Shown in pieces: positions 1 through 64,000 of a DNA stretch of 64,000 nucleotides. Below the pieces are notes generated by a model. The model worked only from the letters and a program-made list of their open reading frames with translations. It was not told the DNA's origin and did not search any database. Position numbers and translations under genes: made by a program. Source of the stretch: Buxus sempervirens (taxonomy: Eukaryota > Streptophyta > Magnoliopsida > Buxales > Buxaceae); the NCBI GenBank assembly GCA_947561395.2, contig OX387188.1, forward strand, positions 40,729,942 to 40,793,941, read 5' to 3'. Within the stretch, counting starts at the first letter, position 1, and every line of letters begins with the position of its first letter.

Positions 1-57
1 GATCTTGGCTTTGAAGTTCTGGATGGTGTCAGAGCTCCCAACCTCGAGAGTAATGGT
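1..57 (-). pseudogene. Ubiquitin-like coding fragment, cut by window edge
   Basis: The reverse complement reads TITLEVGSSDTIQNFKAKI. This aligns without gaps to ubiquitin residues 12-30 (TITLEVESSDTIDNVKAKI in plants), with three differences at residues 18, 24 and 26. Ubiquitin is almost invariant in plants, so three changes in 19 residues point to a decayed copy or a divergent ubiquitin-like unit. Upstream on the minus strand (58 to about 85) the expected residues 1-11 are not readable in frame, which supports decay. The rest would lie left of the window. It could instead be a diverged internal unit of a polyubiquitin or ubiquitin-fusion gene. Confidence 0.6.
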
Positions 58-2914
58 AGGGTGAAGAAATCAAAATGGTTTTGTGGCCGTATTCTGGTCT
101 GCGTCTTTGTTGCTACGGTGAAGAAGATGAGAAGAAAAATGAGTCAGTCACAAGGTACGCCGACGGTTGAGGGATTGAGGGACTGAGTGATAGGGAGAGA
201 GGGAGGTTCAGGAGCCTTCTCGAACCATCTCCTGTAGCTCCTGCGAGAAAAGAATGAAGCCCTTTTTTGTTTTTTTTTTTCGGAAAAGATAGGCTCGGAT
301 ACCCGAAATCCTGCGGGTCTGCCACATAAGCCCCAAAGGCCTGCAAGCCTGACACGTCAGAAGCCACCCCCGGAACACTTAATATATAAGATTGACAACT
401 CTTTTATGCATCACCAAATCGGTAGAAATGCATAACGTCAAGAGATGAAGACTACAGATCACAGCCTGAGGATTACAGATTTCATTTCCATATCTCCTAT
501 TGTTTACCTAAATATAAGTTAAGATGTGACATTGTCAACTCTAGACCAGCATTAAAGTACGATTTTATAGCGCAAAAGCGTAAACCACATTTTCAGAAAA
601 AATAAATAAACAAATACAGCTATTCTAAAAGGTGGGAAGTTCAGAAACATAACACACACAAAACCAAAACCAAAAAAAAAAACAAATAAACAACAACAAC
701 AAAAAAACAAAAAGGAATAAATAAATAAAGCCAAGACTAACACAAAATAGCTAGTACAATGTACAAACATAAACCTCTTGAGAAAGATGTCACTGTGTGG
801 AATCTTGAAAATTTTTGCTAGCAAGAATTTGAAAAATAGTGATATTTGTTTTGCAAGAACTTCACATTTATCAGCATATTCTCCCTTCACTTATTCACAC
901 TTTTTGAGTTTTGATCAACCTGACACAGTCCTTTCCTACTGTTGTTAATGCTAAGCCTTTTTCTTTTTCCTTTTTTTCTTCTCTTTTAGATGAATAGTCA
1001 CCTAGCCTACTAGCTATTCACCTCTTGATTCCTCCATTCCCTACTCCCATTTTCCTTTTTTCTTTTTTTGCTTTACTAAGCACAAAACAAATACTTAAAC
1101 AGGCAGGTTAGACTAGTGAGATGGACCATAAACAGAACCATGGTGCAACAAAGATTTCACACGTAGCAACTGACTTGGCAAACTCCACCAGCAGATGTGC
1201 TTCCAAATGGCCCTCACTTGACACACCAAGCTTCAACATCTAAGCATTAGCCACATGGCTAAAAAGCGCCTCCTTAACTCAAGTTAAAAACATCTCAGTG
1301 CAGTTGCTTTTGAAAAAATGACACTGCAATTACAATAGCCAAAATCCATTATGAATGCTCCAATGGGGCTTATATACCAGGAAATATTATTTGCGGCCTA
1401 TTAAAAGCAGTCCCCTGTCAGGTGGACAGTCTGGATTTGCCATGTCATTACTACACATTTGTTAATTGGCTAGCAAAGTAACTGACAATAGCAAAATGTA
1501 CATGTAAAAAACAATAAAATGCCTTATCGTGAGTCGTGACTAGTTTGGATCCACAAGACAAATCAACTCCACCATGCCAGTTTATAAAAAATCATATCCT
1601 TATTAGATTAAGTGTTACTAATCATTTCTGACCAACTCTCTTCAGTTACATTTTGGTCCTTCAGATCCTTCAATATGCAGGCACTAATATTTCTCCCAAA
1701 GAAAAGCCTCCCTATGCCTTCATTTATATGCAAAACCCATCTTACACAACTTATCTTATACATCTAATTCGTACCTTCCTCTCCTTATCTCTCCTAGTCT
1801 TCCTACGTCTATCTCATCATACCCATGTCCGTAACACTCATCCAATGAATATTTTTGCCTATTTGTTACCTGAAATTATGCTCTATACCTGACAACAGGC
1901 CTAATAGCTACTCCATAAAATTTGCTTTTAGTTTGAACTTGAGAATGCCAATCAAAAAACAGTCAAAACGTTTCTATAACAGAAACTAGTAAGCATTTGA
2001 TGCATGCTCGGTCAAAGGATAAATACAGAAAGCAAGAAAATAGTGATTAATAAAGAAAACTGGAAGAAGCTTATTGATTAATAATGAGAAGAGTATGAGT
2101 TTTATTAATTTCATAACAAAATTCCTCCTTGCCATTGTACAGTAACCATCTATTGAACCTAATTGATTGTTATGACCCATTAAAAAAAAGGAAAAACAAA
2201 ATGAGCGGATGATTATATGTAACATTAGAAATGTTTTCTACTTCCTATCAGAGATACTAAAACTGTAACTCAGAAAGAAAAAATATATCTTAGATAGATC
2301 ATCCTGCAGGAATTATCAGAGACATAACACAGATGTACGTGAAGAACGGAGAATTTTGAACTGAAATTGTCAATTCCAGCACACTGAGGTGCAGTGAAGT
2401 GCTTCTACTGTGTCACAGACTCATAGACTAAGATCATTGAACCATACACAGGGACTTTACTACCAACACTTGGTAAGCGTCAGTTGGATATTGCTGAGAT
2501 TATCAAAGGATGGATTGCAAAGGCATGATATTGTCTTTTTCGTTATATTCAATAGTGTAGCTTACAATTTTCACCCAAACACTTTGCAATGAATTATTAT
2601 CCCAAGCAACAAATTCTGGAACCAGGGTACTGATTAGAGATTAATGTAGTCATCATATTTAACCTCTTAAGATAAATGAAGTACCCATCCCTGGGAATGC
2701 TTACACAAGGAGTTAGACTGGTGGCTACTAATGATATTGAGGAATTGGGTTATATTAGCTTTGGAAGCTTGACATGTTGTAGGTCAGTCCTATAGATGGT
2801 TTGTTTATGTTGAGAGTCTGCATACTCTCAAATGGTTGTTCAAAATTCACGAGACTAATGCACTAAAATAAGTATTTAGATAGAAAAAGGCAAATGTTAA
2901 ATAATTTTAAATTC
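58..2914. other. Unassigned, mostly non-coding stretch
   Basis: I find no protein family in this stretch on either strand. 260-290 and 660-740 are A- or T-rich low-complexity sequence that makes short meaningless open frames, and 960-1,075 is pyrimidine-rich. No terminal repeats, poly(A) boundaries or splice-bounded coding segments could be defended. Confidence 0.5.
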
Positions 2915-3393
2915 ATGAGGTATCATGATAAGATATGTTATAGGTTTCACCATGTGTTGTTTACAGTTAAGGCCCCATCTAATATACGGTTGACTAAAAA
3001 AAGTCACATGTGAGGACATCTAAGAGGTACAACCACAATCTAAAGCATTTACTAATTTGGAGAACTAATGCTCATTTAATTAGAGAAAACTTGCATATCA
3101 CTCTATGAGCAAAATAAGAATGTTTCAAATATCAGCATATTTAAAAAATTTGTGAATTAATGAGGTATCATGATAAAATTGGTTATAGGTTTGTTCATAT
3201 GTGGGGTACAATTAAGGCCCCAGCTAATATATGGTTAACTAACAAAAAATCACCTGTGAGGACACCAAAGAAGTACAACCAAAATTGAAAGCATTTAATA
3301 ACTTTGCAGAATTAATGCTCATTTAATTAGACAAAACTTGCATACCACCTGTATGAGCAAACTAAGAAGGTGTCAAATATCAGCAAACTTAAG
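2915..3393. repeat. Two-copy tandem duplication, period about 245 bp
   Basis: Copy 1 (about 2,915-3,145) and copy 2 (about 3,160-3,393) share landmarks in the same order: ATGAGGTATCATGATAA, then TTATAGGTTT, AAGGCCCC(A)TCTAATATA-like text, TGTGAGGACA, AGTACAACCA-like text, CTCATTTAATTAGA and TCAAATATCAGCA. They differ by scattered substitutions and small indels, so the duplication is not recent. No coding function is seen. Confidence 0.85.
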
Positions 3394-3782
3394 AAGATCA
3401 TGCAAGTGCATAGTAAAAGAAATCCATATTTGCTGGACATAACTTTTGATATTTTTTACATAAAATTTAATGGCATTCAGACCTACCAAAGGTTCTATAA
3501 GAAGCAACAAATAATTTAAAGTGCACATAAATTTATATCATTAAACTGTTGTGACTGAAGTTCTGATTATATTTTTGAGTAACCATCATTACTTGATCAC
3601 ATTGCAATTTCTTTTTCATTATTGCCCATAACAGCTCCTCTGATCTCGCAAGTGTTGCCCATTAAACCCAAACTTCTGAATCAACTGAGTACAGTGTACA
3701 TAAACAGCACCTATTAGGGATCTCTCATCCCCTGTTAGGTAGTTTAGGTAAAAATCTTGTCCAATTTCTCTTTGATTCTTCA

Positions 3783-4190
3783 TTTTTTTTTCTTTTTTTT
3801 TTTCTTTTTTTTTTATGAATAATGAAAGATATGGTATATATAGGGTAGAAGAAATATAAGACAGACAAGAGAGTCCATAAGAAATGGGACCTCAAAAGCC
3901 GTCAAGTCTACTCAAGAAGTACATAACAAACAGACCCCATAGTAAACTCCCTGCTAACCAATAAATCCAGAGGGAGAAAGGCAGCAACCATGCCAATCTC
4001 TAACAATCTAAGAAATAGACAATCCTCTGAATTCCGGTAGAACAGATACCCACGAGGCAATCGCTGTCATAGAATTTCCCAGAACATACTCCACACTCCC
4101 CCTCCTATCCTAGAAAATTCTGCAATTCCTCTTAAGCCAAATGTGCCATACAACTACATGGAAGGCCAATCTGTACATGATGATTCTTAT
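3783..4190 (-). mobile_element. LINE 3' end, minus strand, with T-tract (poly-A) terminus
   Basis: A T-rich tract at 3,783-3,814 (T runs broken by C) marks the poly(A) end of a minus-strand element. The reverse complement of about 4,060-4,150 reads IWLKRNCRIF, matching the W-L-E-R-N-x-R-I-F motif near the end of plant L1-clade ORF2. A weakly readable C-terminal stretch follows to about 3,950. Only the last few hundred bases are present, so it is 5'-truncated. The left limit is clear and the right limit is approximate. Confidence 0.6.
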
Positions 4191-4534
4191 TAATTATCAC
4201 AACATCAAAGAATCTCAACAATAAGCAACTATCAAATTGCCCTCCACACCAAAACTCAAACTGATTGAAGTATAAGAAAAAGTGTTTTTATGCCCTCCTT
4301 AAAATCATAATTAGACAACAAAAGTGGTGGTGATGACACAGCATTCCCTATCAAACAAAGACTTCAAAATCCAAAATTCCACAAGCACCCACAAGATCCC
4401 TAATCAACACCTAGCTAATACAGGCAACCTAAGCTGAGGCCACTGGGAAAATATCTAGGTGCCAAAGACAAAGGCACATCCGGTACTATGTGTCCACTAA
4501 AGTCTCACACTTATTTGCTCATCCAAAAAACTTG
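4191..4534. other. Unassigned sequence between LINE tail and dispersed repeat
   Basis: Nothing recognisable on either strand. It may belong to the LINE upstream or to the dispersed repeat downstream, but neither relationship can be shown here. Confidence 0.4.
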
Positions 4535-6060
4535 AAATGAATTCTCTTTTCAACTTAGATAAATTTCAACTACCTTAGATGCTAATCGTGTGAAATAAAA
4601 GCCCCTTAATGGCATGTCCACAAAGTCATTTCTACAAATAAATCTAAAAATCCTTTTATTGAAGAGGGATGGATAAGTAGTCACATCCCTGTCTTGCTGT
4701 TTTAAATCATATTACATTAAATTGCCACCAATGTAACATGGTCCCTTCCGCTATATTTGGATTTCTTCCAACTCCTCTCACATCTGATGACACATTGGTC
4801 CCACATCTCAATACTATTTCCTCCAACCATCCTAACAACTATCGATAGAGAAAACCTCATCGACCAACTTCGTAAACTTTTGAAAGCTTCTTCTTTCACC
4901 CCAAAAAAAAAAAAAAAAGAAATACATCCTACTGTCCTTGCAACTAGCTGTATCACCCAACCCACATTTAAAATCTAAAATTTTACTTGATGCTTAACAA
5001 TTGACCCTTTTTGTTTACTTAGTGAAAGAAAAAACACAGCATTTCAATATCTCAAATATAGCCTTAAAAAAACCTCTTCTCCAACAAATTTTAAACATCT
5101 TATAATCCGAGAAATCTATTATCACTTATCTACTGCTATCACTAGATGTCCATGTTAAAGTAACTTGGATGTACTCGGATTCAAAGAAATTTCCCAGCAA
5201 TGTATCGACTTTCAATTGTTACAAACAACGCCATAAACTCACCTACAAACCATTTGTAAGAAACACCCATGAACCTACTAAAATCCAATATCTGCTAGAG
5301 TTTACAACTCCCTAGTCATCCCCTCCAAACCACCTCTCTTGAATTTTTCTTTAAAATTTTAATGAAGTCATGGCTTTAACTATTCCAACAAAATGATTTC
5401 AAGCGCCTCGCCAAAGGAAATTAAACACTTTCTCTCCATTGGGTTTATTTACTTATGTCCAAGCAACCTCAATCTTCCTTTGCTAACTCCATCCTTAGTT
5501 TTTGAAGAATAGCCGTACATTTCCACTTATTCTACCAACTTTCCACTCTCTTTCAATCTTGGATCCACACCTTAAAAATAGCTAGATGCTTTTTAAGCTC
5601 CATTCTTTCAGTGTTAAAACACCAATTCCTCATTTAGACATAAAACAAGAAGCAAATAAGCTAATCACGGGTAGAGATAACAAAGTAAATATTATTGCCC
5701 TTTAGCTCCTTAATTACCACTACCCACTAGGAGATAACTAACAATTCAATAAAAGCTTTCAACCTGCACATATTTGTTCTATGTTTGTTTCAACAAACAT
5801 CTAATACAGAACATTACTAAATCTCCAGCATCCTTATTGCAAAAATTTCTTCCCCTCTGGATATTTCAACAACATTAGATTGTATTCCACACTCGATTCC
5901 TTCAAACATCAAGGATTTTGCTCTTTCATCCTTTCTACCAGGATATGCAGGGCTTTAGAAAATTGAATGATCATCAGTAATCACTTTCTTCAAGTGGACT
6001 AACTTCAACAAAGATCGACAAAAAAGTCTAACAACAGTTATACAGTAAGATGCAGAGCAC
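4535..6060. repeat. Dispersed repeat family, copy A (left part)
   Basis: This segment matches 12,243-13,862 in the same orientation over its whole length. Shared landmarks in order are AAAGCCCCTTAATGGCA, CATTAAATTGCCA, AACTCCTCTCACATCT, TCGACTTTCAATT, ATTCCAACAAAAT, AATTCCTCATTTAGAC and CATCAAGGATTTT. The match stops near 6,060 inside a GATGCA..AGCA motif and resumes at about 11,476, with the intervening sequence being LINE. This indicates one element split by a later insertion. The class is unknown: I see no terminal repeats, convincing protein or tail. Confidence 0.7.
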
Positions 6061-6390
6061 AACAGGAAAGAGACTTTTTGGATGTAATAAGTCTATGCTT
6101 AAAAAAAGCACCTTGAAAAACTGCCTAGCTTCCATGCTTGTCTCTAGTGGCTGTCTTATCAACCAATCATTCTTGATGCTATTCCCTCCTTGGTTTTAGA
6201 AGATGATAATGTTTCTCTTTTAAGTTGTCCCAGTGATGCTGAAATTTTACAAGCAGTCTTCAGTGTTCCAAAGAATAGTACTCCTGGACCTGATGGATTC
6301 TCAGCATGTTTTTTCGAAGTTTGTTGGCACATTGTGATTTAAGATGTGATAAATTATGTTAAATCCTTTCTTGCTAAATATTAAAAATTA
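6061..6390 (+). mobile_element. LINE-2, upstream part (RT N-terminus)
   Basis: The plus strand at about 6,150-6,350 reads SLVLEDDNVSLLSCPSDAEI followed by LQAVFSVPKNSTPGPDGFSA. This is the start of the reverse transcriptase domain of plant L1-clade ORF2 (canonical: ..AVFSM.P.KAPGPDGF..). The frame decays after WHIVI, then the opposite-strand LINE-1 begins. The same element resumes at about 8,985 further along the RT domain; the RT segment expected between the two parts is missing. The element is 5'-truncated and sits inside dispersed-repeat copy A. Confidence 0.75.
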
Positions 6391-8984
6391 ACTTTGCCAA
6401 GACTACCTTAACTGGTGATGTAGAATTATAAAAAAAATTCTCCTATTCCGTTCATGCCAAATAAACCACAAAATAGCTTGAAAAACAACAAGATAAATAA
6501 TTTTCCTCTACGTCCAACCGCAAGAACTGCAACTAATTAAAAAAAAGGAGCACTATACATGGCAATACCCAAGAACAACTTATCATCCCCAAAAACATGA
6601 TCAAAATCTGCCAGGAGAAGTCAAAATGCATGACTAGGTGTTGGAGGGATTCCTCGCTCCTACATAAGAAGCACATACAAGGGGACAAAGCTATCCACTT
6701 TCTTTTACGTTTAAGCAAATCAGCTATATTTACCTTGGCTAAAAGCACCATCCAGACAGAAGCTTGAATTTTGGGAGGGATAGACTAAAACCAAAGCTGC
6801 TTTCTTTTACGTTGAAGCAAATCAGCTATATTTACCTTGGCTAAAAGCACCATCCAGACAGAAACTTGAGTTTTGGGAGGGATGGACTAAAACCAAAGCT
6901 GCTTATGATTAAAAGGTGATGAGGACGCAAGGGCATCGGATCTGAATAAGTGAAAGAAAGATTTAAAAGAGAAAAGACTGGAGGACTCCGAACACAAAAC
7001 ACGGGAATCGGACAAACTGGGATCAATGGGGACTTCTTTCCATTGATGTAAAAGGAGCACAAATCACCCATTTCAACTTCTCTTAGGACTCTCCTAAACG
7101 TTCCAAGACAAGTCACCCGAAAATGATTCTAACACCTGACTTACCAAGGCCTTCAGGAAGATCACCAACAAAAAGAGCTAAGGATAATAAGAAGAGAGGA
7201 TTTCACAGCCTCACCATAAATCAAGCCAGAAGCAGATAGAATTCCTTGAGCCAATAGAAAAATGAACCTGGGAATAGAAACATGGTGCTAGAAACACAAT
7301 TGACTTCCATGGACAAGAGAGGGAGGACTTCATTCTCAGGTTCACATCCCACCCATTTCCTGCCATGCCATACTTGCACCTAATGACCTGGTGCCAAAAA
7401 TTCATCCTTTCATTGCCAAACCGCCATAACCATTTAGCTAATAAAGCCGACTTTCAGTCCACCACTTGATCAACATTTAAACCATCCTTCTCCTTTGCCC
7501 TACACACCATTTCCCAACTAACTAGGTGATACTTCTTGTATCCATCCCCTTCTCACAAAAACTCCCATTGAATCTTTTCAATTATTTTGGCCACTTTGAC
7601 AAGCATCCTAAACAAAGATATGAAATAAACAGGAAGGTTGAATAGGACTGCTTTAATGAGCGTAATTTTGCCCCTAAAGCCAAATAATTTCTTTTCAACC
7701 CAACCAATCTCTTTTCAATCCTTTTTATCATAGGATTCAAAAGACAACAGTCCTAGGCGAGCCACCTAAAGGGAGACCAAGGTAAGACATGGGTCACAAA
7801 CCCACCCCACATCCTAAAGATGAAGCAAAGGCCCTAACCATCTCATTTGAAACATTTATTCTTGTAATTGAACTCTTTTCCCAATAACTCTCAATCTCGA
7901 AACTAACTCAAATGAGTTCAGAATACATCACACCCAATGAATCTGATCACTAGATGCATCAATGAAAAGTATGGTATCATCTATAAATTGAAGATGAGAC
8001 ACCTCCAATGCATCTAACCCCTCACGAACTTGGAACCCCTTAATCAGCTCTTTTTCACTTGCAGTCTCAATGAAACAACTTAACACGTCCCCAACATGTG
8101 AAAAAAGGAATGGGGAAAACGAAAAACCAGCCCACTGTTTTAGCATATTCTTCACCCCACAAATCCTTGATCAGATTCAAAAAAGATTGATTAGACAACC
8201 ACATATTTTCAAATCTAAACGATCTAGTTCCATTAGGTGGAGGTTTTGTAGATACCAATATGGGACAATGATCAAAAATGGGTCTAGGCAATAAAATTTG
8301 TGAAATACATGGGAAGTGGTTCTCTCATTCAGCAGAAGCTAGAAACCTATCCAAACTAGCACACACTGGGTTCTTTTGAAAATTAGACGAGGTATAAGCA
8401 CCTTCTTTAAGAGGAAAGTCCATCAACTCACAATTTCTGATCCACACATTAAATTTCCTCAAACGCTTGGTGACCCTTCTATATCCTCCTTCCTTTTCCT
8501 CTACAAACCTAACCACATTGAAATCCCCCATCACCAACCAAGGAACATGATTGCTCCAGTTCTTTCCAAAAATCATCTCTTCCTCTAGGTCTACATGGAC
8601 CATGCACCCCAGATAAGTAGCATTTAAACCCATCTCGAACTGATCTAAAGGCTACCTTGATGGAAAAAGACCCCACCGACTGAGATTCAACCACAACTGA
8701 GCAAACATCCCATATAATCAAAAGGCCCCCTGCAGATCCCACAGATGGCAATGCTACCAAACTCCTATCCCTATCACCCCAAATTCTTCTTAATAAAGAT
8801 CTGCCCACCACTTCTTTTTTCGCTTCAGAAATAATGTCAACATCAGGTTTAATACGACGGCGCAAATCCTTCAAAGCCCTATGTTTGGCAATGCTGCCCA
8901 ACCCTCTAATGTTCCATGATATTACTTTCATTGGGAACTAATGACCCCTCCAGTATCTCCTAAACATTCTTCTTCCGTTCGTTT
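6391..8984 (-). mobile_element. LINE-1, decayed L1-clade element inserted in LINE-2
   Basis: Read on the minus strand from right to left. An apurinic-type endonuclease begins at 8,931 with MKVISWNIRGLGS; its distal part contains VMGDFNVVR and lies at 8,325-8,633 in another frame. There is then an internal deletion near 8,150, where SFRFENMWL (after the endonuclease) abuts the late RT. RT box VSHLQFIDDTILF at about 7,950-8,010 has FIDD in place of F/YADD. A zinc-finger RVT-like region lies at 6,600-6,750 (CFLCRSEESLQHLVMH), with a terminal WFIWHERNRRIF near 6,440-6,480. Stops and frameshifts are numerous. The bases from 8,932 to about 8,984 may be the end of ORF1. Limits against LINE-2 are approximate. 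Confidence 0.85.
6699..6902 (-). repeat. 102-bp tandem duplication inside LINE-1
   Basis: The segment starting TTCTTTTACGTT at 6,699 is repeated from 6,801, giving a period of 102 bp with only a few mismatches. Because 102 is a multiple of three, the duplication adds 34 codons without changing frame, in the region before the zinc-finger domain. It probably arose by slippage or unequal exchange after insertion. Confidence 0.9.
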
Positions 8985-11348
8985 CATCTCAAATTGCATG
9001 AGATGGCTGGTTTTCAGTTATACTTAATGACCCTTATAAAGGTTTCTTCAAGGCTTCTAGAGGCCTAAAGCAAGGGTGTCCTCTGGCTCCTCTCCTTTTC
9101 ATTTTGGGTGCAGAAGTTTTAAGTAGAGGTTTGTTCAATGCTTTTGACATTGGTCATATTAGTTATTTTTCTCATCCCAAAGGCAATCCTCGTATCTCCC
9201 ACCTTCTATATGCAGATGAAATTCTTATTTTTCTTAACAGGAGGAAATTTTCTATATTTGCTTTGTCCACTTTTCTGGTTGATTATTATGCTTCATCTAG
9301 GCAGCTTATTAATCAAAGGAAGAGCTGTTATTTGGTTGGCAAGTCAATGAGCCCTCCTAAAATCCACATCATTTCATCTTGTTTGGATTTCAACTGGAAA
9401 CCGTTTCCAATAACTTACTTAGGTGCTCCGCTTTATTGTGGAAGGCTCAAACTTCATTTACTTGATTCTCTGGTTTCTAAATTTTGGAACAAATTGCAGG
9501 TTGGAAGGTGCAGTTTGGAAGGGCCATTTATAGTCTCATGGTGTGAAACTTATCCTAAACCGACATGTTACTTCTAGCATGCCTCTATTCCTCATGTCAG
9601 CCATGCACATCCTTCAAGCTATTCTATCTCGTCCAAATAGTTTCTGCTCTAACTTCTTTTGGGTGAATTGGATGGTAAACCCAAAAGAAAGTGGATTACT
9701 TGGCCAAAAATTTGTAGACCTTTTTCCGAATGTGGCTTGGATATTCAAAAGTTGGACATTATACTACATATTTTTCGCTTGAAGCAAGCTTGGAGAATAA
9801 TTGAGAATAAATCTCTTTGGGCTAGCGAGATTCCTACGTAATAAATACATCAAGTCTCAACATAATTTTCAGTTATGCCCTTCTCAACTCGACACGAAGC
9901 TTTGGTGCCAAATTTCTACACATTTCTCTCTTGTTAAGGCTTCTTCTCTTTGACTAACTGGGAAAGGTGAAATTAATTTCAAAAAGGATCCTTGGCTGCA
10001 AGATTTTTCCTCTTTTATGCTGGACTCTCCAAATGACAATCTTTTAGTCAAAGAAGTTCTAGGCAACAGCCTCCCTCTCCATTTCATTCCAGATTTTCTC
10101 AAAATTCAATTTCAGGGTTCTGTTAATCAAGTTGGGCACCTTTAATTTCATAAAGACAGATTGATTTGGAAGCCTTCTACCTCAGGAATTCTCTCTCTTA
10201 AATTGGCATATGAGCTTGCTGTAACTCATTCACAATCCTTTAGTTTTTGGAAGTTGATCTAGTGCAAATATATTCCAAAGGAGATATCCATCTTAATTTG
10301 GAAGGCTCTCTATAGTGCTTTGCGGTGGACTCTCTCATCCAAGACGTTGGCATTCCTTTGGCTTCCAAGTGCCATTGTTGTTCTTTAAATAATGTACAAT
10401 CCTTGGATCACCTTTTTCACCAACAATGAGCTAGCATCTCAGATTTGGTTCTTCTTCAGCAATATTATGGGTCTTCAACCCACGAGTGATTCTTTCCACT
10501 CCCTCCTTCTTGCTTGGTTAAGTCATGGCTCTCTTATGGGTCTTCAGCCCATGAGTGATTCTCCATATCCTTGTTCCTTGCTCTATTACCTGGGAAATCT
10601 GGTGGAACAAAATAGGACTTTTGATAACTCATCTTTATCTGTTGACAGATTGGTTGCAAAAATTCAGCATTGCATAGAGGACTAGTCTCATCTTTTTAAG
10701 CCAAAGAGGTCTCCTTTATCTGAGGAATTATTCCTTAATCTCTTAGGCCTTTCTTCTGCTGTTCATTCAGAACCATCTTTACTCATCCTCAAATGGAGAC
10801 CACCTCCTTCAGGCATTTGAAGCTTAATATTGATGGATCCTCTCTTGGAAATCTAGGGCCAGGTGGTGGCGGTGGAATTATCAAGGATTCCTATGGTAAC
10901 ATTTTATTGGCCTTTTCATAGTTTTTTCAATATTGTCCAAACAATGAAGCTAAAGCAAGAGCTCTTCTTTTTGGTTAGAATTATGCCTCCTTCATCGTGT
11001 TTGTCCTCTTCAGATTGAAACTAACTCAAAGAACTTACTTCATTACCTCCGAGATTCTACTGACAGCCCTTGGAAAATCTCTTACTCGCTTCTAAAAGTT
11101 AAGTCTCTCCTTCCATCTATAAATTCCATTCATCATATCTTATAGAGAGATCAATTCAGTGGCTAACTTCCTGGCTAAAAAAGGTGCACATGGATATTCT
11201 TCCACTTATTTTTCAGCTGAAGACCTTCCAAAAAACGCCATTGGTCTTTACCAATTGGACAAATCAGGCTTTCCCTTTTTTCACAAATCCAATTAATCCT
11301 GTATCTTTCACTTTCTTTTTAGGGGTAATGTTTATGCTGTGCGCAACC

Positions 11349-11397
<49 letters not shown>

Positions 11398-11474
11398 CCA
11401 CCAAAACACATACAACTTTGTAATTTTTTATCATTCCTTCATTAATATAAAAGGGTTCTACTTTTTAAAAAAAA
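8985..11474 (+). mobile_element. LINE-2, downstream part (RT, C-terminus, RNase H, tail)
   Basis: RT resumes with GFFKASRGLKQGCPLAP (about 9,040-9,090). It continues through HLLYADEILIF (about 9,200) and ITYLGAPLYCGRLK (about 9,400), the boxes expected in plant L1-type RT. A zinc-finger/linker region is degraded over 9,600-10,700. An RNase H-like start, LKLNIDGSSLGNLGPGGGGG, lies near 10,810-10,870, followed by NNEAKARALLFG near 10,945. The 3' end runs through a C/CA microsatellite (11,347-11,394) to an A8 tract at 11,467-11,474. Frames are broken many times. The RNase H domain after RT is a known variant of plant L1-clade LINEs. Confidence 0.85.
11347..11394 (+). repeat. Poly-C / (CA)n microsatellite
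   Basis: A run of about 19 C is followed directly by about 14 CA units, in the 3' region of LINE-2. Tracts like this slip readily, so the length is likely polymorphic and assembly length uncertain. Confidence 0.95.
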
Positions 11475-11475
11475 T

Positions 11476-11695
11476 GTGTATAGAGCATAGTCAATGGTAC
11501 GGCTTTTCACTCAAAACAAAAACTTATAAACCTCGTCTAGTTTGTTTTGATCCTAGATCCATATAAAACTCAACTTGAGATGCATTTATCCATGAATCCA
11601 CCTGCTATTCACCGCTCCTTTTTAAATTAATATCTTGAATATCACTTCCATCATCTTATGCACGTGTGAATATCACTTGCCTTAATGTTAGTGAC
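11476..11695. repeat. Dispersed repeat family, copy A (right part)
   Basis: From AGAGCATAGTCAA onward this matches 13,850-14,065 (copy B) and 15,700-15,905 (copy C). Shared landmarks are CTCA(G/A)AACAAAAACTTA, GTCTAGTTTGTTTT, GAGATGCA.TTTATCC and ATTCACC. It is the continuation of copy A beyond the LINE-2 insertion. AGAGCA at the LINE's 3' junction also occurs at the 5' junction near 6,060 and could be part of a short target duplication. Confidence 0.7.
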
Positions 11696-12242
11696 ATTGA
11701 GGTGGGATTATAACTACTTTCAAGTATCCGCTCTTTCGGAACTAGCCTATTACATGCTTTCGCCATTTGATGAATTAATATGATGGTCAATTTCCTAGCT
11801 TGAACCAAGGATACTTTTGCCTCCTGCTTAACCCCTCTAACTTGGCTACTTGCTCAAACTCCATCATTAAATTCTCGACATTTAGTACTCCTTAAAGTCG
11901 ATTCACCCCTTTCATCCCTATCATGCATCTTTCTAATCTTCTCCGAGAACATTTTCACATCCACACACCAAAACACCTTCATCTATTCTAAGTTTTAATG
12001 GCCTTGTTCAAGCCCTTCAATTTAACCTAGAATACATTATTAAGATTCCCAAAGAAAACCATCTATGACCACAATCCATCCACTTTCATTATAAAATTGA
12101 TATCCTCCAGCTACATACACTCAAACCTAAATTATGTAGCCTTCTTAGACCCCTCCTAACACTCCAAAACACTATGTACATCATGTAGAGGAGATCTCAG
12201 CAACAATATATGATCTACTACAACAATCTATTCTACAAACAT
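11696..12242. other. Unassigned, low-information stretch
   Basis: It is pyrimidine-rich with no open frame of interest and no match I can see to the copies on either side. It may be unshared parts of copy A or copy B. Confidence 0.4.
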
Positions 12243-14370
12243 AAAATGAATACACTTTTCAACCTAGATAAAGATGAACTACCTTAGCTGCTAGATCATG
12301 TGAAATCAAAGCCCCTTAATGGCACACATCCACCAAGGCATCTCTACAAATAAATCTATGTATCCCTCCATTGAAGAGGAATAAGTAGTTGCAACCCGGT
12401 CTCACTGTTTCAAATCATATCACATTAAATTGCCATCGATGCAACATGGTCTCTTCCACTATCTTATGATTTCTTCTAACTCCTCTCACATCTCATGACA
12501 CCTTTGTCCCCATCTTCAGACTATACTTCCTCCAGCCACCCTAACCACCATCAATAAAGAGAACATCATCGATCACCTTTGCAAAATTTGAAAAGCTTAT
12601 TCTTTCACCAAATAAAAAAAAAAGCAGCTTGTTGTCCTTACAACAAGCACTAGCACCCAACCAACATTTATAATCCAAAATTTCATCCTATGCTTAACAT
12701 CTGGCATTTTTTTTTCTTTTACTTGTGAAAGAAACTACACAGCATTTCAATATTTCCAATACTAGCTTAAGAACAAACCTCTTCTCCAACAAATTTTAAA
12801 CACCTTATAATCCATGAAATCCATCATCACTTATCTATTGTTATCACAAGATGTCCTTGTTAAAGTAACTTGGATCTACTCGCATTCAAAACAATTTCCC
12901 AGCAATATATCGACTTTCAATTTTTATAAACAACGCCATAGACTCACCTACAAACCTATTGCAAGAAAGCAAATGAAACTACCAAGTTCCAATATCTTAT
13001 TTATCACCCATTTCGAAACACACATCAGTCATTACTAGAATACCTACATCCTGTGAATCTACTAGAGCTTACAACTCCTCATACATCCTCTTAAAACCAC
13101 CTTTCTTGTATTTTCCTTTGAAATTTTAATGAGGTCGTGGCTTTAACTATTCCAACAAAATAATTTCTAGTGGCTCACCAAAAGATATTTAACATTATAT
13201 CTCCATTTGGTTTATTCACTTATGCCCAAACAACCTCCATCTTCCTTTGCTAACTCCATCCTTAACTTTTGAAGAATATTACCCTATACATTTCAAAAGA
13301 TTCCACCCACTTTCGACTCTCTTCCAATCTTGTATCCAAAACTTAGAAATAACTAGCTGCTTAAGCTCCATTTTTTAGTATTAATACACCAATTCCTCAT
13401 TTAGACCTAGAATTAGAAGCAAATAAGCTAGTCAGGGGTAGAGACACAACAAATTACGTGTTATTGCCCTTTAGTTCCACCGTTACTACTACCTCTAAGA
13501 GAGAACTAACAACTCAAGAAAAGCTTTCAACCTGCACTTATTTTCTCTATATTTGTTTCAACAAACATCTAATTAGGATCAAAACTTACTAAATCTCCAG
13601 CATCCTTAGCGCAAAAATTCGTCCTATTTGGATATTCCAATGCCATTAGATGGCCCCCCTCCCCCCAATATTCAAATGCCGTTAGATTATTTTCCACACC
13701 CAATTCTTTCAAACATCAAGGATTTTCCTCTTTGGCACGTTCTACCAAGATATGTTGTAATCTAGTAATTTGAATGATCATTAGTACTCTCTTTCTTCAA
13801 GTGCACTATCTTTAACAAAGGTTGACTCAAAAGTTCTACAGCAATTAAACATGCGGATGCATTGCATAGTCAACAATCTTTGAGCCCGCTTTTTACTCAG
13901 AACCAAAACTTACAAACGAGGTCTAGTTTGTTTTTATCCTAGGTCCATATGGCAACATGAGATGCAATTTATCCATGAATCAACCGACAATTCACTGCAC
14001 CTTTTTAAATGTTCATTTTGAATAGCACTTCCCTCGTCTTATGCACATGTTAGAATCACTTACCTTGATGCTGGTATTAAAATTGAAAAGTTTACCAAAT
14101 CAAGTAAATAGTCTACAATAATTAAATGATATTTTCCTATAGAAATATGGAGGCAACCTTATTCCAATTTCTTTCAAAAGCTTTGACAACAAAAATATGG
14201 TGCCTTAATATTTTTGCGAAACCTTATTTAAATAAGCTGAGTATTGATTATCAAAATTATGCGAGGTGGAGGGGGGCTCTCCTACTTAGATTCTTGACAA
14301 GAATGTAGATGCACCTTCCTTTTTATTTTTTGATTAATTTTAATATTACCCCAACACAATTTCTTGAAAT
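12243..14370. repeat. Dispersed repeat family, copy B (most complete)
   Basis: This is the uninterrupted copy. Its left part pairs with 4,535-6,060 and its right part with 11,476-11,695, and from about 13,035 it also pairs with copy C. The distal end (14,061-14,370) pairs with 15,910-16,210: AAAGTTTACCAAA, TGATATTTTC, ATTGATTATCAAAATTATGC, GGAGGGGGG, then TTAATTTTAATAT and CAATTTCTT. It contains a local duplication around a C-rich tract (13,638-13,700). No protein or terminal repeat identifies its class. Confidence 0.75.
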
Positions 14371-14640
14371 ACCTCATCACACTGTATATTTAGTGGTAGC
14401 CCAAAATCCCTAATCCACACCGTAGATGCACCTTTCTTCTTATAACTAGATGTCTCGAACTGATTTCTTCATATAAATGTACCACCATATGGGTGCCCAA
14501 AAACTATGAGAATAGGTGTTCCACATTATACCGCAAATTCCAGCTATAAGAATCTAAGTCCACCATTACTTTCAAACCAAAAATCTCTCTCTCCCAAATT
14601 GAGCTTCAGTCCAGAAACACCGCCAAATCATTTTACAAAA
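14371..14640 (-). mobile_element. LINE RT fragment, minus strand
   Basis: The reverse complement of about 14,560-14,615 reads VSGLKLNLGER. This matches the segment just after the YADD box in plant LINE RT (F..VSGLKLNL.KSE). Surrounding sequence is too decayed to follow. The fragment sits between dispersed-repeat copies B and C, and its limits are set by where the shared family text stops and resumes. Confidence 0.5.
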
Positions 14641-16210
14641 TATATCCCAGCATCCTGCGAATACCTACATCCTGCGAATCTACTAGAGCTTAAAACTGCC
14701 CATTCATCTTCTCCAACCACCTCTCTAGAATTTTCATTTGAAATTTTAACGAAGTCATAGCTCTAACTATTCCAACAAAATGATTTCTAGCGGCTCACTA
14801 CATGAAATTCAATACTATCTCTCCATGATTCACTTATATCCAAACAACTTCCACCTTCCTTTGCTAACTCCATCCTTAGATTTTGAAGAATAGTACCATG
14901 TACATTTCCACAAATTCCACCAACTTTCTACTCATCTACAATCTTCTATCCACCATAAAAATAGCTAGATACTATTTAAGCTCTATTCTTCTAGTGTTAA
15001 CATACCAATTCCTCATTTAGACCTAGAACGAGAAGCAAATAAGCTAGTCAAGGGTAAAGATATAACAAAGTACGTATTATTGCCCTTTAGCTCCTCCTTT
15101 ACTACTACCCTTTAAGAGAGAATTGACAATCCAAGAAAAGCTTTCAACCTACACATATTTGCTCTGTGTTTGTTCCAACAAACTTCTAATCAGGATCAAA
15201 ACCTACTAAATATCCAGCATCCATATCAAAAAATTTCTTGCCTTTTGGATATTCCAATGCCAATTCCTCCTTTAGACCTAGAACAAGAAGCAAATAAGCT
15301 AGTCAAGGGCAGAGATAAAACAAAGTACGTATTATTGCCCTTTAGTTCCTTCTTTACTACTACCCATTAAAAGAGAAATGACAATCCAAGAAAAGCTTTC
15401 AACCTGCACATATTTGCTCTGTGTTTGTTTCAACATACTTCTAATCAAGATCAAAACTAATTAAATCTCCAGCATCCATATCGCAAAATTTCTTTCCCTC
15501 TAGATATTCCAATGGCATTAGATTGCTTTCCCCACCCGATTCCTTCAAACATCGAGCATTTTCCTCTCTCGCCCCCGTTCTACCAGGATATGTTTCAATC
15601 TAGAAATTTGAATGATCATTGGCACTCTCTTTTTTCAAGTGGACTACCTTAATCAAAGGTCAACTCAAAAGTCCAACAGCAGTTAAACATGAGGATGCAA
15701 AGCATTGTCAACGATCTTTGAGCCCGATTTTCACTCAGAACAAAAACTTACAAACCTGGTCTACTTTGTTTTGATCCTTGATCCATGTGGAACTCAATAT
15801 GAGATGCATTTATCCACGAATCCACTTGCTATTCACCACTCCTTTTTAAATAAATATTTTGAGTAGCACTCCCCTCATCCTATGCACCTGTGTGAATTAG
15901 TTCCCTTAATGTTGGTATCATCTTTGAAAAGTTTACCAAACTAAGTAGGAAGTTTTCAACAACTATATGATATTTTCTTGTAGATATATAGTGGCGCCCT
16001 TTTTATAGTTTATTTCAAATGCTTTGATACACAAAAAAATTGGCGCCTTAATTTTTTGGCCCCACCATATTCAAATAAGCTGATTATTGATTATCAAAAT
16101 TATGCAAAGTGGAGGGGGGATATCCTACTTAGATTATTCACAAGGAATGTAGAAGCACCTTACTCTTGATTTTCAGATTAATTTTAATATAACCTCCACC
16201 CAATTTCTTC
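14641..16210. repeat. Dispersed repeat family, copy C, with internal 255-bp duplication
   Basis: It starts in text matching copy B at about 13,035 (CCTACATCCTG.GAATCTACT) and runs parallel to B to its end. A block from about 15,007 is repeated from about 15,262 with a 255-bp period. Both blocks contain TTTAGACCTAGAAC, GAAGCAAATAAGCTAGTCAA, TACGTATTATTGCCC and GAAAAGCTTTCAACCT. The left part seen in A and B is missing. Confidence 0.75.
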
Positions 16211-16915
16211 GTTGATCTGTGCTAGCAGTTCTCTACTCTTTTGGTCAGATCTTTGGTGGAGCAGCTCTACTCTTCCTCATAGATATCCCAAGCTCATTCG
16301 TATTAGATTGATTTTGGAACCTTTGGTGTCTGATTTGTGAATGTAGATGCACCTTCCTCCTTATTTTCAGATTCATTTAAAGAAAACCTCCACCCATTTT
16401 CTTCCTTGATCTATGTTGGCACTTCTCTACTCTTTTGGTCAATTCTCTGGAGGAGGAGCTCTAATCATTCTCATAGATATCCCAAGCTCTTTCGTATTAG
16501 ATTGATTTTGGAACCCTTATTGTCTGACATCCTTTTCTAGAATCCCATGGGTCTTAATTGGAATCTTCAATTCCATCGTGATCTCCACCCACCAAGAATG
16601 AATGAGTCGGGTTTCCTAATGATGGACCTTATCTCAGTATCTGTTAAACCTAAACTTCCTAGTCATCACAATTGGACCTTTACTCTTATAAATCTTTCTC
16701 ATCTAGTTCCATTTTTTAAGTATCTTTGTACTCCATTGGATCCTTCATCTCCCTCATTTTCTCCCTCACTTTTGTGTAAGTCTCCAACCACTGCTAAAGT
16801 AAGAGCCTTTATTTGGACTGCATTTCGTAATGGAATCAACACTTTTAAAAATCTTAAAAGGAGAAAGTTTCTAGCTATCTCGTCCAACACGTGCAATGCC
16901 TCAAAAACGGGGAGT
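16145..16915 (+). mobile_element. LINE-3 C-terminal fragment with 194-bp duplication
   Basis: The plus strand reads HRYPKLFRIRLILEPL (about 16,460-16,515), GLNWNLQFHRDL (from about 16,550), then TTAKVRAFIWTAFRNGINT and KNLKRRKFLAISSNTC (16,790-16,890). This is the linker and zinc-finger RVT region of plant L1 ORF2. A 194-bp segment is duplicated: GAATGTAGA.GCACCTT begins both at 16,145 and 16,339, and each copy carries PHRYPKL/SHRYPKL text. The first part overlaps the end of dispersed copy C. The satellite array starts about 70 bp after the fragment ends. Confidence 0.75.
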
Positions 16916-16982
16916 CACTAATCACATCATGCTTGATTGAGAACCAGCAAGGAGAAAGTGGCTCAAAGCTGAATAGCGTTTT

Positions 16983-19900
16983 CCCAATCACCTCCATACT
17001 AAGTCTTATACAGCTAAGGAGAACAAAATTCTTGCAAGCCAAAAATGACAGAGTAAAAAATATCCACTAATCAGCTTTAGTAAGCCTGCTTTACTACCTC
17101 AATAATTAAGACGAACCCCTTGATAGATTAAAAATGTATTCAAGATAGAACAAATATCTAGATCACTTGAAAGGCAAAAATTAAATCTCAAAAATGAAAA
17201 TCTCAATGTCACCAATATCATGGGAATGAAATGTGAGAAATCTCAAACCACTTGCTACCCTCACTTGGGCATTGAAATGATTGTTCTCTTAATGCTTTAA
17301 CTTTCAACTTCTGGCTCAAATATTCTGAAATAATTTTTCTTGTTATCAGAGGAATAGCTTGGTGCATGACGTGATAAAAAAACTACAGTCACAGAATTTT
17401 AAGGGATGAGTATAAAGAATCCATTTCCTATCAGGAGGTTAAATATTGAAAACTTTAACTCATATCATTTCCATTGCGAATATGTTCAAGGGTATTTTTT
17501 AAATATCTTAAACCGAATCACTCTCCTCAAACAACGGAAAATCCTGAAAGTCATAAAAGTCAAGAAGCAACTCAAAGATTCAAATTATAAAGGATATCAA
17601 AGTAAAGAATTTTGACTAAATAAAAAGATCCAATCAAAAACTCCCAAATCATTTAGAGATATTTTGTCAATGTCACCAATAACTACGAACAGATCATCAT
17701 CATCATAAAAATTCAATACCCACCAAAGTTGGGTTAGCGACACGATTCTTGTCTCCATCCCATTCTTATCAAAATCATAACTTCAATTGATTTACATTTT
17801 TGTAAGCCTTGTTTTATAAACTATCTGCAGAACATATCTAGAAAAAAAAATGTGCCAATCACCTCCATACTAACTCATATACAGCTAAGAAGAGCAAAAT
17901 TCTTGCAAGCCAAAAATTACAAAATAAAAAATATCTCCATTTATCAGCTTTACTAAGCCTACTTTGCTACCTCAACAATTAAGATGAACCTCGTGAAAGA
18001 TTCAAAATATATTCAAGATACAACAAATATCTAGATCACTTGAAAGGCCAAAATTTAATCTCAAAATGAAAATCTCAGTGTCACCAATAACAAGGGAATA
18101 AAAGGTGAGAAATCTCAAACCTCTAGCCATCCTCACCTGGGAAATAAAATGATTGTTCTCTTATTTCTTTTCACTTTAAACTTATGGATAAAATATTCTA
18201 CACTAATTTTTCCTGTTATCAGAGGAATAGCTTGGTGCATGATATGATAGATAACCGACTGTTATAGAATTTTAAGAGATGAGCATAAAGAATGCATTTC
18301 CTATCAGGAGGTTAACTATTGAAAAATTTATCTCATATTCTTGCAATTGCGAATATGTTCCTGTGTATTTTTTAAATATCATAAACAGAATAACTCTCCT
18401 CAAACAACAAAAATTCCTGGAAGTCATAAAATTCAAAAAGCAACTCAAGGATTCCAATTATAAAGGATATCGAAATGAGGAATTTTGACTAAATAAAAAG
18501 ATCCAATCGAAAACTTCAAATTCATCAAGAGATTTTTTTGCAATGTCACAAATAGCCACTAGCGGATCATCATCATCATAAAAATTCAATACCCACCAAA
18601 GTCGGGTCAGCAACATGATTCTTGTCTGCATCCCATTCTTATCAAAATCATAACTTCAGTCGATTTGCATTTTTGTAAGCCTGGTTTATTAACCATCAAC
18701 AAATCATATCGATAAAAAATATGCCAATCACCTCCATACTAAGTCTTATACAGAGAAGAAGAGCAATATTCTTGCAAAGCCAAAACAGACAGAGTAAAAC
18801 ATATCTCCACTTATCAACTTTAGTAAGGCTGCTTTGCTACCTCAATAATAAAGATGAACCCCGTGACAAATTAAAAATATATTCAAGATAGAACAAATAT
18901 CTAGATCACTTGAAAGGCCTAAATATAATCTCAAAATTAAAATCTCAATGTCACCAATATCATGGGAATGAAAGGTGCAAATCTCAAACATCTTGCTGTC
19001 CTCACCTGGGCACTAAAATGATTGTTATCTTATTGCTTTTCACTTTCCACTTTTGGCTCAAAATTCTATACAAATTTTTCTTGTTATCAAAGGAATAGCT
19101 TGGTGCATGATGTAATAGATAACCTACTGTAGTAAAATTTTAAGGGATGAGCATAAGAATCCATTTCCTATCAGGAGGATAACTATAGAAAACTTTACCT
19201 CATATTGTTACCACTGTGAAATTGTTCATGTGCATTTTTTAAATATCCTAAATTGAATCACTTTCAACAAACAACAGCAACTCCAAAAAATCATAAAATT
19301 CAAGAAGCAACTCAAAGATTGAAATTATAAAGGATACCGAAGTAATGAATTTTTACTAAATAAAAAGATGCAATCGAAAACTCCCAATTCATTAAGAGAT
19401 TTTTTAGCAATGTCACCATTAACTACCAGCACATCATCATCATCATCATAAAAATTCAATACCACCAAAGTCGAGTCAACAACACGAATCCCGTCTCCAT
19501 CCCATGCTTATCAAAATCATAACTTCAGTTGATTCAAATTTTTCTAAGCCTTGTTTTATTCACCATCAGCAGATCATATCTAGAAAAAATGTGCCAATCA
19601 CCTCCATACTAAGTCTTACACAGCTAAGAAGAGCACAATTCTTGCAAGCCAAAAATGACAGACTAAAAGATATCTCCACTTATCAGCTTTAATAAACCTG
19701 CTTTGCGACCTCAACAATTAAGATGAACACCGTGACGAATTAAAAATATATTCAAGATACAACAAATATCTAGATCACTTTGAAAGGCCAAAATTAAATC
19801 ACAAAACAAAAATCTCAATGTCACCAATATCATGTGAATAAAAGGTGAGAAATCTCAAACCTCTTGCAAACCTCAACTGGGCACTAAAATGATTGTTCTC

Positions 19901-22900
19901 TTATTGCTTTTAACTTTCCACTTCTGGCTCAAATATTCTACGCTAATTTTTCTTGTTATAAGAGGAAAAGCTTAGAGCATGATGTGATAAATAACCTATC
20001 ATTATAGAATTTTAAGGGGTGAGCATAAAGAATCCAATTCCTATTAGCAAGTTAACAATAGAAAACTTTACCTCACATCGTTTCAATTGGGAAATTGTTA
20101 ATGTGTATTTTGTAAATATCTTAAACTGAATAACTCTCCTCAAACAACAAAAACTCCTAAAAGTCATAAAATTCAAGAAGCAACTAAGAGACTCAAATTG
20201 TAAATGACAGCGAAGTAAAGAATTTCGACTAAATAAAAAGATGCAGTCGAAAACACCCAATTCATTAAGAGATTTTTTGGCAATGTCACCAACAACTACC
20301 AGCACATCATCAGCACCAATAAAATTCAATACCCACCAAAGCCGGGTCAATGATACGGATCTTGTCTCCATCCCATTCTTATCAAAATTTTAACTTCCGT
20401 TGATTTACATTTTTGTAAGCCATGTCTTATTAATTATTAGCAGATCATATCTAGAAAAAATGTGCCAATCACCTCCATACTATGTCTTATACAACTAAGA
20501 AGAGATAAATTCTAGCAAGCCAAAAATGACAATAAAAAATATCTCCACTTATCAGCTTTTGCAGGCCTACTTCGCTACTTCAATAAATAAGATGAACCTC
20601 ATGACAAATCTAAAATATATTCAAGATACAACAAATATCTAGATCACTTGAAAGGCAAAAATTTAATCTCAAAATGGAAATCCAACTGTCACCAATATCA
20701 TGGGAATAAAAGGTGAGAAATCTCAAACCCTTTGCCATCCTCACCTGGGAAATAAAATGATTGTTCTCTTATTGCTTTTAACCTTCCATTTCTAGCTCAA
20801 ATATTCTGCACCAATTTTTCTAGTTATCAAAGGAATAGCTTCGTGCATGATGTGATAGATAACCTACTATTATAGGATTTTAAGGGCTGAGCATAAAGAA
20901 TCCATTTCCTATCAAGAGGTTAACTATAGAAAACTTTACCTAAAATCGTTGCCATTGCAAATGTGTTCATGTGCATTTTGAACATATCTTAAACTGAATC
21001 ACTCTCCTCAAACAACAGAAACTCCTAAAAGTCATAAAATTAAAGAAGCAACTCAAAGATTCCTATTATAAAGGATACCGAAGTAAATAATTTTGCCAAA
21101 ATAAAATGATGCAATCCAAAACTCCAAATAAATTTAGAGATTATTTGGCAATGTCACCAATTACGACCAGAAAATATTGATCATAAAAATTCAATAACCA
21201 CCAATGTCTGGTCAATGACACAAATCTGGTCTTCATCCCATTCTTATCAAAATCATAACTTCAGTTGATTTACATTTTTGTAAACCTTGTTTTATTAACC
21301 ATCAACAGATCATATCTAAAAAAATTGTGCCAATCACCTCAAAACTAAGTCCTATAAAGCTAAGAAGAGAAAAATTCTTGCAAGCCAAAAATAACAGAGA
21401 AAAAATATCTCCAGTTATCAGCATTAATAGCCTGCTTTGCTACCTCAATAATTAAGATGAACCCCGTGAAAATTTTAAAATATATTCAAGATACAACAAA
21501 TACCAAGATCACTTGAAAGGCCAAAACTTACTCCAAAAATGAAAATCTCAGTGTCACCAATATCACGGGAATAAAAGGTGAGAAATCTCAAACCTCTTGC
21601 AATCCTCACTGGGGCACCAAAATGATTGTTCTCTTATAGCTTTTCACTTTCCACTTCTGGTTCAAAAATTCTGCTCCAATTTTTCTTGTTATCAAAGGAA
21701 TAGCTTGGGGCATGACGTGACAAATAACCAACTCTTAAAGAATTTTAAGGGATGAGCATAAAGAATCCATTTCCTATAAACAGGTTAACTATTGAAAACT
21801 TTACCTCATATCATCGCCATTGCAAATATGTTCATGTTCATTTTGTACATATCTTAAACAGAATCACTCACCTCAAACAACAGAAACTCCTAAAAGTCAC
21901 AAAACGCAAGAAACACCTCAAAGATTCCAATTATAAAGGTTACCGAAGTAAATAACTTGGCCTAAATAAAAAGATGCAATCGAAAACTCCAAATTCTTTA
22001 AGAGATTTTTCAGCAATGTCACCAATAACTACCAGCAGATCATCATCATCATCAAAATTCAATACCCACCAAAGTCAGACTAGCGACACGAATCTCGTGT
22101 TCCCCCATTCTTATCAAAATAACAATTTCAGTTGATTTACATTTTTGTAAGCCATATTTTATTAACCATCAGCAGATCATATCTAGTAAAAACGTGCCAA
22201 TTACCTTCATATAAGTCTTACACAGCTACAAAGAGCAAAACTCTTCCAAACCAAAAATGACACAATAAAAAAATCTCCACTTATCAACTTCAGTAAACCT
22301 GCCTTACTACCTAAATAATTAAGATGAACCCCGTGACAGATTTAAAATATATTAAAGATACAACAAATAACTAGATCTCTTAAAAGGCCATAATTTAATC
22401 CAAAAATGAAAATCTCAATGTCACCAATATCATGGGAATAAAAGGTGAGAAATCTCAAACCTCTTGCTATCCACACCTCGGCACCATAATGATTGTTCTC
22501 TTATTGCTTTTCACTTTCAACTTCTGGCTCAAATATTCTGCACCAATTTTTCTTGTTATCCGAGGAATAGCTTGGTACACGATGTGAAAGATAACCTACT
22601 CTTAAGGAATTTAAAGGGATGAGCATAAAGAATCCATTTCCTATCACGCGATTAACTATTGAAAACTTTACCTCATATCGTTGCCATTGGGAATATGTTC
22701 ATGTGCATTTTGTACATATCTAAAACTGAAACACTCTCCTCAAACAACAGAAACTCCTAAAAGTCATAAAATTCAAGATGCCACTCAAAGATTCCAATTA
22801 TAAGGATACTGAAGTAAGAATATTGCCAAAATAAAAAGATGTAATCGAAAACTCCCAATTCATTTAGAGATTTTTTGGCAATGTGACCAATAACTACCAG

Positions 22901-25442
22901 CGGATAATCATCATCATAAAAATTCAATACCCACCAAAGTCGAGTTAGCGACACAAATCTTGTGACCACCCCATTCTCATCAAAATCACAACCTCAGTTG
23001 ATTTACATTATTGTAAGCCTTATTGTATTAACCATCAGCAGATTATATCTAGTAAAGATGTGCCTATCACCTTCATGCTAAGTCTTAAATAGCGAAGAAG
23101 AGCAAAATTCTTGCAAGCCAAAAATGCCACAGTAAAAAATATCTCCACTTATCATCTTCAATAAGCCTACTTTACTACCTCAATAATTAAGATGAACCCC
23201 GTGACAAATTAAAAACATATTCAAGATACAACAAATATCTAGATCACTCAAAAGGCAAAAATTTAATCTCAAAATAAAAATCTCAGTGTCACCAATATCA
23301 TGGGAATAAAAGATGAGAAATCTCAAACCTCTTGCCATCCTCACCCAGGAAAAAAATGGTTGTTCTCTTACTGATTTTAACCTTCCACCTCTAGCTAAAA
23401 TATTCTGAACTAATTTTTCCTGTTATCAGAGGAATAGCTTGGTGCATGATGTGATAGATAACCTACTACTATAGAATTTTAAGGGATAAGCATAAAGAAT
23501 AAATTCCCTATCATGAGGTTAACTACTTGAAAACTTTACCTCAAATAGTTGCGATTACGAATATGTTCAATTGCATTTTATGCATATCTTAAACTGAATC
23601 ACTCTCCTCAAACAACAGAAACTCCCAAAAGTAAAAAAATTCAAGAAGCAACTCAAATATTCCAATTATAAAGGATACCGAAGTAAAAGAATTTTAACGA
23701 AATAAAATGATGCAATTTAATTCTTGGGAATGTCACCAATAACTACTAGCAGATCGTCATCATCATAAAAATTCAATACCCACCAAAGCTGGGTCAGCGA
23801 CACGATTCTTGTCTCCATCCCATTCTAATCAAAATCATAATTTCAGTTGATATACATTTTTGTAAGCCTTGTTTTATTAACAATCAGCAAATCATATTTA
23901 GAAAAAATGTACCAATCACCACCATACTAAGAATTATACAACTAAGAAAAACAATAATCTTGCAAGCCAAAAAAGACAGTAAAAAATATCTCCACTAATC
24001 AGCTTTAGTAAGCCAGTATTGCTACCTCAAAATTAAGATGAACCCCGTGATAGATTAAAAATATATTCAAGATAGGACAAATATCTAGAAAACTTGGAAG
24101 GCCTGAATATAATCTAAAATGAAAATCTCAGTGTTGCCAATATCATGGGAAAAAAAGGTGAGAAATCTCAAACCTCTTGCCCTCCTCACCTGGGCACTAA
24201 AATGATTGTTCCCTTATTGCTTTTAACTTTCCACCTCTAGCTCAAATATTTTGCACCAATTTTTCCTGTTATCAGAGGAATAGCTCGATGCATAATGTGA
24301 TAGAAAACCAACTGCTATAGAATTTAAAGGGCTACGCATAAAGAATCCACTTCCTATCAGGCGGCTAACTGCAGAAAACTTTACCCCATATCGTTGCCAT
24401 TGCAAATATGTTCATGTGCATTTTGTACATATCTTAAACTAAATCACTCTCCTCAAACTACAGAAACTCTCAAAAGTCATAAAATTCAAGAAGCAACTCA
24501 AAGATTCCAATTACACAGGTTATCGAAGCAAAGAATTTCCCCTAAATAAAAAGATGCAATCGAAAACTCCCAATTCATTTAGAGATTTTTTGGTAATGTC
24601 ACAAATTATGACTAGCGGATCATGATCATCATAAAAATTCAATAACCACCAATGTCGGTTCAATGACAAAAATCTTGTCTCCATCCCCTTCTTATCAAAA
24701 TCATAACTTCATTTCATTTACATTTCTATAAGCCTTGTTTTATTAACCATCAGAAGATCATATCTTGAAAAAATGTGTCAATCACCTCCAAACTAAGTCC
24801 TATACAGCAAAGAAGAGCAAAATTCTTGCAAACCAAAAATGACAAAAAATATAACTCCACTTATCCGCAATAATAGCCTGCTATGTGACCTCAATAATTA
24901 AAATGAAACCCGTGACAGATTTAAAATATATTCAAGATACAACAAATATCTAGATCACTTAAAAGGCATAAACTTAATCCCAAAATGAAAATCTCAATGA
25001 CAATAATATCATAGGAATAAAAGGAGAGAAATCTCAAACCTCAAGCTATCCTCACCTGGGCAGCAAAATGATTGTTCTCTTATTGCTTTTCACTTTCTAC
25101 TTCTGCCTCAAATATTCCGCACCAATTTTTCTTGTTATCAGAGGAATCGCTTGGTACATGATGTGAAAGATAACCTACTGTTGTAGAATTTTAAGGGATG
25201 AGCATAAAGAATCCATTTCCTATCACGAGGTTAACTATCGAAAAGTTTACCTTGTATCGTTGCCATTGAGAATATGTTCATGCGCATTTCATACATATCT
25301 TAAACAGAATCACTCTACTCAAAAGACAGAAACTCCTAAAAGTCAATAAAAAAAGAACTAAAAGATTCCAATTATACAGGTTATCGAAGCATAGAATTTT
25401 GCCTAAATAAAATGATGCAATCGAAAACACCCGATTCATTTA
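16983..25442. repeat. Satellite subfamily 1 domain (left)
   Basis: Most monomers here have AATACCCACCAAAGTCGGGT, GATTTACATTTTTGTAAG, CCTCCATACTAAGTCTTATA and TTTAGTAAGCCTGCTTTGCT. At the same positions the core of the array has AATAACCACCAATGTCGGGT, CATTTACATTTCTGTAAG, CCTCCAAACTAAGTCCTATA and TTTAATAGCCTGCTTTGCG. A few monomers are mixed (near 21,190 and 24,640 the ACCAATGTC variant appears). The last array segment at 45,200-45,480 returns to subfamily 1. Confidence 0.75.
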
Positions 25443-26851
25443 GGCCCCGATTGGTCAAGGAATTGTGGGGTGAAATTGGGGTAAGAATTGGAATTGGGTT
25501 CTCAATTCCAATTCTTTTGATTGGTTGGATTTTTTAAAATTAGAAATGGAATTGTAACTCAATTCCGTAGAATTCACTTTCAAGCTATTTTGAAGAGTAC
25601 CTAATTCCCTCCTAAATAGAGGAGAAGTCAGGATTTAGTACGAGGAATTAGGCCACTCGATAAAAAGAAGCTATCAACTTTTAAGCCATCGACTTTCTTT
25701 CTTGTTTGCTGCCGAGTGTTGCAGTTGCAGGTAATGGCAGTGGTGTCTTCCCTTCTATTCTCTCCCCTCATCTCTCTCTCTTTCAATCTATATTTTTCTC
25801 CCCTTCCCCCTCCCTGGTCCTCTTTCAATCTTCTGTTTTCTTGTACAGGTTTTTTTTCTTTCTTCTTATTGGACTTGAGGGTTTTAGAAGTAGGCGAGAA
25901 CGGAGGATCGTAATCGATGCTATCAAACGGGGACCCCAATTGCGTTAAAAAACGAGAGTTGCATAAAAGCGATGGAGGTAATAGATTACGAGATACACAT
26001 AGGTTTAGGGTTTGAGATATCAAGTGACGCCACAACTGGAGCTTCGGCATGCATTAAAGCAACCGGAAGTACCATTCTCGCTGGAAACAAATCGGGTTCT
26101 ATTTCTATATTGAGGAGGCTAACAAGCTCATGTTTTGTATTTATAGTATTTATTTTTGGTGTGTAGTACATTCCTTCGTCAAGCCTTCATTTTGTGCCCT
26201 TTCTCTCCATTCTTTGTCTGTTGTGTTACAATGGAAAAAATATTTTTCTTATTTTTTAAGAAGAAATAAAAAAATAAAAAAAGAGAAGGTCGGAAGTGGT
26301 AGTACACTACCGGTTTGTGAATTCTGCAAAGAGAAGAAGTAAGCATTTTGGCTTTTCTTAATGGTGAGAAGAAGAGGGAATGTCGTACAGGCGGCGTACT
26401 TGAAACTCTCCACAAACCCCTGGAAAGCTTGCGTTTTATATTCATTTTTTCACCAATATCTCATTCGGTCTCTCAGTTTGATTAAATTGCCAACTGGTCT
26501 GTTCTTGTTCTCCAAATCTAAGTTTTAGTTTGAATTCAGAGGCAGAGTGATTCGTGATTTGCTATGATTGTATTCTAGAAGACTTCATTGGGCTTATGGG
26601 ACTGATAAGAATATCAATAATAAAATATAATTAACTAAAGTACTACAACATTGTAATTGAATTTTAGAAGTTTATCCAATCAATAAAATTGAAATTTATA
26701 TCAATTCTTTATGAAATTGTAATTCCAAATTTCAATTCTTTTATCATCCAATCATAAGAATTGTAATTCTACCCAATTCTAATTCTTATTGAATTGGAAT
26801 TGTAATTCAAATTCTTAATTAAAATTCCAATTCATCGAACCAATCGAAGCC
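25443..26851. mobile_element. PIF/Harbinger-type non-autonomous element carrying gene-like sequence
   Basis: It interrupts a satellite monomer exactly within CATTTAGAGATTTTTTGG. The left end is GGCCCCGATTGGTCAAGGAA; the right end, reverse-complemented, is GGCTTCGATTGGTTCGATGAA. Both are flanked by TTA (25,440-25,442 and 26,852-26,854), the 3-bp target duplication typical of PIF/Harbinger. Subterminal zones are dense in GAATTGGAATT-type motifs. The interior (about 25,570-26,600) is unlike either end: pyrimidine-rich leader-like text, then an ATG at 25,972 opening a 64-codon frame starting MEVIDYEIHIGLGFE with a hydrophobic end. No transposase is visible. Confidence 0.85.
25972..26166 (+). pseudogene. 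Gene-like fragment inside the Harbinger element
   Basis: This is a 64-codon open frame. Its first ~50 residues look protein-like (contains ATGSTILAGNKSGSISIL, reminiscent of a beta-propeller strand pair); the end (CFVFIVFIFGV) looks like translated intron. It follows a CT-rich leader-like segment (25,740-25,880). I infer capture of the 5' end of a host gene, but I do not recognise the donor. It could simply be a chance frame. Confidence 0.35.
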
Positions 26852-29800
26852 TTAGTGATTTTTTGGCAATGCCAAAGATTACGACAAGCGGATCATCATC
26901 ATCATAAAAATTCACTAACCACCAACGTCGTGTTAACAACACACGTCTTGTCTCCATCCCATTCTTATCAAAATCACAACTTCAGTTCATTTACATTTAA
27001 GTAAACCTTGTTTTATTAACCATCTGCAGATCATATATAGAAAAAAAAATTGTCAATCACCTCCAAACTAAATCCATACAGCAAAGAAGAGCAAAATTCA
27101 TGCAAGTCAAAAATGACACAAAAAATATCTCCACTAATCAGCTTTAATAGCCTGCTTCGCGACCTCAATAATTAAGATGAAACCATTGACAGATTTAAAA
27201 TATTTTCAAAATACAACAAATATCTACATCACTTGAAAGGCATAAATTTAATCACAAAATGAAAATCTCAGTGTCACAAAAATCATGGGAATAAAAGTTG
27301 AGAAATCTCAAACCTCTAGCTATCGTCACCTGGGCACAAAAATGATTGTTCTCTTATTGATTTCAACTTTCCATTTCCGGCTCAAATATTCTGCACCAAT
27401 TCTTCTCGTTATCAGAGCAATAGCTCAGTGCACGATTTGAATATAAACCTACCGTTGTAGAATTTAAAGGGGTGAGCATAAAGAATCCATTTCCTATCAC
27501 GAGGTTAACCATTGAAAAGTTTACCTCACATCGTTGCCAGTGAGAATATGTTCCCGTGCATTTTGAACATATCTTAAACAGAATCACACATCAAAAAACA
27601 GAAACTCCAAAAAGTCATAAAATTCAAGAAGCAACTCAAAGATTCGAATTACACAGGTTACAGTACCAAAGAATTTCGCATAAATAAAAAGAGCAAAAAA
27701 AACTCCCAATTCATTTAGACATTTTTTGCCAATATCACATATTATGACTATCAGATCACCATCATCATAAAAATTCAATAACCACCAATGTCGGGTCAAC
27801 GACAAGAATCCTGTCTCCATCCCATTCTTATATAAATCATAACCCCAGTTCATTTACATTTATGTAAACCTTGTTTTACTAACAATCAGCACATCAAATC
27901 TAAAAAAATGTGTCAATCACCTCAAAACTAAGTCCTATACAGCTAAGAAGAGCAAAATTCTTAAAAGTCAAAAATGACAGAAAAAATATCTCCACAATCA
28001 ACTTTAATGCCCTGCTTTGCGACCTCAAAAATTAAGATGAACCCCGTGACAGATTTAAAATATATTCAAGATACAAAAAATATCTAAACCACTTGAAAGG
28101 CATAAATTTAATCCCACAATGAATATCTCAACATCACCAATACCATGGGAATAACAAGTGAGAAATCTCAAACCTCTAGCAACCCTCACCTGCGCACCAA
28201 AATGATTGTTCTCATATTTCTTTTCACTTTCCACTTCTTGTTCAAATATTCTGCACCAATTTCTCTTGTTATCAGAGGAATAGCTTCGTGCATGATGTGA
28301 CAGAAAACCTACTGTTGTAGAATTTTAAGGGATGAGCACAAAGAATCCATTTCCTATCACGAGGTTAACTATTGAAAACTTTACCTCATAACGTTGCAAT
28401 TGAGAGTATGTTCATGTGCATTTTGTACATATCGTAAACTGAATCACTCTCCTCAAACAACAGAAACTCCCAAAAGTCAGAAAAATCAAGAAGCAACTCA
28501 AAGATTCCAATTACAGACGTTACCCAGGTAAAGAATTTCGCCTAAATAAAAAGATGCAATCGAAAACTCCCAATTCATTTAGAGATTTTTTGGCAATGTC
28601 ACCAATTACGACCAGCAGATCATGATCATCATAAAAATACAATAACAACCAATGTCGGGTCAACGACACAAATTTTGTCTCCATCCCATTCTTATCAAAA
28701 TCATAACTTCAGTTCATTTACATTTCTGTATGCCTTGTTTTATCAAACATCAACAGATCATATCTAGAAAAAATGTCACTCACCTCCAAAAAAAATCCTG
28801 TACAGCTAAGAAGAACAAAATTCTAGAAAGTCAAAAATGACAAAGAAAAAATATCTCCACTTATCAACTTTAATAGCCCGCTAAGCGACCTCAATAATTA
28901 AGATAAAACCCGTGACAGATTTAAAATATATTCAAGATACAACAAATATCTAGATCACTTGAAAGGCATAAATTTAATCCAAAAATGAAAATCTCAATGT
29001 CACCAATATCATGAGAATAAAAGTTGAGAAATCTCAAACCTCTACCTATCGTCACCTGGGCACCAAAATGACTGTTCTCCTATTGCTTTTAAATTTCAAC
29101 TTCTGGCTCAAATATTGTGCACCAATTGTTCTTGCTATCAGAGGAATAGCTTGGTGTATGATGTGACAGATAACCTACTATTGTAGAATTTTAAGGGATG
29201 AGCATAAAGAAACCAATTCCTATCACGAGCATAACTATTGAAAACTTTACCTCATATCGTTGCAATTGAAAATATGTTCATGTGCATTTTGTACATATCC
29301 TAAACTGAATCACTCTCCTCAAACAACAGAAACTCCAAAAAGTCATAAAATTCAAGAAGCAACTCAAACATTCCAACTACACAGATTATCGAAGTAAAGA
29401 ATTTCACCTAAATAAAAAGATGCAATCGAAAACTTCCAATTCATTTAGAGATTTTTTGGCAATGTCACCAATTACGACCAGCAGATCATGATCATCATAA
29501 AAATACAATAACAACCAATGTCGGGTCAACGACACAAATTTTTTCTCCATCCCATTCTTATCAAAATCATAACTTCAGTTCATTTACATTTCTGTATGCC
29601 TTGTTTTATCAAACATCAGCAGATCATATCTAGAAAAAATGTGTCACTCACCTCCAAAAAAAATCCTATACAGCTAAGAAGAACAAAATTCTAGCAAGTC
29701 AAAAATGACAGAAAAAATATCTAAACTTATCAGCTTTAATAGCCCGCTTTGCGACCTCAATAATTAAGATATAACCAGCGACAGATTTAAAATATATTCA

Positions 29801-32800
29801 AGATACAACAAATATCTACATCACTTGAAGTGCAAAAATTTAATCCAAAAATGGAAATCTGAGTGTCACTAATATCATGAGAAAAAAAGTCAAGAAATTT
29901 CAAACCTCCAGCTATCGTCACCTGGGCACCAAAATGATCGTTCTCTTATTGCTTTTCACTTTCCCCTCCCGGCTAAAATATTCTGCACCAAATTTTCTTG
30001 TTATCAGAGGAATAGATTGCTGCATGATGTGACAGATAACCTACTGTTGTAGAATTTTAAGGGATGCGCATAAAGAAACCAATTCCTGTCATGAGCTTAA
30101 CTATTGAAAACTTTACCTCATATCGTTGCCGTTGCGAATATTTTCATGTACATTTTGTACATATCTTAAACATAATCGCTCTCCTCAAAAACTAGAAACT
30201 CCTAAAAATCATAAAATTCAAAAAGCAACTCTAAGATTCCAATTATACAGGTTACCGAAGTATAGAATTTTGCCTAAATAAAATGATGCAATCGAAAACT
30301 CCCAATTCCTTTAGAGATTTTTTGGCAATGTCACATACTACGACCAGCGGATCATCATCATCATAAAAATTCAATAACCACCAATGTCGGATCAACGACA
30401 CAAATCTTGTCTCCATCCCATTCTCATCAAAATCATAACTTCAGTTCATTTACATTTCTGTAATCCTTGTTTTAATAACCATCAGCAAATCATATGTAGA
30501 AAAAAAGTAACAATCAATTCACGACTAAGTCCTATACAGCTAAGAAGAGCAAAATTCTTTTTTTTTTTTGATCGGTAATGAAGAAATATATTAAAAAGAT
30601 GCTAAAAACAGGGTACAATGCTGTACACCAAAGGTGTACATAAACCTCATCCCCTCCCCATTCTTACAAATCATTGAAATCCTTACACATTAATACATCA
30701 TGACATTTCAATCCCTTACAAGATTCCACTGCAGACGCCCAATAAAGGATAAAACTAAGAGAGTATTTGGAAAGAGCATCCCGAGATCTTTCCTTATTCT
30801 CAAAAATCCTGTTGTTTCGTTCCTTATCAGCTTTAATAGCCTGCTTTACAACCTAAATAATTAAGATGGAACCCGTGAAAGATTTGAAATATATTCAAGA
30901 TACAAAAAATATCCATATCACCTGAAAAGCATAAGTTTAATCCCAAAATGAAAATCTCAGTGTCACCAATATCATGGGAATAAAAGGTGAGAAATCTCAA
31001 ACCTCTACCTATCCTCACTTGGTCACCAAAATGATTGTTCTCTTATTGCTTTTCACTTTCCACTTCTTGCTAAAATATTCTGCACCAATTTTTCTTGATA
31101 TCAAACGAATAGGTTGATGCAAGATGTGACAAATAACCTACAATTGCAAAATTTTAGGGGACGAGCATAAATAATCCATTTCCTATCACGAGGTTAACTA
31201 TACAAAAATTTACCTCATATCGTTGCCATTGAGAATATGTTCATGTGCATTTTGTACATATCTTAAACTGAATCACTCTCCTCAAACAATAGAAACTTCC
31301 AAAAGTCATATAATTCAAGAAGCAACCCAATGATTTCAATTACACAGGTTACCAAAGTAAAAATTTCGCCTAAATAAAAAGATGCAATCGAAAACTCCCA
31401 ATTCATTTAGAGATTTTTTGGCAATGTCACAAATTACGACCAGCGGATCATGATCATAATAAAAATTCAACAACCACCAATGTCAGCTCAACGACACAAA
31501 TCTTTTCTCCATCCCATTCTTATCAAAATAATAACTTTAGTTCATTTACAATTCTGTAAGCCTTGTTTAATTAACCATCAGCATATCATAACTAGAAAAA
31601 AAGTGTCAATCACCTCCAAACTAAATCTTATACAGCCAAGAAGAGAAAAATTCTTGCAAGTCAAAAATGACAGAGAAAAAATATCTCCATTTATCAGCTA
31701 TAATAACCTGCTATGCGACCTCAATAATTAAGATGAAACCCGTAACAGATTTACAATATTTTCAACATACAACAAATATCTAGATCCCTTGAAAAGCATA
31801 AATTTAATCCCAAAATGAAAATCCCAATGTCAGCAATATCATGGGAATGAAAGTTGAGAAATCTCAAACCTTCAGCTATCGTCACCTTGGCACCAAAATG
31901 ATCGTTCTCTTATTGCTTTTAACTTTCCCCTTCCGGCTCAAATATTTTGCACCAATTCTTCTTGCTATCAGAGGTATAGCTTGGTGTATGATGTGACAGA
32001 TAACCTACTGTTGTACAATTTTAGGGGGCGACCATAAGGAATCCATTTCCTATCACGAGGTTAACTATTGAAAACTTTACCTCATATCGTTGCAATTGAG
32101 AATATGTTCAAGTGCATTTTGTACATATCTAAAACTGAATCACTCTCCGCAAACAATAGAAACTCCAAAAAGTCATAAAATTCAAGAAGCAACTCAAAGA
32201 TTCCAATTACACAGGTTACCGAAGTAAAACTTTCGCCTAAATAAAAAGATGCAATCGAAAACTCCTAATTCATTTAGAGATTTCTTGGCAATGTCACATA
32301 TTACGACCAGCCGATCATCATCATCATAAAAATTCAATAACAACCAATGTCGAGTCAGCGACACAAATCTTCTCTCCATCCCATTCTAACCAAAATCATA
32401 ACTTCAATTTATTTACATTTCTGTAAGCCTTGTTTTATTAACCATCAGCAGATCATATGTAGAAAAAATGTACCAATCACCTCCAAACAAAGTCCTATAC
32501 AGCTAAGAATAGCAAAATTCTTGAGTGTCAAAAATAACACAGAAAAAATATCTCCACTTATCAACTTTAATATCCTATTTTCCGACCTCAACAATTAAGA
32601 TAAAACACGTGATAGATTTGAAATATATTCAAGATACAACAAATATCCAGATCACTTGAAAAGCATAAATAAAATCCCGAAATGAAAATCTCAGTGTCAC
32701 CAATATCATGGGGATAAAAGGTGAGAAATCTCAAATCTCTAGCTATCCTCACCTGGTCACCAAATTGATTGTTCTCTTATTGCTTTTCACTTGCCACTTC

Positions 32801-35800
32801 TGGCTCAAATATTCTGCACCAATTTTTCTTGTTATCAGACGCAAAGCTTGGTGCATGATGTGACACATAACCTACTGTTGTAGAATTTTAAAGGATGAGT
32901 ATAAAGAATACATTTCCTATCACGAGGTTAACTATTGAAAACTTTACCTCATATCGTTGCCATTGCGAATATGTTCATTGCATTTTGTACCTATCTTAAA
33001 CTGAATCACTCTCCTCAAACAATAGAAATTCCTAAAAGTCATAAAATTCAAGAAGCAACTCAAAGATTCCAATTACAATGGTTACCGAAGTAAAGAATTT
33101 CACCTAAATAAAAAAGTTAATCAAAAACTCCCAATTAATTTAGAGATTTTTTGGCATTGTCAGCAATTACGACCAGCAGATCATTATCATCATAAAAATT
33201 CAATAACAACCAATGTCGGGTCAGCAACAAAAATCTTGCCTCCATCCCATTCTTATCAAAATCATAACTTCAGTTCGTTTACATTTCTGTCAGCTTCGTT
33301 TTATTAACAATCAGCAAATCATATCTAGAAAAAATGTGCCAATCACCTCCAAACTAAGTCCAACAAAGCTAAGAAGAGCAAAATTCTTGCAAATCAAAAC
33401 TAACACAAAAAAAATATCTCCACTTATAAGCCTTAATAGATTGCCGTGCAACCTCAATAATTAAGACATAATCCGTGACAAATTTAAAATATATTCAAGA
33501 TACAACAAATATCTCCATCACTTGAAAGGCATAAATTTAATCCCAAAATGAAAATCTCAGTGTCACCAATATCATGGGAATAAAAGGTGAGAAATCTCAA
33601 ACCTCTAGTTATCCTCACCTGGGCTCCAAAATGATTGTTCTTTTATTGCTATTCACTTTCCATTTCTGGCCCAAATATTCTGCACCAATTTTTCTTGTTA
33701 ACAGAGGAATAGCTTGATGCATGTGACACATAACCTCCTGTTGTAGAATTTTAAGTAATGAGCATAAAGAATCCATTTCCTATCACGGGGTTAACAATTG
33801 AAAATTTTACCTCATATCGTTGCCATTGCAAATATGTTCATGTGCATTTTGTACATATCTCAAACTGAATCACTATCCTCAAACAACAGAAACTCCTAAA
33901 AGTCATAAAATTCAAGAAGCAACTCAAAGATTGCAACTATACAGGTTACCGAAGTATAGAATTTTTCCTAAATAAAATGATGCAATCGAAAACTCCCAAT
34001 TCATTTAGAGATTTTTTGGCAATGTCACATATTATGACCAGCGGATCATCATCATCATAAAAATTCAATAACCACCAATGTCGAGTCAACGACACAAATC
34101 TTGTCTCAATCCCATTCTCATCAAAATCGTAACTGCAGTTCATTTACATTTCTTTAACCCTTAATTTATGAAGCATTAGCAGATCATTTCTAGAAAACAT
34201 GTGTCAACCACCTCCAAACTAAGTCCTATACAACTAAGAAGAGCAAAATTCTTGCAAGTCAAAAATGACAGAGAAAAAATTTATCTGCACAGGCTTTAAT
34301 AGCCTGCTTTTCGACCTCAACAATTCAGATGAAACTCGTGACAGATTTAAAATATCTTTAAGAAACAGCAAATATCTAGTTCACTTGGAAGGCAAAAATT
34401 TAATCTCAAATCGAAAATATCAGTGTCACCAATATCATAGGAATGAAATGTGAGAAATCTCAAACGTCTAGCTATCCTCACCTGGGCACCAAAATGATTG
34501 TTCTCTTATTGTTTTTCACATTCTACTTCTTGCTCAAATATTCACAACCAATTTTTCCTGTTATCAAAGGAATAACTTGGTGCATGATGTGACAGATAAC
34601 CTACTTTTGTAGAATTTTAAGGGATGAGCATAAAGAAACCATTTCTAGTCACGAGGTTAACTATTGAAAACTTTACCTCATATCGTTGTCATTGTGAATA
34701 TGTTCATGTGCATTTTGTACATATCCTAAACTGAATCACTCTCCTCAAACAACAGAAACTCCAAAAAGTCATAAAATTCAAGAAGCAACTCAAACATTCC
34801 AACTACACAGATTATCGAAGTAAAGAATTTCACCTAAATAAAAAGATGCAATCGAAAACTCCCAATTCATTTAGAGATTTTTTGGCAATGTCACATATTA
34901 CGACCATCGGATCATCATCATCAAAAAAATTCATTAACCACAAATGTCAGGTCAACGACACAAATCTTGTCTCCATCCCATTCTTATCAAAATCATAAAT
35001 TCAGTTGATTTACATTTCTATAAGCCTTGTTTTATTAACCATCAGCAGATGATATGTAGAAAAAATGTAACAATCCCTTCCAAACTAAGTCCTATACTGC
35101 TCAGAAGAGAAAAATTCTTGCAAGTCAAAAATGACAGAGAAAACATATCTCCACTTATTAGCTTTAATAGTCCACTTTCCGAACTCAATAATTAAGATAT
35201 AACCCATCAGAGATTAAAAATATATTCAAGATACAACAAATATCTAGATCACTTGAAAGACATAAATTTAATCCCAAAATGAAAATCTCAATATCACCAA
35301 TATCATGGGAATACAAGGTAAAAAATCTCAAACCTCTAGCTATCCTCACCTAGCAACCAAAATGATTTTTCTCTTATTGCTTTTCACTTTCTACTTCTTG
35401 CTCAAATATTTTGCCCCAATTTTTCTTGTTATCAGAGGAATAGCTTGGTGCATCATGTCACAGATAACCTACTGTTGTAGAATTTTAGGGGTTGAGCATA
35501 AAGAATCAATTTCTTATCACGAGGTTAACAATTGAAAACTTTACCTTATATCATTGCCATTGCGAATATGTTCATGTGCATTTTGTACATATCTTAAACT
35601 GAATCACTCTCCTCAAACAACAGAAACTCCAAAAAGTCTTAAAATTCACGAAACAACTCAAGGATTCCAATTACACGGATCACCGAAGTAAAGAATTTCG
35701 CCTAAATAAAAAGATGAAATCGAAAACTCCCAATTCATTTAGAGATTTTTTTCCAATGTCGCATATTACGACGAGCAGATCATCATCATCATAAAATTCA

Positions 35801-38800
35801 ATAACCACCAATGTCAGGGTCAACGACACAAATCTTGTCTCAATCCCATTCTTATAAAAATCTTAACGTCCATTCATTTACTTTTCTTTAAGCCTTGCTT
35901 TATTAAGCATCAGTAGATCATATCTAGAAAAAATGTGTCAATAACCACCAAACTAAGTCCTATACAGCTAAGAAGAGCAAAATTCTTGCAAGTCAAAAAT
36001 GACCAAAAAAAAAATTTATCTCCACTTATCAACTTTAATAGCCTGCTTTGCAACCTCAAAAATTAAGATGAAACCCATGAAAGATTTAAAATATATTCAA
36101 GATACAACAAATATCTAGATCACTTGAAAAGCATAAATTTTTAATCCCAAAATGAAAATCTCAATGTCACCAATATCATGGCAATAAACTGTGACAAAAT
36201 CTCAAACCTCTTGCTCTCCTCACCTGGGCACTAAAATGATCTCTTATTGCTTTTCACTTTCCACTTTTGGCTCAAATATTTTGCACCAACTTTTCTTCTT
36301 ATAAGAGGAACAGCTTGGTGCATGATATGATAGATAACCTACTGTTATAGAATTTTAAGGGATGAGCATAAAGAATCCATTTCCTATCAGGAGGTTAAAT
36401 ATTGAAACCTTTACCTCATATCGTTGTCATTGCTAAAATGTTCATGTGCATTTTGTACATATCTTAAACTGAATCACTCTCCTCAAACAACACAATCTCC
36501 TAAAAGTCAAAAAATTCAAGAAGCAACTCAAAGATTCCTACCATAAAGAATACCAAAATAAAGAATTTTGCCTAAATAAAAAGATGCAATCAAAAACTCC
36601 GAATTCATTTAGAGATTTTTTGGCAATGTCACCAATTACGACCAACGGATCATCATCATCATAAAAATTCAATAACCACCAATGTCGAGTCTAAGACACA
36701 AATCTTGTCTCCATCCCATTCTTATAAAAATGATAACTTCAGTTGATTTACATTTTTGTAAGCCTTGTTTTACTAACCATCAACAAATCATATCTAGGAA
36801 AAATGTGCCAATCACCACCAAACTAAGTCCTATACAGGTAAGAAGACCAAAATTCTTGCAATGCAAAAAATGACATCAAAAACATATCTCTACATATCAG
36901 CTAATGTAAGCCTGCTTTGCTACCTCAATAATTAAGAAGAACCCCATGACAAATTTAAATATATTTAAGATACAACAAATATCTAGATCACTAAAAATTC
37001 CTAAATTTAATCCCAAAATGAAAATCTCAGTGTCACCAATATCATGGGAATAAAAGGTGAGAAATCTCAAACCTCTTACTATCCTCACCTGACCACCAAA
37101 ATGATTGTTCTCTTATTGATTTTAACTTTCCACTTCTGACTTAAATATTCTGCACCAATTTTTCTTGTTATCAGAGGAGTAGCTTGGTGCATGATGTGAC
37201 ACATAACCTACTGTTGTAGAATTTTAACGAATGAGCATGAAGAATCCATTTCCTATCACGAGGTTAACTATTGAAAACTTTACCTCATATCGTTGCCATT
37301 ATGAATATGTTCATGTGCATTTTGTACATATCTTAAACAGAATCACTCTCCTCAAACAATAGAAACTCTTAAAAGTCAAAAAATTCAAGAAGAAACTCAA
37401 ATATTCCAATTACGCAGGTTACCAAAGTAAAGAATTTCACTTAAATAAACAGAGGTAATCAAAAACTCCCAATTCATCTCGAGATTTTTTGGCAATGTCA
37501 CCAATTACGACCAACGGATCATGATCGTCATAAAAATTCAATAACCACAATTGTCGGGTCACCAACACAAATCTTGCCTCCATCACATTCTTATCAAAAT
37601 CATAACTTCAGTTCATTTACATTTCTATAAGCCTCGTTTTATTGACAATCAGCAGATCATATCAAGAAAAAATGAGTCAATCACCTCCAAACTAGGCCCT
37701 ATACAGCTAAGAAGAGCAAAATTCTTGCAACTCAAAAATGATAGAGAAAAAATATCTCCACTTATCAGCTTTAATAGCCCGCTTTGCGACCTCAATAATT
37801 AAGATATAACCCGTCAGAGATTTAAAATATATTCAAGATACAACAGATATCTAGATCACTTGAAATGCATAAATTTAATCCCAAAAAAAAATCTCAATGT
37901 GACCAATATCATGGGAATAAAAGGTAAAAAATCTCAAACCTCTAGCTATCCTCACCCGGGCACCAAATGATTGTTCTCTTATTGCTTTTCACTTTCCACT
38001 TCTTGCTCAAATATTCAGCACCAATTTTTCTTGTTATCAGAGGAATAGCTTGGTGCATCATGTGACAGATAACTTACTGTTGTAGAATTTAAAGGGTCAA
38101 GCATAAAGAATCCATTTCCTATAACGAGGTTAACAATTAAAAACTTTATCTCATACCGTAGCCATGGCGAATATGTTCATGTGCATTTTGTACATATCTT
38201 AAACAGAATCACTCTCCTCAAACAACAGAATCTCCTAAAACTCATAAAATTCAAGAAGCAACTCAAGGATTCCAATTACACAGGTTACCGAAGTAAGGAC
38301 TTTCGCCTAAATAAAAAGATGTAATCGAAAACTCTGAATTCATTTAGAGATTTTTTGGCAATGTCACATAATACGACCAACGGATCATCATCATCATAAA
38401 AATTCAATAACCATCAATGTCGGGTCAACAACACAAATCTTATCTCGATCCCATTCTTATCAAAATCATGACTTTAGTTCATTTACTTTTCTATAAGCCT
38501 TGCTTTATTAAACATCAGTAGATCATATCTAGAAAAAATGTGTCAATCACCTCCAAACTAAGTCCTACACAACTAACAAGAGCAAAATTCTTGCAAGTCA
38601 AAAATGGCAGAGAAACAATTATCTCCATTTATCAACTTTAATAGCCTGCTTTGCGACCTCAATAATGAAAATGAAACTCGTGACAGATTTAAAATATATT
38701 TAAGATACAACAAATATCTAATTCACTCGAAAGACAAAAATTTAATCCCAAAACGAAAATCTCAGTGTCACCAATATCATACGAATAAACGGTGAGAAAT

Positions 38801-41800
38801 CTCAAATCTCTAGCTATCCTCACCAAGGAACCAAAATGATTGTTCTCTTATTGCATTTCACTTTCCAATTCTTGCTCAAATATTCTGCACCAATTTTTCT
38901 TGTTATTAGAGGAATAGCATGGTGCATGATGTGACAGATAACCAACTATTGTACAATTTTAAGGGGTGAGCAAAAAGAATCCATTTCTTATCACGAGGTT
39001 AACTATTGAAACCTTTGCCCCATATCGTTGCCATTGCGAATATGTTCATGTGCATTTTGTACATATCTTAAACTGAATCACTCTCTCCAAACAAAAGAAA
39101 CTCCTAAAAGTCATAAAATTCAAGAAGCAACTCAAAGATTCCTATTATAAAGGATACCGAATTAAAGAATTTGGCCTGAATAAAAAGATGCAATCGAAAA
39201 CTCCCGATTCATTAAAAGATTTTTTGGCAATGTCACATATTACGACCATCATGATCATAAAAATTCAATAACCACCAATGTCGGGTCAACGACACAAATC
39301 TTGTCTCCATCCCATTCTTATCAAAATCATAACTTCAGTTCATTCACATTTCTGTAAGCCTTGTTTTATAAACCATCAGCGGATCATATGTAAAAAAAAT
39401 GTAACAATCACTTCCAAACTAAGTCCTATTCAGCTAAGAAGAGCAAAATTCTTGCAAGTCAAAAATGACAGAGATGGATCCATATATCAGCTTTAATAGC
39501 CTGCTTTGCGACCTCAATAATTAAGATGGAACCTGTGAAAGATTTGAAATATATTCAAGATACAACAAATATCCAGATCACTTGAAAACCATAAATTTAA
39601 TCCCAAAATGAAAATCTCAATGTCACCAATATCATGGGAATAAAAGGTGAGAAATCTCAAACCTATACCTATCCACACCTTGTCACCAAAATGATTGTTC
39701 TCTTATTGCTTTTCACTTTCCACTTCTGGCTCAAATATTCTGCACCAATTTTTCTTCTTATCAGAGGAATAGCTTCGTGCATGATGTGACACATAACCTA
39801 CTATTGCAGAATTTTAACGGATGAGCATAAAGAATCGATTTCCTATCACGAGGTTAACTATTGAAAACTTTACCTCATATCGTTGCCATTGCGAATATGT
39901 TCATGTGCAATTTGTACATATCTTAAACCGAATCACTCTCCTCAAACAACAGAAACTCCTAAAAGTCAAAAAATTCAAGAAGCAACTCAAAGATTCCTAT
40001 TATAAAAGATACCAATATGAAGAATTTGGCCTAAATAAAAAGATGCAATCAAAAATTCCCAATTAATCAAGAGATTTTTTCGCAATGTCACCAACTACGA
40101 CCAACGGATCATCATCATCATAGAAATTAAACTTCAGTTCATTTACATTTCTAAAAGCCTCGATTTATTGACAATCAGCAGATCATATCTAGATAAAACG
40201 TGTCAATCACCACTAAACTAAGTCCTATACCACTAAAAGGGCAAAATTCTTGCAAGTAAAAATTGACAGAAAAAAATATATCTCCACTTATAAGCTTTAA
40301 TAACCCGCTTTGCGACCTTAATAATTAAGGAATAACCATTGAGATTTAAAATATATTCAAGATACAACAAATATCTAGATCACTTGAAAGGCATAAATTA
40401 AATCCCAAAGTGAAAATCACAGTGTCACCAATATCAAGGGAATAAAAGGTGAGAAATCTCAAACCTCTAGTTATCCTCACCTGCGCACCAAAATGATTGT
40501 TCTCTTATTGCTTCACTTTCTACTTCTAGCTCAAATATACTGCACCAATTTTTCTTGTTATCAGAGGAATAGCTTGGTGCATGATGCGACAAATAACCTA
40601 CTGTTGTAGAATTTTAAGGGTTGAGCATAAAGAATCAATTTCCTATCACGAGGTTAACAATTGAAAACTTTACCTCATATCGTTGCTATTGCGAATATGT
40701 TCATGTGGATTTTGTACATATCTTAAACTGAATCACTCTCCTAAAATAAGAGAAACTCCTAAAAGTCATAAAATTCAAGAAGCAAATCAAAGATTCCAAT
40801 TACAAAGGTTACCGAAGTAAAGAATTTCGCCTAAATAAAAAGATGTAATCGAAAACTCCCAATTCATTTCGAGATTTTTAGACAATGTCACATATTACGA
40901 CCAGCGGATCATCATCATCATAAAAATTCAATAACCACCAATCTCGGGTCAACAACAAAAATCTTGTCTCGATCCCATTCCTATCAAAATCATAACTTCA
41001 GTTCGTTTACTTTTCTGTAAGCCTTACTTTATTAAGCATTACTAGATCATATCTAGAAAAAATGTGTCAATCACCTCCAAACAAAGTCCTATACAGCTAA
41101 GCAGAGCAAAATTCTTACAAATAAAAATGACAGAAAAAAAATATCTCCACTTATCAACTTTAATAGCCTGCTTTGCGACCTCAATAATAAAGATGAAACC
41201 CGTGACAGATTTCAAATATATTCATGATACAACAAATATCTAGATCAATTGAAAGGCATAAATTTTTATTCCCAAAATGAAAATCTCGATGTCGCCAATA
41301 TCATGGTAATCTCAAACATCTTGCTATCCTCACCTGGGCACCAAAATGATTGTTCTCTTATTGATTTTCACTTTCCACTTCTGGCTCAAATATTCTGCAC
41401 CAATTTTTCTTGTTATCAGAGGAATAACTTCGTGCATGATGTGACAGATAACTACTGTTGTAGAATTTTAAGGGATGAGCACAAAGAATCCATTTCCTAT
41501 CACAAGGTTAACTATTGAAAACTTTACCTCATAACGTTGCAATTGAGAATATGTTCATGTGCATTTTGTACATATCGTAAACTGAATCACTCTCCTCAAA
41601 CAACAGAAACTCCCAAAAGTCAGAAAAATCAAGAAGCAACACAAAGATTCCAATTACAGAGGTTACCCAGGTAAAGAATTTCGCCTAAATAAAAAGATGC
41701 AATCGAAAACTCCCAATTCATTTAGAGATTTTTTGGCAATGTCACCAATTACTACTAGCGGATCATGATCATCATAAAAATACAATAACAACCAATGTCG

Positions 41801-44800
41801 GGTCAACGACACAAATTTTGCCTCCATCCCATTCTTATCAAAATCATAACTTCAGTTCATTTACATTTCTGTATGCCTTGTTTTATCAAACATCAGAAGA
41901 TCATATCTAGAAAAAATGTCACTCACCTCCAAAAAAAATCCTATACAGCTAAGAAGAACAAAATTCTAGCAAGTCAAAAATGCCAGAGAAAAAATATCTC
42001 CACTTATCAACTTTAATAGCCCGCTAAGCGACCTCAATAATTAAGATAAAACCCGTGACAGATTTAAAATATATTCAAGATACAACAAATATCTAGATCA
42101 CTTGAAAGGCATAAATTTAATCCAAAAATGAAAATCTCAATGTCACCAATATCATGGGAATAAAAGTTGAGAAATCTCAAACCTCTACCTATCGTCACCT
42201 GGGCACCAAAATGACTGTTCTCCTATTGCTTTTAAATTCCAACTTCTGGCTCAAATATTGTGCACCAATTGTTCTTGCTATCAGAGGAATAGCTTGGTGT
42301 ATGATGTGACAGATAACCTACTATTGTAGAATTTTAAGGGATGAGCATAAAGAAACCAATTCCTATCACGAGCCTAACTATTGAAAACTTTACCTCATAT
42401 CGTTGCAATTGAAAATATGTTCATGTGCATTTTGTACATATCCTAAACTGAATCACTCTCCTCAAACAACAGAAACTCCAAAAAGTCATAAAATTCAAGA
42501 AGCAACTCAAACATTCCAACTACACAGATTATCGAAGTAAAGAATTTCACCTAAATAAAAAGATGCAATCGAAAACTCCCAATTCATTTAGAGATTTTTT
42601 GGCAATGTCACATATTACGACTAGCGGATCATCATCATCATAAAATTCAATAACCACCAACCTCAGATCAACGACACACAACTTGTCTCGATCCCATTCT
42701 TATCAAAATCATAACTTCAGTTCATTTACATTTCTGTAAGCCTTGTTTTATTAACCATCTGCAGATCATATATAGAAAAAATGTGTCAAACACCTCCAAA
42801 CTAAGTCCTATACAGCTAAGAAGAGCAAAATTCTAGCAAGTCAAAAATGACAGAAAAAATATCTCCACTTATCAGCTTTAATAGCCTGCTTTGCGACCCT
42901 AATAATTAATATGGAACCCGTGAAAGATTTGAAATATATTCAAGATACAACAAATATCCAGATCACCTAAAAAGCATAAATTTAATCCCAAAATGAAAAT
43001 CTCAGTAACACCAATATCATGGGAATAAAAGGTGAGAAATCTCAAACATCAACCTATCATCACCTGGTCACCAAAATGATTGTTCTCTTATTGCTTTTCA
43101 CTTTCCACTTCTAGCTCAAATATTCTACACCAATTTTTCTTCATATCATACGAATAGGTTGGTGCATGATGTGACAAATAACCTTCTATTGCATAATTTT
43201 AGGGGACGAGCATAAAGAATCCATTTCCTATCACGATGTTAACTATACAAACTTTACCTCATATCGTTGCCATTGAGAATATGTTCGTGCGCACTTTTCA
43301 CATGTCTTAAATTGAATCACTCTCCTCAAACAACAGAAACTCGCAAAAGTCATATAATTCAAGAAGCAACTCAATGATTCCAATTACACGGGTTACGGAA
43401 GTAAAGAATTTCGCCTAAATAAAAAGATGCAATCGAAAACTCCCAATTCATTTAGAGATTTTTTGGCATTGTCACAAATTACGACCAACGGATCACGATC
43501 ATAATAAAAATTCAATAACCATCAATGTCGGGTCAGCGACACAAATCTTGTCTCCATCCCATTCTTATCAAAATAATACCTTCAGTACATTTACAATTTT
43601 GTAATCCTTGTTTTATTCACAAACAGCATATCATATCTCAAAAAAATGTGTCAATCACCTCCAAACTAAATCCTATGCAGCTTAGAAGAGAAAAATTCTT
43701 GCAAGTCAAAAATGACAGAGAAAAAATATCTCCACTTATGAGCTATAATAGCCTACTATGCAACGTCAAAAATTAAGATGAAACCCGTAACAGATTTAAA
43801 ATATTTTCAAGATACAACAAATATCTAGATCACTTGAAAAGCATAAATTTAATCCCAAAATGAAAATCCCAGTGTCAACGATATCATGGGAATGAAAGTT
43901 GAGAAATCTCAAACCTCTACCTATCGTCACCTGGGCACCAAAATGATCGTTCTCTTATAGCTTTTAACTTTCCCCTTCCAGCTCAAATATTTTGCACCAA
44001 TTCTTCTTGCTATCAAAGAAATAGCTTGGTGTATGATGTGACAGATGACCTACTGTTGTAGAATTTTAAGGGGTGACAATAAAGAATCCATTTCCAATCA
44101 CAAGGTTAACTATTGAAAACTTTACCTCATATCGTTGCAATTGAGAATATGTTCATGTGCACTTTGTACATATCTTAAACTAAATCACTTTCCTCAAACA
44201 ACAGAAACACCAAAAAGTCATAAAATTCAAGAAGCAACTCAAAGATTCCAATTACACAGGTTACCAAAGTAAAGAATTTCGCCTAAATAAAAAGATGCAA
44301 TCGAAAAAGTCCCAATTCATTTAGAGATTTTTTGGCAATGTCACCAATTACGACCAACGGATCATCATCATCATAAAAATTCAATAACCACCAATGTCGA
44401 GTCTAAGACACAAATCTTGTCTCTATCCCATTCTTATCAAAATGATAACTTCAGTTGATTTACATTTTTGTAAGCCTTGATTTATTAACCATCAACAGAT
44501 CATATCTAGGAAAAATGTGCCAATCACCACCAAACTAAGTCCTATACAGCTAAGAAGACCAAAATTCTTGCAATGCCAAAAATGACATCGAAAACATATC
44601 TCTACTTATCAGCTAATGTAAGCATGCTTTGATACCTCAATAATTAAGATGAACCCCATGACAGATTTAAATATATTCAAGATACAACAAATATCTAGAT
44701 CACTTAAAATTCCTAAATTTAATCCCAAAATGAAAATCTCAGTGTCACCAATATCATGGGAATAAAAGGTGAGAAATCTCAAACCTCTTACTATCCTCAC

Positions 44801-45200
44801 CTGGGCACCAAAATGATTTTTCTCTTATTGCTTTTGACTTTCCACTTCTGGTTCAAATATTCTGCACCAATTTTTCTTGTTATCAGAGGAATAGCTTTGT
44901 GAATCATGTGACAGATAACCTACTGTTGTAGAATTTTAAGGGATGAGCATAAAGAATCCATTTCCTATCAGGAGGTTAACTATTGAAAACTTTACCTCAT
45001 ATCGTTGCCATTGCAAATATGTTCAATTGCATTTTGTACATATCTTAAACTCAATCACACTCCGCAAACAACAGAAACTCTTGAAAGTCATAAAATTCAA
45101 GATGCAACTCAAGGATTACAATTATAAAGGATACCGAAGTAAAGAATTTTGACTAAATAAAATGATGCAATCAAAAACTCCCAATTCAGTTAAAGAATTT
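26852..45200. repeat. Satellite subfamily 2 domain (core), with higher-order structure
   Basis: Monomers share ACCACCAATGTCGGGTCAA, TTCATTTACATTTCTGTAAG, AACTAAGTCCTATACAGC and CTTTAATAGCCTGCTTTGCGA. Private variants recur at fixed spacing. TTTACTTTTCT.TAAGCCTT occurs at about 35,878, 38,484 and 41,004, and CGTCAGAGATT-type variants at about 35,200 and 37,810. This is about 2.6 kb, or three monomers. Longer segments are duplicated at a distance: 28.26-29.46 kb with 41.40-42.61 kb, 31.0-32.25 kb with 43.1-44.3 kb, and 36.62-37.10 kb with 44.34-44.80 kb. Confidence 0.75.
30558..30822 (-). mobile_element. 5'-truncated LINE 3' end inserted in the satellite
   Basis: A T12 tract at 30,558-30,569 starts the insert. 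On the minus strand it reads ERNNRIFENKERSRDAL, the classic end of plant L1 ORF2, then a short C-terminal tail, a leader-like 3' region and poly(A). The satellite resumes at CTTATCAGC (30,823). About 38 bp of the monomer expected at the junction is absent and no target duplication is seen, so insertion was accompanied by a small target deletion. Confidence 0.85.
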
Positions 45201-45565
45201 TTGGCAATGTCACCAATAACTACCAGCGGATCATCGGCATCATCATAAAAATTCAATACCCACCAAAGTCGGGTCAGTGACACGAATCTTGTGTCCATCC
45301 CATTCTTATCAAAATAACAACTTCAGTTGATTTACATTTTTTTAAGCCTTATTTTATTAACCATCAGTAGATCATATCTAGTAAAAATTCTTGCAAGCCA
45401 AAAATGACACAATAAAAAATATCTTCCCTTATCAGCTTCAATAAGCCTGCTTTACTACCTCAATAATTAAGATGAACCCTTCGACAAATTAAAAAGATAT
45501 TCGTGGTAAAACAAATATCTCGATCACTTGAAAGGCCTAAATATAATTTCAAAATGAAAATCTCA

Positions 45566-46920
45566 TTTTTGATTATGTTTTCCACAATTCATTCTATTTT
45601 GTGGCCTCAAACTGAATCAACTGAGTCAAGGCAGACCATTGGTCTAAAGAACAGTTTAGGAATGCTCAATTATTGCTCTCACCAAGTTGGGAATATAATA
45701 CTTCATCAAAGAGTAATTTTCCTCCTGTTTTATATTACATTACTTCCCACTACTAGAATCGATGAACCACTCATTTTGAATCCCTGAAGTTACTTGCTGC
45801 TACACCACTCATTTTGGGTCCTGAAGTTACTTAACAGCAGCAAATAGATCCAAACTTCTCATGTTAACTAAAAAATTCATATGCATCACTACTGCCAAAT
45901 GATAATTTACAGAGTGCTCCTATAAAAAATCATAACACCCTTAAGGCTAAAAGGACTCACAAGTACAACAGATAGATCAAGCCTTTTGCCAGAATCATTT
46001 TCTGATTGTAGACTGATTAATTTAGGAGTGCTGGGTAACCATGCTGTGTCATATTCCACCAACAACAACTAGAATCAGACATTGTAAAATTGCAAGATGC
46101 AAGTTATATAAGACATCCAAATCAAACTTAGCCATCTAACATATTGTCAAACAATGAACCAATATTATTAAATGCAATTTCGTCATCCACGAGAAATCTT
46201 GTATTAGCAAATAGACTCATATCATGTTAAAATCAACAGCCAAACCAATAATATGAGATTAATCATGAACTTAGCATACTTTCTTGAACAATTAAAACAT
46301 TAGGGATAGTAAAATGATTTCTAGATTTGTCAACATGATAAAGAACAGCTACAGTAGCTTGTTTTATTCCTATGAGCGTACTGCTAATAATCAAGTATGA
46401 GCTTAGACATCTTCTTTAAAAACCCATGTAAAATATGGAGCTAAAAATTCTGGTTGCCAGCACTGCTCCAGCTGGAAATTCTCTCAGGCTACATTACTAA
46501 AGAACGATAGATAGAAAATCCCATACAAGAAGCATAATTTTATGACCAAATGCTACACAGGAACATTGAAGAACGAAAGATAGAAAACTAAGTATGTGGA
46601 CTTCATTAAAATTTACATTCTGCAATGATAAGTATGAGCACACTAACCCGTGTAATGAAGCTGTTTTTAAATACCAGCAAATAATCAAACTATTAAATTA
46701 TCAATCACATCCTAAAAACTAAACTCAGATTCTATCTCATCCTAAAAAACTAGAGATACAAAATATAGAATTTTCGAAATAACAGTCTATAATGATATTA
46801 CTGAATTGAAACAATCCTGATTACAATCAGAACATTCAACTAAAACAGCAGCAACTCTTATAGAAATCCTATATCTCCAATCACCAACGCATCATAAAGA
46901 AGATAACAATGAAAGGCTTA
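45566..46920. other. Unique sequence right of the satellite; possible intron
   Basis: No coding segment is recognised. A 38-bp motif is present twice (45,767-45,795 and 45,805-45,832, CCACTCATTTTG..TCCTGAAGTTACTT). If the leader exon at 46,921 onward is real, this is the start of its first intron on the minus strand. Confidence 0.45.
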
Positions 46921-47330
46921 CCTGATTCAGACGAATATGGGTGCTTTAAAAAATTGGCTTTATCAGCTCTTGACTCTCAGAAAATGAAAGCAGATGAGGA
47001 ATGCGTCTCACGTAGCAGATACACAAACTTAAAGTTTCTTTCGTTGAGGAGTGGAGAGACTTGCGAGTGAGAAAGCACTTCGTGGTGGAGCTGCTGCGAC
47101 AGGAAGAAGAGTGGTGCTAACTGCGACAGAGAAAAATGAGAGAAACAGAGAGAAGCTTGCGTGAGGATTGTCGCAGGTGGGGTTGCGACTGAGAGGATCT
47201 ACACAGAGGAGTAGATCCTCTGGCTACTGAACCAAGAAAGAAAGATTAGAGAAGGTAGAAGGGGGATCTGATCAAGCATGGACCATTCCGGCTGAATATC
47301 GACGGTTCGAAGCACATCGGCGCCGGAAAT
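46921..47330 (-). other. Likely 5' leader exon of an unidentified minus-strand gene
   Basis: On the minus strand CTGAATCAG is followed by GTAAGCC (donor at 46,919-46,920), a full plant 5' splice consensus. The exon upstream is CT-rich leader-like text without an in-frame ATG after about 47,290. A TATA-like AATATAATATT lies at about 47,330-47,342. I found no coding exon leftward before the satellite starts at 45,565, so the first intron could be long and could include the array. The product is unknown. The exon's upstream limit is a guess. Confidence 0.45.
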
Positions 47331-47344
47331 ATTATATTGTAGCG

Positions 47345-47619
47345 GCGTTCAGGGAGAGCACCCCCCGGTCTTGGCTTTACATTTCCGGGCGTCAGCTTGT
47401 TCGTCCCGGTGATGGGGTAGAGGAGCCATCAAGGGCGAAATCGAAGTCGGCCCCGATGGGTTGCGAGTCCAGCCGTCAAGAGCAAGAGAGGGATCAAAGG
47501 GAGGGTCGATCAGGTGGTTGGGGAGGAGCGAAAGAGGTTTTCGTGCCAAACCGTCTGCACTAAAGGGGAAAAATCCCATATCAAAGAAAATTAAGCCGTC
47601 GAACAGACGATTAGAGACT
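47345..47619. other. GC-rich segment between promoter motifs and leader exon
   Basis: A minus-strand open frame of 136 codons spans 47,349-47,759, but it begins upstream of the telo-box, has no recognisable domain and owes its length partly to GC content. It may be part of a longer 5' leader. I do not call a protein here. Confidence 0.4.
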
Positions 47620-47686
47620 ACCCTAAACCCTAAACGCCAATAAGGGTTTTTTGTGTGGCTCTTATACTGTCGCGTTTGGCGGGAAA
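47620..47686. promoter_or_regulatory. Promoter with telo-box and E2F site
   Basis: ACCCTAAACCCTAAA (47,620-47,634) is a telo-box, common near starts of plant ribosomal-protein and cell-cycle genes. TTTGGCGGGAAA (47,675-47,686) is a full match to the E2F/DP consensus found in replication genes. The local GC content is far above the surroundings. The arrangement, upstream of the minus-strand leader exon, suggests a proliferation-linked promoter. Confidence 0.55.
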
Positions 47687-47760
47687 GCGTTTCGCCGCCT
47701 TCCTTTAAACACCAACGGGAAATTGCGACCGATCCCCTGTTTTCAACGGTTAGATTCATA

Positions 47761-48779
47761 GCTTCCTCGATTTTATTTTTTTTTGTTTTTGGTAGAAATC
47801 ACAACTTTTTTTATTAATATATAGTATTTAATCCGTGTAGCTTAATTATTACATTACTAGATAGTTGCTTTTAAATTTGAGTTCAGCCTTTGCAACGTCT
47901 ATAAGCACAAGCCTCAAAGCACAAGCCTCAATTAAGCTCCACTCACTTCAATGTTCCCATGCTTCGAATCTCAAAAATTGTACAAGAAGCGTCAACATTA
48001 TATGCTAGTGTCTTAACAACAGGGGCATTGGGCAATAAAAGGATATTGTTATAATAAAAGCAATGAATAGTTAAGTATTTGTGAATTTAAAAGACTCATT
48101 ATATTTTCCTATTCATATTATTTGATAGAGTTCACAATCGAGATACTAAATTTTCACTTAACAATGATTGGATCCAAATAACTAGTTTCAAAAGAAAACA
48201 ACCAAGATTCATGAAATAAGGTGAAGTCAAAAACAAAAACTCATTGGATATAAATAATTAATGAGAAAGAACATTATAATCTTAAAGGATTAATAATAAA
48301 ATTGAGATTCTCATAATTGGTCAATCAGAAAAGATTTAAACTCTTATAATCTAACTAAAAATATAGTTTTTGAACTACTAGAGTGGATATAATATATATA
48401 TATTTCTATAGCGTGAGAAGGCCCATTGGGAAGCGTGTCTAAAACAATTCACTTCTTTCCCAAAATGCCCATTCACTATGTAGTTTGGGTTTTTAATAAT
48501 ACAAAGCTATACCCGTCTAAACTCAGCATTTTCATTCAAAACCCAGTGAATTTGTAACTGCTCCCCTCCGCTTCTCTCTCCATTCCCTCATTCCACGTGC
48601 AATACTGCACGTGCACCCCTACTAGTATATATAATTTGAGAGACCTTTTTGGTGTTAAAGAAAGTGAATTTATAAACTTAGAAAGAAACATTTTGCAAAC
48701 AAAATGGGTAGCATAGGTGACATGTGCCTTCCATTTCATAAGTGAAATTAGCAAAATGTCGAAATTTCTCTTACTTCAT
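47761..48779. other. Intergenic, AT-rich; nothing identified
   Basis: It contains a short direct repeat (GCACAAGCCTCAA twice, about 47,907-47,932) and a TA-rich patch near 48,390. No gene or element boundaries are found. Confidence 0.5.
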
Positions 48780-48900
48780 TCATGAAACGGGCGGCACAGG
48801 TAGCACGTTCGCTCATGCCTAGTTTCGGTGCTGCTTTCAACTAGCATGGATGAAATTTCGGTGGCATGGGCGAAATTTCAACAGCATGGGCAAAATTTCC
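48780..48900. repeat. Short AGCATGGGC-GAAATTTC triplicate motif
   Basis: Three near-copies of GCATGG(A/G)(T/C)(G/A)AAATTTC occur in a row (about 48,845-48,898). Preceding text (CGGGCGGCACAGGTAGCACG, TTTCGGTGCTGC) resembles the interior of the hAT-type MITE at 60,753-61,111, which also carries ACGAAATTTCAGCG twice. This may be a remnant of a related element. No ends could be defined. Confidence 0.35.
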
Positions 48901-49933
48901 CAAAAATTATATTTCTTGGTTAGAATTCTGGATAAACTCTCACTTTTTTTTTCTTCTTCTTCTTTTTATTTCTTTTAATTTTTTTTTCCTCTTAGAAGAA
49001 GCATTGAGGACGGGGTTGGTGAGGGATTTCCTATGTTGAATTAATTCCATGTAGGTATGATTTTCTTATTTATTTTGGTTATATATATATATCAAACCTT
49101 TTTTATTTTTTTATTACCACTTGGTACACTTATGATTTTCTTATTTATTTCGGCAATTACTAGCAACTGGCATATAGAGCACATAGTAAAGCCAATGTGT
49201 ATAGCAAAATATCTTCTAGCCTTGATGTGATTGGCCTATAAAAATTAAGAAAATTATACGCATAACTATCAATTGGATTTTTAATTTTCACAGGTCAATC
49301 ATAACCTTGTTCTAGCAAGGCTAGCCATATGATTTTTTGCTGCAAACAATACAGCATCGAATAAGCTACAATATTAGTAAAATTTTGTCAGTTGCTAGTA
49401 AGTACTGGAATAAACAAATAAATAAAACAGCACATAAAAAACATATAAATAAAATAGAAAAAATAACGCTATGGAGTATTTCTTGGTGTTTAATCACTTT
49501 CACAGTTTCACTTCATGACAAGAGCAAGAAAAACCATTAGCAATAAGATGATTGAAATCACTGAGCTGAGGACAATTGGAAACTTCATTTTAAGCCACAC
49601 ATTCAATGCACAAGAAACAAGCTTTTGACATCTGGGTCATTCGCTGGTTGTCTTGTGGCTGATCCATGCATCATTATGCTCGCTAAATCTCTGCTTTCCT
49701 CGCCATTATTTATTAGGTCTATCTAATTATAAACAAGTGGCTAGAATTTTGGCTTAGAGAAATACAGACATAAAACTGGATAGATAATCCAATATATATA
49801 TATATATATATATATGAATTATAACGATCATGGGATTGAAGCATTAATTACCTTATTTGTGAAAGAGCCTAGAAAGATTTGAAGCTCTCTGTAGTTGGAT
49901 TAGGGAATACTTAAATTTTTCAAAAGGATTCAA
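48901..49933. other. Intergenic, with (TA)n tract and promoter-proximal region
   Basis: T-rich tracts lie at 48,943-48,990, and a (TA)n tract at about 49,792-49,815 lies some 120 bp upstream of the Lys/Glu-rich open frame, where it could act as its TATA region. Nothing else is recognised. Confidence 0.4.
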
Positions 49934-50353
49934 ATGGGAGAGACAACAGAGGTAGAGAAGAATGAAGCTTCAGCAGAAATTCAGAAGAAGGAGAAAGACA
50001 ATCATGAGAAGGAAGACAAGCATGAGGAAGCAGAAGATAAAGAAAAGAAAAATGATGAGAAAACAAAAGATAAGAAGAATAGGAAGAAGAGCAAGGAGAA
50101 TGGTGGTGAAGATCAGGAGGACAAAGAAAATGGTGGTAAGGAGAAGAAGAAGAAGAATCCTCAAGATAAGAAGGATCCAGGGAAACTAAAGCTTAAGCTA
50201 GAAAAGATTGATGCCAAGATGCAGACTTTGGCAACAAAGAAAGAGGAGATTCTGAACCTGCCCAAGGAAGTTGAGCAAAGTTCTGGTAATTCAACTAGAG
50301 AAACCTGCAAGGCAAGTAATTCATCTCCCTATGAGGATTCTCTTGCTAAATAA
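49934..50353 (+). CDS. Small Lys/Glu-rich protein with C-terminal coiled coil
   Basis: A single-exon frame of 139 codons. Residues 1-80 are almost entirely K, E, D, N, Q and G (very hydrophilic, likely disordered), with GGED/NGGKE repeats. Residues about 82-115 (starting GKLKLKLEKIDAKMQTLATK) have heptad-like spacing of L/I/M and look like a coiled coil. The tail is Ser/Thr-rich. No signal peptide or membrane segment. The start is the first ATG, in AAATGG context, downstream of a TA-rich tract. AATAAA lies at 50,514. Such proteins occur widely in plants as unnamed small proteins. Low-complexity frames can be spurious, but the less biased C-terminal helix argues for a real gene. Confidence 0.5.
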   Translation: MGETTEVEKNEASAEIQKKEKDNHEKEDKHEEAEDKEKKNDEKTKDKKNRKKSKENGGEDQEDKENGGKEKKKKNPQDKKDPGKLKLKLEKIDAKMQTLATKKEEILNLPKEVEQSSGNSTRETCKASNSSPYEDSLAK

Positions 50354-50519
50354 TATGCACAAACTGCACATGGAAAGAATTGTTAAAAGGAAGAGGCAGA
50401 AGATCAGATACAAACATATACTAGCAAAGCTAAGGCAACAATTAAGGTTGCATTTTTATTATATATACTAGATAATACAGAAGCGACAGGACTCAATCAG
50501 GTGTAAGGAAATTAATAAA

Positions 50520-51260
50520 ACTGTTTCATCTGTGAATAAACTTTCAAGAACCCCTCTGTTCTCCTGTGATTATAATCTTAAGCTCTTCAAAACCAACCCT
50601 CACAGGGTTAAATTCCGACAACAACTAATGTAAGGAATGAAGCCTGGTCCGGTATCAATGGAACTGGATGTGAGATATCGAACCAAACTTTATTCCAAAC
50701 AGTACCGTTATCTTTGTTGCTTCGGTGCTGGAGGACGAAATTCATCTTCTTCAGCACAATCTATTATCCAGTTATATAGAATTGTAATGCATGTGATCGT
50801 TCATTATTATCTTGCTGCACGGGTGTTAATTGCCAGACCACTAATGTCATTTTGATTGGAAACCGGACGATTGATGTAAAGGCGATTTGGGGTTAAGTGG
50901 AGCTCTATCTCATTGATCACTCTGAGAAGTAAAAAATTTCAGCGCATGTACACGTTAATTTGAGCTTATCAAGTATTCGAATCACATCAAATTCTCTTGA
51001 GTCAGCCATTACCGGAACTTAAATGATCGGACTTCCTAAACTGTCAAAATTCCTTCTTTTAGGTTTCACGCCATTTTCAGAAGATGTTCGCGTGGCATTC
51101 GCAACCCGGCAATTTGGGTCAAGCCCGTGGACTAAACTGACAGTCCCATTCATTAGCAAATCATACAAATCGTCATAAAAATTAGAATATATAATCATTT
51201 ATGGACGTTAAATTCATCTATATTGACTAATGCTAAACTGAATTTATAATTTAGGTTGGG
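50520..51260. other. Intergenic; nothing identified
   Basis: No open frame with family resemblance and no repeat boundaries. 51,260-51,440 is an imperfect inverted repeat of TTTGGTTTGGTTTT with AACCAAACCAAACC, ending in a CCAAA/CCAAG pentanucleotide run (about 51,406-51,443). Confidence 0.5.
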
Positions 51261-51579
51261 TTATTTTGTGCTCTGTCTTTTTGGTTTTATTTTAATTTGG
51301 TTTGGTTTTCGGGTTTGAAGAGGCTGTCAGTTCTGAATTAAAGTTTGAATTGATTTTGGATTGACAATGAAGAACCTCGGTTTGGATTTAGGTTAATCTC
51401 AGCGAACCAAACCAAACCAAACCAAACCAAGCCAAGCCAAGCCAGACTAATTAATTAATATGCACCTCAATAGCTTTACAAGGAAAAATAAAATAATGAA
51501 TTAAAGTATATAGCCTTAAATTCCGTGCGCCTTTTATGTAGACGATTCACGACTTGAAATCTGCTAGAGCCCTTGGCTG

Positions 51580-51673
51580 GAAGATCTGCTGGTCCAACGA
51601 TAAAGTACGTGTCCACATAATTGTATGAAGGCCTACATGTACATACCTTCCACCGTTGGACTAACAGATCTTC
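51580..51673. repeat. Foldback (hairpin) sequence
   Basis: The left arm GAAGATCTGCTGGTCCAACG (51,580-51,599, with similarity to about 51,612) pairs with the right arm CGTTGGACTAACAGATCTTC (51,654-51,673, reaching back to about 51,637) with few mismatches. An outer TGCTAGA..TCTAGCA pair extends the stem past a bulge, and the loop is about 25 nt. It could be a small foldback MITE or a hairpin transcript precursor. No target duplication is evident. Confidence 0.65.
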
Positions 51674-51938
51674 TAGCATGAGTCACTAGCTGATATCAGT
51701 TTCGGTAGGCATTTGTTGGCATTTGTAGACCAGTTTTGGTAGGATAAAAATAATTAAGATGCTACTAGGAGAATTTTTATGGATATGAGAAGAGAATCAC
51801 AAAGACAAAAAGGCATAATAAACAGAAAGAAGTAGAGGAGAGAGCAAAAGGCTTAATGCCTTGTTTATTTATCTAGAACCATGCGTGGGGCATGCATTCA
51901 GCCAAGTAACTTATTTTAGCGACAATAGCAAGAACATT

Positions 51939-52287
51939 TCAGCAGTAACAATGACATATTTTCTTTCCCCAGTCCTTGCAAATCCCACCCTTTGAACATC
52001 CCGTCAAGCAAAGTTTGTTGCAATTATCGTTTGACTTGGTACGTTTGGATCGCAGTGAATGTTTATGGTCTCGCAACATTGTGAGTTTCCGCCACAATAA
52101 GCTCCAAATTTGCTGCATGAAGCAACGTACAAGAAGCAGGGTTAGAGAGAGAGAGATAGAAAGAGAAAGCAAGAAGCTAGAGAGAGAGAGACATTAGTAT
52201 TATGTGTACTTCATTATGTGGAGCTAGCTAACCTGAACAGAAAATGGCGAAGATCACAAGCAGTGCTACTGGTCCAATCCTGGCCAT
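51939..52287 (-). pseudogene. Defensin-like (cysteine-rich secreted peptide) locus, looks broken
   Basis: The layout is that of a plant defensin-like gene. Exon 1 (52,287-52,233) encodes a signal peptide, MARIGPVALLVIFAIFCS, ending in a phase-1 CAG/GTTAGC donor. A 120-bp intron with a CT-rich 3' side ends at TTCATGCAG (52,113). Exon 2 ends at 51,939 with a cysteine-rich tail, CNKLCLTGC then GICKDWGKKICHCYC. The C-x3-C and GxC..CxC gamma-core pattern is typical of the family, whose members are secreted antimicrobial or signalling peptides. A TATA-like TATTTAT lies at 52,361-52,367. As I read the splice sites, the parts do not share one continuous frame (roughly one or two breaks), so I treat it as a relic. 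Confidence 0.55.
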
Positions 52288-52369
52288 CTTTTCAACAGTC
52301 TTGTATTTCTGTGTGTTTCTTTACTTCCGCAAGAATTCGAGTCGATCGTCCTCATTGCTCATAAATAGT

Positions 52370-53840
52370 GAAAAATTTCACAATTCATACAAGAATTTAG
52401 GGCAACAATACCACTCTTTTGGTAACATAATGAAGAAAGACAACCACTAAGGTATTCCTATAGTTCTTTCCAAAAACAGAAACTACCATTTGTAAACTGT
52501 GGCTAGAGATTCTTCCCAAATTTTCCTTGCAGCTTATGGCACTAATATAATACAATATTGTATGCGTTACGAAATACCCACATGCATGCATGCACACGCG
52601 CTTAGGAAGTTCCATATGAGATTGGATTCTTACCGAAAATATATTTCCACATATAAATACCATTTACGGCTCAAACGGTAACAAGGGATTTCTCAATAAA
52701 TATATTACTTCTATTAGAAATTAAAATATTCGTTTTATTAATGCTTTTTTTTTTGGAAACTCTTCTAATTAAATGGCAAGAATTGTTATAGAAAGTTATA
52801 TTTGTATACATTTCAATACAATTACGTTCTTCCTTTCATAAAATATTATGCTATTTTGATTTAATTAAATGTAGATAAAAATTTTAAATTATAGTAAGAT
52901 TAGCTTAAATAAAGTAGGACTTTGAAAAGGTAAAAATTTTTAGTTTTATCATATTGTACTATTAATTAATAATCTAAATAATCTACCATTTTCCTAGTCA
53001 TACTAGTTAACTAATAAATATCATCATAATAAAAATAAGTATATTACTTAATTTAATATAAAAATTTCTAAAATTTTCTTAGTCGTCCTTTCTTTTTCTT
53101 TATATTATTACCAATTTTGAAATTATAATTATTTGGTTTTTTTTTATGTTCATAAGGATGTTTTATTGAAGTATGATAAATATGTTATTATTTTTCTTAT
53201 AAAGAAAGCTATTTGAAAAGATTAGAAAATATTTTGCCTTTTTCGTAAAAATTCATTTTGGAACTCTAAATAAAAACAAACATTTTGCGTTTTTATTCTA
53301 ATTCAATATAATTTACTATTATATCTTTTATTAAAATTTTTTAGGTAGATAACTATCAAAGAAGATGTAAATATCTAACATTATAAAATTCTTATTAAGT
53401 AGAAAAGTAATATTAACTTTTTTTTATAATAAATAAAGTTATAAATATCTAACATTATTAGACTTGCAGTTTACTTTTTTGTTTTTACTAAAAGTCTTTT
53501 TTAGGTAGGTAACTATAGGGAAGGACATTTAGTTATGTGAAAATAAAAATACTTAAAGTAATTTATGCTTTTAATAATAGTATAGATATAAATTTACTTT
53601 TATTTCCAAATTATTACTTACAAATTTATCTCGATAATTACCTACTATGATAACTTGCTAGTTTCCTACCCAAAATATCCTTATTTTTATTTCCATTCAC
53701 TTTTATTTTCCAATTATTTGCCAACACTTATTTAACTTAATAACTACTTAAGAACTAATCACGTAGTTTAAATACTTATTTAAATATTTTAAGAGATAAA
53801 AGAAATTGCACTATTCTTTTAGCACGTATAGCACGTGCCT
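52370..53840. other. Very AT-rich spacer
   Basis: It contains long A/T runs and weak internal repetition (TTTTTAGGTAG.TAACTAT at about 53,338 and 53,498; ATATCTAACATTAT at about 53,370 and 53,444). No genes or element ends are recognised. Composition shifts sharply toward VDAC. Confidence 0.55.
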
Positions 53841-54293
53841 CTTCCCTAGTTTTCTTAGATGCTGTCCCCACAATTGTTTTGTTTTTTAATTTTCTGGTAA
53901 TCAAATGGTCATAGTAGGGGGAACTTTATAACTACTTGTGTTTCCCTCTCAGCGGACCGTTTCCTCTCGTGCCATTTAGTGGGACCAGCGTGGAATGAAT
54001 GGATGGATGCCTATTTCAATAAGGGCCCACACCCCAAAATATATCCTAGCGGATGATTTCATTGAACCACGGGATTTTGGCACCAAAAGAAGTACGTTTG
54101 TTTACAACAACAGAGTGGCTCATCGATTTGCGATTCACTGCCCATCTTCATGGAAAGGACATTGATTTGGTGTGTCATATCTGTAGAAATTTAATTACAA
54201 CTTCGATACATAAATAACATGGATGCCATTCTTCTAATGTAGTGTGGACGATTTGAGGCCACCGAGGAACGCGCTGTCTTTCTTTTATCGAAC

Positions 54294-54299
54294 CACGTG
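54294..54299. promoter_or_regulatory. G-box in the VDAC upstream region
   Basis: CACGTG lies about 480 bp upstream of the VDAC start codon, inside a small palindrome (CCACGTGCTTCTCGTGG). G-boxes bind bZIP and bHLH factors. Its role here is inferred only from position. Confidence 0.35.
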
Positions 54300-54773
54300 C
54301 TTCTCGTGGTCCAGTTGTCCATATTGCTTGGTCTTTCGTTTTTTATTTTCTTTTCGGTTGGGGAATTAATGGATATTCGTCTGATGCCGTCCGTTCAAAC
54401 AGCTGACTGACGTTGCTAACGACTGCCGGTGCTCTGGTATCAATCAATGTTCATACGTAGCCACCAGTTAGAAAGAGTCAAACTTATAATCGATTGATCA
54501 GATGGTTGTAATCATCTAATCGTCAGAAAATTTGGAAGCAAGACTTCGAACGACACACACGCAATATTTCTCTCTAACTGTTGATGATGCAAATTCGAAC
54601 AATCCTAGTCTTTTTCGGAATAGTGATCCACGCCAGTTCTCCTGTAAGAAGCTGAGGTTAGGGTTTGTCTCAACGTGCTCCACTCACCATTTGAACTTTC
54701 GTCCTCGTCTCTAGCGAGCAAGAGAGCTCGTTTATCGTTTCGCTACTCTTCGTCGATTCTTTCATAGATCTCC

Positions 54774-57700
54774 ATGGGCAAGGGTCCTGGGCTCTACTCT
54801 GAGATCGGCAAAAAAGCCAGAGGTGAATAATTTTTTGGTAGCATTTCTCAGTAGATTTTTGTCCTTTAATGCATTCCTTCTAAATTTTATCTGGAATATA
54901 CATATTGTCGTTTTAATTTTCTTTTTCTAATTGTTAGATCTTCTGTACAAGGATTACCAGAGCGACCACAAATTCACCATCACTACCTACACCTCTACGG
55001 GAGTTGTGAGTTTGGCATTTCTTTTTATTCTCACATCTATTTGAGTGTTTGATGAAACTAGGTTTCTTTTGTTCTTTCATTTTCTATTGATTGAGAATGA
55101 ATGATTCGTTTCAGAGCTATGTTCTTTGTTAGATTTGTCGAATTATGGTATTTATTGAGTTGTTATTACCTGCATTTTTCCTCCTGAGCGATTAACTGAT
55201 TTCAGATCTCTACCCGGATTCTTATGCACTCCTCCTTTTCTTTTCTCCGTTTTGGCCCTTCTTCTTTTCTTACCGAGTGACTTGATAACGCTGATTGATT
55301 ATTTTAATTCAGTGACCTTTATTGCGTGAATTACATCTGGCAATTGATTTTGAGTATGAATCAATTCTCTGCAACGTGTACTTTAAGGGGCTAAGACTTC
55401 GTTTGCCACTTCTTCATTAAGTGCGAAATTTTCATTTAACTTATATTGAAGCAATTTTCAATGCCAAAAGCATTTTCGGTTACGTTACACAACTTACACT
55501 GGTAAGCTAGTAACCGTAGGCAATAGCAGAATATTTCCCAAGAACTTCTTCGTTTAAATTATGACTTATAAGGGAATTTGTTTGCAGACATTACTAAATG
55601 TTTTAAAATGATGTTTTAGTCCTAAATACATTATCAAAACTTAAAACTAACGTTTTTACTTTTGAACTTTACGGCTCTGTCTGGTCCTATGCTTATAAGA
55701 AGTGCTTTTTGATAAGTTTATCCATGGAATTGCTCATCCAAATCAGTTAAGTTGCTTATTATATAAAAATGTTGTTAAGTGATTTTTCTTTTCTGTTATG
55801 TTCTCGATGTGACTAAAATGTCTTGTATATATATTAGATAGTTGATTTCATGCATGTTTATTTGGCTAATGATGGCTTCATTCTTGTCCACTGTAGGCTA
55901 TTACTTCTTCAGGTACCAAGAAAGGTGAAGTCTTTCTGGCTGATGTAAATACTCAGCTTAAGAACAAAAACATTACAACTGATGTCAAAGTGGACACGAA
56001 CTCCAATGTAAGCCATAGTAGCAACTTTATTGCAACACTGATAATTTCTCGGGTTCCACTCATTCATTTGATGTTCTCTTCTTCATTTACCATTATTTAT
56101 ATTTTTAACAGATGCTTGCCACACTAGAGAGGTCTTTGCTTTTCATGTGACTTGTACCGTGTCTTTTGTTTTGCTTCATCGGGGGGTATCATTCAGACTG
56201 ACTCCAGGAGTACATGTTACAATGATGGATTTCAGGAGTTTTTGTGCAACTTGCACTTTATCTCTTCTTCAAATAATCTTTTGCCAATTATTATGTTTTT
56301 TTTTCTTAAGCAGAAAATATTTTAGATAAATTTTTGAAGGCAGAGATTCTGAAGGGATTGGAACTAGTAGAGATTGATAAATGCTTAAGTTTTTTTACAT
56401 GCTATTTCTCCTAATATAATGTTTACAATGATATGGTCTCCACAATTCAGCTTTGTCTTTTTGATAGATAATTCAACTTATGTGCATGTGACAGAAAGAG
56501 CATAAATTTTTTCTCATCTTCATGCTTACATTTATTTGTTGAAGTATGCTGCTTCCCCTTTTGATGGGTGTGGAAGCCATTATTTGGGTTTGATTCCATA
56601 TTTCATTCATACTCAACTGTGAATTAATATGTTGTGCTATTTTGCATTGAAATAATGTTTTAGGCATGTATTGTATTTTAAAATCCAACTGTTGTGTTTG
56701 GCTACCCATGTTTCAATTTCAATTTTTTTGCTAGTGTCAACCTCAGATATGATTTCAATTTTATCCTATACTCTGCAGAGAGGCAGTCATAACTCTTCTG
56801 TTATTTTATTTTTGGTTTATGGGTTCACGATACCATTCAAAAGTTATTCAATTATGTTCAACTGTGCAATGGACTATAATGTTCATTATCATATGAAAAT
56901 AGGTAGTTTCCTTTATGCTTACAAAAATATTATCAACCCATGAATTATATTTAGGGCTTTCCAAATCTATTGCTTTTACCTGTATAAGATTCTTATGATC
57001 TTACCCATGTCAAACATCAACAATTTTGCCCATATTAATGCAAGTTTTAACATGGTATTGAGCCACATTGATGTAGTTAATTATTTGATACGATACTATA
57101 TCTGTGATATCATAACATTTTATCCTAAGCCGATGAAATTTAATATAATTTCTATATATTTATGGCCATTTTTAGCACAGATTCCATGACCCTACCCTTA
57201 TCGGGTTGATATGGTTTTATTGGGAATTTGAGGTATCTGTGAGTCAAATAATTTGGATGGAGGGGGTGGATTTGTGATCAAGCGTAACTATTACCAATAG
57301 GTGTATAAAGTTTTTGGATCCTGTAATATTAATTTTTGCCAGTAATATTGTTTGCATTTGATGCATGTAATTTTACAAGGTACAAGATCATTAATAAGAA
57401 GCATTGGACATATCAGGACAGAAATTGCTTACATTTAATGCTTGTAATTTTACAAGATATATTGTTTACATTTTTTTCAGATGAATTGTTGGAATCTATC
57501 ATTTTTTAATTTATATTTTAAGAATTTTGTATACATTTGTTTGGGCAGATTTTTTTTTCTTTTTTAATCCTTAGTCATATGAATGACAAATCTTTGCGCT
57601 TTTGTCAGCTTTATACGACATTTACAGTTGATGAACCTGCACCAGGAGTCAAAGCATTACTTAGCTTTATTGTGCCAGATCAAAGGTCTGGCAAGGTAAG

Positions 57701-58668
57701 AACTTCTTTTTCGGCTTATTTGGAAGATCAGTATCTTTGTCCACCTATTCATGAGGCTGACATCTTATGCTTTATTCTCACATGGGCAAATTGCTCCATT
57801 GTGTCACATCTTTCAGATACCAACATCTGGAGATTTCTGTTTAGTTATTTGAATTATTTGTTGATTGTTTTGTATACAGTTGGAACTCCAGTATTTTCAT
57901 GACCATGCTGGGATAAGCACAAGCATTGGGATGACAGCAAATCCCATTGTTAACTTTTCTAGCGTGGTAGGAACCAATGTTGTCTCTGTTGGGGCTGACC
58001 TCTCATTTGACACTGCATCTGGAAACTTCGTGAAATTCAATACTGGTGCTAGTTTCTCCCATAATGACCTCCTTGCTTCATTGACTTTGTGAGTAATTCC
58101 TTCTGTTACTAGTTTAATTCTTGAATCATGAGTTACCTTTACAGAAAATTTTCAGAATGCTCCTCCATTTTGGGTGAATATAAATTGCAAATTTATTCTT
58201 CTATGATGAGAAAGCAGTACTGGAGTCCCCTTCATGTGGTAGACATGCTCTTTGTGCGTGTGCGTGTGTGTGGATTGGAACTATGCAATTTAATTTACCA
58301 GCATTGAGACCTTGGCAACGTTTTTGTTGCTTGAAATGCTGATGCTTGTTGACTACTACAGGAATGACAAGGGTGATACCCTAAATGCTTCCTACTACCA
58401 CATGGTGAACCCCCTGAACAACACAGCTGTTGGTGCTGAGCTGACCCATAGCTTCTCAAGCAATGAAAATACTCTCACCATTGGCACCCAGCATGCATTG
58501 GACCCGTTGACCACAGTGAAGGCTAGGGTGAACAACTACGGCAAGGCTAGTGCTCTTATCCAGCATGAGTGGCGGCCAAAGTCTCTCTTTACCATATCTG
58601 GGGAGGTTGACACCAGGGCTATTGAGAAGAGTGCAAAGGTTGGTCTGGCCTTGGCACTCAAGCCATAG
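54774..58668 (+). CDS. VDAC: Mitochondrial outer membrane porin (voltage-dependent anion channel), six exons
   Basis: Exons are 54,774-54,822, 54,938-55,005, 55,897-56,007, 57,609-57,695, 57,880-58,088 and 58,362-58,668. All introns are GT-AG and phases agree. They total 831 nt, 276 aa, exactly the usual plant VDAC length. The N-terminus [20 protein letters not shown] is the amphipathic helix that lies in the pore. Conserved blocks follow: [71 protein letters not shown], and the C-terminal beta-signal region ending GLALALKP. The protein forms a 19-strand beta-barrel passing ATP, ADP and small anions across the outer mitochondrial membrane. The 1.6 kb third intron is the longest. An ATAAATAA polyadenylation-like signal is near 58,880. 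No defects are seen. Confidence 0.97.
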
Positions 58669-59316
58669 ATAAAGCAAACACCTTTCTATTGAGCAGGTAA
58701 GATGGAGCAGTTTGTAGAAGCAATAAGTTAGGTAGAAGGCCTGTCGGACATTAGCTTTGTTTTCAATTGAATTTCTGGTCCATCATGGTGGTGGTCATGA
58801 TTTCTTCTTGATTCGGTTGACCTGAATTGTAATCTTTAATATTTTTCACCATCTCCATCAGCCTTTTTGTTTCTTGAGGATAAATAACTTGGTTTGGGCG
58901 GCCTTAAATTGTGCTCAATTGATGAATGCTATTTGTGCACTTATTTTTTGCTTGTTTGTCTTTTTGTTCTTTTCCTTTTTCTTTAACTGTTTTGGGTGAT
59001 ATTACTTTGAGCTCTTGGGTTGCTTGTAAGTAATGGCTTTTGATGTAGTTCAGTTTAGATGGAAGTCTGCATGACAGATACAAGATGGAGGCCTAATAAA
59101 GTTTCCATATCTCACCGCTTGAAATTGGTTGAGAAATTGTTTCAACAGGTATTTGGAGAAACATTGAGCAGGGGAAGGTGGGAATGCTCAAGTTTTTATT
59201 TTTATTATTGGTTAGCTTTCAAAGAAAACTCACACAACCCAATATTCAAACCCACTGAAGAACAACGCAGAACGATGAAAAATGCAATAAACTGTAAGGT
59301 CATTCGATCGTGTTCT

Positions 59317-59332
59317 GTACAGGAAACAACTA
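59317..59332 (+). repeat. Target site duplication, left copy
   Basis: GTACAGGAAACAACTA is identical to 60,444-60,459 and brackets LINE-5. Confidence 0.95.
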
Positions 59333-60443
59333 GGTTTGATGAATTTACAGTGGCGTCGGCCTACAGATTGATTACTAGGTTTGATGAATTGAGTACTGAT
59401 CTTGCATGGTTAAAAATATGGCATGTTCCTTGTCCAAACAGATTGAAGTTATTTATGTGGAAGTGTTTAAGAAACGGAGTGTCAACTGCTGAGTTACTTA
59501 ATGCCAGAATAGGAGGTTTTGATGTGGAGTGTCCATTGTGCCACGAGGCGGGAGAAAGTCTTGAACACTTGCTGTTGAGTTGCCCATTTTCCCAGGCTGT
59601 CTGGTTTAAGGGGATTGGCGGTTCTACCCAAACTCATGGACCTACTTCATGCTTCCAGCGGTGGCTGTTTAACCTTATATCTAGGCCAACTCTCAGAACT
59701 TGTCTAATATTAACTCAGGTTTTCTTATTTCCCAGGTTGTTAATTTTGTTTGGGCAATTTGGAAGGAAAGAAACAGTGTTACTTTTGATGGTCATGTTCC
59801 TTCGGTGGAGAAGACTTGTAGCTATTTGTTGAAACTTCAAGAGGATTCGATCTTCCTCGATAAGGAAAGAACAAAAGATAGGCTATGCATTGAAGTTATA
59901 TGGAAAAAACCAGAACCACCTTGTGTCAAGATCAATTTTGATGGTGCCTTCCGTCAATCTACACAAAGGGCTTCAATTGGAGGTATAGCCAGAGATGCTT
60001 CAGGTAGGTTTATAGCTGCTTTTGCATCAGTTGTGGAAGCGTCTTCTAGTATCCAAGCTGAAGCATGTGCTGTTTTAGAGGCTGTTAGGCTTGCTATCGC
60101 TTGGGGCTTTCAGTGTGTCTGCTTTGAAGGAGATTCCCAGGTAATCGTGAATCTCCTAGCTGCTGCTCCTGGTTCTAGTCCGTGGAAGATCAGAAATTTA
60201 ATTGCTTTAGTTCAGTCCTTGTGTGCCCAGTTTCAGGTTGTTAAGTTCTTACATGTCTTTAGAGAAGGAAACCAACCGGTTGATTGTTTAGCCAACTCTG
60301 CTCTTGATAGATTTTCTTGTTTATGGATTACTTCCCCCCCTCCCATTCTCATTAATTTCATCTTTGATGAGATGCGGGAGGCTCCTTATGTTCGCCTTTG
60401 TTAGTAATGAAATTTCCTTTTGGTTATCAAAAAAAAAAAAAAA
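59333..60443 (+). mobile_element. LINE-5: 5'-truncated plant LINE with zinc finger, RNase H and poly(A)
   Basis: The body starts in the ORF2 C-terminal half (FTVASAYRLI). It goes on through the zinc-finger region (VSTAELLNARIGG, then CPLCHEAGESLEHLLLSC, about 59,475-59,590), WAIWKERNSVTFDG, and a type I RNase H-like domain from about 59,920. That domain has KINFDGAF (first catalytic Asp), AEACAVLEAV (Glu), FEGDSQVIV (Asp) and REGNQPVDCLANSAL (last Asp). It stops at 60,404, is followed by ATGAAATTTCC, and ends in A15 at about 60,429-60,443. One frameshift near 59,700-59,760 separates the two halves. A 16-bp target duplication, intact tail and few lesions indicate a fairly recent insertion. Confidence 0.93.
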
Positions 60444-60459
60444 GTACAGGAAACAACTA
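60444..60459 (+). repeat. Target site duplication, right copy
   Basis: It is identical to 59,317-59,332 and follows the poly(A) tract directly. Confidence 0.95.
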
Positions 60460-60744
60460 ACTCACAAATTTCAAAGTAAAGTTAAAAGTTTCATTTAGGT
60501 AGAGAGAGAAGCTTACAGGAGATCTTCTCAAGCAAGAAAATACAGGTAAACAAGGAAAATAACAGTGAACAGAGATTGAGTGATAAAGAGAGGCTAACTC
60601 AGAACATGTTGGATTTGTGTAGATTACATAACCATAAAACGTGGAATCTTTTTCTTTTTATCTTATGGATGAATATGCTCATCTATATTTAATCGTGATC
60701 CGACTTGTCCGCACTGGCGCCTACACTTTAATCGGTCTGGCTTA

Positions 60745-61119
60745 CTCATTAACAAGGTTCACAATTTCGGTGCCGGTGGGCGTGCCATCCATCGGTCAAA
60801 ACGAAATTTCAGCGGCTCGCAGCCCATGCAGGCTGCGTGTCGCCAAAACGACGGGAAAATTAAAAAGGCAAAAAATACGCAAAATTGGGTTTCTTGGGAT
60901 TCTGGGGAAATTTTGCTGACACGTCGCTTCGTTTCACCAATAAAAAATAAATTTTTTTTCATTTCGCTCGACACACCGCCCCGTTTCACTGAAAAATCGC
61001 CGAAATTTTGCTAAATCACCAATGATGCACCCCTGACGATTTCCTCCAACGAAACGCATCGATGGGGAAAAAAAAAACGAAATTTCAGCGACATGCTGAC
61101 TGTAAACCTTGCTCATTAA
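60745..61119. mobile_element. hAT-type MITE, 359 bp, with 8-bp target duplication
   Basis: CTCATTAA flanks both sides (60,745-60,752 and 61,112-61,119). The element (60,753-61,111) begins CAAGGTTCACA and ends TGTAAACCTTG, giving 11-bp terminal inverted repeats with one mismatch. The CARGG-type start and 8-bp duplication are diagnostic for hAT. The interior is non-coding and carries subterminal repeats: ACGAAATTTCAGCG near both ends and several CGTTTCAC(C/T) copies, plausible transposase-binding sites. It sits about 300 bp upstream of the DUF1338 start codon. Confidence 0.85.
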
Positions 61120-61416
61120 CGAGTTTCAGGCTGATCGACCCGCTTACAACGGTGGTTAGAGTTTATCCTCTCGACCCGCTTAAATTTCTATTTTTACATA
61201 TCTAATACATTAATAATAAATGATTCTTATATACTTTATATAAGATCGCCGGGTTGTCACAAGCCGGTTTGGATAATCATTGAACCGGTTAATACCACGT
61301 CATCTCGTGAAACCGACGCAAGCGGCTCCGGGCTCAAGCGTCTGCGATCATCCAACTTAAAAGCGTCTCAAGCGTTCCAAGCATGGAGAAACCTCGTTCA
61401 GTCGCTCAATTAATCA
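61120..61416 (+). promoter_or_regulatory. Promoter and 5' leader of the DUF1338 gene
   Basis: TATA-like ATACTTTATATAAG at about 61,231-61,244 lies some 175 bp before the start codon. The leader between them is GC-richer (CCGGTT, CGTCATC). The hAT-type MITE ends at its upstream edge. Confidence 0.45.
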
Positions 61417-62522
61417 ATGGATGGTGCCATGATCTCTTTACGGTCGTCTCTCAAAATCAGGTTTCCATCGTCATCGTCACCGCGTCCGTCTCTGTTTTCT
61501 CTCACCTCTCCCTCGTCTCTCCACATCAAATCAAGAAATTTCTTTAGCCTCAATCGAGGATTTTCCCTCAGTTCTATATGCAAGGGAAAACGTGATCTCT
61601 GCATCGTTTCTGAATCCAAAACCGATGGAATACAAGGTTCTCCATCTGTGTCTTCCTTTTCTTCTTCTCCTCAGGCACGTCTCTGTTTCATCGCTTTTAT
61701 AATTTGAATGATCTTAGATGCAAAATAAATGAAAAATGATCAAAGAGTAAACCGAATTTGAATAATTGTAACAATATCTTCGATTCAGGAGGCTGTTTCA
61801 ACTGCCTTTTTGTTGTAATCCATGATCTCTTATATGTTTATGTCTGAACATAAATTTTTAAAGCCAATATCATCCTTGTTGCAGGTTGCTGAATCATTCT
61901 TCAGGAGTGTGCTTGCAAGCATGGAGAAGGTCTATCTAAGTAGGAACCCAACTGCAAATGCCATCTTGGAACTTGTTCGTTCAACCGATGGCAATCAAAT
62001 TTGCTATGATCATTTTGCATTTAGGACATTTGGGGTAATGCTTTGATTTTCTTTGGCACACCCAGTTGGTCAAATATTTATAGGTATCAGTTTTGTTCTT
62101 CCTGCTTCCCCAACAGACATAAACACACAGACACGTTCCTTTCTATTGCCCTTCTGCATAATTGATGATGCTGAGCAAACAAAGTCCTCATCGATTTCTG
62201 TATTCCCAACCAATTTAAGCTTGGCAACCATACTTTTGTTTCATGCCAGTTGGTTGCTTATATATCATTATTATATAGTGACCTCTCTTTTTCCATAAAA
62301 TGACAGGTAGATGGTTATGGGATTGACTCCATGGCTAAATTTTTCGTGGATTTTGGCTATGTGACCAAGGAAGAGTTAAGATTTCCTGCAAAAAAATTGA
62401 GAGCATTGTGGTTTGCTCCTCCAAGTAATCTCAATTCTGATCATGGCAATGGCATTAATGGGCCTTTACCAAGAATTTTTATATCAGAGCTTCTTGTCAA
62501 TGAGATGAGTCCAAAAGCTCAG
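61417..62522 (+). CDS. DUF1338 / 2-oxoadipate dioxygenase-decarboxylase-type protein, first three exons (partial)
   Basis: Exons are 61,417-61,674, 61,885-62,034 and 62,307-62,522, all phase 0, giving 208 residues; the gene continues past the window. Residues 1-86 are Ser/Arg-rich with few acids (MDGAMISLRSSLKIRF..), a typical plastid transit peptide. The DUF1338 domain starts at VAESFFRSVLASMEKVYL and includes ICYDHFAFRTFG, whose His and the Arg four residues later match a metal ligand and substrate-binding Arg reported for bacterial HglS. GYGIDSMAKFFVDFGY and FPAKKLRALWFAPP follow. The family converts 2-oxoadipate to 2-hydroxyglutarate in lysine breakdown; the rice member is FLO7. Intron 1 appears to use a GC donor (CAG/GCACGT). 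Function is inferred from the family. Confidence 0.88.
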
Positions 62523-64000
62523 GTGTGTTCTTAGGGCTTTTCTCCTCAGCAAGCTGATACTTTACACTTTTGCACCTTCCCTGAAGATTATTGGCATATA
62601 GACAGTGTGCTGTTTATTTTCAAAAAAATTTGTTTGGGAACTTTGAATCATTCCAACAGCTTTACACTCATGCTCTCATTAATTGAAAGTTAATTTTCAT
62701 AGTTCTTTTAACTTGAAACTCTGAGTAGTCATTTTTTATGGCAAACAATAATTTCCTTTTTTACTACTGAAACATGCAACAGAGATAAAAGGTTGTAGAA
62801 ACTTGAATCATGATTTTTTTTTAAATGAATATATCTGATAGGAAGTTGCTTGATGTATTTACTTGTAGATAAATGGAATTGGACTAGAGGGAGTAAATGT
62901 AAACTAGAATTTTATAGGGATGCCTTTGAATATAAGGTTTAAAGAAGGGTTAAATCAGGACACAGGATATGGAATACAAATTTAGGACGAATCATAGAGA
63001 GGGCAATGCTATATTAAGCCTGAAATATTGTGAGTTTACCCAAAAAATAAAAAAAAGAAAAGAAAAGAAAGGTTTTCATTACTTCTATGGGTCATTCATG
63101 AGGATGAAGACAGAGAAAATGTTACTCATAAAATTAGAGCTTTGTGCCTAACTGAATAAAATATTCTAAAGTTTTATGTGCGTCCCAATCAAAGAGAAAT
63201 AAATTCTTTTGGATGGTTTGAATGACAATAATTATGGATCAGGATGTTTCTAAACCAAGGTTCATCAGTTTTACAAGAGGAGTGTAGTTGCCATAAGTAT
63301 ACTCAAGAGTGATGAATGCAGAGACTGAGGAAGAAACAATCAGAAATCTATGCATTTTAGAGTGTCAGGGAGTTGTCTTTGTGAGGGATAGGAAAAAGGA
63401 GAGTTAATTGAGATGTTTTGAGCATGTTAAGAAAGAAACAATTGAATTTTCAAGCTGGTTTAAGTTTAAAGATCAAGGAGAAGATTGAAAGGAACATGAA
63501 TGGGGGTTCTGAGGAAAGATTTGCAGGCATGCATTATGACCAATATTGCTCTTGAAAAATTGAAATTCTTTTCCTGGGAACAACCAATATATTGCTTCGT
63601 TAATTTCCTTATTTCTGCAGAGACCAACTTTTGATGATTTTTGCATTTTGATCTGGGTGGAAACAGCTTCCTGCTACTTGGATTTTGGACCTGGATTTTG
63701 TGGATGCCTGCTTTTTCATGGCATGCCAAGATCCTTATTTTGTAATTTTATTAAAATAATATTTTGTACGCATCCAGACTGGTCCTTGATCAGCAGTTCC
63801 ATTGTGTTGACCTGAAAGAATGGCAAGTATTTGAATTGGCTAGTTGGGATGAATTTCTTGTTGCAATGTTCGAACACTGATTTCGTAATTCACATTAGGA
63901 GGAATGTTGATAAAAGGACAGTCATATAGCCGATGTTAATTATATAGTATATTTTCTAGGTTCCATGCATGGTTGTGTGGCATAATACCTGCCTTCACTC
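62523..64000 (+). other. Intron 3 of the DUF1338 gene (runs off the window)
   Basis: It begins GTGTGTTC after CAG. No further DUF1338 exon text (such as the second metal-ligand His region) is seen before 64,000, so the intron is at least 1.48 kb. Confidence 0.7.
63350..63580 (+). mobile_element. RTE-type LINE relic in the intron
   Basis: Plus-strand frames read LRCFEHVKKE (about 63,399-63,435), matching the RTE-clade LRWFGHVKRR motif. With a frame change, GVLRKDLQACIMTNIALEKL (about 63,505-63,565) matches the V.KDL.AC.LTEDMALDR block that follows in the family. Only the ORF C-terminus survives, with stops and shifts. Limits are approximate. Confidence 0.55.

What the first reader, a model, noticed from the sequence alone, without database searches (positions are those of the whole stretch)
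16983..45565. A 28.6 kb satellite of about 31 monomers with an unusually long 0.87 kb unit
Plant satellites mostly have 150-180 or 300-370 bp units. Here about 31 head-to-tail copies of a 0.86-0.87 kb unit sit between ordinary genes and LINE debris rather than in an obviously centromeric setting. The unit is AT-rich, keeps most of its length in every copy, and has no similarity I can name.
Basis: seen in the sequence. Interest (0 to 1): 0.7.

Follow-up and report, generated by a model that had tools for sequence, protein, structure and literature searches.

The report
Long-unit satellite riding duplicated chromosome blocks
The 31-copy, 868-base tandem repeat is real; it is a small plant satellite away from the centromere that most likely grew from one stretch of non-coding DNA holding the tail of a jumping gene and was then copied to other chromosomes inside large duplicated blocks, a good birth-stage example of a known kind of repeat.

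Summary
Confirmed: 28 complete and 3 interrupted head-to-tail copies of an ~868-bp AT-rich unit (mean identity 85.6%), plus a 180-bp end piece, at 16986-45565. The array lies inside a duplicated block (window ~384-50689). At least seven related blocks, each with its own array (9.7-34 kb), sit on C1, C10, C11 (two), C12, C19 and C22, in the outer 3-17% of these sequences. The array ends read stop at the same unit position, and five last monomers match the window's last monomer better than its own neighbours do; C11a's does not. So the array probably predates most block copying. The unit is not anonymous: it holds the 3' end of an RTE-type LINE next to a segment shared with two other loci. Four single-copy relatives on C10 at 37.75-37.84 Mb form a separate cluster; two keep a spacer that also follows the arrays but is missing from the 28 complete window units. 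Best reading: a passenger tandem repeat, grown by recombination, spread by segmental duplication. Known kind; modest interest.

The parts
384..50689 (.). Duplicated block that carries the array; related blocks on C1, C11 (two), C12, C19, C22
   Evidence: In C1, C11b, C12, C19 and C22 BLAST homology starts at 384 and stops at 50687-50689; C11a starts at 790 in BLAST and shares the right side to 53186 (edges aligned)
16986..45565 (+). Tandem array: 28 complete plus 3 interrupted ~868-bp units and a 180-bp end piece
16986..17856 (+). First monomer (phase 1 of the consensus)
17459..17622 (-). Within the unit (consensus ~469-627): segment shared with C1:48.68 Mb (L010) and C19:34.80 Mb (L009)
   Evidence: 80.6% and 83.0% identity for this monomer, up to 87.7% for another
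17693..17822 (-). Within the unit (consensus 708-836): 3' end and (ATG)n tail of an RTE-type LINE
   Evidence: 82-84% identity to dispersed copies L011-L013; frame of L011 computed; the RTE label is recalled
25443..26851 (.). Insertion in a monomer with inverted ends and a TTA target duplication (PIF/Harbinger-like, recalled label)
   Evidence: array C11a has an insert with related ends at the same unit position
30560..30822 (-). Short insertion that starts with a T-run, read by eye as a truncated L1-type LINE 3' end
27915..29645 (+). Two-monomer stretch duplicated inside the array (partner 41069-42787)
   Evidence: 93.9% and 96.7% identity at 13.1-13.2 kb distance, mean of all pairs 85.6%
41069..42787 (+). 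Partner of 27915-29645; sign of unequal exchange or conversion inside the array
44522..45387 (+). Last complete monomer; 90.8-93.3% identical to last monomers of C1, C12, C19, C22 and an internal end in C11b, at best 89.6% to its own array
45566..46593 (+). Spacer that follows unit position ~219 at the array ends; also in single-copy relative L018 and, for its first ~100 bp, in L020; absent from the 28 complete units
16541..16921 (+). LINE remnant (zinc-binding RT region, below the Pfam cut-off) beside the left edge of the array
   Evidence: zf-RVT E 0.0068, 17.5 bits, cut-off 27.5

Best explanation
It is a minor, non-coding tandem repeat (about 0.02% of the genome) that travels as a passenger. 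Steps, with status. (1) An ancestral non-coding stretch held an RTE-LINE 3' end next to a segment also found at C1:48.68 Mb and C19:34.80 Mb (shown as sequence). (2) The unit existed once, as 'A-spacer-B', as at C10:37.77 Mb (seen in L018, partly in L020; that this is the older state is inferred). (3) A form without the spacer became tandem next to the original, so the array reads (AB)n followed by one spacer-bearing unit (structure seen; order of events, and slippage or a circle as intermediate, inferred). (4) The array grew and shrank by unequal exchange or conversion (a duplicated two-monomer stretch is seen; mechanism inferred). (5) The block with its array was copied between chromosomes at least six times, four copies being ~98% identical (copies shown; how they moved is not). 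No function of its own is needed.
For: Array and unit. Seven arrays, 122 pattern matches, control 0. Arrays end at unit position ~219 in 6 of 6 ends read (window; C11a; C1, C12, C19, C22) and at an internal end in C11b; in 4 of these 6 (C1, C12, C19, C22) unit piece 212-265 follows the spacer. Flanks of C1, C19, C22 and (left side) C11b 97.5-98.6% identical over the long stretches. Right of the C1 block, 9.35 kb finds no co-linear partner near the C11, C19 or C22 blocks beyond about 1.05 kb. Last monomers pair across chromosomes. LINE 3' end. Single-copy relatives with the spacer; they cluster apart from 43 monomers. No coding signal: longest open frame per monomer 52-125 aa in 28 monomers; 200 shuffles of 10 of them give 69 +/- 16, maximum 134.
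Against: The tree is unrooted; I placed the root at the four single-copy relatives, so it shows that they cluster apart, not that they are older; they could be collapsed arrays. It has no support values in my output, and 4 of the 5 added last units repeat sequences already among the 43 monomers. The best match of the C11a end monomer (a part of it) is an inner window monomer (90.0%), not the last (89.2%), and the wider group of last units also holds three other monomers; first monomers of the window and C12 do not pair with those of C1, C19, C22 and C11b. The window and C11a lack the piece 212-265 after the spacer, as far as read. The spacer may have been gained early and lost later. The array is not poorer in CpG than both its flanks (0.54 against 0.32 left, 0.59 right). 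No expression, methylation or CENH3 data.
Confidence: 0.7

Rival explanations
1. The block itself is a giant non-autonomous mobile element (tens of kb) and the array is its internal tandem-repeat region, as in Helentrons or Ogre elements.
For: The same ends relative to the window in five copies; a ~282-bp sequence in the same orientation at both ends of C11b, C19 and C22; the C1 right end repeats left-end sequence over about 1.05 kb; four copies ~98% identical on four chromosomes.
Against: By eye no target-site duplication, inverted ends or LTR-like pair of fixed length at the edges; edges differ between copies (window and C11a against the rest on the right; C1 lacks the left 282-bp copy); no transposase among 10 proteins scanned, but the blocks were not read in full.
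Confidence: 0.12
2. The arrays are conserved positions from whole-genome duplication rather than later copying.
For: Copies on different chromosomes with, by eye, a similar order of unit variants in C1, C11b, C19 and C22.
Against: Homology stops at the block edges; the ~98% group spans four chromosomes and C11 holds two different copies.
Confidence: 0.05
3. Functional heterochromatin or centromere-related satellite.
For: AT-rich, long unit, like long-monomer satellites of Vicia faba, mostly pericentric (PMC5895790, passages).
Against: About 106 kb genome-wide by the pattern count; positions at 83-97% of the length of C1, C10, C11, C12, C22 and 6% of C19.
Confidence: 0.05
4. Tandemly repeated Helitron parts (rolling-circle arrays).
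For: Many partial units followed by one fuller unit recalls arrays of truncated Helitrons (Xiong et al., as told in PMC12628747, passages).
Against: The unit holds a LINE tail and other shared non-coding DNA; no Helitron end was recognised by eye at the unit junction, but no dedicated search was run.
Confidence: 0.03

Closest known systems
Long-monomer plant satellites (Vicia faba, rye B chromosomes, Solanum; PMC5895790, passages seen)
   Same: Tandem arrays with monomers of 0.7-5.4 kb; the V. faba ones mostly AT-rich
   Different: The V. faba ones studied amount to 1.1-365 Mb; this one is about 0.1 Mb in small arrays in outer parts of chromosomes
Satellites grown from transposable-element parts (PMC12628747, passages; PMC7004042, abstract and passages)
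   Same: Unit contains part of a retroelement that is also dispersed
   Different: Only about 130 of 868 bp is LINE 3' end; the carrier is a duplicated block, not an intact element
Satellite-like arrays carried by Helentrons of the Pacific oyster (PMC7492417, listing and start of abstract only)
   Same: Small arrays dispersed with a larger carrier
   Different: Carrier is tens of kb and no transposon ends were found

Membership tests
Satellite / long-unit tandem repeat | Head-to-tail copies of one unit over tens of kb | tested here: met
Satellite / long-unit tandem repeat | High genomic abundance in long (100 kb or more) arrays | tested here: not met
   122 pattern matches; arrays 9.7-34 kb by their ends
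Centromeric satellite | CENH3 association | not testable with these tools
   no ChIP data
Centromeric satellite | Large arrays at the constriction of most chromosomes | tested here: not met
   7 loci on 6 sequences, all in the outer 3-17%; centromere positions themselves unknown
TE-derived satellite | Unit shares sequence with dispersed transposable elements | tested here: met
   consensus 708-836 in L011-L016, the six loci fetched for this match, which also resemble one another beyond it (listing cut at 200 rows)
Giant mobile element | Target-site duplication and defined termini | tested here: not met
   edges of 7 copies (inner) and 4 copies (outer) aligned, none seen by eye
Interchromosomal segmental duplication | Large high-identity blocks on different chromosomes with unrelated outer flanks | tested here: met

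The most novel reading that the evidence does not exclude
The block is a very large composite mobile element of plants, bounded by direct terminal sequences and able to move about 32-66 kb of mixed LINE, gene-fragment (a DEAD-box helicase piece that looks like eIF4A) and satellite DNA between chromosomes; the satellite array is a stable part of its cargo and expands or shrinks after each move.
Probability: 0.12. Interest if true: 0.7.

Novelty: new member of a known kind. Interest (0 to 1): 0.33.

Why it matters
It may show several stages of the birth of a plant satellite in one genome: single-copy relatives, end units that keep a spacer, amplified units without it, and seven arrays of different length whose end monomers partly correspond. 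That makes it a usable test case for how tandem repeats start and whether arrays change length before or after copying. It also warns that an array that seems to lie between genes may be part of a duplicated block.

Tried and rejected
Rejected: centromeric satellite (positions, small amount); coding repeat (open frames as in shuffles); RNA gene cluster (no Rfam match at gathering cut-offs; no tRNA or tmRNA); sub-repeats of the unit; assembly artefact (seven loci with differing arrays, not a depth test). At first I took the spacer after unit position 219 for an insertion in the last monomer; L018 and the start of it in L020 have it too, so this was revised. A transposon edge with target duplication was looked for by eye and not found. 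A paper search for an 868-bp plant satellite gave 0 papers; five other searches listed general work on satellites and genome assemblies. The species was not identified.
Full report
Observation. The first unit, aligned to the window, gives 34 rows from 16986 to 45565 on one strand: 28 complete monomers (849-871 bp) and 6 rows from three interrupted or shortened monomers and an end piece. Repeated 14-mers are spaced by 864-870 bp and multiples, and partners 820-920 bp apart occur only in this stretch. The 28 complete monomers (6 of 34 rows left out) give an 868-bp consensus, mean pairwise identity 85.6%, range 81.2-96.7%. So about 31 copies is right. The tandem-repeat program did not report the array; its longest period is 500 bp.

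Inside the array. Two neighbouring monomers at 27915-29645 recur at 41069-42787 with 93.9% and 96.7% identity, as unequal exchange or conversion would leave. The nine complete monomers left of the first interruption have no partner above 88%. One monomer is split at 25443-26851 by an element with inverted ends and a TTA duplication, another at about 30560-30822 by a short insertion that starts with a T-run (family labels recalled). The longest open frame per monomer is 52-125 aa; 200 letter shuffles of 10 monomers give 69 +/- 16 aa, maximum 134. Rfam and tRNA scans of the window are empty. CpG observed/expected is 0.54 in the array, 0.32 left and 0.59 right of it, so the array is not specially depleted.

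Genome. The window is C10:40729942-40793941 of a 676.5-Mb genome in 247 contigs. A unit 27-mer matches 122 times with up to 3 mismatches, control 0; of 100 places listed, 99 are in arrays on C1 (63.49-63.51 Mb), C10 (window), C11 (41.08 and 42.72-42.75), C12 (36.14-36.16), C19 (2.15-2.16) and C22 (27.37-27.39), and 1 is at C10:37.755; 22 are not listed. At 868 bp each this is about 106 kb, 0.016% of the genome, a lower bound. By the contig lengths the loci lie in the outer 3-17% of their sequences. C1 begins with telomere repeats; the listing shows no other contig. Other arrays could be missed, because DNA searches score only the best candidates.

The block. The 6 array ends read stop at unit position ~219 (window; C11a; C1, C12, C19, C22) and run into the same ~1.0-1.2-kb spacer; in 4 of the 6 (C1, C12, C19, C22) unit piece 212-265 follows it. 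In the window the homology breaks at 46593, where another dispersed repeat follows. Flanks align between loci: C1, C19, C22 and (left side) C11b at 97.5-98.6% over the long stretches; the window to C12 and C11a mostly 87-97%, and to the first group mostly 83-95%, with lower values in internally repeated parts. Homology to the window starts at 384 and stops at 50687-50689 in five loci; C11a starts at 790 in BLAST and goes on with the window to 53186, about 32-34 kb in all. The C1/C19/C22/C11b group runs on to the right into a helicase gene piece (DEAD, E 1.5e-10 for a fragment read by eye; frame computed; eIF4A by recall). A ~282-bp sequence beyond it also lies, in the same direction, at the left end of C11b, C19 and C22, though not seen at that of C1; this gives spans of 54-66 kb. 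Beyond about 1.05 kb right of the C1 block there is no co-linear partner near the C11, C19 or C22 blocks, only short weak matches elsewhere. No target duplication or inverted ends were seen by eye. These are interchromosomal duplicated blocks; whether they move as one element is open. C11b holds two array parts with a 0.62-kb spacer copy between them.

Age of the array. The last complete window monomer is 90.8-93.3% identical to the last monomers of C1, C12, C19, C22 and an internal end in C11b, but at best 89.6% to its own array. First monomers of C1, C19, C22 and C11b also pair. Against this: the C11a end monomer (part) is closest to an inner window monomer (90.0%; 89.2% to the last), and the first monomers of the window and C12 do not pair with the others. 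In a tree of 43 near-complete monomers, 5 last units (4 of them repeats of sequences among the 43) and 4 single-copy relatives, the last units of the window, C1, C19, C22 and C11b group together; that of C11a lies next to them in a wider group with three other monomers; C12's last unit was too short to be included. I read this as: the array is older than most of the block copying.

Where the unit came from. Consensus 708-836 (minus strand) matches six dispersed loci on C4, C6, C9, C11, C19 and C21 (L011-L016). The L011 frame reads ...RWFGHVKKKPRGAPVR...WRDKIRVADPTLVGT, with one stop inside, followed by an (ATG)n tail, which I recognise from memory as the end of plant RTE-type LINEs; Pfam has no match for it. 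Next to the tail, consensus ~469-690 matches C1:48.68 Mb (L010), which has a short LINE tail at the same junction, and C19:34.80 Mb (L009), which lacks it. L009 differs further to the left, so it is not proven to be an empty site. Four single-copy relatives at C10:37.755-37.838 Mb (L017-L020; median identity to monomers 78-80%, among themselves 84-87%) share about 3 kb of left flank with one another; L018 also shares the right flank of the arrays, at 68-85% by stretch. L018 carries the spacer between unit positions 199 and 212, and L020 its first ~100 bp; L017 and L019 break off earlier. So L018 holds the unit once, from 263 through 868 to 199, then spacer, then 212 to 264. The 28 complete window units lack the spacer; its place is flanked by an 8-bp direct repeat in C1 and C22, shorter in C12 and L018 (by eye). 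The tree puts the four relatives in one cluster apart from the monomers; I rooted it there, so it does not by itself prove that they are older.

Reading. The simplest order is: single copy with spacer; a spacer-less form becomes tandem next to it; growth by recombination; copying of the block with the array. The order of the first two steps is inferred. Known kinds cover this: long-monomer satellites (PMC5895790, passages) and satellites from element parts (PMC12628747, passages; PMC7004042, abstract and passages).

Noticed in passing
58294-58668: Exon of a mitochondrial porin (VDAC) gene, Porin_3 E 7.3e-33, outside the duplicated block.
   Followed up: no
59059-60404: LINE remnant with zinc-binding RT and RNase H-like domains; 59342-60443 has copies of up to 97% identity on C1 and 96% on C12, so the family looks fairly young.
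   Followed up: no
8509-9577: Two LINE pieces in opposite directions (endonuclease start by eye on minus, no Pfam match; RVT_1 on plus); this stretch matches the C12 block but no match is listed in the C1, C19, C22 or C11b blocks (24 of 737 candidates scored).
   Followed up: no
15005-15514 and 16145-16527: Two-copy tandem duplications of 255 and 194 bp left of the array; left flanks of other blocks show related, rearranged internal repeats.
   Followed up: partly
49904-50353: 149-aa lysine/glutamate-rich open frame, also open in C12, no Pfam match.
   Followed up: no
L048:2121-3076: This ~955-bp stretch left of the C22 block recurs at 93% just right of it, at C22:27396818-27397784; part reads by eye like a shikimate dehydrogenase gene.
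   Followed up: no
L022:1055-2251: Array C11a has an insert at the same unit position as the window's 25443-26851 insert; only the ends are alike, so one event or repeated use of the site is open.
   Followed up: partly
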